DNA of 64,000 bases, from positions 11,018,244 to 11,082,243 of the forward strand of contig CM046861.1 in NCBI GenBank assembly GCA_025617745.1, in the 5' to 3' direction. The notes beneath the pieces are model-generated. The model was given only the letters and a program-made list of their open reading frames with translations, did not search any database and was not told the DNA's origin. The stretch comes from Heliocidaris erythrogramma. Its lineage: Eukaryota > Echinodermata > Echinoidea > Camarodonta > Echinometridae. Positions 1 through 64,000 of this stretch are shown piece after piece. Position 1 is the stretch's first letter, and every line of letters begins with the position of its first letter. The translations under genes and the position numbers were made by a program.

Positions 1-345
1 ATTAGAATGAAGAAGGGGCAGTCATGCGAAGAAAAAGGGTCACTTATCAAAGGTGAAAAGGTACACTTATAAGAAGGGAAAAATTGTACTATAAGAACGG
101 AAAATGGGCACTAATCAGACGAAAAACAAAGGCACAGGTTTCAAAAGGGGTAGTAATGTCTGAGGTTAGAGTGGTCACTTATCAGAAGGTAAAAGGGCAC
201 TTATTAGAAAGAAAAGGGGCACTATGCGAAGAAAAAGGGCCACTTATCAGAAGGTAAAAGGGCACTTATTAGAAAGAAAAGGGGCACTTTTCATAGGTAA
301 AATGGGGCACATTTGGGGTACTTGAAAAAGTGGGGGCACTGTCTC
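1..345. repeat. Degenerate tandem repeat, GGGCACTTAT-type unit
   Basis: Short units built on GGGCACTTATCAGAAGG followed by an A-rich spacer recur throughout. A longer block (about 174-220 and 230-290) is directly duplicated. A decayed relative occurs at 7120-7275 inside the PRODH2-like gene. No coding potential is visible. Confidence 0.6.
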
Positions 346-1690
346 AAAGCAACTGGGCAAGGTGGATTATATAGCACGTAAGAATTGGTGTATGCTGTAC
401 GGTTTGGAATCATCAAAATGATAAGAAATTGACTCAATCCTGCTGAGAGTCACAAGCACTGCACACATAAATGTGTATATGGGACTAAACACAAATGTTC
501 GGCCCGAATATTTCAGCTGTTGTCATATTTTGAATGTGAGAGCATTTGAAGAGCAATCCTTTTCAGGGGACATATCTACCATGATAATCTTCCAAACTAA
601 CATAATAATGAGAAAGCTCACAAATTATTTTTTACCTTTCTCACTGAACTCAAGCTTCCCTTTAAACTCATTCAGCAATTGAATTTGATTGAAATATTGA
701 TGTGATATTGGCCCATCTCCAAAATTATATAATTGATATAATTTTGGCCGAAAGGTGACCAAAATATCCAAAACGCCATAAAGGAGCTCGATAAGACTAA
801 CATTTTTGGAATCAGCGCAAATTTTTCCCAATGTTAAAGGGAGCGACAAGTCGCAATCTATGGGCGCTCTTACAGTTGGCTGCTCCTTTCTCTGGATCAA
901 AGTTCAAAGCGACTTCAATTTATCGTGCGCAGCTAATAAAAGTTCGCACATTGACCCAAATTTGAGCAAACAAGATCGCGCGTTCTTTATTCCAGTATTT
1001 GAATCTCATTGGTCGGTTGCGTATGGAGGGATTCGAGTTAACGATCGCGTGAGGAATCCGGCAATAACATTCCTTCGGTAGCGCACGATTGGACCTGATT
1101 GTATCCGAATTTCTCCGAGTCAGGCCAACTGGTCAGGCCCATGGATTACGACTTGCCACTCCCTTTAAGTATTTTAAACATTCGCCATCACATGCATTTT
1201 CTGCTCGAATTATTCGAGCTTGGGAAAAATTAAAGCCACTCGAAGTCCCCTTCCGCAAAATGAAATTTGTACAAGAATATATTATGCAAATGGTCAATTG
1301 GGGTCAAAGTGGCCAAAATGACCGAAGTGGGCCACACTGCATGTGCAAATTCATTCCACGAGATTGTTTTGAAACCAGCGCACATTTTTACATAGTACAG
1401 ACCCATCAGGTCTTGCTTATAATAACAATTGGAGAAATCGCCCCTGACAGTAGGTGACCAAAATGGTCAGTTTTGACCCCAAATGTCTTAAGTAGGGTCA
1501 ATAAGACTGACATTTTCGGATTCAGCGCAAAATTTTACCTCCAGATAAGCCTTTCAAACCTTCCCCAGCAAAAAACATCTGATTAAAGCCCCATATCTCC
1601 TAATGTACTCCTATGGTAGTAAAAGTTGCGTTTGTTCAAAATCGGACAAATAATATTATGTTTCAAACTTGAGGTAATTACAACTATACA
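346..1690. other. Intergenic stretch with a dispersed direct repeat
   Basis: No gene is recognised. A segment containing GGTGACCAAAAT, then an 'AATAAGACT-ACATTTT' phrase and TCAGCGCAAA, appears at about 750-835 and again at 1450-1545. A relative of the 600-800 part (AAGCTCACAAATTATT) reappears near 56730. These are diverged interspersed repeats. The ORFs at 806-1081 and 1089-1457 match no family I know. Confidence 0.4.
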
Positions 1691-1695
1691 TGTAC

Positions 1696-1862
1696 ATAAT
1701 AGTGGGGCGGCATAGCGTCAAATTTCAGCCCGATATTGCATTGTGAGATAAAAACCAAATTTGGCACACATGCATATGAATTCTAAACAAAATTGGATAT
1801 TGAGCCATCTCAGATTCTGCCCCTGAGGCCCGTTGTGCCCATTTTTCAAAATGATCGTCACA
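1696..1862 (+). repeat. Left arm of a large inverted repeat
   Basis: This arm is the diverged reverse complement of 3490-3660. Shared landmarks include GAGCCATCTC, GAGGCCCGTTGTG and CCATTTTTCAAAATG in the same order. The arms lie about 1.7 kb apart and may bound an old long-inverted-repeat transposon; no transposase is readable between them. Confidence 0.55.
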
Positions 1863-1930
1863 GGGTCCAAAATGGATATATAATACCTATAGGATTACTA
1901 GATGATGTTGAAAGACTTAAAAAATTTCCT

Positions 1931-2068
1931 GGGGAGCGTTTCATCAAGTGTTTTGTCAGTGATTTTTACCGACAACTGTTATAAGCTACTGAAATCCTTG
2001 CATCTGATTGGCTGAGAGCAAATTTATCGGTAAAAATCACTGACAAAACACTTGATGAAATGCTCCCC
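1931..2068. mobile_element. 138-bp foldback MITE, copy 1
   Basis: Begins GGGGAGCGTTTCATCAAG and ends with its inverse (CTTGATGAAATGCTCCCC). The inverted arms of about 50 bp also include TGTCAGTGATTTTTACCG. A nearly identical copy is at 37295-37431, beside CASTOR exon 2, and a diverged relative is at about 46648-46785. It has no coding capacity. Confidence 0.8.
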
Positions 2069-2515
2069 ATGCCTCTAATTTCTGAAAAAACTTGAAGTGC
2101 TCATTTTGTCAAATAAAAGTCAATTTTAAATGTTAACGACCCGGGGAAGGTCTAAGTGATTTTAAGGGGTAAAATCTCATATGTAAAATGGGGTGACTAT
2201 TTCGGGACGCGTATTTTTTTTCTGGCATGGACTTACGCCATTTATGTAGGGCTGTGGTCAAGAGGCCCCGTTTTGAAGTTTTTGAGAGAGACTACAACTT
2301 TAAGACTTATTTTATTTTCCCAAAGTTTCACCCTATTTTTATTTCAGCAAAAGAAAATTTTGTCAATACTGAATATCCAATCTGATCCTGATGAGACTCG
2401 AACTCAAGTCACCTACATTCATGACAAGCGCATCGTTTATGCAAATGCGCCACACAAGCAACTGCATGTCGACCAGGTTTGCTCGTTTTATTATATCCCT
2501 ACCATAGATCCCTAC

Positions 2516-2750
2516 CAGTGGCGGATCCAGGGGGGGGGGGGGGCACAGCCGGCCCGTGCCCCCCTCCCTTTTGGAAGAGAAGTATGAATTTTGACCATAG
2601 ACGATCCGCCATTTTCTCGATTGTGCCCCCCCCCCCTTTTTAGACTGAGGACCTTTTTTTTTTTTTTTTTTGTTGCTTATCAGGGAATTATTTTTTAGCG
2701 TCCCACCCCCCCCCCCCCCCTCCTGTTTCAAATTCATAGATCCGCCACTG
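2516..2750. mobile_element. hAT-like MITE with CAGTGGCGGATCC ends
   Basis: Left end CAGTGGCGGATCCAGG and right end GATCCGCCACTG are inverted repeats. The interior has long G, C and T homopolymers. Related ends occur at 6376-6715 and 38284-38485, the latter with an 8-bp target duplication. Here I see no clear target duplication. Confidence 0.65.
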
Positions 2751-3489
2751 GGTGAGCTATTATTTATTTTAAAGCTGATAATCTCCCTTTTTAGAATCAG
2801 GCCTAAACTTAGTAAAATAAAACCCATTTAACCCAGTCATGTCTGGCGACTTTTTGTTGCATGTTTTGCTTTATACAGGGATTTTACGGTTAACCCGGCA
2901 AGCAATAAAATTGCTCCCCTGTCTAGACTTAGACCTAAAAAATAAAAATCATTTTTAATTAAGAAATTATGGCATTACATGAAAATAATGTAATAATTTC
3001 ATGTAATGCACTTAACCCGGGAGTGGTAGGAATGTTTAATGAATAATGAACAAGCGAGGGAGCTAAGCGACCGAGCGGCACGTCTTTTTGCATTTTCTCC
3101 ACTTACAAACGCAATTTCATGTGCATTTTAACCACAGGAAAAATCTCAAGGGATTGTACCAACTGATCGTTACACTTTTTTCAACATGTTAGAATTCTGA
3201 ACATTGAAAAACTCTATTCTGTTCACTTCTTGCTATATTTGAGTCGCGAAACCTTGAAAGAAGGCATGGGCTTATTCAAAGAATTTAGCATTGATCAAAA
3301 ACTTAGGATTTCTTTCACAAAGTGCACAATCAAATCGCTATGCCGCCTCACTAACTCGACTTATATAACATCAAGTTAACATATAAAATGAAAATGGGAC
3401 GTTTTTCAAAAATTGGCACCTCAAGCTTCTTTTCAAAATTAAATATGATTTCAACATACTTTATTACACCTAAATTTGCTATATCATAC

Positions 3490-3660
3490 CAGCTTTTTAC
3501 TTATCATACAGGGAAGGGTATTCTGTGGTGGCCATTTTGAAAAATGGACACAACGGGCCTCGGGGGCGAATTCGAGATGGCTCAAAATCCAGTTTTGATT
3601 AGAACACATTTAGTGCTTTTATCACAAAGTGTGCCGCCTCATCACAAATACACCAGAGTA
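3490..3660 (-). repeat. Right arm of a large inverted repeat
   Basis: Inverse of 1696-1862. A further short relative (CTATGCCGCCTCAC) lies at about 3337-3352. Confidence 0.55.
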
Positions 3661-4104
3661 TGAGACCGGTTGTTTGGGTTGGATTTCTTCCTGAGTTCCT
3701 GAGTACCTCGACACACCCCCATTTCGTGTAGTCTATTTTCCGACCGTATATATATTTCAAGGACAGTCAGTATATTCAGGCTTCTGTATCAGGCTCAGTT
3801 ATTGATGGTTTCATTCTATACCATATCTATTTTTGAAGAAAAAATATAACTGCATTACTTGCTTTGCACACTTTTCCAAATGTAAGATCACTGACAAGCA
3901 AAATAATATTTGAAAATTATAATAGGGTCTGAATATTGAGATAACTTTTCATAACAATAACACAGCACTGGCTCAAAATTAAGCTGCGCTTTGCTGTGCA
4001 TGTGCTAGATTATGATTACCGGCTTTCTGGCAAGTAGCGGGATACTAAATCGGATCGCGTTAATACATAAACTAAATAGCCGCTTCTGAAATATTGGAGG
4101 TATC

Positions 4105-4551
4105 ATGTTGAGGACGAGGGTGATAAATGTAATTGGATGGAGATACAGTGCCTTGCATGCACGAACATTTTTACAGCATCAAAAAGGTTATGATACACAT
4201 GGACAAGGATATCGTAATTGCCTTTCAACACAAAAACATTGCGCTACTACTACTAGTACTACTAGTCGTAGCACTCCCAATAATAAACGGGCAGTGCCTT
4301 TGGCTTTGGCTTTGACCTCGACCTCGTACAGAAAACACAGCAGTGGACGTAGTGTGAGTGGACTTACTGAGGATGACCTATTCCAAAGGAAAGAAGTGCC
4401 ACTACGGGGTGCTGATGGAAAGTCTCCTCCTGCAATCGACTTTAGCAAAGCGGAAATAATTTTCAAGCAGAAATCCACCCTGGAGCTGGCCAGGAGCTTT
4501 GTGGTCCTTCAAATGTGTAGCTTCAACTTTTTTGTTGATAACAGTTTGAAG
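4105..4551 (+). CDS. PRODH2: PRODH2-like exon 1 (residues 1-149)
   Basis: Contains the ATG, a presumed mitochondrial presequence, a Thr/Ser-rich low-complexity linker and the first conserved segment (DFSKAEIIFKQKSTLELARS). Ends in phase 0 at AAG before GTATAA. It could be read without splicing into the intron for two codons, but homology resumes only in exon 2. Confidence 0.9.
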
Positions 4552-6562
4552 GTATAATATATCCCAAATCAAATTTGGGAAGGAATGAACTTTTGGGCCA
4601 AGTTTTTCCTAGGTTGATAACTTTAACCCTAACCCTCCCACAAAATGTGAAAAACAATCATACCTATACAGTGCCAAGTGGAGTTAAATTGAAATTACCT
4701 ACCTTAAAAAAAAAGGAAAAATAATTTAGCCCCTGTTCTGCATGATTGCCCATAAAATAGACAGTCCATTTGAACAATAAAAGTGGTATTTCTGTACATG
4801 TTCTCATGGGGGAAGGGGTGGGGGGAGGCAAGTGGAATATTAAAAGTACAACACTGTTTAAGCCTGCTTTGTGCACTAGAAGAAACGTGTACAAATTTTA
4901 CAAATATTTGAAAATATTTTGAGTGAAGAGTAGTGGGGGATATTAAACTGTGCCTGTGGTCCACCTTTTGTCTTCCGTTATTACAGCATTGAGCCAAATA
5001 GTTTAAAAGGTGCATCACTGCATGTACATGTAAATTTATGTTCCCTATTGTGTAGAGGGATTTCATGAGCTTTTTGTATAACTTGGAAAATAATTTTACT
5101 GTGGAATTATGCTGTATGCTGTAATAAGCCAGTTCGTAGATGCAATCTGAGCATGGGCAGATATAGGTCATCTGTACCAAATTCTAAAACCCACTGACAC
5201 TAATATTTGATATGTGCTCATGAATGTCATGTAATCATTATTCAGTTATGCACTAATGGTGCATTCCATGATATCCAGGTGGAAGTATTCTTTTTAAAGG
5301 GGGGAACCAAAAGCTATTCATGAGGCACCTCTATCACTCCCAGAGTTATTTTTCTGAAGTGCACATAAAGGGACCCTCCATGTCTAAAATATATATGGAT
5401 ATTTGGGGTCATTTGTACCATGCGCTAACTACGAACTGGTCTATTGTTTGGTGCTTGGTACCCTTTAATATCTGGAAAATTCTAGTGAACTGTTGCCTTA
5501 ACCAGTTCAGTTTTTCCACTAAATTTTTGACTACAACATTCTCCTTTCTTTGTAGCCTTGATACAGGAACCAGATGATTTCTGCAGCCAGTGGGTTAATT
5601 AATCTTTGTTTCTATTGTTGTTTGTCCACAGCTCATGGCCCTTGGTCTCAGACTATTAGGTGACTCTCTCTTCTCATACCTCATGAGGGCGTCCTTCTAC
5701 GGCCAATTTGCGGCCAGTCCGCATTCGGTCAGGCAGGTAGCTAAAAAGTTCAATGCGGCTGACATTGCGCCTATGCTAGCCACCACTGCTGAAGAGGAAG
5801 TTGGAGATAACCCTGATATGTGAGTATGTGAAAATATTATAGGACTAGTTTCATTGCAGTGGCATAGCTATGGGTCATAATGGGGGGGGGGGGGGGGGGC
5901 CAAAAAATGGAGAAATTTAAAACTGGTAAAAAGAGAGGGGAGAAGGGAGAAGATTGACAAATAAACAAAAATCGAAGTCCATACAAATAACCTTATCAGG
6001 TTGAACACCCCCCCCCCCCCCCCCCCCCACTCCCTCTTGGTCACCGTTTATGGTTTACAGACTGAGACTCCGAGTGAATGGCTGAGCAAGCCTCTTGGAG
6101 ATGAGATGCTGGGAGTGCTGCAGGACCAACAGAATTTGTTTGTTTGTCCCGGTGTAGGAGGAGAATAATGTCCGCCAGTGGATCGCCACTGAACACATTT
6201 TTTTTCAATAAAGAAAGGGGAAAAATCATTCTTATGCATGTGGCTGAGCTAGATACGTTAAAGATACTATTCGGTACGGTACGGGCCCCGTTAGCTTTTC
6301 GTAATGGCTGATACACATGTCAAACCAAACTATTAAAGTTCCTAGCCTCCTTTGTTGCTTCATTGAGGAAGGTCCCATAGGCGGATCCAGAGGGGGGTCC
6401 GGACCCCCCCCCCCCCCCTTTTTGGCGCCGTTTTTTTTTCTTTTTTTTTACTTGTCAGGGAATTACATGTATGGAGGGAAACAGGACCCCATAACCCCTT
6501 ACTGAGCGATTTTTGAAGGTTTTTGAAGGTTTGGCAAAAAAAAAATTTTTGTCTCTACCACC

Positions 6563-6605
<43 letters not shown>

Positions 6606-9600
6606 CTGAGCGACTTTTCGAGAAGCTGGCGAGACCCAAAAAATCGGGTCTACCTTTTCACAAACATTCATTTTTGTGCCCCCTCTTTTACTCAATCCTG
6701 GATCCGCCGCTGGGTCCACTATTTTTTAGTTTGAACCCCCTTAAAAATCCCAGTTACTGGCCCGATACATGTAACTTACACAGGTTCACACACGAACGAT
6801 AAATAATAAATTTGGCTTGGCCAACTTTAAATAGCCGAATCAAATTTTTAAAAATACAATGAAGGGAACGAAACAAACGAGTAATTGTCATGAAACAATA
6901 TAGATATTGCAGAAGAAATAATCATTACATATGAATTTCCCTCTCCCTTCCCTCGCCTACTAATATTGAGTGACGACTCTGGCATTAATATGTCAGACAT
7001 TTCTATTTATTTCTTTTCGGGGGGGTGGGGGGCTAAGGTGGTTTGCTTGTAGTGTTGTCTTGTCTTCAGGGGCGACCGATCGCGAGTGACTTCCAAAGTT
7101 GGGGAGGGCGCCAAGAAAACGGCACTTACAAGAGATTATAATATGCACTCTTATAATATGGAAAATAGACACTTATGCTATTTCAAAGGAAATTGGGAAA
7201 ATGTCAACTGAAAAGGGGCACGTGACAAAATGAACAGGGCGCTTATCAGAGATCAGAAGGGGAAGGGGCACTTTTACAAAGTAATTCATTTCACTCTCAA
7301 GCTTTCTTTTCTCTCTTTAGCGAGTCCTTCTTTCTGTATGATTTTATCTTGTTATTCTCCCTACTTTTGAATACATGGGATGTACACGATGGAGCAGGCT
7401 TAGTGTGAAATCGAAGAAAAAGTCTGTCGTTGAATGCTTTTAAGTTGTCACTGAATAACCCAAATTAATAATTGATCTACATGTCATCATGAAAATGTTT
7501 AAATATCATCAGTCCCGGAAATATGTTGTTATTTTCCAAAGTGTTTCCAAATCACTCACTTTAATATCAACTTTAGACTGTAAGTTAAGTTAAATCGTTT
7601 CTATTACTTTTTTAAATGGTGTTTGTGTGGTTGTTTTTTTTTTTGGTGTTTTTCCAAACTTTAACTAACACTTTTCTTCAATCTAAAAAATGTCTTCAAA
7701 TCAGGATTTTGTATACATAAATTAATTTATTTCTTTGTAATTTCTACAAGGATTATATTCTTTTATTTGCATGTCAATCTTTATCATGTACATAGTAAAT
7801 TCTGACAGGGCCGTTGTGGAAAGTAGTTTGGGTCTGTCAGGGTTATGCTGAGTATGTCTCTGTTAGCATTTTACAACAAAAGTCATACGAACAATGCAGA
7901 AAGATCATGTTCATTGTCAATGGACGCTTGTATTGAATATGTCTAGACTGCATGTTTCATTAAATCCATTCATTATCAGTAGAAAATTATTCAATACCAG
8001 GATCATCTGATCATGAGTCAAGATACACTGTCCTTTTAAAAACATCTTTTGATTATACCTGACGTACCGTGAATTTCGAGGTCTCATACCAACAATGCAA
8101 AATTCAACTTTTCAATGTAAAAAAAAACACACCAGAAACATGAACATGTTTTTGGGATTCCCCCTCCCACACAGATATGGCTTCATTGTATTTTATTTAT
8201 AGTATTGGAAAAAAAACACATTCTATTCAACAGTTCAATGTTGAAAGCAAGCAAACCAGATAGTGACATTTCTTTTTCAAAGTACTCCTCCCACACAGAT
8301 ATATATATGAATAGCGACCGTCTTCTTCCATTATGAATAGCGACCGTCTTCTTCCATTATGAATAGCGACCCTCTTCTTCCATTATGAATAGCGACCCTC
8401 TTCTTCCATTATGAATAGCGACCCACTTCTCCGATTATGAATAGCGACCCTCTTCTCCCATTATGAATAGCGACCCTCTTCTTCCATTATGAATAGCGAC
8501 CCTGTTCTTCCATTATGAATAACGACCCTCTTCTCCGATTATGAATAGTGACCCTCTTCTCCGATTATGAATAGCGGCCCTCTTCTTCCATTATGAATAG
8601 CGGCCCTCTTCTTCCATTATGAATAGCGACCCTCTTCTTCCATTATGAATAGTGACCCTCTTCTTCCATTATGAATAGCGGCCCTCTTCTTCCATTATGA
8701 ATAGCGACCCTCTTCTTCCATTATGAATAGCGACCCTCTTTTCTTTTTATGAATAGCGACCCTCTTCTTCCATTATGAATAGTGACCCTCTACTTCCATT
8801 ATGAATAGCGACCCTCTTCTTCCATTATGAATAGTGACCCTCTTCTGCGATTATGAACAGCGACCCTCTTCTCCGAATATTGACCTTTATGAATAGCGAC
8901 CCTCTTTTCTTTTTATGAATAGCGACCCTCTTCTTCCATTATGACTAGCGACCCTTTTTCCGTATTGTGAATAGCAACCCTTATGTCTTATTATGAATGG
9001 CGGTCCTTATGAATAACGACCACTATGAATAGCGACCCTTATGTCTCATTATGAATAGCTGTCTTTGTGACTAGCGAGCGGACCCCGCGAATTCGGGCAA
9101 TTAAGCTGAAACAGCTTTTTCGCTAAAAAATGAAATTATAGAAATATACCACAATTTGGGGTTCATATTATCTCTTTATTTATAAATACTGATAACCTTT
9201 TTAGGCCTACATGTATGTGATTTATCAAACCTGTACATTGAAAAAAACCCGGGGGATGTCTCATTGAGACCTTTACATCATCCGTGTAAATAACTTTCTG
9301 AAAAGCACCCTAAGCGGGGATTAGGAGTAGTTACATGTATGATACCCTAAACGGGGAAACCCATCTAACATCTCTGATTTTTATACCCTTAACGACGATG
9401 TTATCTTGCATGGTATTTTACATCCTATTTGAGGATTACATCATCATCATAGGATTCATAGACATTTTTAGCCAAAAAGGAACCATAAAAGAAATTTAGC
9501 CTAATTTGGAACACATTACCGAACTACATGTATATCCCTCCTTTCTGCTTCTTATCACCACTGAATATGATACCCATTTTCTTGATTTTTGCTGGTTTTG

Positions 9601-12600
9601 ATACCCTAAACGTGTAATCCGGGTTACGCGCCTAATGCTGAAAAAGTACCCTTATTATCCATTTTTGTGTACGCGAATGATGGACACGCCTCAATGAGAA
9701 CATGCCCTTTCATTTTTATTGAGTCACACTGTATAGCTTCTGTTTTGTTACCAGTGTATTTGTTTGTAGCCAGCACATGTGTGTATGTCCTGAATCCCAA
9801 ACTTAATTCTCAATTATATACATGTGAGGTGGAAGGCTGAACGGAAAAGGACGTTAATTTCCTGCATGCACAATCAAACGACTAGATAATCTTTGGTTGT
9901 CTGCCAAAACGCAGAGGTCAGTGGTACTTTATAGAGGAGATTCATGTCTTTAAAAAATGCTGGAAAACACACACACACACACACACACCTAATAATTCAT
10001 GAACTTTTGCAATGAGACACTGTGATGTAAAATGTCATGCACAAATTATCTGTTAGGTATTTGAAGATGTTAGGGTATGCTGTAGGGTTTTTTTCCAGGG
10101 AGGGAAGTGGGGGGGGGGGGGGGGGGGGGAGGGTGCCTGTGCCCATGCCCCTTCCTGGATCCACACATATGAAAAGCCTTACTCACTCCCTGTAATGCTC
10201 CAGTCAAACATTAAAGTTTGAGGATTCATTCAGTTGGTTGGACAGTCAGTCTTTAATGTCACAAAGCCTGTTTAATTAGTAAATTGTTCAAAAATCTACC
10301 AGTCCATCGGTCCATCTATCAAACCTTAATCATTTAATTGATAAATTATTTAATAATCAATTTTTCTTTCAGGATAAATGAGGAGAAGTATGAGAAGAAC
10401 GTAGAAACCATGCTGTTGTGTCTTGATATGCAAGCTGAAGTGGCTCGGCCTAATCAACCAATCCTCACTCAACTCAAAATGACATCTTACATCAAGGCTG
10501 ATGTTCTGGTAAATCCACTGGCATAGCCTAGTTTGCAGGCATAACCCTGGTCAGTCGTAAAGGAGAGCCTGCGCTGTAAGTAAGCCTGAGTCGAATCAAT
10601 TGGTTAACCGGTGTTCGATCGAAGACATCGAATCCCGAATTCGTTTTGGCAAATCCGGTGCATCGATTTGTAGTCCGCCAGATTTTTGACTACCGTAGCC
10701 ACCATGAAAAAAGCAAATAAAAAAAGAAACTCCGTAACGTACAGCATATATACTAGCAGAGAACGTGAAGGCGACTTCAAAGTTCAAACTGTTGGCTAAC
10801 TTTCGCTAATTCGCTCGCGGAGGACGTCACGCTTTACCTGTGCTTTCTCTATGGAAAAATCGTTTTGTTGTTACGAACTGAAGTTTACGATAATATTCTT
10901 GCACTCTCTCTGCATTGTCAATTTGACAATTGTATAATTGAACATGATAAATACGGGCATGAGTACGAGTGTTCCTACTTCGCAATAACTAATATCACAC
11001 TCTCATCAAATTGGCAATTACTTCTGAATGATCTATATCTGAAGCTGAATGAAGTCGAGTCATATGAGAGACGAAAAGTTTATTTCGTATTGTTTTTTGG
11101 TTTTTTTTGCATCGAACAAACGTGTTCCATTCAGCTCTCCAAAGACAAAGTAAGATTATTAATTCTTTGAATTTGAATCATTGTCGGGTGTGTCGACAAT
11201 GAGCATCGCTTCGTGCGACACTAGAGTGATATTTTGGCTAGCCATACGGACTAGAAACTTAAGATTTTGGCTCGTCTGCTGTGATTTTTACTAGCCATTG
11301 GCTAGCGGGCTATCGTTAATGTCGAGCAGCGATAGCCAATACATATGCCCGCGATGCCAGCGGACCGGTCACCGGTGCATGGTGCGTGCAACTGTGTGCA
11401 GCTCTGTTTTCACCGCCCATCATTTATCGATGCACTGGTATTCGATCGAATCAAAGCCGTCGAATCCCGGATTATGAAATATTCGATATGACTCAGGCTT
11501 AGCTGTAAGACTACCATGCATGCATAGGCCGTGTACTGTAGCTGCTCCTGACACGACCAGTCGGTATCTGGTTTAGGCTTCTCTCAAGACACAATTATTT
11601 TTCTGATAAAATGTCAAATTGGGGTCAGTGCTTGCAGACTAGGCAAAGCCACACTTGTTGAATAGAGGGGGGGGGGGGGGGGGGGGGAGTTGACCTGTTG
11701 TATGGGGAGTTGTAAGGCCTTGACCCCAAGTTCTTTGGACTACCTTTTTTAAAGCAGATGAATGGGGGTGGGGGGGGGGGGCTTTGTCTCCCTCATCACC
11801 CTGGCTACGCCTATATATAGGCAATTTATTCTTGACACTTAAATTTAATTTCGCAACAGGCACGCGCCCCCCTATTGGCCGTTGTAAAAAAAAAATTAGC
11901 ACTATATAGCACTATTTTGCATCTCGGCCCTTCTTCAGAAGCAAAAATTTCTCCCACATGACGGCGATCAATAATTCCTGACGCCCCCCCTATTGGGAAA
12001 TCCTGGATACACCGCTGCAAAAGGAAAATATCAAATGCTTGATAAATTTACAGAAATGATGACATCATAAAACACACTGGCGTCTCAATACAATAAATAT
12101 TTATGACATCACAATGCAGTATTCACTTATTGTTTGTGATGTCATACGACTGTATAGTTTCCATGAGTAGTACTGCTGTACATGTTCACTGATTCCCACA
12201 CTGATTTCGACATTGGTGCACCCCTATTGGCAATTTGCTCATTTCCAAGAATAATATTTTTTTGTCACATGATATGCAGTGTACTTGTACAGATTCTTTC
12301 TATGATGGAATTAAACCTGAGCAGAATTTATTTAACAAAATTCAGAAAGAATCTATCAGAAGCTATCAATAGACCTGTTTACTAATTGTATCCCCCGGCA
12401 GTATGCCGGAGGATACTTTGGATTCAGCAGCGTTTCTTGTGTGCGCTCTAGCGGTCACATTTCTCGACGAATTTCTTTCAGACTTCCTGTGGATGTGTAT
12501 CTTGGTAAAATCTGGACCCCTATAGTTTCTGGTGATGCTGCCCCCAGTGTTCCGTCTTTTATAGGGTAAAAGGCCATATTTTTTTGGATAGTTTGTGTGC

Positions 12601-15600
12601 GCTCTAGCGGTCACATTTCTCAACGGATTTTGTTCAAATTTTGTATGGAGGTGTCTCTTGGTAAAATCTGGAACCCTATAGATTTTGGTGATGCTGCCCC
12701 CAGTGTTCCGTCTTTTATAGGGTCAAAGGTCATATTTTGATAGATGTCTTGTGTGTACTCTTGTGTGCGCTCTGGCGGTCACATTTCTCAACGGATTTCG
12801 TTCAAATTTTGCATGAAGGTGTCTCTTGGTGTAATTTAAAAACCTATAGTGTTTGGTGATGCTGCCACCAGTGTTCCGTCTTTTATAGGGTCAAAGGTCA
12901 TACTTCAGGGCATGGCGTGAGTGCACTCTGCAGGCCACATTTCTCAACGGATTTTGTTCAAATTTTGTGTGGAGATGTATCTTGGTATAATCTACACATG
13001 TTTAATTTTTGGTGATGCTGCCCTCATTGTTCCGTCCTTTATAGGGTCAAAGGTCATTTTTCCATTTCTTGCACTCTTACTTCTGCATTTCTCGACGGAT
13101 TTCGTTCAAATTTTGCATGAAGGTGTCCCTTGGTGTAATCTAAAAATCTGTACTTTTTGGTGATGCTGCCACCAGTGTCCCGTCTTTTATAGGGTCAAAG
13201 GTCATAATTCAAGGGATGGCGTGAGTTCACTCTGCAGGCCACATTTCTTGATGGATTTCTTTCAAATTTTGTATGGAGATGTATCTTGGTATAATCTACA
13301 CATCTTTACTGGTTGGTGATGCTGCCCTCATTGTTCCGTCCTTTATAGGGTCAAAGCTCATTTGTCCCTTTTGTGCACTCTTACTTCTGCATTTCTTGAC
13401 GGATTTCATTCAAATTTTGTATGGAGATGTATCTTGGTATAATCTACACATATTTAATTTTTGGTGATGCTGCCCTCATTGTTCCGTCCTTTATAGGGTC
13501 AAAGGTCATTTTTCCATTTCTTGCACTCTTACTTCTGCATTTCTCGACGGATTTCGTTCAAATTTTGCATGAAGGTGTCCCTTGGTGTAATCTAAAAATC
13601 TGTACTTTTTGGTGATGCTGCCACCAGTGTCCCGTCTTTTATAGGGTCAAAGGTCATAATTCAAGGGATGGCGTGAGTTCACTCTGCAGGCCACATTTCT
13701 TGATGGATTTCTTTCAAATTTTGTATGGAGATGTATCTTGGTATAATCTACACATCTTTACTGGTTGGTGATGCTGCCCTCATTGTTCCGTCCTTTATAG
13801 GGTCAAAGCTCATTTGTCCCTTTTGTGCACTCTTACTTCTGCATTTCTTGACGGATTTCATTCAAATTTTGTATGGAGATGTATCTTGGTATAATCTACA
13901 CATATTTAATTTTTGGTGATGCTGCCCTCATTGTTCCGTCCTTTATAGGGTCAAAGGTCATTTTTCCATTTCTTGCATTCTTCTGCATTTCTTGACGGAT
14001 TTCGTTCAAATTTTGCATGAAGGTGTTTCTTGGTGTAATCTAAAAACCTATAGTTTTTGGTGATGCTGCCACCAGTGTTCCGTCTTTTATAGGGTCAAAG
14101 GTCATACTTCAGGGCATGGCGTGAGTGCACTCTGCAGGCCACATTTCTTGATGGATTTCTTTCAAATTTTATATGAAGATGTGTCTTAGTGAAACCTACA
14201 CATCTAATTTCTACACCATCCTTTTGTTTGAGGGAGGGGATGGGGGAGGGTCTTTGTCCCTCCTTCAAATCGCTGCCAGTGCCGGGGGATACATTTAGCA
14301 TTGCGCGGCCCCAGCAATGCAGATTACTAATTTTATGCATACTTCTTGAACAAAAGTTTCTCTTGATGACTAAAAAGCTTGCCAGAGGCTTGCCCGACAT
14401 AGCAACAATCTAATGTATGCAAAATGGATTCCATCCATAGAGATGCCATTATGCATATCAGGTGCACTAAATAGTTGGTAGCTAAGGATTCTGGAGAGAA
14501 ACATGCATAAATTTAAATACACCTAGTAAACAGGCCCATTGCTTATCCACATACATGTATGCAATCCTCAATACTTCATGTGTATGGAGATGATCATGAA
14601 GTGCACCAAAAGTAAATAGTATGTTAACATTGTAAATACAAATACCATACTTTGACCTTGACTTGTATTTACAGTCGTTATGTACCATTTACTTTTGGTC
14701 CGCCTGCACTCAATGGAAATTAAATAAGGCATTCATTAAAATATACCCCTAACACTAAAATAAATCATGAATTTACTATTAACGAATATACATCTCATAT
14801 AATGTAGCCTAAACAGATGTATTTGGTTATTTGAGGAAAAAATTTGTTAATAAGAATGCATTTTTCTTTTTTTTAATCCCAAACTAGGCCAAAGTTTCAG
14901 ATGTCCTTGTGAACTTGGATTACAACTTCTTAACAGAAAATCCCATCGGTGTTGCCAATTTTGTGATTGGATTAGATGGCAACTTAAGGGTATGGTATTA
15001 TATTTCTCAATCTTGTCCACTTGTTTAAGTTCTATTTATTCATATTAATTAACAATGTAATAATTGCCTAAGTAATTATTGTTCTCTGATTTGTCCCACG
15101 AATGGGGATAAAAACATTTCCTAATAAAATGCACCCCCTTGCCTGGAACTTAATGGGCGTATGGCAAAGAACAGGCATAGTTTATTGGCCCATGTATTCT
15201 TGCCTTAACCCGTTGAATACTGAATTATTTAACTCTCATAGGCTTAATACAGGGGCCACCCGGTTCCCGTAGTCTATGGGTTAAAAGGCAAAACAGGAAT
15301 GATGTGTCATATATGCTAATTCTCAGTCTAAATGATCTTAAGATCGATGTCCGCCATTGAAGCATCAAATTAATTAAATCAATGACAATTCACTTCTCCA
15401 TGCCCCTGTGTCACACCTGTGTTCATTTAGCCTGCAAATACATTCCTATGCAGGTACATGTAAGCATTAGTCTTGCTTGTAAAAAAAAATCAATATATGC
15501 AGTGAAACCTGTATTTAAAGACCGCTCAAGGAAGTGGCCTTCACGCGCAGGTGGTCCTTTTGTACAGGTTCCTCAAATACAGTCAACCTGCTTTAGCAAC

Positions 15601-18600
15601 CACCTGTATAGAAAGACCACATGTCTATAAAGACCACAATTTTCGTTTCCCTTGAACAATGTTTCTCATTGAAATGTGTATTAAATGAACCTGTCCATAA
15701 AGACCACCTGCTCATAAAGACCGCTTTTCTTGTCTCCCTTGAGTGGTCTTTACTGTTACAGATTTCACTGTACATGTTTTCAGTGAGAAACAAAAATCAT
15801 GGTCTTTATAGACAGGTGGTCTTTCTATATGGGTACATGTAGTCACTAACGTAGCTTTGACTGTATGAAATTAATTTTTGATATAATTTATGTTTGTAGG
15901 ACATTCCAGAGCTGACAAAGGTTGAACTGACCCATCTCAAGTTTGCTCTCAAGAGACTGGATACCATTGTTCGGGTGAGCTTTTTACCTCTTCCTGCTTC
16001 CCCCAACCCAAACTCAAATGCTTATACAGTGAAACCTGTCTATAAAGACCACTAAAGAGAGACAAGAAAAGCGGTCTTTATGAGCAGGTGTTCTTTATGG
16101 ACAGGTTCCTTTAATACACATTTCAATGAGAAACATTGTTCAAGGGAAACAAAAATTGTGGTCTTTATAGACAGGTGGTCTTTCTATACAGGTGGTCACT
16201 AAAGCAGGTTTGACTGTAGTAGTGTACTAGATGAGATTTAGTTATATCTCAATAACTTTTCACAAATTGACAGTGAGGAAAAAGATCAACTTTGAGAAAG
16301 CTTTAAAATGGAAGCAGTTATTGAAGGGGATGTATCTTAATTATTTTAGGATTTTCTATCAGAAAATTTGAGGATCATGTGAATTTTAGCAGAATATAAT
16401 GGCGGGGGGGGGGGGGGGGGGGGTGGGGGTGGGTAACTTTTTTCCAACAAATTTATTAATATGGATTAACCCTCTTTCGTTTTGTTGACAGAGAGGTCAA
16501 AGAAATGGGATCAAGATTCTAGTAGATGCAGAGTATGTATCTATCAATCAAGCCATGTCCCTCATCACGTTTGCTCTGATGAAGAAATACAACAGCAAGG
16601 AACCTCTTGTTTGGAACACGTACCAAAGCTATCTGAAGGTAAGTTTCCTTAACAGAATCACCATGATACATGCTTCCTGCATGCATTGGCATAAGTAAAG
16701 TTTAACACGCTTTGGCCTTGCAGTGGACCTTAAGTTTAAGATGTGAAAGTAGATTATTGACCCATTTCAGATAGAGATATAGTTTATTGACCCATTTAAT
16801 TATACCATATGCCTGACATGTCTCTCTCTCTCTCTTTCTCTCTCTCCCCCTGTTACAAATGACTCTGACTCCCTCATCACTGCTCTTCATTTTTCGGTTT
16901 TGTTCTAGATTTGATAAGCTTTCCATATGTTCTGTTTTGTTTTTGTAATAATTCCATATCATGTCAGGATTTATTAATGATTTGATTTGATTTGATTTGA
17001 TTTAATATTAAGGATGCCTTGGTGAACTTAAAAAGGGGGGTGGCCGTGGCAGATGCAGAAGGTTTTCCATTTGGAGTCAAGGTGGTGAGAGGGGCCTACA
17101 TGGATCATGAAAGGGCCGCAGCCAGGACAGAAGGCAGGCCAGGTCGGTAGCAGGACGATATTGGTGATGATGATGGTTCTGAGGAGTCTCAAGATGATGA
17201 TGATAGTGAAGATGATGGTGGTAATGATGATGAAACAGAAGAAAGGAGAGGAGGAGGAGGAGGAGGAGGAGGAGGAGGAGGAAGAGGAGGAAGCGGGAGG
17301 AGGGGGAGGAGGAGGAAGAGGAAGAGGAAGAGGAGGAGGAAGAGATATATGTATGATGATAATGAAGATCAATGATTATGAGGGGATAGATGTTATTTAT
17401 AAAAAATAACACTGATAGAGATGGGGAGGAAGAGGCAGGGGGAAGGGAGGGGTGAGGAAAAGGGGGCAAGGAGGAGGGGAGGGAAGAGGAAGAGGAGGAG
17501 GGGAGGAAGAGGAAGAGGAGGGATGAAGAGGAGGAGGGGGAGGAGGAGGGGAGGAGAAAGAGAGGAGAAGAAGAAGAAGAAGTAGGGGAGAATGGGAGGA
17601 GGAATGCAAGAGGTAGGGGAGGGGAAGTGGGGGACATACATGTATACCTGTATTTGGGGAATTATTCAAAGTAAATCCATTGTTTTGATAAATTGATTGT
17701 ATGTACATTGAACATTGAACCCTAGACCCTGTGAACGACACCTATGAAGATACCAACAGCATGTACAACTCAGTGGTAGCACATCTCTTGGACCTCGTCC
17801 ACCAGCGTGGCAGCAACAGCATCAACATGATTGTCGCAACTCACAACACAGAGTCAGTGAATAAAGCAATAAAAAGGTACAAATCAAGAGATACACACAT
17901 CTAAGACATGCTGATAGATGAGAATATGGACCATAGTAATACATAGGTAGAGAAAAGAGAGTAAAAATAAATGAAAAATGATCACTTGAAAGGATAAGGA
18001 AATACAAATAAAGTGGGTTGACAGCTACTTATACATATAGATAAAATAATGCCAATTGTAGAATGAAGATTGCTGTAAGCAAACAGATACTTATATGGAC
18101 ATTGAGAATAGTAAAGGGGGAAAGAAAGAGGAAGAGAGAGAGAGAGAGAGAAAAGAGAGAGAGGGAAACAGAGGGAAGGAGTGAGAGAATGGGGATGAGC
18201 ATGATAGAGGGGGAGAAGAGGGTTATTTATTCTTTCCAATATTCATTGCATCGATGGATTAATGTAGAGATTTTTAAATGTGCATAGATAATGTATGCCC
18301 TTTTTTTTCTGAAATCAAATACTATTTCATTTGCATTTCTGAAAAAAAGTGCATACATTTTCCAGCTAAAGTCTCTAATAGCGTAATTCTTAATGATTAC
18401 CGATGACCATTTCAAAACTATCATTCAATTTCCCCAAACCATTCTAGGATGTGGGAACTGGGCTTATCACCAAGAGAGGGCGGTGTAGTGTTCGGCCAGC
18501 TAATGGGAATGTGTGACCATGTCTCTTACGGGCTCGGTAAGCTACATGTAAATATGCATGTACACATTTTTTCTTTAGCTATGTGTTATTTTCTCAATAA

Positions 18601-18669
18601 GAATTAAAGAGGAAAAGATTTCACAATTGTACTGCTGTTCAAATGTGCACTGCATGAGGCACTTAGTTT

Positions 18670-18708
<39 letters not shown>

Positions 18709-19269
18709 TCTCCCTCTCCCTCTTTTCTTGCACTTTACTCTTTTCCCTTTCTGTATTCCTCATTTCTACTTTCCAGTTTTTAAATTTGCAAATGCATTCC
18801 CATTTTTAATTTTCTGCTTCATCAAATAATCCTATCCACCCACACGTTTCTCTTCGTCAAATCTCTTTCTGCTAACTGAACTCATTTTTCATTTGAATGT
18901 TACATTCAAAGATGTAATTATGCCATGGGACATGTTTGCATGTATATATTATTTTGTCAATGAATTATTTTTTTTTTAAATCTCGTATGCGAGTGTAGCT
19001 GAAACAGATTTGGATGCTTTTGGCAGGCAAGATGTAGAATATCCCCCACAATGTTGTAACAGTTCTGCTATCTATCCCTCTATCTTCCCTCAATAGGGCA
19101 AGCGGGGTACCTGACTTACAAATCTATTCCATTTGGCACTATGGAGGATGTGATGCCCAACATGTCAAGACGAGCCGTGGAGAACAAAACTGTCTTCCAT
19201 CGCTTGAAACAGGAGAAGAAGATGCTGAGACAAGAAATTAGACGTCGCACTCTTTCCTCAAATCAATGA
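4105..19269 (+). CDS. PRODH2: Hydroxyproline dehydrogenase (PRODH2-like), 10 coding exons
   Basis: CDS join: 4105-4551, 5632-5819, 10373-10508, 14888-14989, 15900-15974, 16492-16638, 17013-17142, 17726-17876, 18448-18536, 19097-19269; 1638 nt, 545 residues. Every junction is GT..AG and all phases agree. The family consists of FAD-dependent mitochondrial inner-membrane enzymes that oxidise proline or trans-4-hydroxyproline to the pyrroline carboxylate. Conserved blocks in order: QLKMTSYI (substrate-loop Lys), LVDAEY (Asp), VWNTYQSYLKD, VKVVRGAYMDHERA (FAD site), MVATHN, VFGQLMGMCDHVS, GQAGY, YKSIPFG and SRRAVEN (the Arg pair that binds the carboxylate). YKSIPFG carries Ser where proline-specific enzymes have Tyr (Tyr540 of E. 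coli PutA), and MWELG, GMCDHVS and YKSIP match PRODH2 better than PRODH. The N-terminus is Arg-rich with no acidic residue for about 29 positions, which fits mitochondrial import. The start has A at -3. Oddity: Asn replaces the Tyr normally three residues before the Arg pair. Confidence 0.93.
5632..5819 (+). CDS. PRODH2: PRODH2-like exon 2 (residues 150-212)
   Basis: Acceptor TGTCCACAG, donor GTGAGT, phase 0 to 2. Encodes LMRASFYGQFAAS, the conserved 'YGQF' block of the family, then TTAEEEVGDNPD, which matches the acidic EEE loop of PRODH2. Confidence 0.9.
5866..6050. mobile_element. Possible MITE end plus homopolymer tracts in intron 2
   Basis: CAGTGGCATAGCTATGGGTC followed by a long G run resembles the left end of a CAGTGGC-type non-autonomous hAT-like element. 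A long C run follows at about 6007-6029. I cannot place a right end. Confidence 0.35.
6376..6715. mobile_element. hAT-like MITE in PRODH2-like intron 2
   Basis: Left end CATAGGCGGATCCAG, right end CTGGATCCGCCGCTG. Interior shares CTTGTCAGGGAATTA with the element at 2516 and GGGTCTACCTTTTC (inverse) with the one at 38284. GGTCC abuts both ends, a partial target duplication. Confidence 0.7.
6564..6603 (+). repeat. 40-nt poly-C run
   Basis: An uninterrupted C run inside the MITE above, the longest homopolymer I see in the window. Its exact length is prone to assembly error. Confidence 0.8.
8306..9079 (+). repeat. 26-bp satellite array (about 29 copies) in intron 2
   Basis: Unit of about 26 bp, consensus TTATGAATAGCGACCCTC plus TTCTTCCA, repeated head to tail. 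Copies vary mainly at GCG/GTG and TTCC/TCCG positions. The last few units are diverged and shortened. No spacers and no coding potential. Confidence 0.9.
9080..10372. other. Remainder of PRODH2-like intron 2
   Basis: Non-coding. It holds loose repeats of GATACCCTAAACGGGG type (9290-9640), a (CA)n run at 9967-9989 and a poly-G tract at about 10108-10130 followed by CCTGGATCC, a probable decayed MITE end. Confidence 0.5.
10373..10508 (+). CDS. PRODH2: PRODH2-like exon 3 (residues 212-257)
   Basis: Acceptor TTTCTTTCAG, donor GTAAAT, phase 2 to 0. Encodes NEEKYEKNVETMLLCLD and QLKMTSYI. The Lys of QLKMTS aligns with the substrate-loop lysine of the family. Confidence 0.9.
10509..12367. other. 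First part of PRODH2-like intron 3
   Basis: No gene recognised. Repeats of ATTCGATCGAA type and GAATCCCG phrases flank about 10600-11500 in opposite orientations, suggesting a decayed foldback. Poly-G tracts near 11667 and 11770 and CTGGATACACCGCTG at 11999-12015 look like remnants of the same MITE class as 6376. Confidence 0.4.
12388..14323 (+). mobile_element. Satellite-carrying element nested in the MITE
   Basis: Flanked by a perfect 9-bp duplication TTACTAATT (12379-12387 and 14324-14332), which sits once in the unoccupied MITE. The left end is a hairpin (GTATCCCCCGGCA and TGCCGGAGGATAC). The right end repeats GCCGGGGGATAC and then has a second hairpin with GCATTGC/GCAATGC arms. Between them are 11 satellite units. 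No protein is encoded. Class unknown; terminal hairpins plus internal tandem repeats recall non-autonomous Helitron-like or Penelope-like units, but a 9-bp duplication does not fit a Helitron. Confidence 0.7.
12400..14190 (+). repeat. About 150-bp satellite, 11 units, with a 452-bp higher-order repeat
   Basis: The anchor GGTGATGCTGCC occurs at about 12531, 12687, 12855, 13011, 13159, 13315, 13463, 13611, 13767, 13915 and 14059, spacing 144-168. Units from about 12959 to 13410 repeat almost exactly at 13411-13862 (offset 452), so a trimer duplicated recently. Short ORFs recur at the same offset; they are by-products of the repeat. Confidence 0.9.
14888..14989 (+). CDS. PRODH2: PRODH2-like exon 4 (residues 258-291)
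   Basis: 34 codons, phase 0 to 0, acceptor CCCAAACTAG, donor GTATGG. Encodes a helical segment (AKVSDVLVNLDYNFLTEN) in the poorly conserved middle of the family. Confidence 0.85.
15209..15280 (+). mobile_element. 72-bp piggyBac-like MITE, copy 1 (intron 4)
   Basis: Starts CCCGTTGAATA, ends CTATGGG, flanked by TTAA on both sides (15205-15208 and 15281-15284). Copies of exactly the same length lie at 29299 and 47187. CCC..GGG ends with TTAA duplications are the piggyBac signature; 72 bp is far too short to code. Confidence 0.8.
15498..15780. mobile_element. CAGTGAAACCTG MITE cluster, intron 4
   Basis: Contains TATAAAGACCACC phrases on both strands between AGTGAAACCTGTATTTAAAG and CAGATTTCACTG. 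A fuller relative in the opposite orientation is at 16027-16220, and a broken one at 32279-32610. Two partial copies appear fused here. Confidence 0.65.
15900..15974 (+). CDS. PRODH2: PRODH2-like exon 5 (residues 292-316)
   Basis: 25 codons, phase 0 to 0, acceptor TTTGTAG, donor GTGAGC. Encodes DIPELTKVELTHLKFALKRL, aligning with the helix before the LVDAE block. Confidence 0.88.
16027..16220 (+). mobile_element. About 194-bp MITE, intron 5
   Basis: Ends CAGTGAAACCTGTCTATAAA and AAAGCAGGTTTGACTGTAG. The interior is the inverse of much of 15590-15740 (GAGAAACATTGTTCAAGGGA). Non-coding. Confidence 0.7.
16492..16638 (+). CDS. PRODH2: PRODH2-like exon 6 (residues 317-365)
   Basis: 49 codons, phase 0 to 0, acceptor TTGTTGACAG, donor GTAAGT. 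Encodes ILVDAEYVSINQAMSL and LVWNTYQSYLK. The Asp of DAEY and the Gln of TYQ are active-site or FAD-contact positions in the family. Confidence 0.93.
17013..17142 (+). CDS. PRODH2: PRODH2-like exon 7 (residues 366-409)
   Basis: Acceptor AATATTAAG directly after a (TTTGA)n repeat, donor GTCGGT (weak), phase 0 to 1. Encodes the FAD-binding VKVVRGAYMDHERAA. The joined reading ..TEGRPDPVNDTYE.. aligns with PRODH2, which supports the weak donor. Confidence 0.9.
17165..17630 (+). repeat. Purine-only G/A tract filling intron 7
   Basis: The coding strand is almost entirely A and G, with (GGA)n, (GAGGAA)n and GGGGA blocks and a short mixed interruption at about 17345-17415. Long Ser/Pro/Leu-rich or Glu/Gly-rich ORFs on both strands here are artefacts of this composition. 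Confidence 0.85.
17726..17876 (+). CDS. PRODH2: PRODH2-like exon 8 (residues 409-459)
   Basis: Acceptor TTGAACCCTAG, donor GTACAA, phase 1 to 2. Encodes DPVNDTYEDTNSMYNS and MIVATHNTESV. The ATHN block corresponds to the conserved '(A/S)HN' barrel strand. Confidence 0.92.
18448..18536 (+). CDS. PRODH2: PRODH2-like exon 9 (residues 459-489)
   Basis: Acceptor CATTCTAG, donor GTAAGC, phase 2 to 1. Encodes MWELGLSPREGGVVFGQLMG and GMCDHVS, near-diagnostic for the PRODH2 branch. Confidence 0.93.
19097..19269 (+). CDS. PRODH2: PRODH2-like exon 10 and stop (residues 489-545)
   Basis: Acceptor CCCTCAATAG, phase 1. Encodes QAGYLTYKSIPFG, then MEDVMPNMSRRAVENKT and a basic tail ending in TGA. The Arg pair and the Glu of RRAVEN are conserved. 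The Ser in YKSIP is the hydroxyproline-type residue. Asn stands where most members have Tyr (PNMSRR against PYLIRR). Confidence 0.93.
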
Positions 19270-19289
19270 GGGGGTATAAATGATATGGA

Positions 19290-19870
19290 CCAGAAGGGTG
19301 TTTGGTGGAGATTGGAGAGTGTTGGGTGGAGATGGGATGGTGTTGGGCGGAGATGGGATGGTGTTGGGCGGAGATGGGAGGGGTGTTTTGTAGAGATTGT
19401 AGGGTGTTCGATGGAGAGAGGAGGGTATTTGGTGGAGATACATGGAGGAGGGTGTTTGGTGGAAATTGTAGGGTGTTATGTGGATATGGGATGGTGTTTG
19501 ATGGAGATGAAAGGGTGTTTGGTGGAGATGAAAGGGTGTTTGGTGGAGATGGCAGGGTGTGTGGTGGAGATACATGTAGGAGGGTGTTTGATGGAGATTG
19601 TAGGGTGTCTGGTGGAGATAGGAGGGTGTTGGGTGGAGATAAGAGGGTGTTTGGTAGAAATAGGAGGGTGTTGGGTGGAGATAAGAGGGTGTTTGGTAGA
19701 AATAGGAGGGTGTGGGGTGGAGATGGGAGGGTGTTTGGTGGAGATGGAGGGGTGTTATGTGGAGATGGAAGGGCGTTAGGTGGATATGGGAGAGTGTTTG
19801 ATGGAGACTGGAGGGATGTTTTGTAGAGATAGGGTGTCTGATAGAGATAGGAGGGTATTTGAGGGGTGCT
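19290..19870 (+). repeat. G-rich minisatellite in the PRODH2-like 3' UTR region
   Basis: About 24 copies of a roughly 22-25-bp unit, GGAGGGTGTTTGGTGGAGAT, begin about 20 bp after the stop codon. Two units carry six extra bases at GAGATA: CATGTA at about 19570 and CATGGA at about 19440. Long ORFs in two frames are repeat artefacts. Confidence 0.9.
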
Positions 19871-20164
19871 AGAGGAATAACATAATAGTGTGTGATTGTT
19901 GGTATTTGCTTACATGTGCATTAATTAGTTGGAGATTTCATTTCCAATCAATCAACTCGGACTTTTCAATAACGTAATTTGTTAGCATGCTAACATACAC
20001 TTGCATGTGTGCCGTCTTTGTTAAAATGCTGTACCAGTAATTGCATAGACGAAATCAACTAGTGCTTTCTATTGGACTAGTACTGTAGTATCAATGCAAT
20101 TTTTTTTCATATTTATTATCAAGATTTATCATCTTTATCTGTAGTGTCATTATTTTCATATTAT

Positions 20165-20350
20165 AATTCATCACCATCACCATCACCATCACCATCACCA
20201 TCATTACCATCACTACCACCATAAGCCACCACCACCACCAACACCACCATCATCATCACCATCACCACATCACCACATCACCACATCACCACATCACCAC
20301 ATCACCACATCACCACATCACCACATCACCACATCACCACATCACCATCA
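20165..20350 (+). repeat. CATCAC and 8-bp ACCACATC microsatellites
   Basis: A (CATCAC)n run is followed by (CCA)n-rich sequence and then about 11 copies of ACCACATC. Non-coding, downstream of the PRODH2-like gene. Confidence 0.9.
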
Positions 20351-23300
20351 TGTACATATACTATTTACTCGGTGATGGTCAATAATTTGTAAATTTTTAT
20401 TCTATTCCCGTTTCTTAAAATACAGTCATTTTCAAACATTTTCAAATTTCGCATGTTTTTTTGAACCATTGAGAGTAGAATTGTGTCGGGAATAGCCTTT
20501 CATATGGCATGTATGATTTTTTTTGGAAGCCCATTAATGCTTGTCAACAAAAGCCACAGTGAAAATGGTAAAAAGGCGTATGTGACAGCGTTCAGCATTC
20601 GCACGCAAGCTAAATTTAACATAAAACCTCATTGGTCCCAAAAATCAAGCGAAATCTGAAAATGACTGTGTTTTAAGAAACGGGTATAGAATCAGAATTA
20701 CTTAACCAAATGCAATGATCTTGGTATAATTTTCTTCGGTAGAAGATGCTTTACCAAATGATGTAAAAAAAAATTTAAATTATATATTTTTGGAAGGCAA
20801 AGTACTGAAAGTGCGCTGTTCCGCTTTTTTGGGGACACCGGGTATTAACAAGAATCTTGGTATACATGTACTTGTAACAAGGTAATTTTCTGGTCCAAAG
20901 TCTTTGTTTTTTTAAATTTTATATATAAGGAGAGTCCTGATATAACAAGGTAATTTTAATGGTCCCAAGGACCTCGTTATAGTGAGTTTCAACTGTACTT
21001 TGTCTTTAATCATTTTTTTTTTTTAAATCAAAGAAAAAAAAAGAAATGGTGAAACCTATTCTACTGTATAACTGCCATTATGCCTTTGCCATTTGATATA
21101 TGGATTCATGTAATATAGGAATTGTCATATAAAAGTCTATATTTTTGTAAATGGTATGTCTCATCATGCAATCTTGTAATACATGTACATATATATCTGT
21201 AGTTTCTGAATTGTAGATAACATAAGGTTTTTTTTTCAGTATTATTCCTATTTACTGGACAAGTTCATAGTGTATAAAAAGCCATTTTTTGCAGTCCTGA
21301 ATCTTTCTTATAAGCAGAAGCAGAATAAACACTTTAATATTCAAGTATTGTATTTAATTTACACTTTTACTATATCAATTTTTGTGATTTAATCTGTTTC
21401 AAAATTTGATTTTGATCTCTCTAAATATGTAAGAAAAAGATACACAATAGCTAATTACAGACCAAATGGCCAATGGTCAAGGTTAAGAGTAATTTCTTGT
21501 GTCTTTTCATCAAGTTTGTATGCATGGAAAATGCTGATTGCTCATTTATTTTTTGATAACGGTTTGCTATATATTCCTATGCAAACTTCTAGCTGATCAT
21601 GTATTTTTCTTTAGATTGTTCAAAAGATGTGCATGAATAGAGAAAAAATTCCACCTGAATACCTGTGTGTTGTCATCTGCAGCAGGTGCAAGGTGGTTGA
21701 GAATTTGGAAGGGGTGTGGGGGGCGAAGAAAGTTTAAAGATGTTGTTCTGTTCGGGGTTCCATGTCGCTATACTAGTTAAACTCAAAGTATGAGATTCAA
21801 ATGTTAAATCAATAAAGCATTATAAGTTTAAATACACTTTAATAAACATTACCAGCGACTTTTGACTAGACATAGTCGACGCACCCATACACGCTCGCTT
21901 AAATTAGAGCCCGTGCGGAACCAAAGTCAGAGTTGGGTTCCATGCGAGGGGTTTTATTTCTTCCGTTATTTTCTTCATACTGCTTAACCGTTAACCCGTA
22001 GAAGGTCAGGTAGAGAGTGTTTTGTGGTTAGTTTTATACACTCTAGCTGTACACAAATTATTTTTTCAGGTGATTGGTACACTTTAATTTTAAATGGTCA
22101 AAGTAGGCTTAATGGTATACAAATGAAAACAATTACTACCCTAAAATCAAAATCCTGGATCCGTCTCAATATGATTGAATTCTGAACTGTTGCAGTAAAG
22201 AGCGTATCAAATATGTTACATGTATATGAACTCTGAATATATTATGAAAATAAAATAACACTAACTGTCATGATCAAACTATACTTATCGGGAAATATGT
22301 ATTACAACACATTGATTCATACTACAATGACTTTGGAAAGTTTAGCCACTCGGTATTTTTTTTTTACCATATTGGTTCTTTTCTTTTTATCCTCAAACAT
22401 GAAGAGATTTCTTATAATCAAATAAATGCAGTTCAAGTTACGTGTATATTTGATTATTACTAGTCACTGAGAATATACTTCACTAGTACGACCGACAGGT
22501 CTTGCCTAATGCCCAACCTCCACCATCTTCAACAGCTACCCCCCATAAGGAAAGCCCATCATAAGTTTCCCTCAGCCAAACGCTCTCCAGGACTTGAAGA
22601 CATGCAAGCTCAAGTAATTTCCCGGTTGCCCATCGGGTTTCGCTGCATGCAAGAATTTCATTGGTCACTCGGCCAAGTCGGTTGTGTGTGCGAACGATGG
22701 ACATTGAATCAGATGAAAGCATGTCTTTAAATCATTGGAAGACGATTTACAACATTCTTGTCAACCATTTTGCATACCGGTAATGAAAGGTGCTTTCTAG
22801 AAAGAACCGCAGGGTTTTTGTTTAACATGGTTCTTATTTTAATGGTTTGCTGATGTTTAAACATATAATTATTTCCTAAAGTCACTGAGGAATGGACATT
22901 ATCTTTTAAAGCTGAGAATAAATGTTTGTGTGGTCAAAAACAAATATGCAGCAATTTTATTCCAATAATGTAACATTTGGTGGAGATATGGTGGAGATAT
23001 GTTGCATCATTATTCACCCATAGACAACAAAAAGAACCATACAGTCACGGAATACTTTAGAAAGTCTAGTTTTTATTTCATTATTCATACATGTATATGT
23101 AAATATACAAACTATATTCATATATTTCACTTCAATGCAATTACTTCAGGAAAAGTATGAGAAATATCATGGACAAATCAAATTATGGATAGATAGAACA
23201 CATATCTGAAATTCTTCTTGGTAAATGTCAGTTGCAATGCCCCTCTTAATACAAATATGCAAAACACTTTATTCCGTTAGTACCATAATTTCAGTTCATC

Positions 23301-23534
23301 GATTTCAAATAATTTTGTTTTATTATGAAGTATATTTTGGGTAGCCTTCAAGGAAATCAATGTATTATTGAAAATTTCACATCATGCAGGGGAAAATGAC
23401 CTTTAAATATGGCAAAATATCTGGATATATCCCTGACTGCATCCCTAATATCCTAAAGCAAAATGAGAGCCTATGGAAAGGCAGACAGTATTTTACATGT
23501 GTTTCATGACTTTCCTCAGCCATCCAGTTGGCCC
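20351..23534. other. Intergenic region downstream of PRODH2-like gene
   Basis: AT-rich with no recognisable gene. AATAAA at 21324-21329 is a possible polyadenylation signal for the PRODH2-like mRNA but lies 2 kb past the stop. The ORF pair at 22483-22730 is the most codon-like stretch, but I recognise no family. Confidence 0.4.
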
Positions 23535-23764
23535 AATAGACAGTTTCTGTAATGTATTCAAATGTATGCGAATTTATGCACATTTCTTCTCTGAGCACCT
23601 AGTGACGAGCTATTCCATTAACCTGCTCTTTATCAATGAGCTTCAATGCTTGGAATCCAGTTTGCATACATTACTTGTTGCTATGTCCAGCAAGCCTCTG
23701 GCAAGAACCACCTTTGATTGAATAGTATGTATAACATTTGCATACATTACCAAAGCGGTCTATT
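23535..23764 (-). mobile_element. 230-bp MITE, AATAGACCGC family, copy 1
   Basis: Termini AATAGACAGTTTCTGTAATG and GTAATG..GGTCTATT (seen as CATTACCAAAGCGGTCTATT). It is the reverse complement of 45335-45575 over its length, with landmarks GCACCTAGTGACGAGCTATT and GGAATCCAGTTTGCATAC. The interior is related to the MITEs at 12368 and 23809. Confidence 0.8.
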
Positions 23765-23808
23765 CCACACATTTGCTTTTCAATTTGTTTTTCCTTTGCG
23801 ACATCACA

Positions 23809-24971
23809 ATAGACCTGTTTACTAATTTTATGCATACATGTACATCTTGAACAAAAGTTTCTCTTAAAGTAGAACACTGATGATTTTAAATATTGGCTTA
23901 ATACTTATTATTGCATAGATGGCATAAATTAAACAAGGTTATCCAAATTTAAAGCTTGGAAACATTTGAATTAATGATTATTATCAATTATAAAACGGTA
24001 AAATACAGCCCCCGATATAGCAGCTGAAAAGCTCCTTGAACGCTGCTGAGATGTGTGACGACACAAGAGGGGCGAGTCCTGTCTAAGCAGACGATGTCCC
24101 ATAACATTATACACATTTTTCAGTGCCTGTTTTGTCATCTCCTCTTCACTTATTTCTCTTACTTGACTAGCGTCAGTCTTAATGTTAGTCTGTTGCCTCA
24201 CTCTTAACTTCGTGTATGGTATTATTTTGATGAAAAATGCAGCGTTAAAAAAATAAACGAATCAGTCACTTGTAAACAAAATAAGACGCCATTGTATTTT
24301 CAGCTGCTTGCACCGCGGCATGTTCGGCGTTTCAAGAGGGAACGAATACCATCCAGCTATTATTCGCAGGGCTTTTCAATTTGAAAATGGGGTTTATTTC
24401 ATTGATCATTGACCCTTCTCCTGTGTATTTACAATCAAACGGTTTTAGTTATCAGAATCAGTTCACTTTCCCTTTTAGAATGGCGTGAAATAAGGTCATG
24501 TTTAAATGTACCAAACTCTTTATAATTTGATAAATAATTGCATTGCAATTACGTTCATTCATTATAGGACGTCGTCTGCTTAAGCAGGATCGATCCCTCG
24601 TATGACGACATCAAAACATCGCTATATTTCTGGCGAATCCTCGAATATTCCACATGCTGAGAAGAGCTTTTATTTATGTTGTTTTTATAATCATCATATA
24701 CGCAGTTGACATAAAACTTATACGATTGCCATCTGTAAGCTTCCCAATTTCTAGTGATACATTAATTGCCATATTTGTGATTTTCTTGAGTGTTCTACTT
24801 TAACAACTCAAAAACTTGCCAGAGGCTTGCCTGACATAGCAACAACTAATTTATGCAAAGTGGATTCATAGAGATGCTATTATGCATAGCAGATGCACTA
24901 AATAGTTGGTAGCCAAGGATTCTGGAGAGAAACATGCATAAATTTAAATACACTTAGTAAACAGGCCTATT
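23809..24971 (+). mobile_element. 227-bp MITE (same family as 12368) split by a 932-bp element
   Basis: Ends AATAGACCTGTTTACTAA and TTAGTAAACAGGCCTATT. Intact sequence would be 23809-23867 joined to 24804-24971. It differs from the 12368 copy by six extra bases at GCATAC (TACATGTA at about 23833). Confidence 0.8.
23868..24799. mobile_element. 932-bp long-inverted-repeat element in a TTAA target
   Basis: Flanked by TTAA (23864-23867 and 24800-24803). Ends AGTAGAACACT and AGTGTTCTACT are perfect inverted repeats. A second inverted pair (CATCGTCTGCTTAGACAGG against CGTCGTCTGCTTAAGCAGG) lies about 190-240 bp from each end at symmetric positions, so the arms are at least about 240 bp and diverged. 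No transposase. Confidence 0.8.
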
Positions 24972-25765
24972 GCGATGGTTAAAAAAAGTCACTTTCCTTA
25001 CCTTACGTCCACAGACCTATAGGCACAAATGCTCACAACAAATAACCATGGTTATTCATGAGAAATGCACTATTAGAGAGATTTGATTAAATACTTTGGA
25101 AAAGCTAACTGATTCAATATGATTTATAATAATTGTCTTATTAACCTAGAGTAGCCTCACATAATGCTGCTCTTCCTGAAGGTCCTGCGATTATAATTCA
25201 CCCCAGCATTGCCAGGTACCCATTTAATAAACCTGGGTTGAGAGGGATAAACAGGGGTAAAATACCTTGTCTAAGGATGTAAGGACCGATCAAGGATCGT
25301 TTTGTACGATAGTCAAAATAGCCTTCACCAGTATATCACAGTGCTCCTACAAAGAAAAATATCATCGATTTGGTTTTAGATCAACTAGATACAAGTACAT
25401 TAAAGGGAAAACATTATTTCCACCAACTGTTGTCCAACATGGCATAAAAGACTTTCAATGCTTGACAAATTCACTCAAGTACACCGTTACTCAAATACAA
25501 AGTGCACTGGTGTTACTTCATTATACCAGTACTTGGAAAAATATGGCCTTATTCTGACCACGCACCACGTCCTGACACAATATGGATACTGAAGGAAATG
25601 GCACACACCTGTGTACTAGAATTGGACATCGGTCAGTTACAGTAACACTCGAGCCATTCGTGTGAAAGGGGAAGGGAAGCTCCTTGCTTGTCAGGACACA
25701 ATAATATACCAATGTTTAAGGTACATTCAAAGGGAATAAAGAGACAAGGTAAAGACGCATAACAA

Positions 25766-26161
25766 TAGAGTACCGAAGTGATGACGTCACAAAAAGCTAT
25801 TTTTACATTTTGACATTTTTTATACCATATCTCAAAGGAACATGGTGAAAAACATCCAGATCCCAAATTTTATGGCAATTGGCTCATTGGGCCCCGAGAT
25901 ATGGCCGCATGAATACCTCCTTAGCCCCATTGAAGTCAGTGTTAAATTGGCCTGGTTCTAAACTGTTAAGAACCAGGCCAATTTACACTGACTTCAATGG
26001 GGCTAATTAGATATTCATATAGCCATACCTTGGGGCACCATGAACTGATTCATGTCAAATTTGATGTGTGAACGTTTTCCATCATGCTCTACCTAAATAT
26101 GGTCATAAAAATACTGAAATACAAAAATCAAAATTTGATGACGTCACACTTTGGTACTCTA
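25766..26161. mobile_element. 396-bp foldback element with TA flanks
   Basis: Ends TAGAGTACCGAAGTG and CACTTTGGTACTCTA. The centre is a strong palindrome (GGCCTGGTTCT and AGAACCAGGCC) around 25965, extended by CCATTGAAGTCAGTGT arms. A TA duplication and no coding region suggest a Tc1/mariner-type MITE. Confidence 0.75.
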
Positions 26162-26763
26162 TACCTGGAAATGCACATGATATGTCAGGGTGCATACAGA
26201 TGCTGAAAATCAGAATGATTTGATATAACAAAATTTAATCACGCCACGTACATGTGGGTCCCAAGGTTGCTGCTACAAATGTATATTTTCAATTGAAAAA
26301 CATAAATGATTCTGCCCAATACTCCTACTGATTTACATGTATTACATGTACAAACTGCAAAATTTACATAATACATGTGTATATAAATCCACACACACAC
26401 AAATAAAAAGAGTGCAAAAGTTATATTATTTTGAAGCACAAGGCAAGTGTACTAAAGTATTAAACAGAGCAGCAGCATAAACACATGCAATAGAAGTAAC
26501 AAAAATATACGAGATTTAATAATATTTAATGAACGAATAAACAAAAACAAATCATTTCTTCACATTTCAATTATTTATGCATGTTTATCATTATATTAAG
26601 TCGGTGACGAATTGGATAAATGATTCTATCTTCAGACGTCTGCATTATACCAATGTTCCGGACCAACTGAGAGGAGAGAGGAAAACTGATAGACGAAAAG
26701 AGAGGAGAAATGAAGAGGGTAAAATCTGAAAGGGAGAGAAGTGAGAGCGAAATAGTGAGCGCG

Positions 26764-26768
<5 letters not shown>

Positions 26769-26803
<35 letters not shown>
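26769..26803 (+). repeat. (GA)n microsatellite
   Basis: Uninterrupted GA dinucleotides, one of several (GA/CT)n tracts; others are at 18135-18160, 18675-18705, 34620-34690 and 47510-47592. Confidence 0.9.
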
Positions 26804-26807
<4 letters not shown>

Positions 26808-28761
26808 TCAGTAACACTGCTCTTTAAATAATGAAAATACCAATTTCAATAAGACTTTTAAAAAAATTCAGAATGAAAAAAAAGATTGTCAATAACTAGA
26901 GTCAATGCCTACAAAATGATGAAACGCAGAAAAAAAACCAAATACTGATGCTCCACTGCAGTTTTGGCTATTACTTTGAAACAAAAAAAAAATCTATATA
27001 GAATTCATAAGAATAACGTATACCTCACAAAAATAAAACATAGTTATAGACGAATAATATAATAATATGCATGTATATGAACTGTAAATTACATGTACAT
27101 GTACATTGTGAAAATAAAGAAAATAGCACCTTTTGTACATATGGGTATAGCAATAGGCACTCAAAACAATTTCTTGCTCAGAACACACACACAAAATGAA
27201 ACACTACATGTATTCTTTCAGAAAAAAAAAATTGGCAAAAAAGAGAGATTTGTCTTGTTCCGAAATAATACTTATTCCACTACTACAACTTGACCGTTTT
27301 CCATTCAAATTAAAACCTACAAATACACAATTATAACAATGTAAAGCTATGGTTCAAGTACATGACAAATCTGTTCGACCTATACACAATATAGCACCAT
27401 CATACAAGGTCATCATGAAACCTACGGTATAAAAACAGCACGTAGCTGACAGAGCCATAACAGAGAGATAAAGTTGTTCAACTCCTTGATCTTTCTATAA
27501 AACTGACCAATCAAAATCGTGCATTTGGATTGTGACGTTAAAGGTCTAGCATGTCCTACACTTGAATAAAAGCATGATCAGATTGATGCACGCAAGTATC
27601 TGACTGTATAGACTTAACTTTCAAACACATGCACACACGCCAAAATATAAGTGGTAAAGAGCTGTTGTAGTACAAAAAGCTACACATTCATGCAAAAAAA
27701 AAAAAATATATATATGTTAAGATTTCATGTATTCGCTAAAAAAACATCAAAAGAAAACTGCTAAAAGCATCTTTAATGCATTGTGGCCAATTTTATTATT
27801 AGACTCAAATTTCGACGTTAGAATTCAATTTATTTCATCAGGGGGGTGTTTCATAAAGCTGTTCGTATGATTTTACAAATGACTTAAATACGACAAGCCA
27901 AATGGGATGCTCAATCATTTTTAACTGCATCCATTAAAGTTGAACAGTCTGCAGATGTTGATTAACATTTTTCATTATAAGAAAATTTTTTAATGCAAAG
28001 TATATTTTTTGCCATAATTTAATTGATGTTATTGGAAATACAGCCATACTTTGTTAAAACATCAGGAAAAACTTTGGGCATCCTTTCTGGCACTTCATAT
28101 TCAAGTCGTTCGTAAAGTCAGGGTGGCTAATGCAAATGTAGATCAATTTCTTTCAAAAGGATGGAAGTGGTGCAGTTAGGACTCAACAGTGAAACATTTC
28201 ATCCACAGTCTGAAGGCTTCTCTACTAGACTACAATGCCTCTTGACCACTCAATATAGCAATAACAGATGATAATGAATTCAAGGTTAGACATTACAATA
28301 AGAGGATGTAGGAAACAAAGAGAAAAATAATGATAAAGAACAAACTTGATATGCAGGATTATAGTTGGAATGATGGAAGTACGCTATAAGCAATAAAGTT
28401 ATAATCATATAGATATAAGCACAGATCAATATCAAACAAAAGTTATTTCCCTTCTCGAATCAATACTCAAGCAATGGTCATGATAATAATATCTCATGGC
28501 AATTATGATAATGATAATAATGATGACGATGATGATGATAATGATGACGATGATAATGATGACGATGATAATATCGTACCAATGTTGGTAATCCTGTTTT
28601 ATTCCACCACTCTCACAGCAACTACAGTTGGTCATTATCTTTCACGCTACAATCAAAGGAGAGTGAAATTAAAAGAACATTTATAGCAAACAATCTTCCA
28701 TTAAAAAAGTCCTGAAACTGTTCCTACTGAATGGATCAAGAGAACTATCAATCAATTGCCC

Positions 28762-29069
28762 TTAAAGTGGCATCATACTGGTAAAACTTGAACAGCGCCA
28801 TCTTACAGGGACTGTTAAATTGAGATTATAATTTGAAAATTAATTGCATTTTATTATGAATTGTGACAAACAGCTTTTTCGGATAATAGGCACATTTTAT
28901 ATTTCAAACTATTATTTTTAACTTGGCAAATGTGGAAACTGCCTGCTGATACTTTCTAAGCTTCTACAAACTAGAATGAGGCGTGATGGGAAAATGAGAG
29001 GCACAGACACTTTTCAAATCCTGTTAAAAGATGGCGCTATTTAGGAGCTTCAGTTTACTGTCACTTTAA
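28762..29069 (+). mobile_element. 308-bp TTAA-flanked MITE, copy 1
   Basis: Starts TTAAAGTGGCATCATACTGG, ends TTTACTGTCACTTTAA. It aligns along its length with 50091-50401 (CACAGACACTTTTCAAATCC, AAGATGGCGCTATT). Non-coding. Confidence 0.85.
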
Positions 29070-29298
29070 TACTTGACAACCTTGAGAGAGGTAGTGATGT
29101 CACTAGTACATGTATAAAACTGGTATATACTTAAGTAGTCTTTCATTTGTGTGACTGAATATGGTATTACAGGGTGTATTATCATCATTTAAGTACTTGG
29201 TATCACCAGTGGCTGGTGGGGGGGGGGGGGGGGGGGGGGAGGGAATCACCACACCAGGGTCCCAAAACTCTTTTACGAAAAGTGCAATGGGTTCTTAA

Positions 29299-29370
29299 CC
29301 CACTGGCTACTGAAAGCTCTTATTCCCTTACTCTTCATACAGGTATCACTTGGTTCCCATAGGCTATGGG
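29299..29370 (+). mobile_element. 72-bp piggyBac-like MITE, copy 2
   Basis: CCCACTGGCTACTG to CTATGGG, flanked by TTAA at 29295-29298 and 29371-29374. Same length as copies at 15209 and 47187. Confidence 0.8.
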
Positions 29371-29512
29371 TTAACATGAATAGGTGGGGACTCTCCTCCA
29401 CACGGGGCCTCAATGTAACATCGGAGGGGTGAGGTGTTTTCCACTTTAACCCAGCCTGTGTCTATGGAAACAGGACAGGTGCATGTTAACACACAGTGGA
29501 GGCCTCAGTCAT

Positions 29513-29587
29513 ACGCCTGGGTTGGGTTCGAACCCATGATCTTTTTTTTCGATGGCAGACGCTCTACCGAAAATGGAAGCCAACCCA
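29513..29587 (-). pseudogene. tRNA-like sequence, probably a SINE head
   Basis: Read on the minus strand: TGGGTT/AACCCA ends can pair, an A-box-like GGTAGAGCG, and a perfect B box in GGGTTCGAACCC. The anticodon arm is disrupted by an A run, so it is not a functional tRNA. Confidence 0.5.
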
Positions 29588-30559
29588 GCATCTTACACAT
29601 ACACTATATATGTAGTGTACAGACAGATTTATCACTTTTTCAAATACTTGTCTGACATATATTCTCACCTTATCATTAATGAGAATTAAAATGAAAGCTC
29701 ATTTGCAGCATAGTCATGTGGTTCTATATTCTATTATAGATCAAACTTAAATGCAGCAATTTGGGTGGTCCAATATGGCGCCAAAACTCGATTGCACCCG
29801 CTGTGAATCAAAGAATGGAAATTATATGCTAGAAAAAAAAAACCTGAAAAAAAAGAAAACCCCACATGATTCTGCATTTTTATATTTATGTTCCACAATA
29901 TTTTGTACAATAACTTCACCATTCTAATGTACCCACTGGTGTCCCCCCACTTTCTGTTCTGGATTGTCGTTGGCTTATTTCAAATGCAAAGAATATCTGC
30001 ATTATTCATTCCTCTATGATTATGGGGCGTACAAGATGTAATCAGCTGGACCATATTCAATGTATATACATTATGATATAACAACACAGGGCAAAATATC
30101 TCCCTCCCCCCCCTTCCCCCAAGTTTGCAGGCACGAATGCTTGTCAGTCATAATGCTTGACTCGGGGTCTGAACAAGTAAGACTAGTCTGGACCCCATAC
30201 ATAGACCCTGAACTTTGGTTGCTCCTGGTTAATTATTCAGAGACTGACGAAAGAAGGCTGGGTTCAAGGCTTTATGAATTTTTGTCAAGTGTAAACAGTC
30301 TATGCCATTAGACTGACAGTACCCCCCACCCCCCCCCCCCTACTCCCCACCCCTCCCCTCCCCTAAAAAAAAAATCCACTACAAAAATATGTTTTAAAAA
30401 ACAAACATTTTATAAACACTCTCTACAAATACAACTGGTTCCACTGGCATGGGGTTTAGTAAACATACTTCAATAACAAACACACAACTTTATCAAGAAT
30501 ATATATATATATTAATCTTTCTGGTACTTTGTATGTAATATCTACTACATTCAGGTTTC

Positions 30560-30673
30560 CTACGATGAAGTTGAGATGTTGTTTTGTTCTCCGATGACTT
30601 CATCACCCTGCTCTTGGCATTCTTCGCGATGTGATAATACTGTCAGTGTCCTGTTCCACTCCGTCTCTGGAAC
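30560..30673 (-). CDS. CASTOR1: CASTOR exon 9 and stop (residues 305-341)
   Basis: Starts VPETEWNRTLTVL after acceptor AG at 30675-30674. The tail runs about 12 residues longer than human CASTOR1 and is acidic and polar, ending TSS then TAG. Confidence 0.88.
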   Translation of the reverse strand, partial: VPETEWNRTLTVLSHREECQEQGDEVIGEQNNISTSS

Positions 30674-33219
30674 CTATAGATAGAAGAAAACCAACATTAT
30701 ATAAAGATTACTGGATGAAAAACAGCACACATTACAAAAAAGTAAAAATTTGGGTTGTGAGGGGAGGGGGATACATTTTGGGATTTCGATCTCCCCCACA
30801 CTTGTGATGGGTTATTACATGTATATATCAATGTCTTCATAGCTATTATCATGTTTGACCTAATCACATTCAAAAATATTCTGCATCGCTGATAAGTTTG
30901 CAGTACTTTACATATTCAATTTCAGTCACTTTTCAGTAACATTTCATTTCTTTCTCAAGCTTTTTATATCACAACATGTACCGACTGCAATGCAATGCGT
31001 TATTCATGTTTACAGGCCACATTCTGGATATACATATACATGTACATGTACCATCCCTTTTATTAAATAACATATTAATTTTTTAACTTCCACAAAAGTC
31101 AAAACACACAAAATTTGATGTTTATAACTAAACACATGTTATGCTGATGGAACTGCAATTTACATTAGAGAGAGAGAGAGAAGAGTATTCTACGAAATGT
31201 GCTGATCACTCACACGATCCTCAAAGTGAATCCGAATTGAAACTTACCAGAGTGTGATCCGTAAGAAATGTACTAAGGTAGAAGATGGGGATGTTTTCAC
31301 TGGCAAGTGGTTCAGCTATCTGTGCGACTATACCACACTCCTCTGGATAAAAAAAAATAATAGAGTAATAGTAAGTAAATAATTACCGTTGCTGAAGGTG
31401 ATGGAACAAACTATCACTTCCGAAGCGATCTGGATGTAGGTATCTTTCCGAAGCGAAGCTGAGGAAAGATAGCGTTATACATTCAGATCGCCGAGGAAGT
31501 GATAGTGCGTCACATCGCCTGAAATCAAAATGTGATTATTTGCTTTATATTCCACATCTGAAACATTTAACTGGTACGAGAAAGACAATTATTGTCTACT
31601 TCTCAAAAAAGACATTTATGATTTAGGCCCGAATAAATTCACAAAAACCACCATAAACCGTACCCCTACCCAGGTGCGCACAATTGTTTTATCATTTTAA
31701 GCGCGCGATTGGGCAATGCGCGCTTATTTTAGTACGCCTATGGAGCTATTCGTAAAGGTCACAAACTTTTCATTTTGACTATTCGTAGAGATCACGCACT
31801 TTTCAATTGACTATTCGTAGAGGTCACACACTTTAATTTTGTGCGTACCAAAAATATTTATAAAACATTGTGACTCTGTAATGGACTGAAGAGATCAGCG
31901 AAACACATTAGTACTATTCCGTCAAGGTCGCAAACTTTTCTTCTCGGGTCGATAGATATGGGGAAAACTATGTTTTATCACGTGATTACCTTTTGACTAA
32001 TCTAACGGCAATATTCTTAGTATGTGGAATATAATAAAGAATGATCATTTGTTCGTGCGGTTGCCAAAGTTTTGTCAAGATCAGTCATATGGGAATGCTG
32101 GTTGATAACCAGTCTACCGTGTCATCATCGACCAGGGGGAACCTGGTGGATGTTGCAACTGGACTATGTACATGTACATGGTTGATGGTCTGAGTTTTGC
32201 TGTAGATGCAGTAAAGAGTGATAAGGTATATTGGACAAATTTAGATTAGCAAAATTTATGACTTACAGAAAGAAGTAAAGTCAACCCTGCTTTAGTGACC
32301 ACCAGTATAAGAAAGACATCTAATTATTTTAAGTCCCATTTTTTTTCTTTTTTGTTTGTTTGTTGTTGTTGTTGTTTTTTTTGGGGTGGGGGGGGGGGGG
32401 GGTTGTTTGTTTGTTTTTTTTGTGTTTTTTTGTGTTTTTGTTTTTTGTTGTTGTTTTTGTTGTTTGTTTGTTTGTTGTTTTTTTTGGGGGGGGGGATCTT
32501 TCAATAGTATTTCTCATTGAAATATGTATCAAAGGAACCTTATACATTGTACAAAGACTAGCTGCCTATAAAGAACACATTTTCTCACATTTGAACAGTC
32601 TTTATACACAGGCTTTTAACAAAAATTCCTTTTATAATAATAAGGATGACTCTGGTAGAATATACAGCCAAATGGAAGAAATGAATTAACTAAAACTAAG
32701 GAAAATGACTGCATGCGTCAAATTCTTATTCTATTCTACAGAGAGTACATTTCCCTCCGTTTGTTCTTGTTATTCATTCAGCAGTCCATTACATATTTGA
32801 TTAATTTTGCACTAAAGCAAAAAGAATGATAGACAATACCTTGCCTCGGGAGATAACCATCATCAAACATTAATAACTTTCTGCAATATCCCAAATGTGA
32901 TTTAGGTCAAGGGTACCGATCATTGAAAGTGGAAGATAATATGATTACTACCCTACCTTGTCCCTACACCAACATGCAGATAGAAACTACCATGACTACG
33001 GATGGATAATATCCTCTGGACATTGTCATTCAGAAAAAAAATTGTCAACATACTTATTTCAATGTTTTCCTAATAAAAATCACTTATATGAAATGAATAC
33101 ACATGTACATTCAGTGTGGTGAAAAATTAAAAATAATTGTAAATTTGGGTAGAAATATAAAAGTGATTTTGAACTTTTAATCATTGCCAAATTGATGATT
33201 TTACTGCTTATTCTTATAC

Positions 33220-33250
<31 letters not shown>

Positions 33251-34641
33251 GGTATATGTGTCAGGACTCTGTATACCGAAAAATATTGAGCTAAACCATG
33301 GAATTTGGTCAACAGTCAGGAAAGGTTAAGGGTCACTTACCGAATCCTAGATTCTGGACACCAGTGTTTACCATTCTCCATCTTTCTTTGGCAGAGTCAA
33401 CACATATACAGTTATCTGGAAACCTGCAAGAATCATCAAAAAAGAAGTAGAAGAAATAAAATGATTTTGATAAAAAAGGAAGCCAGATAATTAAAGGGCT
33501 CCAACGCTAGATACTGAATAAACAAAAACAAAAACATGTTACTAATGGACACCAAATTCTAGTTATATCTCAGCTATAACCAAGCATCCAATTCTAGTGC
33601 TGATCATATTCAATCAATTCAAAGTAGCCACATGTGTATCATTTACATGTACTTCGCCAAGGTTACAAAATGATAAAAATAGGTCATTGCATGTTTGAGT
33701 ATATTAAAATGCCATTCACTTGGTAATATGTTGGATGTGTCAAGTTATGAAAACACTTCTGTTATTCACGCAGAGTCAGATTTTCTTCGTAATAAGGAGA
33801 CATCCATCAATTCAGCAAAGTAATGTTGAAACAATGGGTTATTCCAGGAAATTTAGCCAAACAATGGCTAAGGGTGTTGAATAACTATTCGTAGCCTTGT
33901 TAATTTCCTCTCCCATCATTTCATTTCCTCCCTTCTTCTGCTTACATTACTTTCAGATGTTCTGCTCTCTGTAGTACAGCATTACAGGTTTTTATTAATT
34001 TTTTTCATGGGGCAGTTTACATCTTTTATAATGGCTAACAAGCACTGGATAGACATGCATGTGATAAGCTTTTACAAGAAATACTTACAGAAGTTAAGTT
34101 ATCACATTATCATTGATTTTAATATCTAACATCTTTAATTCTTAATTATATTTTCAACGATCCCTTGGCTTTAATTTCATGCACAAGGAAAGGAAGCTTA
34201 TCAAATTCTATTGCAAAGAGTATTATTAAAATAACAAACAAACAAACAACAAACAAATGCTGATTTCATGACCATAGTGCTTAAAAAAAATGATATCTTC
34301 ATAATAAATGAAGAGAAAAGTCTTTCATTTTGGTGTTCAATCCCTCAAATTTATCATAGAAAATCTTCTGTTCACACTCAAATGTAAGTACATGTAGCAT
34401 GGAACATATTAATATCATTCTCCATATGGTGTAGAAATATGATGAATGATATACTCACCTATCTAATAAATCTACATCTAGTACCAATGATATCCTATCA
34501 TCTATCAGAGAATAAGAAACAAACTGCTCCTTCTGGCTCGATGTCTCTGTCTCTATGATATCACTGGGGGAAAAAATAATATGGAGAGGGGTGTAAGTTA
34601 TGGATCAAAAAGGGAGAAGGGAGAGAGAGAGAGAGAGAGAC

Positions 34642-34694
<53 letters not shown>

Positions 34695-34785
34695 CAGACA
34701 GACAGACAGCAGAGTGTGTGCCAGATAAGAGCAAGAGTGAGGGAAAAAGAGAAGCCAAGAAAGTGAGAAAGAGAGAAAGAGAGAA

Positions 34786-34818
<33 letters not shown>

Positions 34819-37800
34819 ACAGAATTTATTTACACATATAGTGTACATGTAAAAATTAATGTGTTTTTTTTTTTTTGCCATATGGCATGTTTTAGGATGT
34901 TTTAGCGTATCAAGTGTGAACCTGCCTTATAACCTACTGATCAAATGGAAATAATTATTGATTATAAAACAGATTCTCTACAAAGTGCAGTGACATTTAA
35001 CTCAGGCGTAGCATCAAATCAGGGGCAGATCTAGAATTTGGAAGAAAAAGATGGGGGCACAATTTTGAACATGTTCTGACAAGCAACAACAACAAAAATG
35101 AAATATAAAAATTATCACATTCTTTTCTGAGGTGCCATCTGAGCTGAAATTTAAGGGCTTGGGGTGATGCCACTTGGGTTGCAGAAGGCAGGGAGGAGGG
35201 TGGGGGGCTGTTGTGTTCCCCTTTCCCCTAAATCTGCCAGTTCATCAACTTACCAAGTTTCTGGATAGAACAGAACCTGAAGTAAGCTGCTAGTGATCTT
35301 TGGTAACATGTCGGGCTGTAGACTCGTCACTAAGAAGTTATTGGTCGGAAAGTGAAGAGGGTACATGATCGCTCTCTTGGCCTCAGCTAGCACGAAAAAC
35401 AAGACAAATTAAACTTTGTGTCATTAATATACAGTGGGTTCTTAAAGGGCCGGTTCGAATTGACCAATAACGATGACCATAACGATAATATGTACATGTA
35501 TTAGACAGCTCCAGTTTTCTTAGATTGCTGGTATCGCAACATATATTCAATATCTTTTCCATATACATGTAAACTACAAGAGACTGATATGAGAACAAAT
35601 TATATTCATTCAAATGGTCAAATGAGTTTGGCCCATAATCACATTGAGTCTTATGTAAAGTTGAACAAAATCTTAAACAGATAGATGTCCTACCCTTCTT
35701 GTTTGGTTCCCGACAGTACTTTGAGAATATATTCTTTACAGAGTTCTGCTTGTATAATTTCTCTCCTTGTCTTATTGTTATTCCTTTTTAATCATGATAG
35801 TCCAACTGTACTTCGATTCCACTTCATAAACAAATCAAAACAAAATTTATTCAAATTTTGATTATTATTACCCTAACAACTCTCACCCTACCTGCTTCAT
35901 GGAGTCCATTCTGGGACCGGTCTATTGTGACAGGCTCGGAATTGCCCTCGATCTCTCGGAAGACTGAGAACTGAGAGGCCAAACATTGGGTCACACTTGG
36001 CAAGTCCTCCTCTTTTACCTGCAAGGAAAAGTTTAAAGATCGATACTTGACCTGATATATCTGGTTAAAGATAGAGTTACATTCTGGTAGCAAAATGGAT
36101 ATACCAGATTGGAAATTGTTCACTAATTTCTTGTACAGTTTCATATGGAAAAAAATAGAAGCAAATACATGCAAGAGCCAAATATTTTAATCCCTGTTCA
36201 TGCTTTCTGATGAACTTTAGTGTATATACATGTATCTGAAAGAAACTTCAAATCTCAAATCAGTTTTGTTTATGCCTAACCTAATCGTTTGATCACCCAA
36301 ATGTATGTGGAATTCACAAAATCACTGTTGTGTGTTGGTTTTACACACACCTTGCAGTGTAGTCAACAGTCCAACTTTCTTTGATGACCCATCAAAAGAA
36401 ATAGTCAAAGTTATATCAAAATTCTCATACTGTACAATGAATATCAAGCTGAATCATATTCACAAGGGTCAGGGTACAGTGTTTGGACCAGGTTTGAAGT
36501 AAAAAGTTCCGATAGTGTAGGAAATGCAGTGCAGAGCGATTGCTGACAGAGCATGGTCGAGAGTGCGGTACAACGAAATACAAATACATGTAAATCATTC
36601 AACTTACGAGTACGTAGTCAGTTTGGCACGTTGACAGACAAAAGATGGAGAGCCCTTTATCAGCAAGAGGTACGATGACGTTCCTGGTGATGGTGGTCAT
36701 ACCTGCATCATCGTTCCCGGCCGTTGCTTCAAGGACGAGCCAAGTGCTGGACTGTATCACCATGCCCATCTTCTCCGCCTGGTCTGGTAGAGCTGTCAAG
36801 GTAGAGGAAAAGTGGATTCCTTTGTTTTCAGAAGGATAATTGTTTCAAGAAAGCTCTGAAAGTTTTCAAAATTTACCCAAAAGTGGGTCATACAAATTCT
36901 GCAAGGGGGAGGTGGGTACGTATGTGTATTAATTATTACCTGTATTATATTTCAGTAAGATGGCCATGTCTTCTGGAACACTGAGAAGTCACACACAACG
37001 AATGCTGACATTCCATCTATGGCACCCAAATACGATGAACCCTTCCTAGTGGCCATTAATCAACATGGCATTCTGATAGTATTTCATTACCAATGATTCC
37101 ATGAATGAACCTTTCATGCATATATTTATGTACAATAAGAAACCTTGAAAATATTATCAAAATGTCAAATTATTTTCTATTACAGAATTGCCTATTCCAT
37201 ACCTTTGAAGCCTTCTTCATCCAGAATCACTGTGAAATCTCGGCTCGTTTGAGTGAAGCTGAAAAACTTGCTCTTGCTGTGAAGAAAAAGACCAGGGGAG
37301 CGTTTCATCAAGCGTTTTGTCAGTGATTTTTACCGACAACTGTTATAAGCTACTGAAATCCTTGCATCTGATTGGCTGAGAGCAAATTGTCAGTAAAAAT
37401 CACTGACAAAATGCTTGATGAAACGCTCCCCAGATGGAAAGTATGTTATGATATATTTACATTCTATTTAACAATTGTATGTGAAATAAAAGAAATTAGA
37501 TAAAGTGTAAAGATAAGCTTATACATGTAGTTCACAAATTCATAATGCTACTGCCTTTTATATGTATGTAGGTATATCATCTAGTGGTAATGGAATTGGT
37601 TGAATTGTGAATACATCTATTTATATCCTTTCTCTTATACTATACTATTTTTCTATATAAGATAATTTTTAGCAAAAAGGATCAACAACATTTTGAGATT
37701 TTCTGCTTCCGAACTACAAACAAGTGTTAGGAGTCCTATAGTAATCTAAGAATAGAAATGGGTCAGTAATTTATGTCAAACATCTCCTGTATATATAACC

Positions 37801-40800
37801 ATTGTATGCAAATCAAAGTTTTAGTTTATGATGACGATCATAAATCACAAAATACATTGTAGATACATGTATTTCAAACTTAAAAATTCCCTACTCAAAA
37901 TCTTCTTCCTGTTACATTTTCTATGGAAAAATTTGGATTTTGTAATTTCATTTCATTTTATTTATTCATTTATTCCATTCAAAGATAAAAATAATAAAAT
38001 AATCTTTGCATAGAATAATTAACAGTGTTAGACCATGAAATATTACAATAATGCAAATGGGGTGAAATAATAGCGTTATAAATCATTAATAAAATATTAC
38101 GAGGAAAATATTTCAGTTTGTACAATACACCTAAACATTTAGATATTTTATTGCTTTGTTTCATTAATATGAATATACCATGATAACTTACAATCAATAA
38201 TGACACCCAGAAATTTGAATGATGTTGTTACTTTTCTTATCATTCATTTGTACTCATACTTTATCATAATCAATTTTCTTATGCAGGGGCGGATCCAGGA
38301 TTGAATAAAAGAGGGGGCACACAAATGCAGGTTTGTCAATTTTGGGAAAAGGTAGACCCATATTTTTTTTGTCTCGCCAGCTTGTCGAAAACTCGCTGAC
38401 AAGCAAAAAAAAAGGGTCATCAGTCTACAAAAGGGGGGGGGGGGGGCACGGGCCGGAAATGCCCCCCCCCCTGGATCCGTCAATGTTCTTATGTGTTTTA
38501 TTTACATTTAAAATTAATTTATTTACAATCAACCACTGACTAATCTTTTGTAACTTACATGTAATATTAAAATTTAAAAGCAAGTTATCAACATTACTGT
38601 CAGACATAAAAAGGCTAATGTGGCATCAGCATATAAAATATTGTAATTTTTCAGTCCCAGTATGGATACCTGGGGCATCCCACATCCTACTGTATTTAAT
38701 TCTGATTGAACATTATTAATAATAACAAATTGTTTGCGATTAAATAAGTAACCTTCAAATAATTTCAAAAGAATACAGCGAATACCATAATTATGTAACT
38801 TAATTAATAATACTGAATGGTCCAAAGTATCGAAAGCCTTACTTAAATCTAAAAACAAACCAATCAATATTTTATGAGAATCAAAAGCTGAAGATAGTAA
38901 CTGTATGAACTAAATCAATTAAAGTGGAGGATGTGGAGTGCCCTGGACGGAATCCATACTGGGAGGTAGATAATATATTGTGTTTCTCCAAAAATTTAAA
39001 TAAACGATTGTACAAACATTTTGCAATAATTAGAAAGGTCAGAGTGTGACCTGCTTTTAAAAACTGGCACTACCCTCGCAATTTTAAGTTTATCAGGAAA
39101 TATACCAGTTGTTATCACCAAATTAAATATATCCCAGAGAGGGAAACAAATTATATGAATGACCTATTTCTCAATTGATATCTATTTCATCATAACCTGC
39201 ACTGGATTGGTTATCAAAATTACAATCTTAATTATCTCACCGGGAGTAATAAGATTAAATAAGCCGTTTCATCAATAAATTTTATTAAAATTATCAACAT
39301 TTTTCTTAAGACTTCTACAATTAAGATGTAAACATGAAAACCCCTTTTTGAAATGTCCTTTTGAATGATTATCATGTAAATATTTATTGAATTCATCAGG
39401 CAGAAAATAATTTTGATCAGTTACATTCAAAGATTGATCATTTTTAAGAGGAGATAAACATTCAGTGATTCTAAGGTCAATGTTATTCAGCATATTTTGA
39501 AACAAATTTAAGTCAGGCATTTTTAAAAACAGTTACACAACAAATTCACAGATAAACAGATAACAACAACAAAAGTGAAGGGGACAAAAAGGGTCTAAAA
39601 TAAACAAAAACCAAGAGACCACCGGGAGATATAACAAAGTAAATGTACATGTATGCAAGCTGACACTTATACAAAATGTTTTTACAAATGGTGCCAGATG
39701 AATATATTCATGAATCAGTTTATATACATTCAAATGGCAAGACAGATTATCTTTATTATAGAGAGTTTAAATCAGACATGCGTTTGATGATCTTCTAGTC
39801 AAGTCGTCCATCGTCTCTCTTCACCATAGCGAAAACGCGACCATCCATGGTCCACGATGACCTCAAATTCGCTCTACGGGATGCTTGCGATAGAAGATCT
39901 GCGTTCTTTTTCGTCAAATCCTCCACAATGACGACGCCAGTATTTTTCAATTTCCTCCTATTTTTCATCATATTGAATTTCGATTTGTATGAAGTGAACT
40001 TGCCGAGAATGGCCGGCGGATGACTTTTAGTGTTGCTGAATGCATTCGCAGAAGAAATTCGTTTTGGAAATCTTATTACATAGATAATACAACAGCAAAT
40101 ATGCCAATTGGTTCAAGTTATAGATAAAGAGTACACTGTAGATCTAAATATATTTAAAGAAATATAAATCATGTACCCAGTTGCGCCACTGTTCACAGGT
40201 TAATTTCACTACTTCCCTGCTTTTTTATACCCATGCAGACTTTTGACCCATTAGCACCACATCATCAATACCTCAACAATACAGTTCATGATCCCTTCTT
40301 TTACCAACATTAAACATACAGTATCAACATGCGCAATTAAGATTCATTTGAAAAACAATGCATCATAAAACTGTTACTCTTTTTATAAAGAAAAACATAT
40401 ACATGTACATGTATCAGCATATATCTTTCCAAAAAGAAAACTGCAGATTACTTGTAAAATGAAATCTTTGTATGAAACTCTTTATCTAGAAAATGTATGT
40501 TTTGTATTAGAAAAAGGATGCAGAGTGGCAGTCCAGAAGGGTGGGGGATTCAGCCCCCCCCCCCCCCACGTAAAATTTCAAAAGAAAAAAAAATGATAAA
40601 GTAGTAAGTGTGAATGAGCCATCGTTCACATTAACTCATCTAGAAGTTTGTTGATTACTTCAGGCATATTGACACAGTCTGGTCTGAATTTGTTTACACT
40701 GTTCCGTACCTGGTGATTTATGGGGTAAAGTCAAACTGTGACATATGGGGTACGTTTTAGACCGGGAAATATGGAATTAAACTGGGAAATATGGAATTAA

Positions 40801-43800
40801 ACAAAAAGCTGGAGGGTAGTTCTCTTTACAGGTATTGCTAACTAATGGGATGATAATAATACAATGACAATAAAATGTTACATGTAATTACAATGCACTA
40901 GATTTAATGACACAACTGAAATTCAGGCAGTTCGAAGTGAAGCAAGATTAACAAGTTCAAACATGTCACGTTTTCTAGATTTGCCATAATAATTTTCAAT
41001 ACATTAAACATTCAATGATACAGATTCACCCCCCCCCCCCCCCAATAAAAAAAAGAAGAATAAGAAAACAATGTTAAAGAGTACTACCAATTCAACTCCA
41101 AAAGAAGACTTTTGAAAATGTTTAATGGTACGTGTAGGCCTTAATTAAAGTTGAAAGATATAAAAGTTTAAAAACCAATTGAGGAAAAATAAGGAAAAGG
41201 GGGGGGGGGGAATGATGAAACCTGAAAGAAAGAAAAACAAACAAACAGCGAACAGCAATAAAGAAAGAAAACAATAGAAAATAGCTTAGGCTTGTTTTTG
41301 TGGTCTAACAACAAGAAAAAATAATAATATATATATTGTCTACATCAGAGGACAGTGGCATTTACATTTACATGTTATTTCATACCATGAAAAAGGAAAT
41401 ATCATTAACAACTACATACATGTACATACATGCACGTATGTACACCTCTAATGGAGAAAAATAACAACCTACATTCTGTACATGGAGGGTAGACATTTAT
41501 GTCCATTATATTTATTTAAAAAAACAATACAGTGTGTACCTTGACATTCTATAAAATGCAAACATCATACAATATACATAAAGGCCTGCACAAACATAGC
41601 CCTATACAATAAAATATGTTTTCATCTGACAAGATAAAACATAAGAAAAAAACAATACTGGTCATACACAATTCAAAACATTCACACATATTCATGTAGG
41701 TCATGTTGCACATTCACATTTTGATTGGAAAAGGTACAGCAGCATATCAAACGATCTTACTGTTCACATACAAAATATTTTGTGCAGAACAGTTGGACAA
41801 ACCAAGGAGTTATCACAAAACCTGTGATAACTCCTTGGACAAACAGAGTCCCACATTGACCCGACCTACTTCAATATCCTGACTTCATTGTAAGGCACAT
41901 CAAGACTCCAGAGACAACGAAACATATTTTAACTTTTGAAAACAAAAGGATGTCCACGGTAGGAGTGATAGGCCATATATAGGCTTTTTACAGTTGCAAA
42001 GTTTTCCTTAGTCCCAAACTATCGGTATAGAGCTAAACGAGGATTTAGCCCCACTGATAGTACGGGACTAAGCTTAGCCCACTTTCTGTTCACATTGCAT
42101 ACGAAAGTGGGCTAACTGCATGATAGTACTGGATTATTTTAGCCCTGGAAAATAGCAGGGTTAGCCCTAACCAAAGGTATCGCTAAATGTTAAAGGTGGG
42201 GCTAAGCGCTCAAGTGAGAACAGAAATCGAAATAGTCCGGGGTTAAGGACAGTACAGGGTTAAAAAAGCAAGTGTAAAAAGCCTATCTATCTCAATTTCA
42301 AGAATAGTTCTGTATTTGTAACAATATAACAAAAGTTCTAGGTTTGACAAGAACTTGTCAAAATCAAACAAAGGGGGGGGGGGGGGCAGCAATTACCAAA
42401 ATTTGCAAAAAAATACAGGAATAAAAGTACATGTACACTGTATATGTAGGCCTACTTTATGGCTTGTGCATCTGTACATGTGTCATTGTCATACCTATAT
42501 GTATCAAATATTAATTATGCAACTTTTTCATTCTTTCCTCTATATAATCTCAGTTACAATTGTTACCCAGTTTATAAGTATGAGAGAGATGAACATCTTT
42601 TTAAAGGCATATGATTTTTATGATGCATATGATGCATATGATTTTTTTATGGGCAACAGTGAAATGCCTTATTCTATTTTGTTAATCCAACGATAAAAGA
42701 AACATATTCTGAAAATTAAAGAGACAATATCAAACTTGTATATTACTTACATGTACAAAGATGTTTTATTTAGGAAACGTTCTATCAGGAGCGATTTGAA
42801 ATATATAAGGCCTAAATGTACCTGAACCTCACATAATAATGAAAGAAAAGGATCTCTTTCAGATCTTAAAAATTGAAATGTTGCTTTAGTGTACATTTGA
42901 GGTGATGACATTGTTTGGTTGTAGATGGCGCTTCTGAAAAGGCTCGCTGCATGGGCATTGCCCATTGCATTGTATTGTATAACCATGCTGGTTCGTGTGG
43001 AGTATGCAAGCACAAACTTTGCATGGATTGTGTGGCATACACAACATGTCGGTGCCCATTAAAGGGAAAGTCCACCCTGGTATTAAGTTGATTTGAATAA
43101 AAGAAGAAAAAAGATTTATAGTGAAAGTTTGAGCAAAATTCAATAAGTAATAAGAAAGTTGCGAATTTTTGAAGTTGTCATCAATAAAACTCAAACTGGC
43201 AACTCTGTGACGTACATTGTATCTTGCGAGCTCCTCTCTCACTTTCTCAGTATAGAAAATCTCATTAATTTTCATTTTCCTAGTTTTTGATGCAGGAATA
43301 AATTCATAAATGTTTTGTGTAAAAACATATATGAGCAATGATTATTTATATCTAAGGTACATGTATGATTGAATATTTTCTTTAGAGAAAATGGAAATTA
43401 ATGATTTTTGGGGGTACAGGGCAAATGGGAGAGGAGCTCGCAAGATACGTCATGGAGTTGCCAATTTGTGTCTGATTAATTACAACTTCAAGAATTCATA
43501 ACTTTCTTATTTCTTATCATATTTTGCTCAAACCATCACTGATCTGTATTTGTAATCTTTCTGCTTCTTTTAAAACCAAGTTGTCATCAGGGTGGATTTC
43601 CCCTTTAATGCTTTCAAGAGCACCATCAGGTACATGTTACTTGGCGACACCATCCCTTTAAGATTTGGTTAGGTGTATCAAACATTGTACAGAAACCTTT
43701 AAAATGTAGGGTACTGGGAAAACAAATCCAATGCAGTCAAACTTATCAAGAACATATCATCTGTTGAAAGCTAAAAGGACCTAAACTAATAAACTTTACA

Positions 43801-46263
43801 CAGGATAAATGTCCTTCTGGCTCTCACCAGATAGCGGAGTGCCTCCAGAACTCTGAACCTCTGACCTAGATGTACTTGACCTCTGCGACCTTTGATGACA
43901 TCCCATTATAGGGTTAGGCCCAAGTGGGCAGGGAACAAGAGCTATAAGGACTAAAAGATTTAGAGTTCTGAAATAGATCTGCCAAATATTCTGCACCAGA
44001 GATTGTTTAGAAACAAACAAAATAGGATTTTTACAGAAGACATGAAGAGGAATATCTAGTGCAGTACTTCATATCAGATAGATATGAGCAATAGTAAAGT
44101 AAAGTATATTTTAAAATGCTGGCAAATGGGTGTTTAGCACTCAGAAGGTGGACTTTTCCCTACATCGAATCAGACTTTAATAACCTAAGAAATCGGTCAA
44201 ACTGGCTCGAACTTCAAAAAGGTGAAAATGATTGACTAAATGCAGAGCATACAAAGCTATTAATTTAGTGATTTAGTAATATCTCATATTTGAAATCTGA
44301 ATGATATCCTCACTGCAGCTTAAATCGATAAGCTATAGCAGAGGTGGAAAATTGAATTTATTTTTAAAAAATATCCAAAGTGGAAATGAATATTAATTGC
44401 CACCAAACACCAGTCCATTAATTATTAATTCATATTCTCATTAAATTATAGTACCACCTGGGATTTTAAACGCTAAACTCTATACCTACAACCCTACTAG
44501 TACTAGGGCCTGGTTCACACATTCGGTGGCAAACGGGTGTTTAGCACTCAGAAGGTGGACTTTTCCCTACATCGAATCAGACTTTAATAACCTAAGAAAT
44601 CGGTCAAACTGACTCCAAATTCATAAAGGTGAAAATGATTGACTAAATGCAGAGCATACATGTGTCAGTAAGTCAGTAAGAAATCTATTAATTTAGTGAT
44701 TTAGTAATATCTCATACATGTATTTGAAATCTGAATGACATCCTCACTGCAACTTAAATCGATAAGCTATAGCAGAGGTGGAAAATTGAATTTATTTTAA
44801 AAAAATATCCAAAGTGGAAATGAATATTAACTACCACCAAACACCATAGTCCATTAATTATTAATTCATATTCATAAGTGCTTGGTACTGCAAAATCGGA
44901 AAATAGCGTTAAACACGGACATAATATACTAAAATACTAAAGCTTTTCGACTCTGATGAGTGCATGTCGAAAAGCTTTAGTACATGTATTTTAGTATATT
45001 ATGTCCGTGTTTAACGCTACATGTATTTTCGAATTCATATTCTCATCACATTATAGTACACCTGGGATTTTAAACCCTAAACTCTAAACTCTATTACACT
45101 GTACCTACATGTACACACCCTACTAGGGCCTGGTTCACACATGAGGTGGCAAACCATATCGTGTGTTGAGAACCAGAAGGGCGTTAACTCTGTGTTAAAA
45201 CATATGAGTTAACGCCCTTCTGGCTCTCAACAGACGATTTAAAAAAAATAAAACAAAACATAATAGAAGCAACATATACATAACAAACAAAACATATGGT
45301 GCTTCACATTCCTGTATCTGAGTACATTTCGGAGAATAGACCGCTTCGGTAATGTATGCAAATTTTATGCATACCTTTCAAACAAAGGTTGTTCTTGACA
45401 ACCTGAAAGCTTGCCGACATAGCTACAAATAATGTATGCAAACTGGATTCCAAGCATTGAGGATTATTTTATAAAAAGCAGGTTCATGGAATAGCTTGTC
45501 ACTAGGTGCTCAGAGAATACATGTATATGTGCATAAATTTGCATAAATTTGTATACATTACAGAAGCAGTCTATTTGTTGTGTGCAGCTACAATGTACCT
45601 TTTCTTTACCTTTACCACATGTACCATTCAAAAAGGTTTTTATTATGCCATTTTGATTTTTTGTTAAAAGTTACTTACTGCATTACGTCTGAACGAGGCT
45701 CATATGTGATAGATTGGCCTTTGTATGACATTTAAATACCATCTGATACCCAATACAAGATAAATAATTGATAACATCACGTCTGTTTATATTGTAGCAG
45801 GTCAAGAACTTCCACAAGAGATGCAATACAAGATAAAAGTACATATTATAGAATGGGTAAAGAAATAGATAGATCTGCATTTGTATATGATCTAGTTATG
45901 TTTATTGGATAAGATATTGTTAGGTAAGTTGAATTTCTTCTTTCATGAAACACAATGAGGGCACATAAATCTTTCTCGCCTGTTATCATTGAGCGAAGCA
46001 AGTTTAATGAGGAAGCGGATAAAAGGAAGGAGATATAACTGCTTGACTGCTGCAACCGTTCACTTCCAAGCATGCCCAAATATGCAAGGGCGTTTTACAC
46101 TGATGACAGCTGTTCAATAGATGTAACCCTATTATACATATTATCTTTCTTACCTGTTTTCGTGGAGCAGAGCGAGCTTGATCAGAGAACCGATGAAAGG
46201 GAGGAGGTCTGACCGCTTGACCGTTGCAACCCTCAGCCGATGTTCCAGGATGTGTAGCTCCAT
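30560..46263 (-). CDS. CASTOR1: CASTOR-family cytosolic arginine sensor for mTORC1, 9 coding exons
   Basis: CDS, complement of join: 30560-30673, 31248-31342, 33341-33423, 34459-34563, 35254-35386, 35892-36018, 36608-36792, 37203-37276, 46154-46263; 1026 nt, 341 residues (human CASTOR1 has 329). All introns are GT..AG with matching phases. The family has four ACT-like domains; arginine binding releases GATOR2 and permits mTORC1 activation. Recognised blocks: MELHILEHRLRVATV at the start, KFFSFTQTS..ILDEEGFK, STWLVLEA, VIVPLADKGLSIFCLSTCQTD, FREIEG, VLFYPET, YSLIDDRISLVLD, LGFEECGIVAQIAEPLAS and YLSTFLTDHTLVPE. The arginine-pocket Ser (human Ser111) and Asp (Asp304) are both kept. In the GATOR2-contact patch YQTD the Tyr is Cys here. 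The start has A at -3 and G at +4. The sequence cannot decide between CASTOR1 and CASTOR2; an invertebrate may have a single ancestral gene. Confidence 0.93.
31248..31342 (-). CDS. CASTOR1: CASTOR exon 8 (residues 273-304)
   Basis: Encodes EECGIVAQIAEPLASENIP and YLSTFLTDHTL, the last ACT domain. The Asp of LTDH aligns with human Asp304. Phase 1 to 0, donor GTAAGT. Confidence 0.93.
31398..31530. repeat. Foldback in CASTOR intron 7
   Basis: CTATCACTTCCGAAGCGATC pairs with GATCGCCGAGGAAGTGATAG, and an inner TATCTTTCC/GGAAAGATA pair lies between. A small palindromic MITE is likely. Confidence 0.6.
31738..31945 (+). repeat. About 30-bp tandem repeat
   Basis: Four or more degenerate units of GACTATTCGTAGAGGTCAC followed by a T-rich tail. 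CASTOR intron 7. Confidence 0.6.
32279..32610. mobile_element. Broken MITE with a G/T-rich insertion
   Basis: Starts AGTCAACCCTGCTTTAGTGA and resumes at TTTCTCATTGAAATATGTAT, both parts matching 15590-15740. In between is about 150 bp of TTTG/TTG and poly-G sequence (32340-32497), an expanded simple repeat. Confidence 0.6.
33222..33250 (+). repeat. (AT)n microsatellite
   Basis: Alternating AT in CASTOR intron 7. Confidence 0.9.
33341..33423 (-). CDS. CASTOR1: CASTOR exon 7 (residues 245-273)
   Basis: Encodes FPDNCICVDSAKERWRMVN and ends NLGF. Trp-Arg-Met-Val and the Gly of LGF align with human CASTOR1. Phase 2 to 1, donor GTAAGT. Confidence 0.92.
34459..34563 (-). CDS. CASTOR1: CASTOR exon 6 (residues 210-245)
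   Basis: Encodes FVSYSLIDDRISLVLDVDLL, matching the FAFSLIEGYISIVMD strand of the third ACT domain. Phase 2 to 2, donor GTGAGT. Confidence 0.9.
34617..34820 (+). repeat. (GA)n with (GACA)n
   Basis: GA-rich microsatellite in CASTOR intron 5, about 50 bp upstream of the exon 6 acceptor in transcript orientation. It gives a CT-rich transcript strand. Confidence 0.85.
35014..35245. mobile_element. Decayed hAT-like MITE in CASTOR intron 5
   Basis: Left CAGGGGCAGATCTAG, right CTAAATCTGCCAG, an imperfect inverted pair of the GGCGGATCCAG type. Interior has ACATGTTCTGACAAGC and a G-rich run. Confidence 0.5.
35254..35386 (-). CDS. CASTOR1: CASTOR exon 5 (residues 166-210)
   Basis: Encodes AEAKRAIMYPLHFPTNN and LLQVLFYPET, the linker and start of the third ACT domain. 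Phase 1 to 2, donor GTAAGT. Confidence 0.9.
35892..36018 (-). CDS. CASTOR1: CASTOR exon 4 (residues 124-166)
   Basis: Encodes VKEEDLPSVTQCLASQF and REIEGNSEPVTIDRS. Close to VREQDLSVV and REVGGEPVPVT in human. Phase 0 to 1, donor GTAGGG. Confidence 0.92.
36608..36792 (-). CDS. CASTOR1: CASTOR exon 3 (residues 62-123)
   Basis: Encodes STWLVLEATAGNDD and VIVPLADKGLSIFCLSTCQT. Ser of GLSI aligns with human Ser111 of the arginine pocket. Cys in STCQTD replaces Tyr118 of the GATOR2-contact patch. Phase 1 to 0, donor GTAAGT. Confidence 0.94.
37203..37276 (-). CDS. CASTOR1: CASTOR exon 2 (residues 37-62)
   Basis: Encodes SKSKFFSFTQTSRDFTVILD then EEGFK. Acceptor TTCTTCACAG, donor GTATGG, phase 2 to 1. 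Its acceptor lies 17 bp from a foldback MITE. Confidence 0.92.
37295..37431. mobile_element. 137-bp foldback MITE, copy 2, next to CASTOR exon 2
   Basis: GGGGAGCGTTTCATCAAGCG to CGCTCCCC; nearly identical to 1931-2068. It sits in intron 1 just upstream of the exon 2 polypyrimidine stretch, where the branch point would be expected. Confidence 0.85.
37990..39525 (-). pseudogene. Dead non-LTR retrotransposon (CR1/Jockey-like) with RT remnants
   Basis: In transcript order: an endonuclease start (HLNCRSLKKNVDNFN near 39290), RT phrases TGIFPDKLKIARVVPVFK and YGFRPGHST (39110-38930), LFLDLSKAFDTLDHSVLL (about 38860), GMPQVSILG, ILYADA in place of YADD (about 38630), NKLILNVNKTHK, then LMIYNAIISPHLHYC (about 38050). 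Several frameshifts, loss of most of the endonuclease and a changed YADD make it inactive. It lies in CASTOR intron 1, antisense to the + strand. The clade assignment is approximate. Confidence 0.85.
38284..38485. mobile_element. 202-bp hAT-like MITE inserted in the retrotransposon
   Basis: Ends CAGGGGCGGATCCAG and CTGGATCCGTCAATG are 15-bp inverted repeats. An exact 8-bp duplication TTCTTATG flanks it (38276-38283 and 38486-38493). CAG-type ends with an 8-bp duplication are the hAT pattern. It interrupts the RT reading at NVNKTHK. Confidence 0.88.
39526..41980. other. CASTOR intron 1, middle part
   Basis: AT-rich, no gene recognised. Poly-C runs at about 40553-40568 and 41029-41043 and a poly-G run near 41200. 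A perfect 15-bp hairpin (CAAGGAGTTATCACA and its inverse) lies at 41804-41838; a diverged copy of its arm is near 49650. Confidence 0.4.
41981..42284. mobile_element. 304-bp MITE with AGGCTTTTTACA ends
   Basis: AGGCTTTTTACA at the left and TGTAAAAAGCCT at the right form a perfect 12-bp inverted repeat. Repeated TTAGCCC/GGGCTAA phrases lie inside. Non-coding. Confidence 0.75.
43059..43608. mobile_element. 550-bp foldback element with TTAA ends
   Basis: TTAAAGGGAAAGTCCACCCTG against CAGGGTGGATTTCCCCTTTAA in inverse. Arms extend over GAGGAGCTCGCAAGATAC and AAGTTGTCATCA regions, so most of the element folds back. Short ORFs inside are not conserved. Confidence 0.8.
44108..45150 (+). repeat. 407-bp tandem duplication
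   Basis: TGTTTAGCACTCAGAAGGTG starts at 44131 and 44538. The following about 400 bp align closely. A third partial boundary (GGTTCACACATGAGGTGGC) is at about 45130. Copy 2 alone contains the 161-bp foldback at 44873 and extra CATGTA near 44716. Confidence 0.9.
44873..45033. mobile_element. 161-bp foldback with an 8-bp target duplication
   Basis: Absent from copy 1 of the tandem duplication; flanked by TTCATATT (44865-44872 and 45034-45041). Arms of about 60 bp (GCGTTAAACACGGACATAAT, AAAGCTTTTCGAC) are almost perfect inverses. The right arm has two extra 6-bp CATGTA blocks. Confidence 0.88.
45169..45236. repeat. Hairpin of GAGAACCAGAAGGGCGTTAA
   Basis: GAGAACCAGAAGGGCGTTAAC pairs with GTTAACGCCCTTCTGGCTCTC about 18 bp later. 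The same arm phrase appears at 43808 and 50078, so it is part of a dispersed family. Confidence 0.7.
45335..45575 (+). mobile_element. 241-bp MITE, AATAGACCGC family, copy 2
   Basis: Ends AATAGACCGCTTCGGTAATG and CATTACAGAAGCAGTCTATT. Inverse of 23535-23764, plus six extra bases in a TACATGTA at about 45516. Confidence 0.82.
45981..46066 (-). pseudogene. Decayed duplicate of CASTOR exon 1
   Basis: Read from 46066 down in the phase of real exon 1, it gives VAAVKQLYLLPFIRFLIKL then ASLNDN, aligning without gaps to VATVKRSDLLPFIGSLIKL then ALLHEN. The 3' edge AACAG is followed by GCGAGA where real exon 1 has GTAAGA. The upstream part has lost five bases relative to exon 1, and a TGA precedes the conserved stretch. 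An unusual GC donor cannot be excluded, but no start or acceptor is available. Confidence 0.85.
46154..46263 (-). CDS. CASTOR1: CASTOR exon 1 (residues 1-37)
   Basis: MELHILEHRLRVATVKRSD, then LLPFIGSLIKLALLHEN. MELHILEHR is identical to human CASTOR1. Donor GTAAGA, phase 2. Confidence 0.94.
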
Positions 46264-46358
46264 GATGAATGGTCAGCTGGCTTGTGGGATGAGGCAACCT
46301 ACAAGGTCAGGCAAGTTGTCTTGTCTTGCCCTGATCTTATAGAGGAGCTAGACAGGAC
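46264..46358 (-). other. Probable 5' UTR part of CASTOR exon 1
   Basis: A good acceptor (CTATCTATTTTAG then GTCC, read on the minus strand) lies 95 bp before the ATG, so exon 1 probably follows an upstream non-coding exon. Confidence 0.45.
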
Positions 46359-46786
46359 CTAAAATAGATAGAAATGACAAGACTGGTGTTAGTTTTTGGA
46401 ATCATCAATAAACGGTTCAAGAAGACACAAGAAATAACGGTTCAAGAAGACACAAGAAATCCAGGATCAGCTAGACAATAAAATATATAATGATTAATAA
46501 GATAGATACAGGAAGAGAGCAGGAGAAAGAGAAAGAGAGAAAGAGGAATAGATAGAGATACATATACACAGAGTGAATGAGAGAATGAGAGAGAGAGAGA
46601 AAAAAAAAGACAGACAAAACAAACAGAGGGGACACACAGAACTGGGCCTCATTTCATAAAACTTGATATCTATAACAAACTGTATAAGCTACTGAAATAC
46701 TTGCATCTGATCGGTTAAAAAAAACTGTCATACAAATGTATATGTGGCAGTTGTTATTGATAATAGGTTTCATGAAATAGGGCCCT

Positions 46787-47027
46787 GGGGTGGTATTCTG
46801 AGATTTATTTTATCTTGATTTAAGTGAAATAATTTTAATTGTCATAACAAAATGTACACTGTACGTTTATGGCGCATCATTGGTTAATGTCTGCGCAAAA
46901 GTGGCTGCGTACATGAAATTCATCTGCTCAAACACAAATGAAATGTTGTCATTTGAAATTTGTTATGACAGACAATTAAAATCTTTTCACTAAAATCAAG
47001 ATAAAATAAATCTTAGAATACCACCCC
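46787..47027. mobile_element. 241-bp foldback MITE
   Basis: GGGGTGGTATTCTGAGATTT against AAATCTTAGAATACCACCCC in inverse; arms of about 65 bp including TTATTTTATCTTGATTT. Non-coding. Confidence 0.85.
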
Positions 47028-47186
47028 TAGTGATGTAAGAGATTGTTACTTCCAGAAAAACTAGAGGTAACAAGAAAATGCAAAAAAAAAAAAAAAAAAA
47101 TTATTAATCAGTTAAAATCTTAATTCCAATAAGGATTGGAATACAACTGTGACCTAAATTAAGAAATATAGGCCTAAATATATTAA

Positions 47187-47258
47187 CCCGTTGACTATTG
47201 AATTCTATAATTCCCATAAGCTTAATACAGGGATGACCCGGTTCCCGTAGGCAATGGG
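47187..47258 (+). mobile_element. 72-bp piggyBac-like MITE, copy 3
   Basis: CCCGTTGACTATTG to CAATGGG, left TTAA intact (47183-47186), right flank TTCA. Exactly 72 bp like the copies at 15209 and 29299. Confidence 0.8.
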
Positions 47259-47524
47259 TTCAGTTTAAGCTTAGCTTTATTATAACACGATTGGGTAATA
47301 AAAGAAAATGCAAAGATACATGTAGGCCTACCCTATGAAGTAATGGTGTATAGAACCTTTGAAAGGCATTCATAAATCAATATTAAATCCTAATAATCCA
47401 TTACACACAGAGCCAATATAAAAAGATTACCTGCAGCTAAATAAACATTTTGTCTTTTATATCTGAAGTGGTTTAAATTCTCTCTCTCAAGCTCTCTCTT
47501 TCTCTCTCTCTCAAGCTCTCTCTT

Positions 47525-47556
<32 letters not shown>

Positions 47557-47596
47557 AAGCTCTCTCTTTCTCTCTCTCTCTCTCTCTCTTTCTGGC

Positions 47597-48360
47597 GGAA
47601 ATGACTGTTGATTAGCTATTAACCAATGACACGACAAGAGCTAGCCTCTCCCCATTCCTTCAAATGAAAAATGATGCAATCTGTAGTATTAAAGCATGAC
47701 CAAACCATTCAAAACTATTTTGGATTGCAGGATCTATAGTCTACAATGTACATTAACAGCACTGTATAGAAAGCTAATATAAGTTATGCAGTGAGAACAA
47801 CTTATCATATATCTCTAATATCTATAAATTGTCCACTCAGCGTACAGTACTTTAGTCCTTGAGACTCGAGTTATTCAGTTCATATATGTAGATACATAAT
47901 CATGTAGAGAGATGTTTACACAAGTGAAAGTGATGGAAGAAGCAAAGTTCTTCATCATACCTAAATGGGCCAAACTTTCAAGTCTGTTTTTTTACACCTA
48001 CATATACAAGCATAACATTGTTGGGAGGGGGAGGGAGGGGGATACAATGACTGTTAATAGCCAACCCCTGTGAGCACAAGAGCCTAGCTGTCCCCCATTC
48101 ATTCAAATAAAAACATATGCAATCTCTAATATCAAAGCATGACCAATCCATCAAACAATATTTAAGACTGTATAGGCTCAATAGCCTAAGTATACACCAC
48201 TGTACACAGTAGATGCAAGTGCATAAACACATGTACGAGCAATCATCTCCTAAATTTCCACCTACCATACAGGAGTCCTCCAGAGAGCATTTCAATTCAT
48301 AATTATGAACAGCGACTGTTTACACAAGTTAAAGAGATAACAGAAGCAAATTTCTTACCC
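47597..48360 (-). repeat. Diverged tandem duplication upstream of CASTOR
   Basis: 47600-47950 and 48045-48355 share an ordered series: ATGACTGTT, AAGAGC(C)TAGC, CCCCATTC, ATGCAATCT, AAAGCATGACCAA, TTTACACAAGT, GAAGCAAA. The + strand AAGAGC phrases are spaced alike. It may have duplicated an upstream promoter or UTR exon. Confidence 0.6.
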
Positions 48361-48720
48361 CAATGAACCTGCACAAACGTCTCTCTCAAAAGAGGGTAAA
48401 TTCGGCCTCTGACCGGTTGAAAAAGAAGTTCAACGTAGCAAATTAAACGCAAACTAAACCCCTCAGTTTCTGTCACTTTGGGCTTATGGTTAGAGATTCT
48501 TGTCCAAATGTTTGTGGCAGTGCTCCGCAGAGTTGGGACGAGCATATGATGACTGCAGAGGGACAGTCTGGGTTTATAAGCAAGACGTGCTTCGGGAGAC
48601 AGCGTTTGTTTCAGCTCAGAGTGCCAACAACCGAAGAGAGAGGAAAATTACCAGGATGCATTCACACCAGAGCAAACATCCTGAACATTATTCAGAACCC
48701 TCCATGGGATAAACGATAGG
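48359..48720 (-). other. Possible upstream non-coding exon of CASTOR
   Basis: On the minus strand a strong donor (TTCATTGGG then GTAAGAAA) ends at 48359. It is the first good donor upstream of the exon 1 acceptor at 46359. The 5' end is unknown. This is inference only. Confidence 0.25.
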
Positions 48721-50090
48721 AGCAGCAAAAAGTGGCAAGTTTTCACGGACAGGAGAGAAAATATTGCTTGTAGCTCAGGGGTTGTTTATCTCTTATCCAG
48801 GGTGGAGTTAAATGAAACAAGCTGGTTGCATTGGCACTCATTGTAAGCATGATATTCATCAAAGGTCAGATGGGGTGATCTCCCCTTTCTATACCTTTGA
48901 TGTGTGTAGGGTATATGACTTTGATGGGTTGCATTCACACCAAGAGTGATAGATACACAGATTGGTAGGTGCATGCCATAGAAAGGTGTTTATCAGATGA
49001 TAGTTATCTTAAACATCGACTGAAAAAAAAATAAGGGCGTCAACTCAAGATGAATTTTACACTATAAAGTGCACGATCTTGTGGCTGCATCAAAGTCAAG
49101 CCACTCATTGTAGCAAAGTGGTCACAGAAAGTACACACAAATATTGAATAACCAATAATGTACCAAATACTCATGCTTTGAATTCATTGCTAAAACGTAT
49201 TGATATCTAGTTATTATGTTTGGTTTTAACACAGACGAGTGTGGATTGGTCATAATTCCATTAAAAGAAGTACAAACTATCTAAAACAAATTGTGAAAAG
49301 ATATAACCTTATTTGTCCAACAAATTTTGAAGGATTGTATAAGTTACCATTTAAAGACTAAATCTGAGATACTCTCTATAAAAATAGTGAATTTTCACTT
49401 AATAGTTTCACTCTCCTGGAAGTCATTTTAGTGATCACTTGTTCAGGAGTGAATACTGAGTGAACATCAACTGCTCTCTGAAAAGAAAAGGTTGAATTTT
49501 CACGCTATTTTCACTTTATTTTCACTCCCCCCGGACGTGACATCAGCGATCACTCAATTTTTTTTTTTAGACTGTAACATGATTTCAAATCCAAGAAGAA
49601 AGACAAAAGCAACCAATGCTTTTGATGCAATGCTGACTAAAGGTCAGACCAAGGAGTTAGCACAGAACTCCTTAGACCAAGTAATCATCCATCCACCTTA
49701 TGACTCATGTAGTCCATGTCTCCCATTGACACAAGACCAGGACCTAAAGTATTTTTCACCTTTCATTTGCTTACTACTTCACTTAAAAGAGGGGGGGAAA
49801 TATTACAGAAATCTGATCAAAAACTTGTTGGGCCTTACCAAACTATCCACGGCCTTTAATTTTCTTTGGCATCCTTGCTCCAAACTCCATCTATACGCTT
49901 GTAATTAATGTGCAAAGAAATACTAATCAATCAAACTAACTACCTTCTTGCTTGGTAGAAAGCACATTAAGACATGAACACGTGTATAAATCATCAGACA
50001 TGATGATATTCATGCTGCACATATGATTGGTATCACATACATTCTTTACTACGACATAGTAAATAATGTCTAGTGAGAACCAGAAGGGTC
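48721..50090. other. Intergenic, no gene recognised
   Basis: AT-rich. 49385-49560 contains two diverged copies of a TTTCACT..TCACTC..GTGATCACT theme. The ORF at 49492-49908 has no recognisable domain. A decayed hairpin arm (CCAAGGAGTTAGCACAGAAC) is at 49648. Confidence 0.4.
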
Positions 50091-50401
50091 TTAAAGTGGC
50101 ATTAAACTGGTAAAACTTGGGACAGCGCTATCTTACAGTCACTGCTAAATTATGATTATAATTTGAAAATTAATTCTGTTTTATTTTGCATTTTGACAAA
50201 CAGCTTGTTTGGATAATATAGGCACGTTTTATAATTCAAACTATTATATTTGACTTTGCAAATTTGGAAAATTACCTACAGGTACTTTCTAAGCTTCTAC
50301 AAATTAGAATGGGGTATGATGGGAAAATGAGAGGCACAGACACTTTTCAAATCCTGTTAAAAGATGGCGCTATTCGGAGCTTCAGTTTACTGTCACTTTA
50401 A
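50091..50401 (+). mobile_element. 311-bp TTAA-flanked MITE, copy 2
   Basis: TTAAAGTGGCATTAAACTGG to TTTACTGTCACTTTAA; same orientation and nearly the same length as 28762-29069. Confidence 0.85.
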
Positions 50402-53400
50402 ATCGTATACTTTTATACAGAGTTTTAACTGGCTTCTTGCTTCTAGGCAGATGAAATCTCAGACTGGCATCAATTTACTTAAGGTGCCAACTATTTCACA
50501 GACATTTACATATAACAAATGAAATTTCAGTGAAGCAAATGCTCTTATCATATCACACATTTTAATCATACAATGTTCCATGAAATAAAAGTTAAAATTT
50601 ATGAAACCACTTTTCAAGTTTCAACCACAATTCCAAGAATAAAGAAAAACTATTCAAAAAAAAAAAAAATAAGGAAAAATGGGCAGTTTAAACAAAGTAC
50701 TTGTTCAGCAAATGGCAGGATGATGAGATTACTTTTAACTTTTTAATTAATTCTCCTACTTTTAGAAAGGCAATTCATAAAAACGCTGAAGAAAGATCCT
50801 CAGGTACAACTTCTCTATTTGTCATTTTTCCTTTCTGCATTGTAGGTCCAGCTTTTTGCAACCATATATATCCATCAAAATTTTGTGTAATAAACTGGAA
50901 AATACTACACTACAGTGAAAATATATTTTCTGATTATAATGAAATGCTGTAAAGTTTAAGTGGTGGGAATTGATATTGGTATTGAGTAACATTGCCAAAT
51001 TGATTCTAACATGAAGAATAAAATTTAAAAAAAAAGGTTGTAGATTAAGAATAAAACAGTATTGTTCCCCTGGCCATATTCAACTCTATATAGAATGATC
51101 TTGAAACTTTTTTTTGTTGTTTTGTTTGTCTGTCTGTTTGTTTATTTTTGTTGTTTTTTAGGGGGATAGCAGATGCCAGCCCCCTCTTTTTGCAGCAGTA
51201 TTGGAGTATGAATAAAACCTACCAAATGAAGGATGCCCAGAGCCCCAAATAGAAAAAGACGGGGGGGGGGGGGTACCCCCATCTGCTGCCAGTCACTAGA
51301 CCTCTTCATCAATGCCATCTGGTACACATACTTCAACTTGCAGTGTGTTGTGAGTTGTGACAACCTTGTTATGTCTTTGTATTTTACATTATTAACTATA
51401 GTTGTGTAGAAGTAGGTCACGATGGGTCATGAGAGATCTATGTTATTATAGATCCCAGTGTGTGGTAGTATTCCAACCTTTATTGTCACCTCTCTGATAG
51501 AGATATGTGTATGCACAGTATGGATCCAACTACTTTTCACCCATAAACGAATATATCTACTGGGGTTATGAAGTAGAAATCGCACTAGGCAAATCTTCAT
51601 ATTTATTGGGAATAAGAAATTAATGTATTAGGATTTCACTAAGTTGGAAAAGGAGACTTATATGCCATATTCCACAGAGCTACCACATATTTCTATCAGG
51701 TCTGCACTACATGTACTCTTCAATAATTTCTACCTTTTTTTTTTTATAACAGATGCCTAATGCAGCAGTATTAACACGATAGGACCTACAGTACAACATG
51801 CTTTCAGTCAAAAAGAAAAATCTTGCTTATTTCAGAAAAAACAGAGAAATCACACAAACTTACTTGTCAATGAAAGTTTGAGAAAATCTGAAGGGAAAAA
51901 GAAGAAGAAAGTTACAAGTTGATGCAGTCATGAACATCACTACACAATTTGGCAACTCCATGATTTCTTTGAAAGCAACCCCAATGTGCTAAAAATAAAA
52001 TATTTTGCGTGCTTTGTTCCTTTAGTTTCCGGTATATTGTTCGATTTCGGCTTTCTGTTCATTCTTGCGGGATACTTTGATGAGTGCAAGACGAAAAGCT
52101 TCAGTATGTCTCTCTTCAATGCCATTTTCTAAAAATAATATAAAAAATGCCTTTTTTTCTTAAGAATGCTTTCTCTCATACCTGTTCCAAAAATATAGCA
52201 ATAGAGGGGGTCTGTAAAAACATGTTTCCATTGCAATTGCATAGGATAGCAATGAAAACATATGTTTACAGATCCCCTCTGATGAAATTAAGTTATCGAC
52301 TTCAATAAGAGGGATATATTTAAAGAAATCTACATGTATAGTTAAATGAAGAGTACTGTAGCTAGTGAGAGAAATAATAAATTTCCCTATTTCCATAGCA
52401 ATGAAAAAAATACTTTACTGTCAGTAGCTATTTATGAATTCCTTCGGTTTTACACCAGAGCTCTTTTTGAGATTAGCAGTGATATTTTAGAGCTTTCCAA
52501 AACCAAACCACTCACTTCTCCCATGTATTTTTCGCTGTATACAAATGTAGTACTACAGTTTCATTAAAAAAATTTGATTGTGGGATACAGTCAAGACTAC
52601 TGCATCAGCAAAGTGTTCTTTTGTTATTTGATGCAGTAGCCTATACAGCACTCATGGAATAAAAGTAACATCTCATGAAAGACTTAGGTCATTAATTACT
52701 CATTTGATCCATCACATTAATTCCAGAGACTTGCCCACACTTTGATCCCTACTTCAATACAAATTAAATTCAATTTAATTTCCAATGTCTAATGTAGCGT
52801 AGCAAGCAGACACTTTAATCCTCTTCTTTTTCAAGTTATTCCCTTGGAGACAGCATCATTCTTAGCATGGTCTAGCAGTGGAGAAAAGACCAATTTGATC
52901 CATTTAAGGTAATACGTTGTGTTGGCCAACTTCACATACTAGTAATCAATGATATGCTACATGCAGGTGCATTATTCAGCATATTGTGATCCCAGTAATA
53001 TAAATCTACCTGTGCAGTACTACATGTATTTATTCTATTTAATGGTGTTTAATGAAATTCAATAACAAAACAACATATTAATAGTTGTAATCAGACTATC
53101 TTTGTATTGACTGACAACAAAGTATGGTTCCACAACTTGCTTGTCAGCCAATACAAAGTCTTGTTTGGATTTAGATTCACAGTATCTACCGGTATGATCA
53201 TTATTCTGATCATCATTTCTGACTTCATCACAGGAAAACTAAAACAGACTATGCATGTACATGTAATCACACTATTTGTGCGACCATCCCCTCATTTTGT
53301 TATTTATCATAATTCATAAACATATTCTTGATCTTTTTCAAGTTTTCTACCGTTTCTATTCTTGCTTCGGCAGTGAGATTATCATAGCAATTGCCCTATC

Positions 53401-55110
53401 ACCTCTCCTTCCCTAAAAGCCCCATACCTGTTTCATCTGCACTTTTCTCCAACCTTGCACCCTCCAGATATGAATTTCTTTGTTACCCTTCCCTCAGAAC
53501 CATGCCTTAGCCTTGTGGTAGTGTACATGCACTTGCATTCGGTTAGAGGATAGATTGTTTGAAGTGCATGTGCTATTTTGAGGGAAGTGACAGTGTTTGT
53601 CTTGCCATGATCAATACAGGATTGCCTGGGAACATAGGCGGCTAGGCCAGTGGCCTCAATTTTTTTCGTTGTGATGGGTCTATCAAGAGAACATCACGTT
53701 TCTCCCAAGCATCTAAAGTTCCTTGTTTTATAAAATAAACATTTTCAAATCCTCTAAAACTAGAGAAATATTGTTATTCATAAACCAAAAATCATTTGGT
53801 TAGAGAAAAATATCTTTGGATTAAAATTGTGCTAAACAGAAACAAATAATAAAGTACTAAAAAGACAAAAACGCAAGTAAGTCATGGTAATTTTCAGTTA
53901 TAATTGATATTGCAAACACTCCCTGACAGACCAACACAATCAGGATGGGTGGAGACTGCAAAATGACAACACTGTATTTCCTCTATCTGAATGGGAAGAC
54001 CTTCCAGGGGGTCATTGTTACTCAATACAGATTATTATTGCACCTGTAAATTGTAAATAATTTCATTGCCAATTTGACTGTGAGAGAATAATGATCAGTG
54101 AAGGTGATGACAATGACAGGGCGGGACCTTCCCCAAAATGACAATGACAATGACAATGAAACTCCAACGTAATTGTGCTTTAATACTGATGGCAGATTTT
54201 CCATGATGGGTGGAGCACTGTTTATTGACCTGCGTGTGAACACATCCATTATCAAATCAATGAAATATCCATGTATTTTACAGGGCTTACAATATGACTT
54301 TGGATTGTAATGAGACATATATTTATTTTTAAAAAACCACACAAAACACACAAAACAAAACAAAAAACAAAAACAATATGAAATGAAACAAAAAAAACAT
54401 AAAACAACAACAACAAAACCCCAAATAATGAGTCTTTAGGAAGACACAGCTCTTATAGGGGTAAATTATGACTGCAGGGTCCTCAGGGAGAATAGCATTA
54501 ATACTGATAAGGCTACCCTAGGTAAACAAGACAAACATGTATTAATTACTATTATTATTATAGATATATATTTTCTTGTCTCCTCTCCGGTTTTCCCACT
54601 TAATTGCCCCGAAATAGATATTTCATTCCTGTTTTCTTCATATTGCAAGTAGTTACCCTTCCATTATCCAAAACATATACCTTAAAAACACATATCAGAA
54701 AAAAACTTCACTTTCCTCACTCTTTTGTAATATGAAGGTCTCTTTCCTACATTGAGATTTTTTTCAAGAGCTCTTTTGGAAGTTTCCAGCTAGAGCTATA
54801 AAATTGAATATTATCACTCCCATATACTTTCTTTGCTGACCATCAATGTAGAAAGAACTAACATATTAAGATACGCTGATAGGGTTGGGTAATAATTTAA
54901 AAACATATGGCTAAAGAGCACTTTTTGCAATGAACTTTGAACAAATAATATTGGTCTGTATTAACATGTGAAATCAATTAGTGAAAATTTACCCCCCCCC
55001 CCCCCCCCCCCCCGCCAATCAAACTGAGTACATTCAATGCACTTATGGGTCAAAATAGATATGAGACAAAAATCTGCTCCCTTTTACTATGTTAGTATGA
55101 AATACATGTA
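50402..55110. other. Intergenic, AT-rich
   Basis: No gene recognised. 52200-52290 folds back (GAGGGGGTCTGTAAA against TTTACAGATCCCCTC). 51850-51960 resembles an arm of the 43059 element. The poly-C run at about 54991-55013 is another long homopolymer. Confidence 0.4.
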
Positions 55111-55119
55111 CATTAGTAC

Positions 55120-55259
55120 ACTGACAGAGACAGACACACCGACAGAGACAGACAGACAGACAGAGACAGACAGACAGAGAGAAAAAGAGAGAGAGAGAAA
55201 CAGAAAGAAACAGAAAGAAACAGACAGACAGAGACAGACAGACAGACAGAAAGACAGAC

Positions 55260-55292
<33 letters not shown>

Positions 55293-55353
55293 AACAGAAA
55301 GAAACAGAAAGAAACAGACAGACAGAGACAGACAGACAGACAGAAAGACAGAC

Positions 55354-55386
<33 letters not shown>

Positions 55387-55447
55387 AACAGAAAGAAACA
55401 GAAAGAAACAGACAGACAGAGACAGACAGACAGACAGAAAGACAGAC

Positions 55448-55480
<33 letters not shown>

Positions 55481-55671
55481 AACAGAAAGAAACAGAAAGA
55501 AACAGACAGACAGAGACAGACAGACAGACAGAAAGACAGACAGAGAGAAAGAGAGAGAGAGAGAAACAGAAAGAAACAGAAAGAAACAGACAGACAGAGA
55601 CAGACAGACAGACAGAAAGACAGACAGAAAGACAGACAGAGAGAAAGAGAGAGAGAGAAAGAGAGAGAGAG
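55120..55671 (+). repeat. 94-bp GA/CA-rich minisatellite
   Basis: AAGACAGACAGAGAG recurs at 55251, 55345, 55439 and 55533, a strict 94-bp period built from GACA, GAAA and GA blocks. Very long ORFs in three frames (RQTDRQ, SLSLCLS types) come from this composition. Confidence 0.92.
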
Positions 55672-56189
55672 ACCCCTGTTACACATGCGTCGGCTTTCAA
55701 AGGCGGTCCCGGAGCCGGCTTCACACCTGCAATTTGAAGCCGCCTCGAGACCATTAACCCCTGTTACACATACCTCGGGCCCACAATTTTGTGTCATAGG
55801 CCGGCTTCACGTCGCCTTTTCACGAGCTGACGTTGGAGCGCACTCCATGTAAAAATTTTTGCGCGGTTCGCATACTCGCACTGCAGGTGCTGTATTATCT
55901 CATCGACATCGTGAACGGTCCGCGCATGCACAGCTCTTACGGGTTACGTAACTTCCGCTTAAAAGCCGGCGCCGAGTCCACTTTGGTGTTACACATACTG
56001 ATTGTGGGACTGAGTCCGGCGTGAGGCCGGCCTCAAACCACATCCAGAGGTGGACTGGGATGGAGGCGGCTTCGAGGCGGCTTCGAGGCGGCTTCAGGCC
56101 GGCTTTTAAAAAAAGTTGATGTTACACATACATTGAGCCGCCTCCGGAGGCAGCCTCAGTCGACTTTCAGAGGTATGTGTAACAGGGGT
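55672..56189. mobile_element. 518-bp GC-rich element with ACCCCTGTTACACAT ends
   Basis: ACCCCTGTTACACAT at the left, ATGTGTAACAGGGGT at the right, a perfect 15-bp inverted repeat. A second copy of the left end lies inside at about 55757, so two units may be nested. Much richer in GC and CpG (GCCGGCTT, GAGGCGGCTTC) than its surroundings. It sits inside the GA minisatellite, which resumes as (GA)n on the right. Confidence 0.8.
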
Positions 56190-59100
56190 CAGAGAGAGAG
56201 AGAGATACAGACAGGCAGTGAAATGAAGAGGTAGAGAGAAAAGTAAGATTTCATAATCATATCTTGTATGGTGTTACATGTACTTTAAAGTAAAGTTGGT
56301 AATAATTGATCACAAAAGATATTATCTGACTTCATGAAGAAAAAAAAAAGAATAAAACCATACAATTGCAACTTTTGATGAATTTATATACGTTCAACTG
56401 TCAAGTGCAGGTCTCTTCTACAGACATAACCTAATTCATTTGAAGAGGGACATTTGTATATCATGTTTGCTGCCCTCTTTTGTCAATATAAAGATGTACT
56501 GTACTGTGGTAATGCTAATGGCATGGTAATGCTAATGGCATGGTATCTATCAGGAGCATATTTGACCACTCAAATTTAGTCTCAGAAAAGATTGCCATAC
56601 TGCTTTTGGATGGCAATAAATGTCTATTTCACCCTTTTTTGATCAGCACAATATCATATTTTAAAGATTTAGATAAGGCTTAAAATCACATCTTAGAACT
56701 TCAAATTGAATAATAACAGGAATGACAAAGCTCACAAATTATTGCTCACCTTTCCCAACTTAAGAAAACACCTTTCAATCATGTCTTTCAACACATCATC
56801 CACACTCTTCAGAATAGCATAAAGGAAGACCATAACACTAACCTTAGTGTTAGAGGTCATTTCATGGAAATTGAAAATAATGCATATTCAATATTTTGAC
56901 ATTTTTTTCAAGAATGTAGTTCAATTATTCATTAATATGTATTTTTGAGATACAGGTGAAGCATCCCTGAAACTTGTGAGAAAAATCATCAAACTGAAAT
57001 TTTAGTCAGCTAAAATAAAATGCAGACTTTGCTCAAAAGTTATCGACAATGCTATTACCGGTATTCATACAGTGGAATAACTCTGAATAAATCATAAATA
57101 AACAGGAGTATTTTCAAATGAATATAGGGGATTTATTGGTTCAAACTGTATCTAAAGCAGAAATAGGATGAGCTCACTTATAATCTTGATAATATCTAAA
57201 GCATTGTAATTTTTGTTTTATATCAACACAGAATATTCTGCCTTGGTCATGTAAATTCTGATATAAATGGGAGAGTAGCCCCTAGCCCAAGGGCACTGGA
57301 GGGGGCAGGGTATCTTCATGTACATGTAGGATACTGAAGGTGGAGGCTGTTATTAATTCTTTGAGATCACATCAATGGCAGATGCAGGATTGTCTGAAAG
57401 GGGGACCGGATTGTTTGAAAATAAATTGAAAGTCTGTGATACCTGTGTTGCATCACATACAGCACCTACATATACAGGTACTCAAATTATTCTTACAATA
57501 AGGGGTGGGGGGGGGGGGGGGGGGGTGAGGCCAATTATTTGTGGATCCACCTTTAGAAGCACATGATTGCTGGAGTCCTTGCACAAAGTGCCTTGGAAGG
57601 GCCAACACCCAGGTCATATTCTGAAAATGATGTTAACTTATATGTTAAAGAAAACGATGTTGATTGTCAAACTGAAATTCAGGGAATAAGCAATTAACAT
57701 TGGTGCCTGCGCGGATGCCTCTTTGCGCGAACACAGCCAAATTTGCACAGACGTAAACCAATAAATCCTCCTAATTCTGATTTGTTGTGATAATTAATGT
57801 TCATCATTTTACGATCATAATGCAGAGTTATTTCACCAATGTTTAAATCTAAAACTGTGTTAAAACTGCCTAAACTTCTATGATGGGGCAACCAAAGTTC
57901 TTGCACCTTTTAAAATGTTTAGAAATATCATAACTGATCCGTGGTATCTCAATTCATTTACTGCATAACAAACATAATATACTGTAATCCTGTGAGATTA
58001 TAGAATCAATTGATGTAAAGTTTTGCAAAAGTTGTGATCTTAGAATCTGATGTCAGACCCGAACTCAGAGCCTTTGGGAAAAAGTTTGCACACAAGAGTT
58101 TAGAGATGATTCATTAGAAATGAGAATCAATCAAAGACAAAGTAATTAAAAGAAAATGAAAGGCAAAATATTGTACAATGTGTAAATCTAAACTTCAACT
58201 TTCAGTTATGATAGCATCATCTTTGATGAATGAAGATTTCTAAACCTTTATTGGTCACATCGCATTTTTGGGGGAATGCACAATCTGAGATCCTTTGACA
58301 ATATCTTGATAATTCTTTTAATCTTTATCCAATATCACAAAAAAATTAGAGAGAAGGCAATTTTAAGGTCACTCTTTCCATTGGTGGAGGCAAAATTTTG
58401 AAATATTACCACTTCAAAACATGCAATATACTCTCTTCAGTTCAGTCGGTAATAATTTTGACTTGTTTTATAGTCTAGACAGTCTACTGTCTAGACCTAT
58501 TCTAGAAGTTAGAACTGATCTCCGACACCCAATGTAGGAAGAACAAAAGGAAGAAGATTGCGCAGCTCAGGGAAAAAAAATGGAAAAGCGCATACAGTTT
58601 GTACATGATGATTATTTCATTTGGGGATATGCTCCGCTGAGTTCAATGAAAATATCACAAATACCACATCACATACAAAATCATCAACTCTACTCATACT
58701 TACAAAAAATAAAGATTTGCAATAGGAGTGATAATTTGTACGTTTTCAATATTTCTTTGGCAAAAAAATGCGATAGAATGTTACAAACGACATTTTCTTA
58801 GTGCTGGTCTCTCGAAAACCAGAGTGCCAATCACCATTGCGCACGCACATTATTGCTTTAACAAAGGAGAAAAGATCGTTCGCGAGCGTTCGTGATATAA
58901 TATTCTTGCCTTTTTTTCATCGGAAAATGCTCAAATCGTAAATTCACCCTCCTTCATGCAAGTTTATGATTTCTAATTGCAGTTTAAGTAAAGTTTGTGA
59001 GATTATATTACGTGGTATTTGTGATATTTTTACCGGAATACGGTGAAACAAAAAATTTATCAGCTTTGACTGCATATGAGTGCAGAGCTCTGCAGCTGGG

Positions 59101-59519
59101 ACCTACGTACACCTACGCGCACGTGCGTTCACTATACTAGTATTCCGTTCCCCTCGTTTCACTTGCGATAACCAGTAAATTTTGGATTATTTCAAAAATC
59201 AGGTGAGCGCACTACATGTATATTTAGTATCTACATTAGTTTTACTATATAAGTTAATTTATGTTGATCTACGACTTTTAATTAGCAATAAACATGTGGG
59301 GTGAGGTTCCTTGGCTATATCGTGGAATAGGTCTCTGCTCATTTAGTGTTACGCTCACTTGCATGTTATGTCTATGGGAGTGGAATGCTGTCACCAGCAC
59401 TGACAAAATAAACGGCAGTGAATAGACTGGTGACTTATTCCACGATAATGCCGGTACCTCATACTTTTGGGCCATAGACCCAACGCTTAAGGCCCGCCGA
59501 GAGGTACTCGACTACGGTG
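56190..59519. other. Intergenic, no gene recognised
   Basis: AT-rich. 56720-56870 is related to 600-800. A poly-G run is at about 57507-57525 between weak GGCAGATGCAGGAT-like ends. 58800-59200 is less AT-rich with CpG-containing words (CGTTCGCGAGCG) but has no clear gene. Confidence 0.4.
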
Positions 59520-59736
59520 ACTATGGGAGGCTTCCGTCTACCTGTCTTGGACTCTGTTGGAGGAGAGCTTCAAATGTCCAAATACTAGGTACGTTACATT
59601 CCCCGGTAGGAATTTATTCCTTGAATGCTTTCAGCGTCTTAGGGCAGCTCGGCTAAAGCCAGGGTAATAGTAGTACTTTCGCGCCTCGGAATAGGTTACC
59701 TAGATAGATGGCGCATTATAAATGTCTATTATTATT
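59520..59736 (+). mobile_element. SINE-like sequence with (ATT)n tail
   Basis: Ends GGCGCATTATAAATGTC then ATTATTATT, the usual tail form of invertebrate SINEs. The body includes GCTCGGCTAAAGCCAGGGTA. I see no clear promoter boxes, so this may be a truncated 3' part. Confidence 0.45.
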
Positions 59737-61605
59737 AGGTGGTCTGTCGTAGTCGACAGACCACCTCTTAATTTCGTCAGAATTTTCTTTATTATTATTT
59801 ATTATTTATTTATTATTTATTTTTATTTTTCCACCACTTTCTTGTTACCATGATTCCTCAATATCGGCTGAGTCAATTTTTATCAAAATCTCTACAGTCA
59901 TGAGGACATATCAGATGAAGCTCGGGTATCTATTTCAAGGTCATCAGGTCATCGTGACGTCATCCAGGCGCCATTTTGTGAAATCACATTATCAATCATA
60001 TCTTCATAACTAGTCATCAAAAATGAACCATATTTGACATACATTAACTTCAGGTCAAGGGTCAACATAAAATGTCATCAAAATTTGCGCGCACATCATG
60101 ACGCGCACGTACGCGCGCGTCAAAATTTAAAAATGCTCAAAATTACTTTTTAATCAAATTAGAGTATGGTTCAGGACATTTTAAGCATTTTAAAATTTTC
60201 TGTCCGTGCGCGTCCGTGCGCGCACACAGCACGTAGAGAATGTAAAAACGCAGTTTTTTCGCATATTTTGTCTTCCTGACACTATTCTTGACAATTTCCA
60301 ACTATTTACAGTCATTCTCGACCTTCCATAATGCCACACGCGCGCGTCAAACTTTCAAATTCGTGCGCGCGTCAATGGGCATTGTAATGTAAAAAGTGGT
60401 AAAAACATGCCTATCTAGAATCCGCCATAGCTCGTCAGAATATGCGGAAACCTCCCAATTTCTTTACATATTCTGAAAGCCTGTGAGTTGTAGATTTGAA
60501 TTCATGTAGAATTTTTGCCGATCTCATGTTCTGACGTCATCATATTTGCATATGAACTCAAAAAAATGATTTTGAAAAAATTACGTCATCTTTTTTGTAT
60601 TCTTTTGATAATATTTCAGTAATAGGTGGTCGATTTTCTTCCAAATTTTGATATGTTATAGCTGAGACAATTCTCTACAACATGAGCGCTCATTATTTTT
60701 CATTTTGATGACGTCATCACACTGAAATTTTCAATTAAAGACGACATGTCAGAATTTTCCCTATTTGCGTGTTATGTCTATGGAAGATGACTTTTTTTCG
60801 AATCATGAATCTACATGACATTGTTCTCTGAGCAGTATCTCAGTTATTTTTGGTCTATTTCCTTCCAGATTTTAATATGTTGTAGCTGAGACTATAAGCT
60901 TTTACAAATGTGGTCTCCAATTTTTGATCAGATGTCGGGATCATGCCCAATTTTGAACTACCAAATGGGATTTGAGAATCCCGTTTTTCGTTTACGTGTT
61001 ATCTCTATGGGAAATATTTTGGTCTATTGGTCAAAGCACTTGCCTCCCATTCCGGTGACCCAGGTTCGATCCCCGGTGGGTCCATAACAAATTTTTTTTT
61101 TTTTGCTTCTTTTTGCCTGTCATTTTACCATCCTCTTCAACTATTGTAACATAAAAAATCACAAATCACGTAATAAACTGCCATTTTTTCCGTATTATGT
61201 CTATTAGAAAGTAGTGTGCAGTAGTTTGTGAACAACTCTATGGAAATTGTGACTTCCTGTCCTGTATTAGAGCTATGGGGTTAATCTCCCAAGTATCCTG
61301 TATCATCATCATTATTACCATCACCGTCATGATCATCATCGCTATTATTATATCATCGCCATCATCATTATATCATTATAATCATCATAATCACCATTAT
61401 CATCATCACCATAATCGTTTTACAATGACCGTTACACATTTTGCTACATTCCTGTCCTCAGGAAGCATCTCCATTCATGGCATTCTTGACATCCTGTCTT
61501 CTGTTTAGTATTTCCCCATTAATATGATCATCCTGATTACAATCATGATCGTGCAAATTTAAGGACAGACCACCTAATTCGTCCTCATGACGAATTAAAT
61601 TCTAG
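59737..61605 (+). mobile_element. 1.87-kb Helitron-like non-autonomous unit
   Basis: Left: 13-bp-arm palindrome AGGTGGTCTGTCG/CGACAGACCACCT at 59737-59766. Right: GGACAGACCACCT, then hairpin AATTCGTC/GACGAATT (61576-61596), then CTAG (61602-61605) before a T. A 3' hairpin and a CTRR end are Helitron features; the shared terminal repeat resembles Helentron-type units. It sits in an (ATT)n context. No Rep/helicase is encoded. Contains many GACGTCAT and CGCGCG words. Confidence 0.5.
61012..61084 (+). pseudogene. tRNA-Gly(CCC)-like segment
   Basis: TTGGTCTATTGGTCAAAGC (A-box-like), CCTCCCATT (anticodon-loop-like CCC), and B box GGTTCGATCCCCGG, followed by GTGGGTCCA and a T run. The 5' acceptor strand does not pair with TGGGTCC, so it is not an intact tRNA; a captured tRNA or SINE head is more likely. 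Confidence 0.5.
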
Positions 61606-63400
61606 TTATTATTAAGGATCGGAGCATCAGACAAAGATAAAAGATATGTAGACAGATTACTTATCTATTTATTAGTGCTCATGTCAAATTTTATAAAAAT
61701 CTAATGAAGGGAAATATTTATTTTTGACCCGAAGTTGGTGCATGTCATGCCCTCTTTGCAACGTTGAGAACGAACGTTTGTGCTAACCCAGTCCCATATA
61801 CATGTTAGTGTGTATGGTGATGCGCCAAACGATACCAACAAATGTAGTTTGTTTTCCCATTTCTTCTATAAAAATACGGATTGCAAATAGAAAATAATCA
61901 AAAATATATATTATATAGAGATCATTCTTACAGGAGATGAAACAAAAACAGTAATTTTAGCAACGATGAAGTGGATGTTTATGGATTTTATGAGCATTCC
62001 GGCGCAGAAAATTTGTGAATATAATGTACATGTAACTGCAGATCTTGTGTTTTTGATGTGATGGGTGTAATTTGATAAATTTCCAAAACATTTATGGTCA
62101 GATTGGCATTGTTTTCTTTATTTTATTTTACAATTATTGATAATGAATTGCTTCTCTATTTCCGTTCTCTAATAAAATACTTAGCTAATTAACTAACCAA
62201 TTAATTATGTTAAATATGTGAAGTCAATTAAGATGAAAGTGTTCTTATGTTTTCCAAATGCCAGGAATGCTAAAATCTTTAAGTGCTGAAAATTTTACTG
62301 AGTTCTGATGAACAATAAGAAAGATATAGTTTGCTTTGGTTGAGTCGCATTGTATTAAATAGTTAAACATGTAATTGCATAATTAATTCATATTTATTAT
62401 TAGCTTTAGCTTTAGCTTTATAATTGAGAAAATTTTACATCTCTCTCAGACTGTTATTATCTAATACTTCTGAAAATTTCATCTCAATAACTTAATTTTA
62501 CAGAAAGTTATAGAAGTTTTTGTGTTTGAATGGACGGTCCGAGATCACAGTTTTTGTCTATAAAAACAATAGAAAACAATAGAAAACAAAAAATGAAAAG
62601 AAATTGATCGAGCTAATTTTCATCAATAAAATGACCATAACTTCCTTATTTTCAGAGCTACTGAGGTAAATGAGGAATCAAATGAAATCTTTCATCAAGC
62701 TCTATTTGATGGAAGTAATCAAATGTTTAAATTATGATATCTCAAAATTTTGTAACATACCTAGAGCTATGATACCTACAAATACCGATATAATTAAAAC
62801 CCCTCTAAACAGATTTTTCTGTCTACATCATGATACAACACTCAACAGGTCAGCTTGTTAATAAACAGTTAAAAAGGCATTGATTTTACTTTTCCATGCA
62901 TATCCTATTAATTCCAGAGATTTATGGGTAAGGATTCCGGTAATTGAGGTAACCATAGCCATGATAGCCTACTCAAATGTGGCAAACATTGACATTAAAA
63001 AACCATCGCCGGCATATAATACTAGCCAATGCCAATGCATAAAATGCGCTGGCAAGTCAATGGCATGGCATTGGCCATTGGCGTTGGCAAGCACACACAA
63101 AAAAAATCCAGAAATTTGAAACGATAAAAAACATATACTAACAACGAAAATAGACACATCAAGTAACTATTCCTAGATTAGGCCTCTCAATTGTATTAAT
63201 AGCAAATCGACAACATATGCAAAAACAGTAAAAATCAGGTAAAATATGATGTAAAAATAGGATAAACTTACATTGCTGGCCTCGGAAATTTCCAGGCTTG
63301 TCGATCACAGCTGATCAAAATGACCCGACTTTGACCTGAAGGGGATATCCCGTGTGTGTGTTCGTAATATTCCTCCACTGAAGATTAAGAGCTAGCAGCC
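61606..63400. other. Intergenic, no gene recognised
   Basis: AT-rich. Short (TAGCTT)n at 62402-62420 and a GCCAATGCCAATG/CATTGGCCATTGGC palindromic cluster at 63025-63090. Confidence 0.4.
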
Positions 63401-63840
63401 ATACACCGTTAGTTTTGAACTTCGGAGCGAAAAGAGAACACTTCTGTCTACGGAATTTGTAAAAGCGTTTTGGATACAGTAACCAATTTTAAGGTATGAA
63501 AGAATGTATATTAATATCTAGTCTATTTTTATGTCAAACTAAAAGTTCATTCATGGATTTTCAGATTGCGTTGGATATGTCGAAACAACTTCAAGTTAGA
63601 CTTAGGCCTAGTTAGAGTCCGAGGAGTCACCTACGGAATGGGAGCGGGGAGGGTTGTTTGCTGTGCTACTCTGCCAGAGTGTCGGCCGGAAACGCAGATA
63701 GAGTTAGTGGACGAAAGAGAGAAAGAGCGGACGATGCCGCCCAAGTCCAAGACTTTCTTGAGTCGCCATCCGAGTCACGTCACGACGGCAACATTAGAAG
63801 TAGGCTAGAGGAGGGAGTATTCAGCCTGGCTCTAGGCTAG
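63400..63840 (+). other. Possible first exons of a gene leaving the window on the right
   Basis: A potential donor at 63493/63494 (TTTTAAG then GTATGA) and acceptor at 63564/63565 (GGATTTTCAG) would define a 71-bp intron. The following 63565-63830 is CpG-rich for this window and holds an ORF from 63734 (MPPKSKTFLSRHPS..) with A at -3, and an overlapping ORF in another frame. I recognise no protein family; promoter-proximal sequence is a guess. Confidence 0.22.
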
Positions 63841-64000
63841 TATTTTTTTTCTCCAGACAGTATTCTGAGTAGATTGTAGTGTACATGTAGATAAAACATT
63901 AATATTTTGATAATTAAGGTAGGCCTAGGCCTAGGCCTAAACTAAAAGTTTTTTTTAGTTTGATTGGCTTTCTTGCGAGGGAGAATAGGAGTGCCTATCT

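Follow-up and report, generated by a model that had tools for sequence, protein, structure and literature searches.

The palindromic octamer TACATGTA occurred in large excess in the 64-kb stretch of DNA analysed here (the window) and in the whole genome, and in repeats it took the form of a discrete 6-bp insertion (CATGTA) at a pre-existing TA. Both the excess and this +6 form were confirmed. The octamer is very probably an excision footprint of DNA transposons of the Tc1/mariner superfamily, comprising Tc1-like elements and their non-autonomous relatives. No prior report linking TACATGTA to excision scars was found in a literature search of partial coverage.

The window contained 62 exact copies of the octamer (palindromic, without strand; the first at 1687–1694, the last at 63882–63889). 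In 100 dinucleotide shuffles of the window the mean was 1.46 and the maximum 7, and the Markov expectations were 1.55 (order 1), 3.0 (order 2) and 4.0 (order 3). The first-pass annotation had counted about 60 copies against about 2 expected, in agreement with the 62 versus approximately 1.5 found here. The excess it described as 30-fold was real, but the figure came to approximately 40-fold in the window (order 1) and to approximately 6- to 14-fold in the 1.06-Gb genome, where 374,827 copies, well above expectation, corresponded to an excess of approximately 310,000–350,000 octamers. The 15 remaining NN-CATG-NN palindromes had only 0–5 copies apiece in the window, which ruled out a generic excess of CATG or of palindromes. 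The spread had been described as even; it was fairly even within the window, with a variance/mean of 1.5 per 8 kb, and very uneven across 20 other stretches (0–23 per 10 kb, variance/mean 7.8). Sample-repetitive DNA was poorer in octamers than DNA elsewhere (0.25 versus 0.76 per kb), as expected if scars accumulate with age. The density of TACATGTA was not correlated with that of a second word, TAGGCCTA (rho −0.02), and by eye did not match the repeat fraction. A single exact palindromic octamer that is strongly over-represented and dispersed is also the hallmark of the HIP1-type highly iterated palindromes of cyanobacteria. The urchin octamer differs in arising through discrete insertion at TA, an origin that, to our knowledge, is not known for HIP1.

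The insertion form was determined in an all-versus-all alignment covering the window, 20 randomly drawn 10-kb stretches and four loci of 3 kb (L001–L004), the latter picked because they contain the stacked word. Eighteen TACATGTA sites within paralogous repeats could be aligned. Five showed a clean +6 (CATGTA) at a pre-existing TA, one (15834–15841, against the paralogous copy at 16115–16218) a +6 with extra substitutions and is a probable scar, two satellite sites differed by substitution alone, and at ten the length difference was other, absent or ambiguous (alignments of 68–84% identity). Scars with +6 at TA were located at 6464–6471 (AATTACATGTATGG versus AATTATGG in the L022 paralogue, 80% identity) and at 44715–44722 (CTCATACATGTATTTG versus CTCATATTTG in the paralogue at 44120–44437, 88% identity). 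Further clean +6 differences in the window were found between adjacent units of the minisatellite array at 19295–19861 (scar at 19571–19578, GGAGATACATGTAGGAGG versus GGAGATAGGAGG) and between the arms of a fold-back repeat (44906–45017), whose right arm carried a scar (44981–44988) where the left arm had TA. Another copy of TACATGTA (45018–45025) occupied the expected right flanking TA of this fold-back, the left flank being plain AAAATA. In a repeat with an octamer-free consensus, 2 of 43 copies carried the +6. Among six-base insertions with TA on each side in the pairwise alignments, TACATGTA was recovered five times and each of four other words a single time. In these empty-site comparisons the TA existed beforehand and a TA now stood at either side, and the earlier claim of a discrete CATGTA insertion at an existing TA thus holds.

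A MITE-like family of approximately 240 bp (1,857 candidates genome-wide at first look), with a copy at 45334–45584, gave a view of alleles at one site. The copy in the window carried a scar at 45518–45525 (AGAATACATGTATATG versus the consensus AGAATATATG), and an alignment of 24 copies contained one +6 and one double scar (+12, read from the strings). Among 1,809 pattern matches for this site, 24 intact +6 TACATGTA alleles were listed, the window copy being one of them, at two adjacent TAs. Some of these 24 alleles may be inherited from a MITE that was scarred first and then transposed. The Tc1-type TACATA was absent from the 28 +4 alleles listed for the site.

Tc1-like transposases were present in the genome. 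Matches to PF01498 (150 scored of 1,494 first-look candidates) included many in open frames of 340–390 aa, and many of the 150 scored matches to PF13358 likewise lay in open frames, so that intact Tc1-like frames exist. Five of seven Tc1-like families examined (16 loci) had TA|CA...TG|TA ends, and these five started with CAGT or CACT; the inner bases of the scar equal the terminal bases of resident TA-flanked elements. The octamer flanks showed an AT-rich palindromic target preference, with A at position −3 in 139 of 276 pooled positions (138 sites) versus 90 expected (p = 1.1e-9). Position −1 was also biased (p = 3e-4), positions −5 and −8 only nominally (p = 0.046 and 0.025), and position −2 showed no significant bias after removal of adjacent scars. 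Excerpts of published work describe a palindromic AT-rich target preference (PMC7913693; PMC5481204). Pfam searches with 20 of 369 complexity-filtered ORFs of at least 50 aa returned one partial RVT_1 match below the cut-off, and an Rfam scan at the gathering threshold returned no match. No element-filled counterpart of an empty or scarred site turned up, and hence no empty/filled/scarred trio. Two further observations weigh against the excision reading. The excess octamers faced approximately 1,500–1,755 unverified first-look transposase candidates, and very many excisions per surviving copy would therefore be needed. An inverted-repeat scan covering 264 kb showed no excess of CA starts among 114 TA-flanked pairs, many of them nested (CA 6, AA 20, TT 12).

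We infer that Tc1-like elements wrote the scars, and likewise the two-base cut in the resident families and the joining route. An element would insert at TA and duplicate it, giving TA-CA...TG-TA. On excision, the transposase would cut exactly at the 3' ends and two bases inside the 5' ends, as is established for relatives, and each flank would keep a CA overhang; excerpts of two studies describe a two-base recess of the 5' ends at Tc1/mariner-type breaks (PMC2170065; PMC4490562). Joining in the urchin lineage would usually retain both two-base overhangs, with one strand extended across the opposite overhang, and TA|CA...TG|TA ends with two bases retained per side would therefore give TA-CA-TG-TA, i.e. 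TACATGTA. Because a CA terminus is common to many families, one identical scar would be expected from all of them. The element ends, the +6 length and the flank preference support the earlier proposal of a TA-targeting element ending in CA, with two bases kept from each side.

The Tc1 and Tc3 elements of C. elegans have CA/TG termini, and the urchin system resembles theirs in its TA target, its CA/TG termini and a scar composed of terminal bases plus TA. It would also be alike in the non-complementary two-base 3' overhangs reported at the break (PMC4490562, excerpt). The excerpted data differ in outcome: in C. elegans soma the usual Tc1 scar is +4 (78%; PMC13148408) and germline scars were diverse (103 animals yielded 26 distinct products; PMC4490562), whereas in the urchin there is one +6 word, apparently with both overhangs kept, in huge numbers. 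Since the C. elegans germline scars varied, a single uniform scar needs explaining. Tc1-type +4 was not the main product in the urchin: TACATA/TATGTA numbered 264 in 264 kb, between the expectations of 208 (order 1) and 314 (order 2), and the pairwise alignments held only one such insertion, within a tandem context. Sleeping Beauty and Frog Prince are likewise Tc1-like, target TA and leave a small scar of terminal bases, but theirs is C(A/T)GTA, +5 (PMC3878927, excerpt). In the urchin this form was seen only as isolated alleles in the MITE family (TACTGTA and TACAGTA, one per listing); TACAGTA/TACTGTA together numbered 61 in 264 kb, versus 33 (order 1) or 47 (order 2) expected. Excerpts of PMC7913693 give a footprint range of 2–4 bp for the Tc1/mariner superfamily, which includes the four-base CATG remnant of the urchin, and report that ZB favours ATATATAT targets while leaving a footprint of its own of 0–3 bp. 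ISY100, a bacterial IS630/Tc1/mariner element, cuts exactly at its 3' ends and nearly always two bases inside its 5' ends, the recess proposed for the urchin elements; it differs in being prokaryotic and in its ligated donor, TATATA, and the excerpt of PMC2170065 reports no genome-wide scar load. The urchin scar differs from these Tc1-type footprints in that +6 dominates instead of +4 (Tc1) or +5 (Sleeping Beauty).

The uniformity of the scar would also be accounted for by a family with CATG at both ends, whose four-base self-complementary overhang anneals and is ligated to give exactly TACATGTA; TAGGCCTA would be the matching GGCC case. This option, raised in the first-pass annotation, is now improbable because the five CA families start with CAGT or CACT, none with CATG. 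The inverted-repeat scan, covering 264 kb and thus a tiny part of the genome, held no pair with CATG at both ends; one (L014:3182–4131) combined a CATG end with a CACG end. Less probable still is a separate enzyme or repair process adding CATGTA at TA without a mobile element. The scars are very many, recognisable transposases are modest in number and the +6 form departs from the usual Tc1 footprint, all of which would suit it; but the added letters match the terminal dinucleotide of Tc1-like families present in the genome, the flank preference resembles that of Tc1-like elements, and single +5 alleles of Sleeping Beauty form share the MITE family. Such an enzyme would require a new activity although a known one suffices, and it is not needed for the explanation.

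Under the excision reading, a scar would offer two TAs, each open to new hits. The three stacks described earlier were present, each as TACATGTACATGTA: 27090–27103 (octamers at 27090 and 27096), 31037–31050 (31037 and 31043) and 40400–40413 (40400 and 40406). Mixed stacks were found at 9202–9215 (TAGGCCTACATGTA) and 47317–47330 (TACATGTAGGCCTA), and a triple stack at 63920–63939 (TAGGCCTAGGCCTAGGCCTA) is a candidate scar of a second kind. Genome-wide, TACATGTACATGTA numbered 20,322, against 7,407 for the reversed control and approximately 3,300 for uniform re-hitting, and slippage of a (CATGTA)n or (ACATGT)n microsatellite unit may contribute to stacking. Allowing roughly for flank preference and for uneven density between regions raised the expectation to approximately 15,000. 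Single sites predominated: 264 kb contained 182 octamers and 11 stacked words. As the origin of the octamers, slippage is highly unlikely and for single scars was refuted, because the empty sites in several repeat comparisons were TA without any CATG to copy; its earlier dismissal was borne out. A motif maintained by selection, for instance a site for a transcription factor or a methylase, is just as unlikely: the octamer is palindromic, exact and very abundant, and occurs in Phytophthora literature that by title partly concerns promoter motifs and binding sites, but here it appears as +6 insertions in repeats and minisatellite units and is rarer in sample-repetitive DNA.

We lean slightly towards a broader view, in which Tc1-type excision would have been a major writer of small insertions in this sea-urchin lineage. 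Each haploid genome would contain approximately 0.3 million fossil scars, far above the number of surviving elements; germline joining would keep both overhangs, so that +6 replaces the usual +4; TAGGCCTA would be an additional record, written by GG-ended elements; and the scars would form a countable record of transposition. Cut-and-paste transposons are normally tallied by their remaining copies. If departures leave one readable scar, earlier transposition events could be counted even where the element is lost, mapped with respect to genes and, in repeats whose age is known, dated. An insertion of +6 equals two codons and preserves the frame, and would spare exons more than +4. That the scar is +6 instead of +4 or +5 raises the testable issue of how ends are joined in the germline of echinoderms.

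Other words were considered as scars. TAGGCCTA numbered 76,065 genome-wide and may be a second scar; none of its 4 sites in the alignments was a clean +6, and one +6 allele of it was listed at the MITE site. TACTAGTA was dropped as a third scar, its 37,428 copies genome-wide being fewer than the 53,209 of the reversed control; in 264 kb it occurred 18 times versus 3 expected. TACCGGTA and TAGTACTA had 8 and 9 copies, respectively.

The palindromic octamer TACATGTA (TA–CATG–TA) occurred 62 times in the window, against a mean of 1.46 and a maximum of 7 in 100 dinucleotide shuffles. A 264 kb sample, consisting of the window and 20 random 10-kb stretches taken within the first 1–19 Mb of contigs C1–C20, contained 182 copies, compared with 6.4, 11.9 and 16.0 expected under Markov models of orders 1, 2 and 3. 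The excess claimed in the first-pass annotation also held across the whole assembly (1,064,227,859 bases in 26 contigs, 20 of them 37–79 Mb long and a 21st at least 46.7 Mb), where the 374,827 copies amounted to 14.4, 7.8 and 5.8 times the scaled-up Markov expectation (orders 1, 2 and 3). The reversed word ATGTACAT (153,227 in the genome) is a weak control, because it occurs within stacked sites. Octamer density was 0.97 per kb in the window, 0.60 in the random stretches and 0.35 as the genome mean, with 0 to 23 copies per stretch (variance/mean 7.8). The longest TACATGTA-free part of the window (9533–14551) includes a tandem array (12436–14205, periods of approximately 150 and 452 bp).

In an all-against-all alignment of the window, the random stretches and four loci chosen for stacked octamers, 18 TACATGTA sites sat within paralogous repeats. 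Five were clean six-base additions (+6) at TA: window 6464, 44715 and 45518, and, in random stretches, L009:641 and L019:6069, the last with five empty copies. At window 15834 the +6 was accompanied by extra substitutions, two sites lay in a satellite where the octamer differed through substitution only, and ten (identity 68–84%) showed another length difference, no difference or an ambiguous one. Among the 15 six-base gaps in this set, rotations of CATGTA alone recurred; of the six-base insertions with TA at both sides, five were TACATGTA and the remaining four were each a different word. Shorter insertions included one +4 (TACATA form) and one +5 (TACCGTA). Aligning 43 copies of the L019 repeat gave a consensus without TACATGTA; the octamer was present in two copies, each time as +6 and at a different TA of the consensus. 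Within the window, a fold-back (44906–45017) had the octamer in one arm and TA in the other, and one unit of a minisatellite (19295–19861) had the scar while another had the one-base variant TACATGGA.

The window copy at 45334–45584 belongs to a MITE-like family with 1,857 first-look candidates in the genome. When 24 copies were aligned, it carried +6 at AGAATATATG; in copy L091 a TACTGTA, the +5 form typical of Sleeping Beauty, lay close by, and the printed string of copy L085 read +12 elsewhere, as two stacked scars. A gapped pattern spanning the site matched 1,809 times genome-wide (a few places counted twice), with 135 matches carrying +3 to +7. Among the 100 of these that were listed, 26 were +3, 28 +4, 9 +5, 26 +6 and 11 +7; most non-scar words were rich in A and T, with TATAATTAT (15), TATAATAT (12) and TATATTAT (10) as the most frequent, and none of the 28 +4 alleles was TACATA or TATGTA. 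The complete list of 45 +5/+6 matches held TACATGTA 19 times at the second TA and five times at the first, TAGGCCTA once, TACAGTA (+5) once, two near-scars with one base changed and 17 others. The 24 TACATGTA scars were spread over 13 contigs and, lying at two TAs, represent at least two events. The repeats, fold-back, minisatellite and MITE copies bore out the discrete +6 at a pre-existing TA described in the first-pass annotation.

The target consensus of Tc1 is CAYATATRTG and that of Sleeping Beauty is ANNTANNT. After adjacent scars were dropped, 138 of the 182 sites remained; with both sides pooled, A stood three bases outside the octamer at 139 of 276 positions (90 expected, p=1.1e-9), and position −1 was shifted (p=3e-4), with no significant shift at −2 in these sites. 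The zebrafish ZB element favours a target TA set within ATATATAT (PMC7913693), and mariner/Tc1 elements prefer bendable, palindromic, AT-rich sites (PMC5481204). Stacked sites numbered 20,322 in the genome (reversed control 7,407), against approximately 3,300 expected from uniform re-hits and 15,000 after rough correction for regional unevenness and flank preference. At a scar, a further insertion would meet ATG|TA, in keeping with scars being re-hit.

Genome-wide profile searches gave 1,494 first-look candidates for PF01498 and 1,755 for PF13358, of which 150 each were scored. Many scored PF01498 candidates had open frames of 340–390 aa and identical scores, which suggests recent copies. Sixteen Tc1-like loci were taken and sorted by alignment into seven families, an end being set where inter-copy similarity stopped and the inverted pair met TA. 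Five families had TA|CA...TG|TA ends, at least one copy of each showing both ends, and started with CAGTTAAC, CAGTTGTG, CACTACTC, CAGTATG and CACTGTTGG. Both copies of another (L036 and L037) were flanked by TATA on both sides, reading TATA|CTCAGAGG (TATA|CTCAGAG), so that it may begin with either TACTC or CTC; the ends of the seventh did not resolve. The predicted TA-flanked, CA-ended elements were found among transposase-bearing families. CA starts were not in excess among 114 TA-flanked inverted pairs, many nested, in the 264 kb (CA 6, AA 20, TT 12, GG 5), a result compatible with CA-ended MITEs being abundant or not.

ISY100 is cut exactly at its 3′ ends and two bases inside its 5′ ends (PMC2170065), and Tc1 breaks have two-base 3′ overhangs (PMC4490562). 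A transposase cutting CA-ended elements as these relatives do would, if both overhangs were kept on joining, leave TA-CA-TG-TA. The proposed reading of TACATGTA as a Tc1-type excision footprint is well supported by these ends, the flank preference and the +6 at TA, that is, by anatomy rather than an observed excision. Published accounts give +4 as the typical Tc1 scar (PMC13148408), C(A/T)GTA (+5) for Sleeping Beauty and Frog Prince (PMC3878927) and varied Tc1 products in the C. elegans germline (PMC4490562). In the 264 kb, TACATA lay between its expectations (264 versus 208 or 314), and TACAGTA was only slightly raised (61 versus 33 or 47). The 2–4 bp range quoted for Tc1/mariner footprints (PMC7913693) accommodates a four-base CATG remnant, so the +6 form is atypical but not unprecedented. 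Either the joining step usually retains both overhangs in this genome, or the cut itself differs in the families concerned.

A second palindrome, TAGGCCTA, occurred 76,065 times in the genome (reversed word 3,329; approximately 6,450 expected at Markov order 2), including window 9202, 42447, 47169, 47323, 63603, 63920, 63926 and 63932. In the 264 kb it was stacked four times with itself and four times with TACATGTA, and the densities of the two words were not linked across the random stretches. It was +6 once at the MITE site, and clean +6 at none of its four sites in the alignments; it offers a lead towards GG-ended elements. TACACTGTA and its complement occurred 19 times in the 264 kb (2.0–3.5 expected) and figured in a comparison of L001:2868, one of the stacked loci, with the random stretch L023; the word may belong to a repeat or may be the uneven scar of elements with CACTG ends.

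DNA with at least two matches inside the sample held nine octamers in 35,992 positions and the rest 173 in 227,861, as expected if scars accumulate with age, in a small sample with satellites among its repeats. The 24 words one mismatch away from TACATGTA together occurred 291 times (155 or 220 expected); set against the octamer excess, and under a simple model with an uncertain background, this count would be compatible with scar formation over approximately 0.1–0.3 substitutions per site.

An open frame in the window (4108–4554, +) had two matches, one of them, to a protein named from Strongylocentrotus purpuratus, with 73% identity across half its length. A partial reverse transcriptase match (RVT_1), under the Pfam cut-off, lay at 38577–38909 (−).
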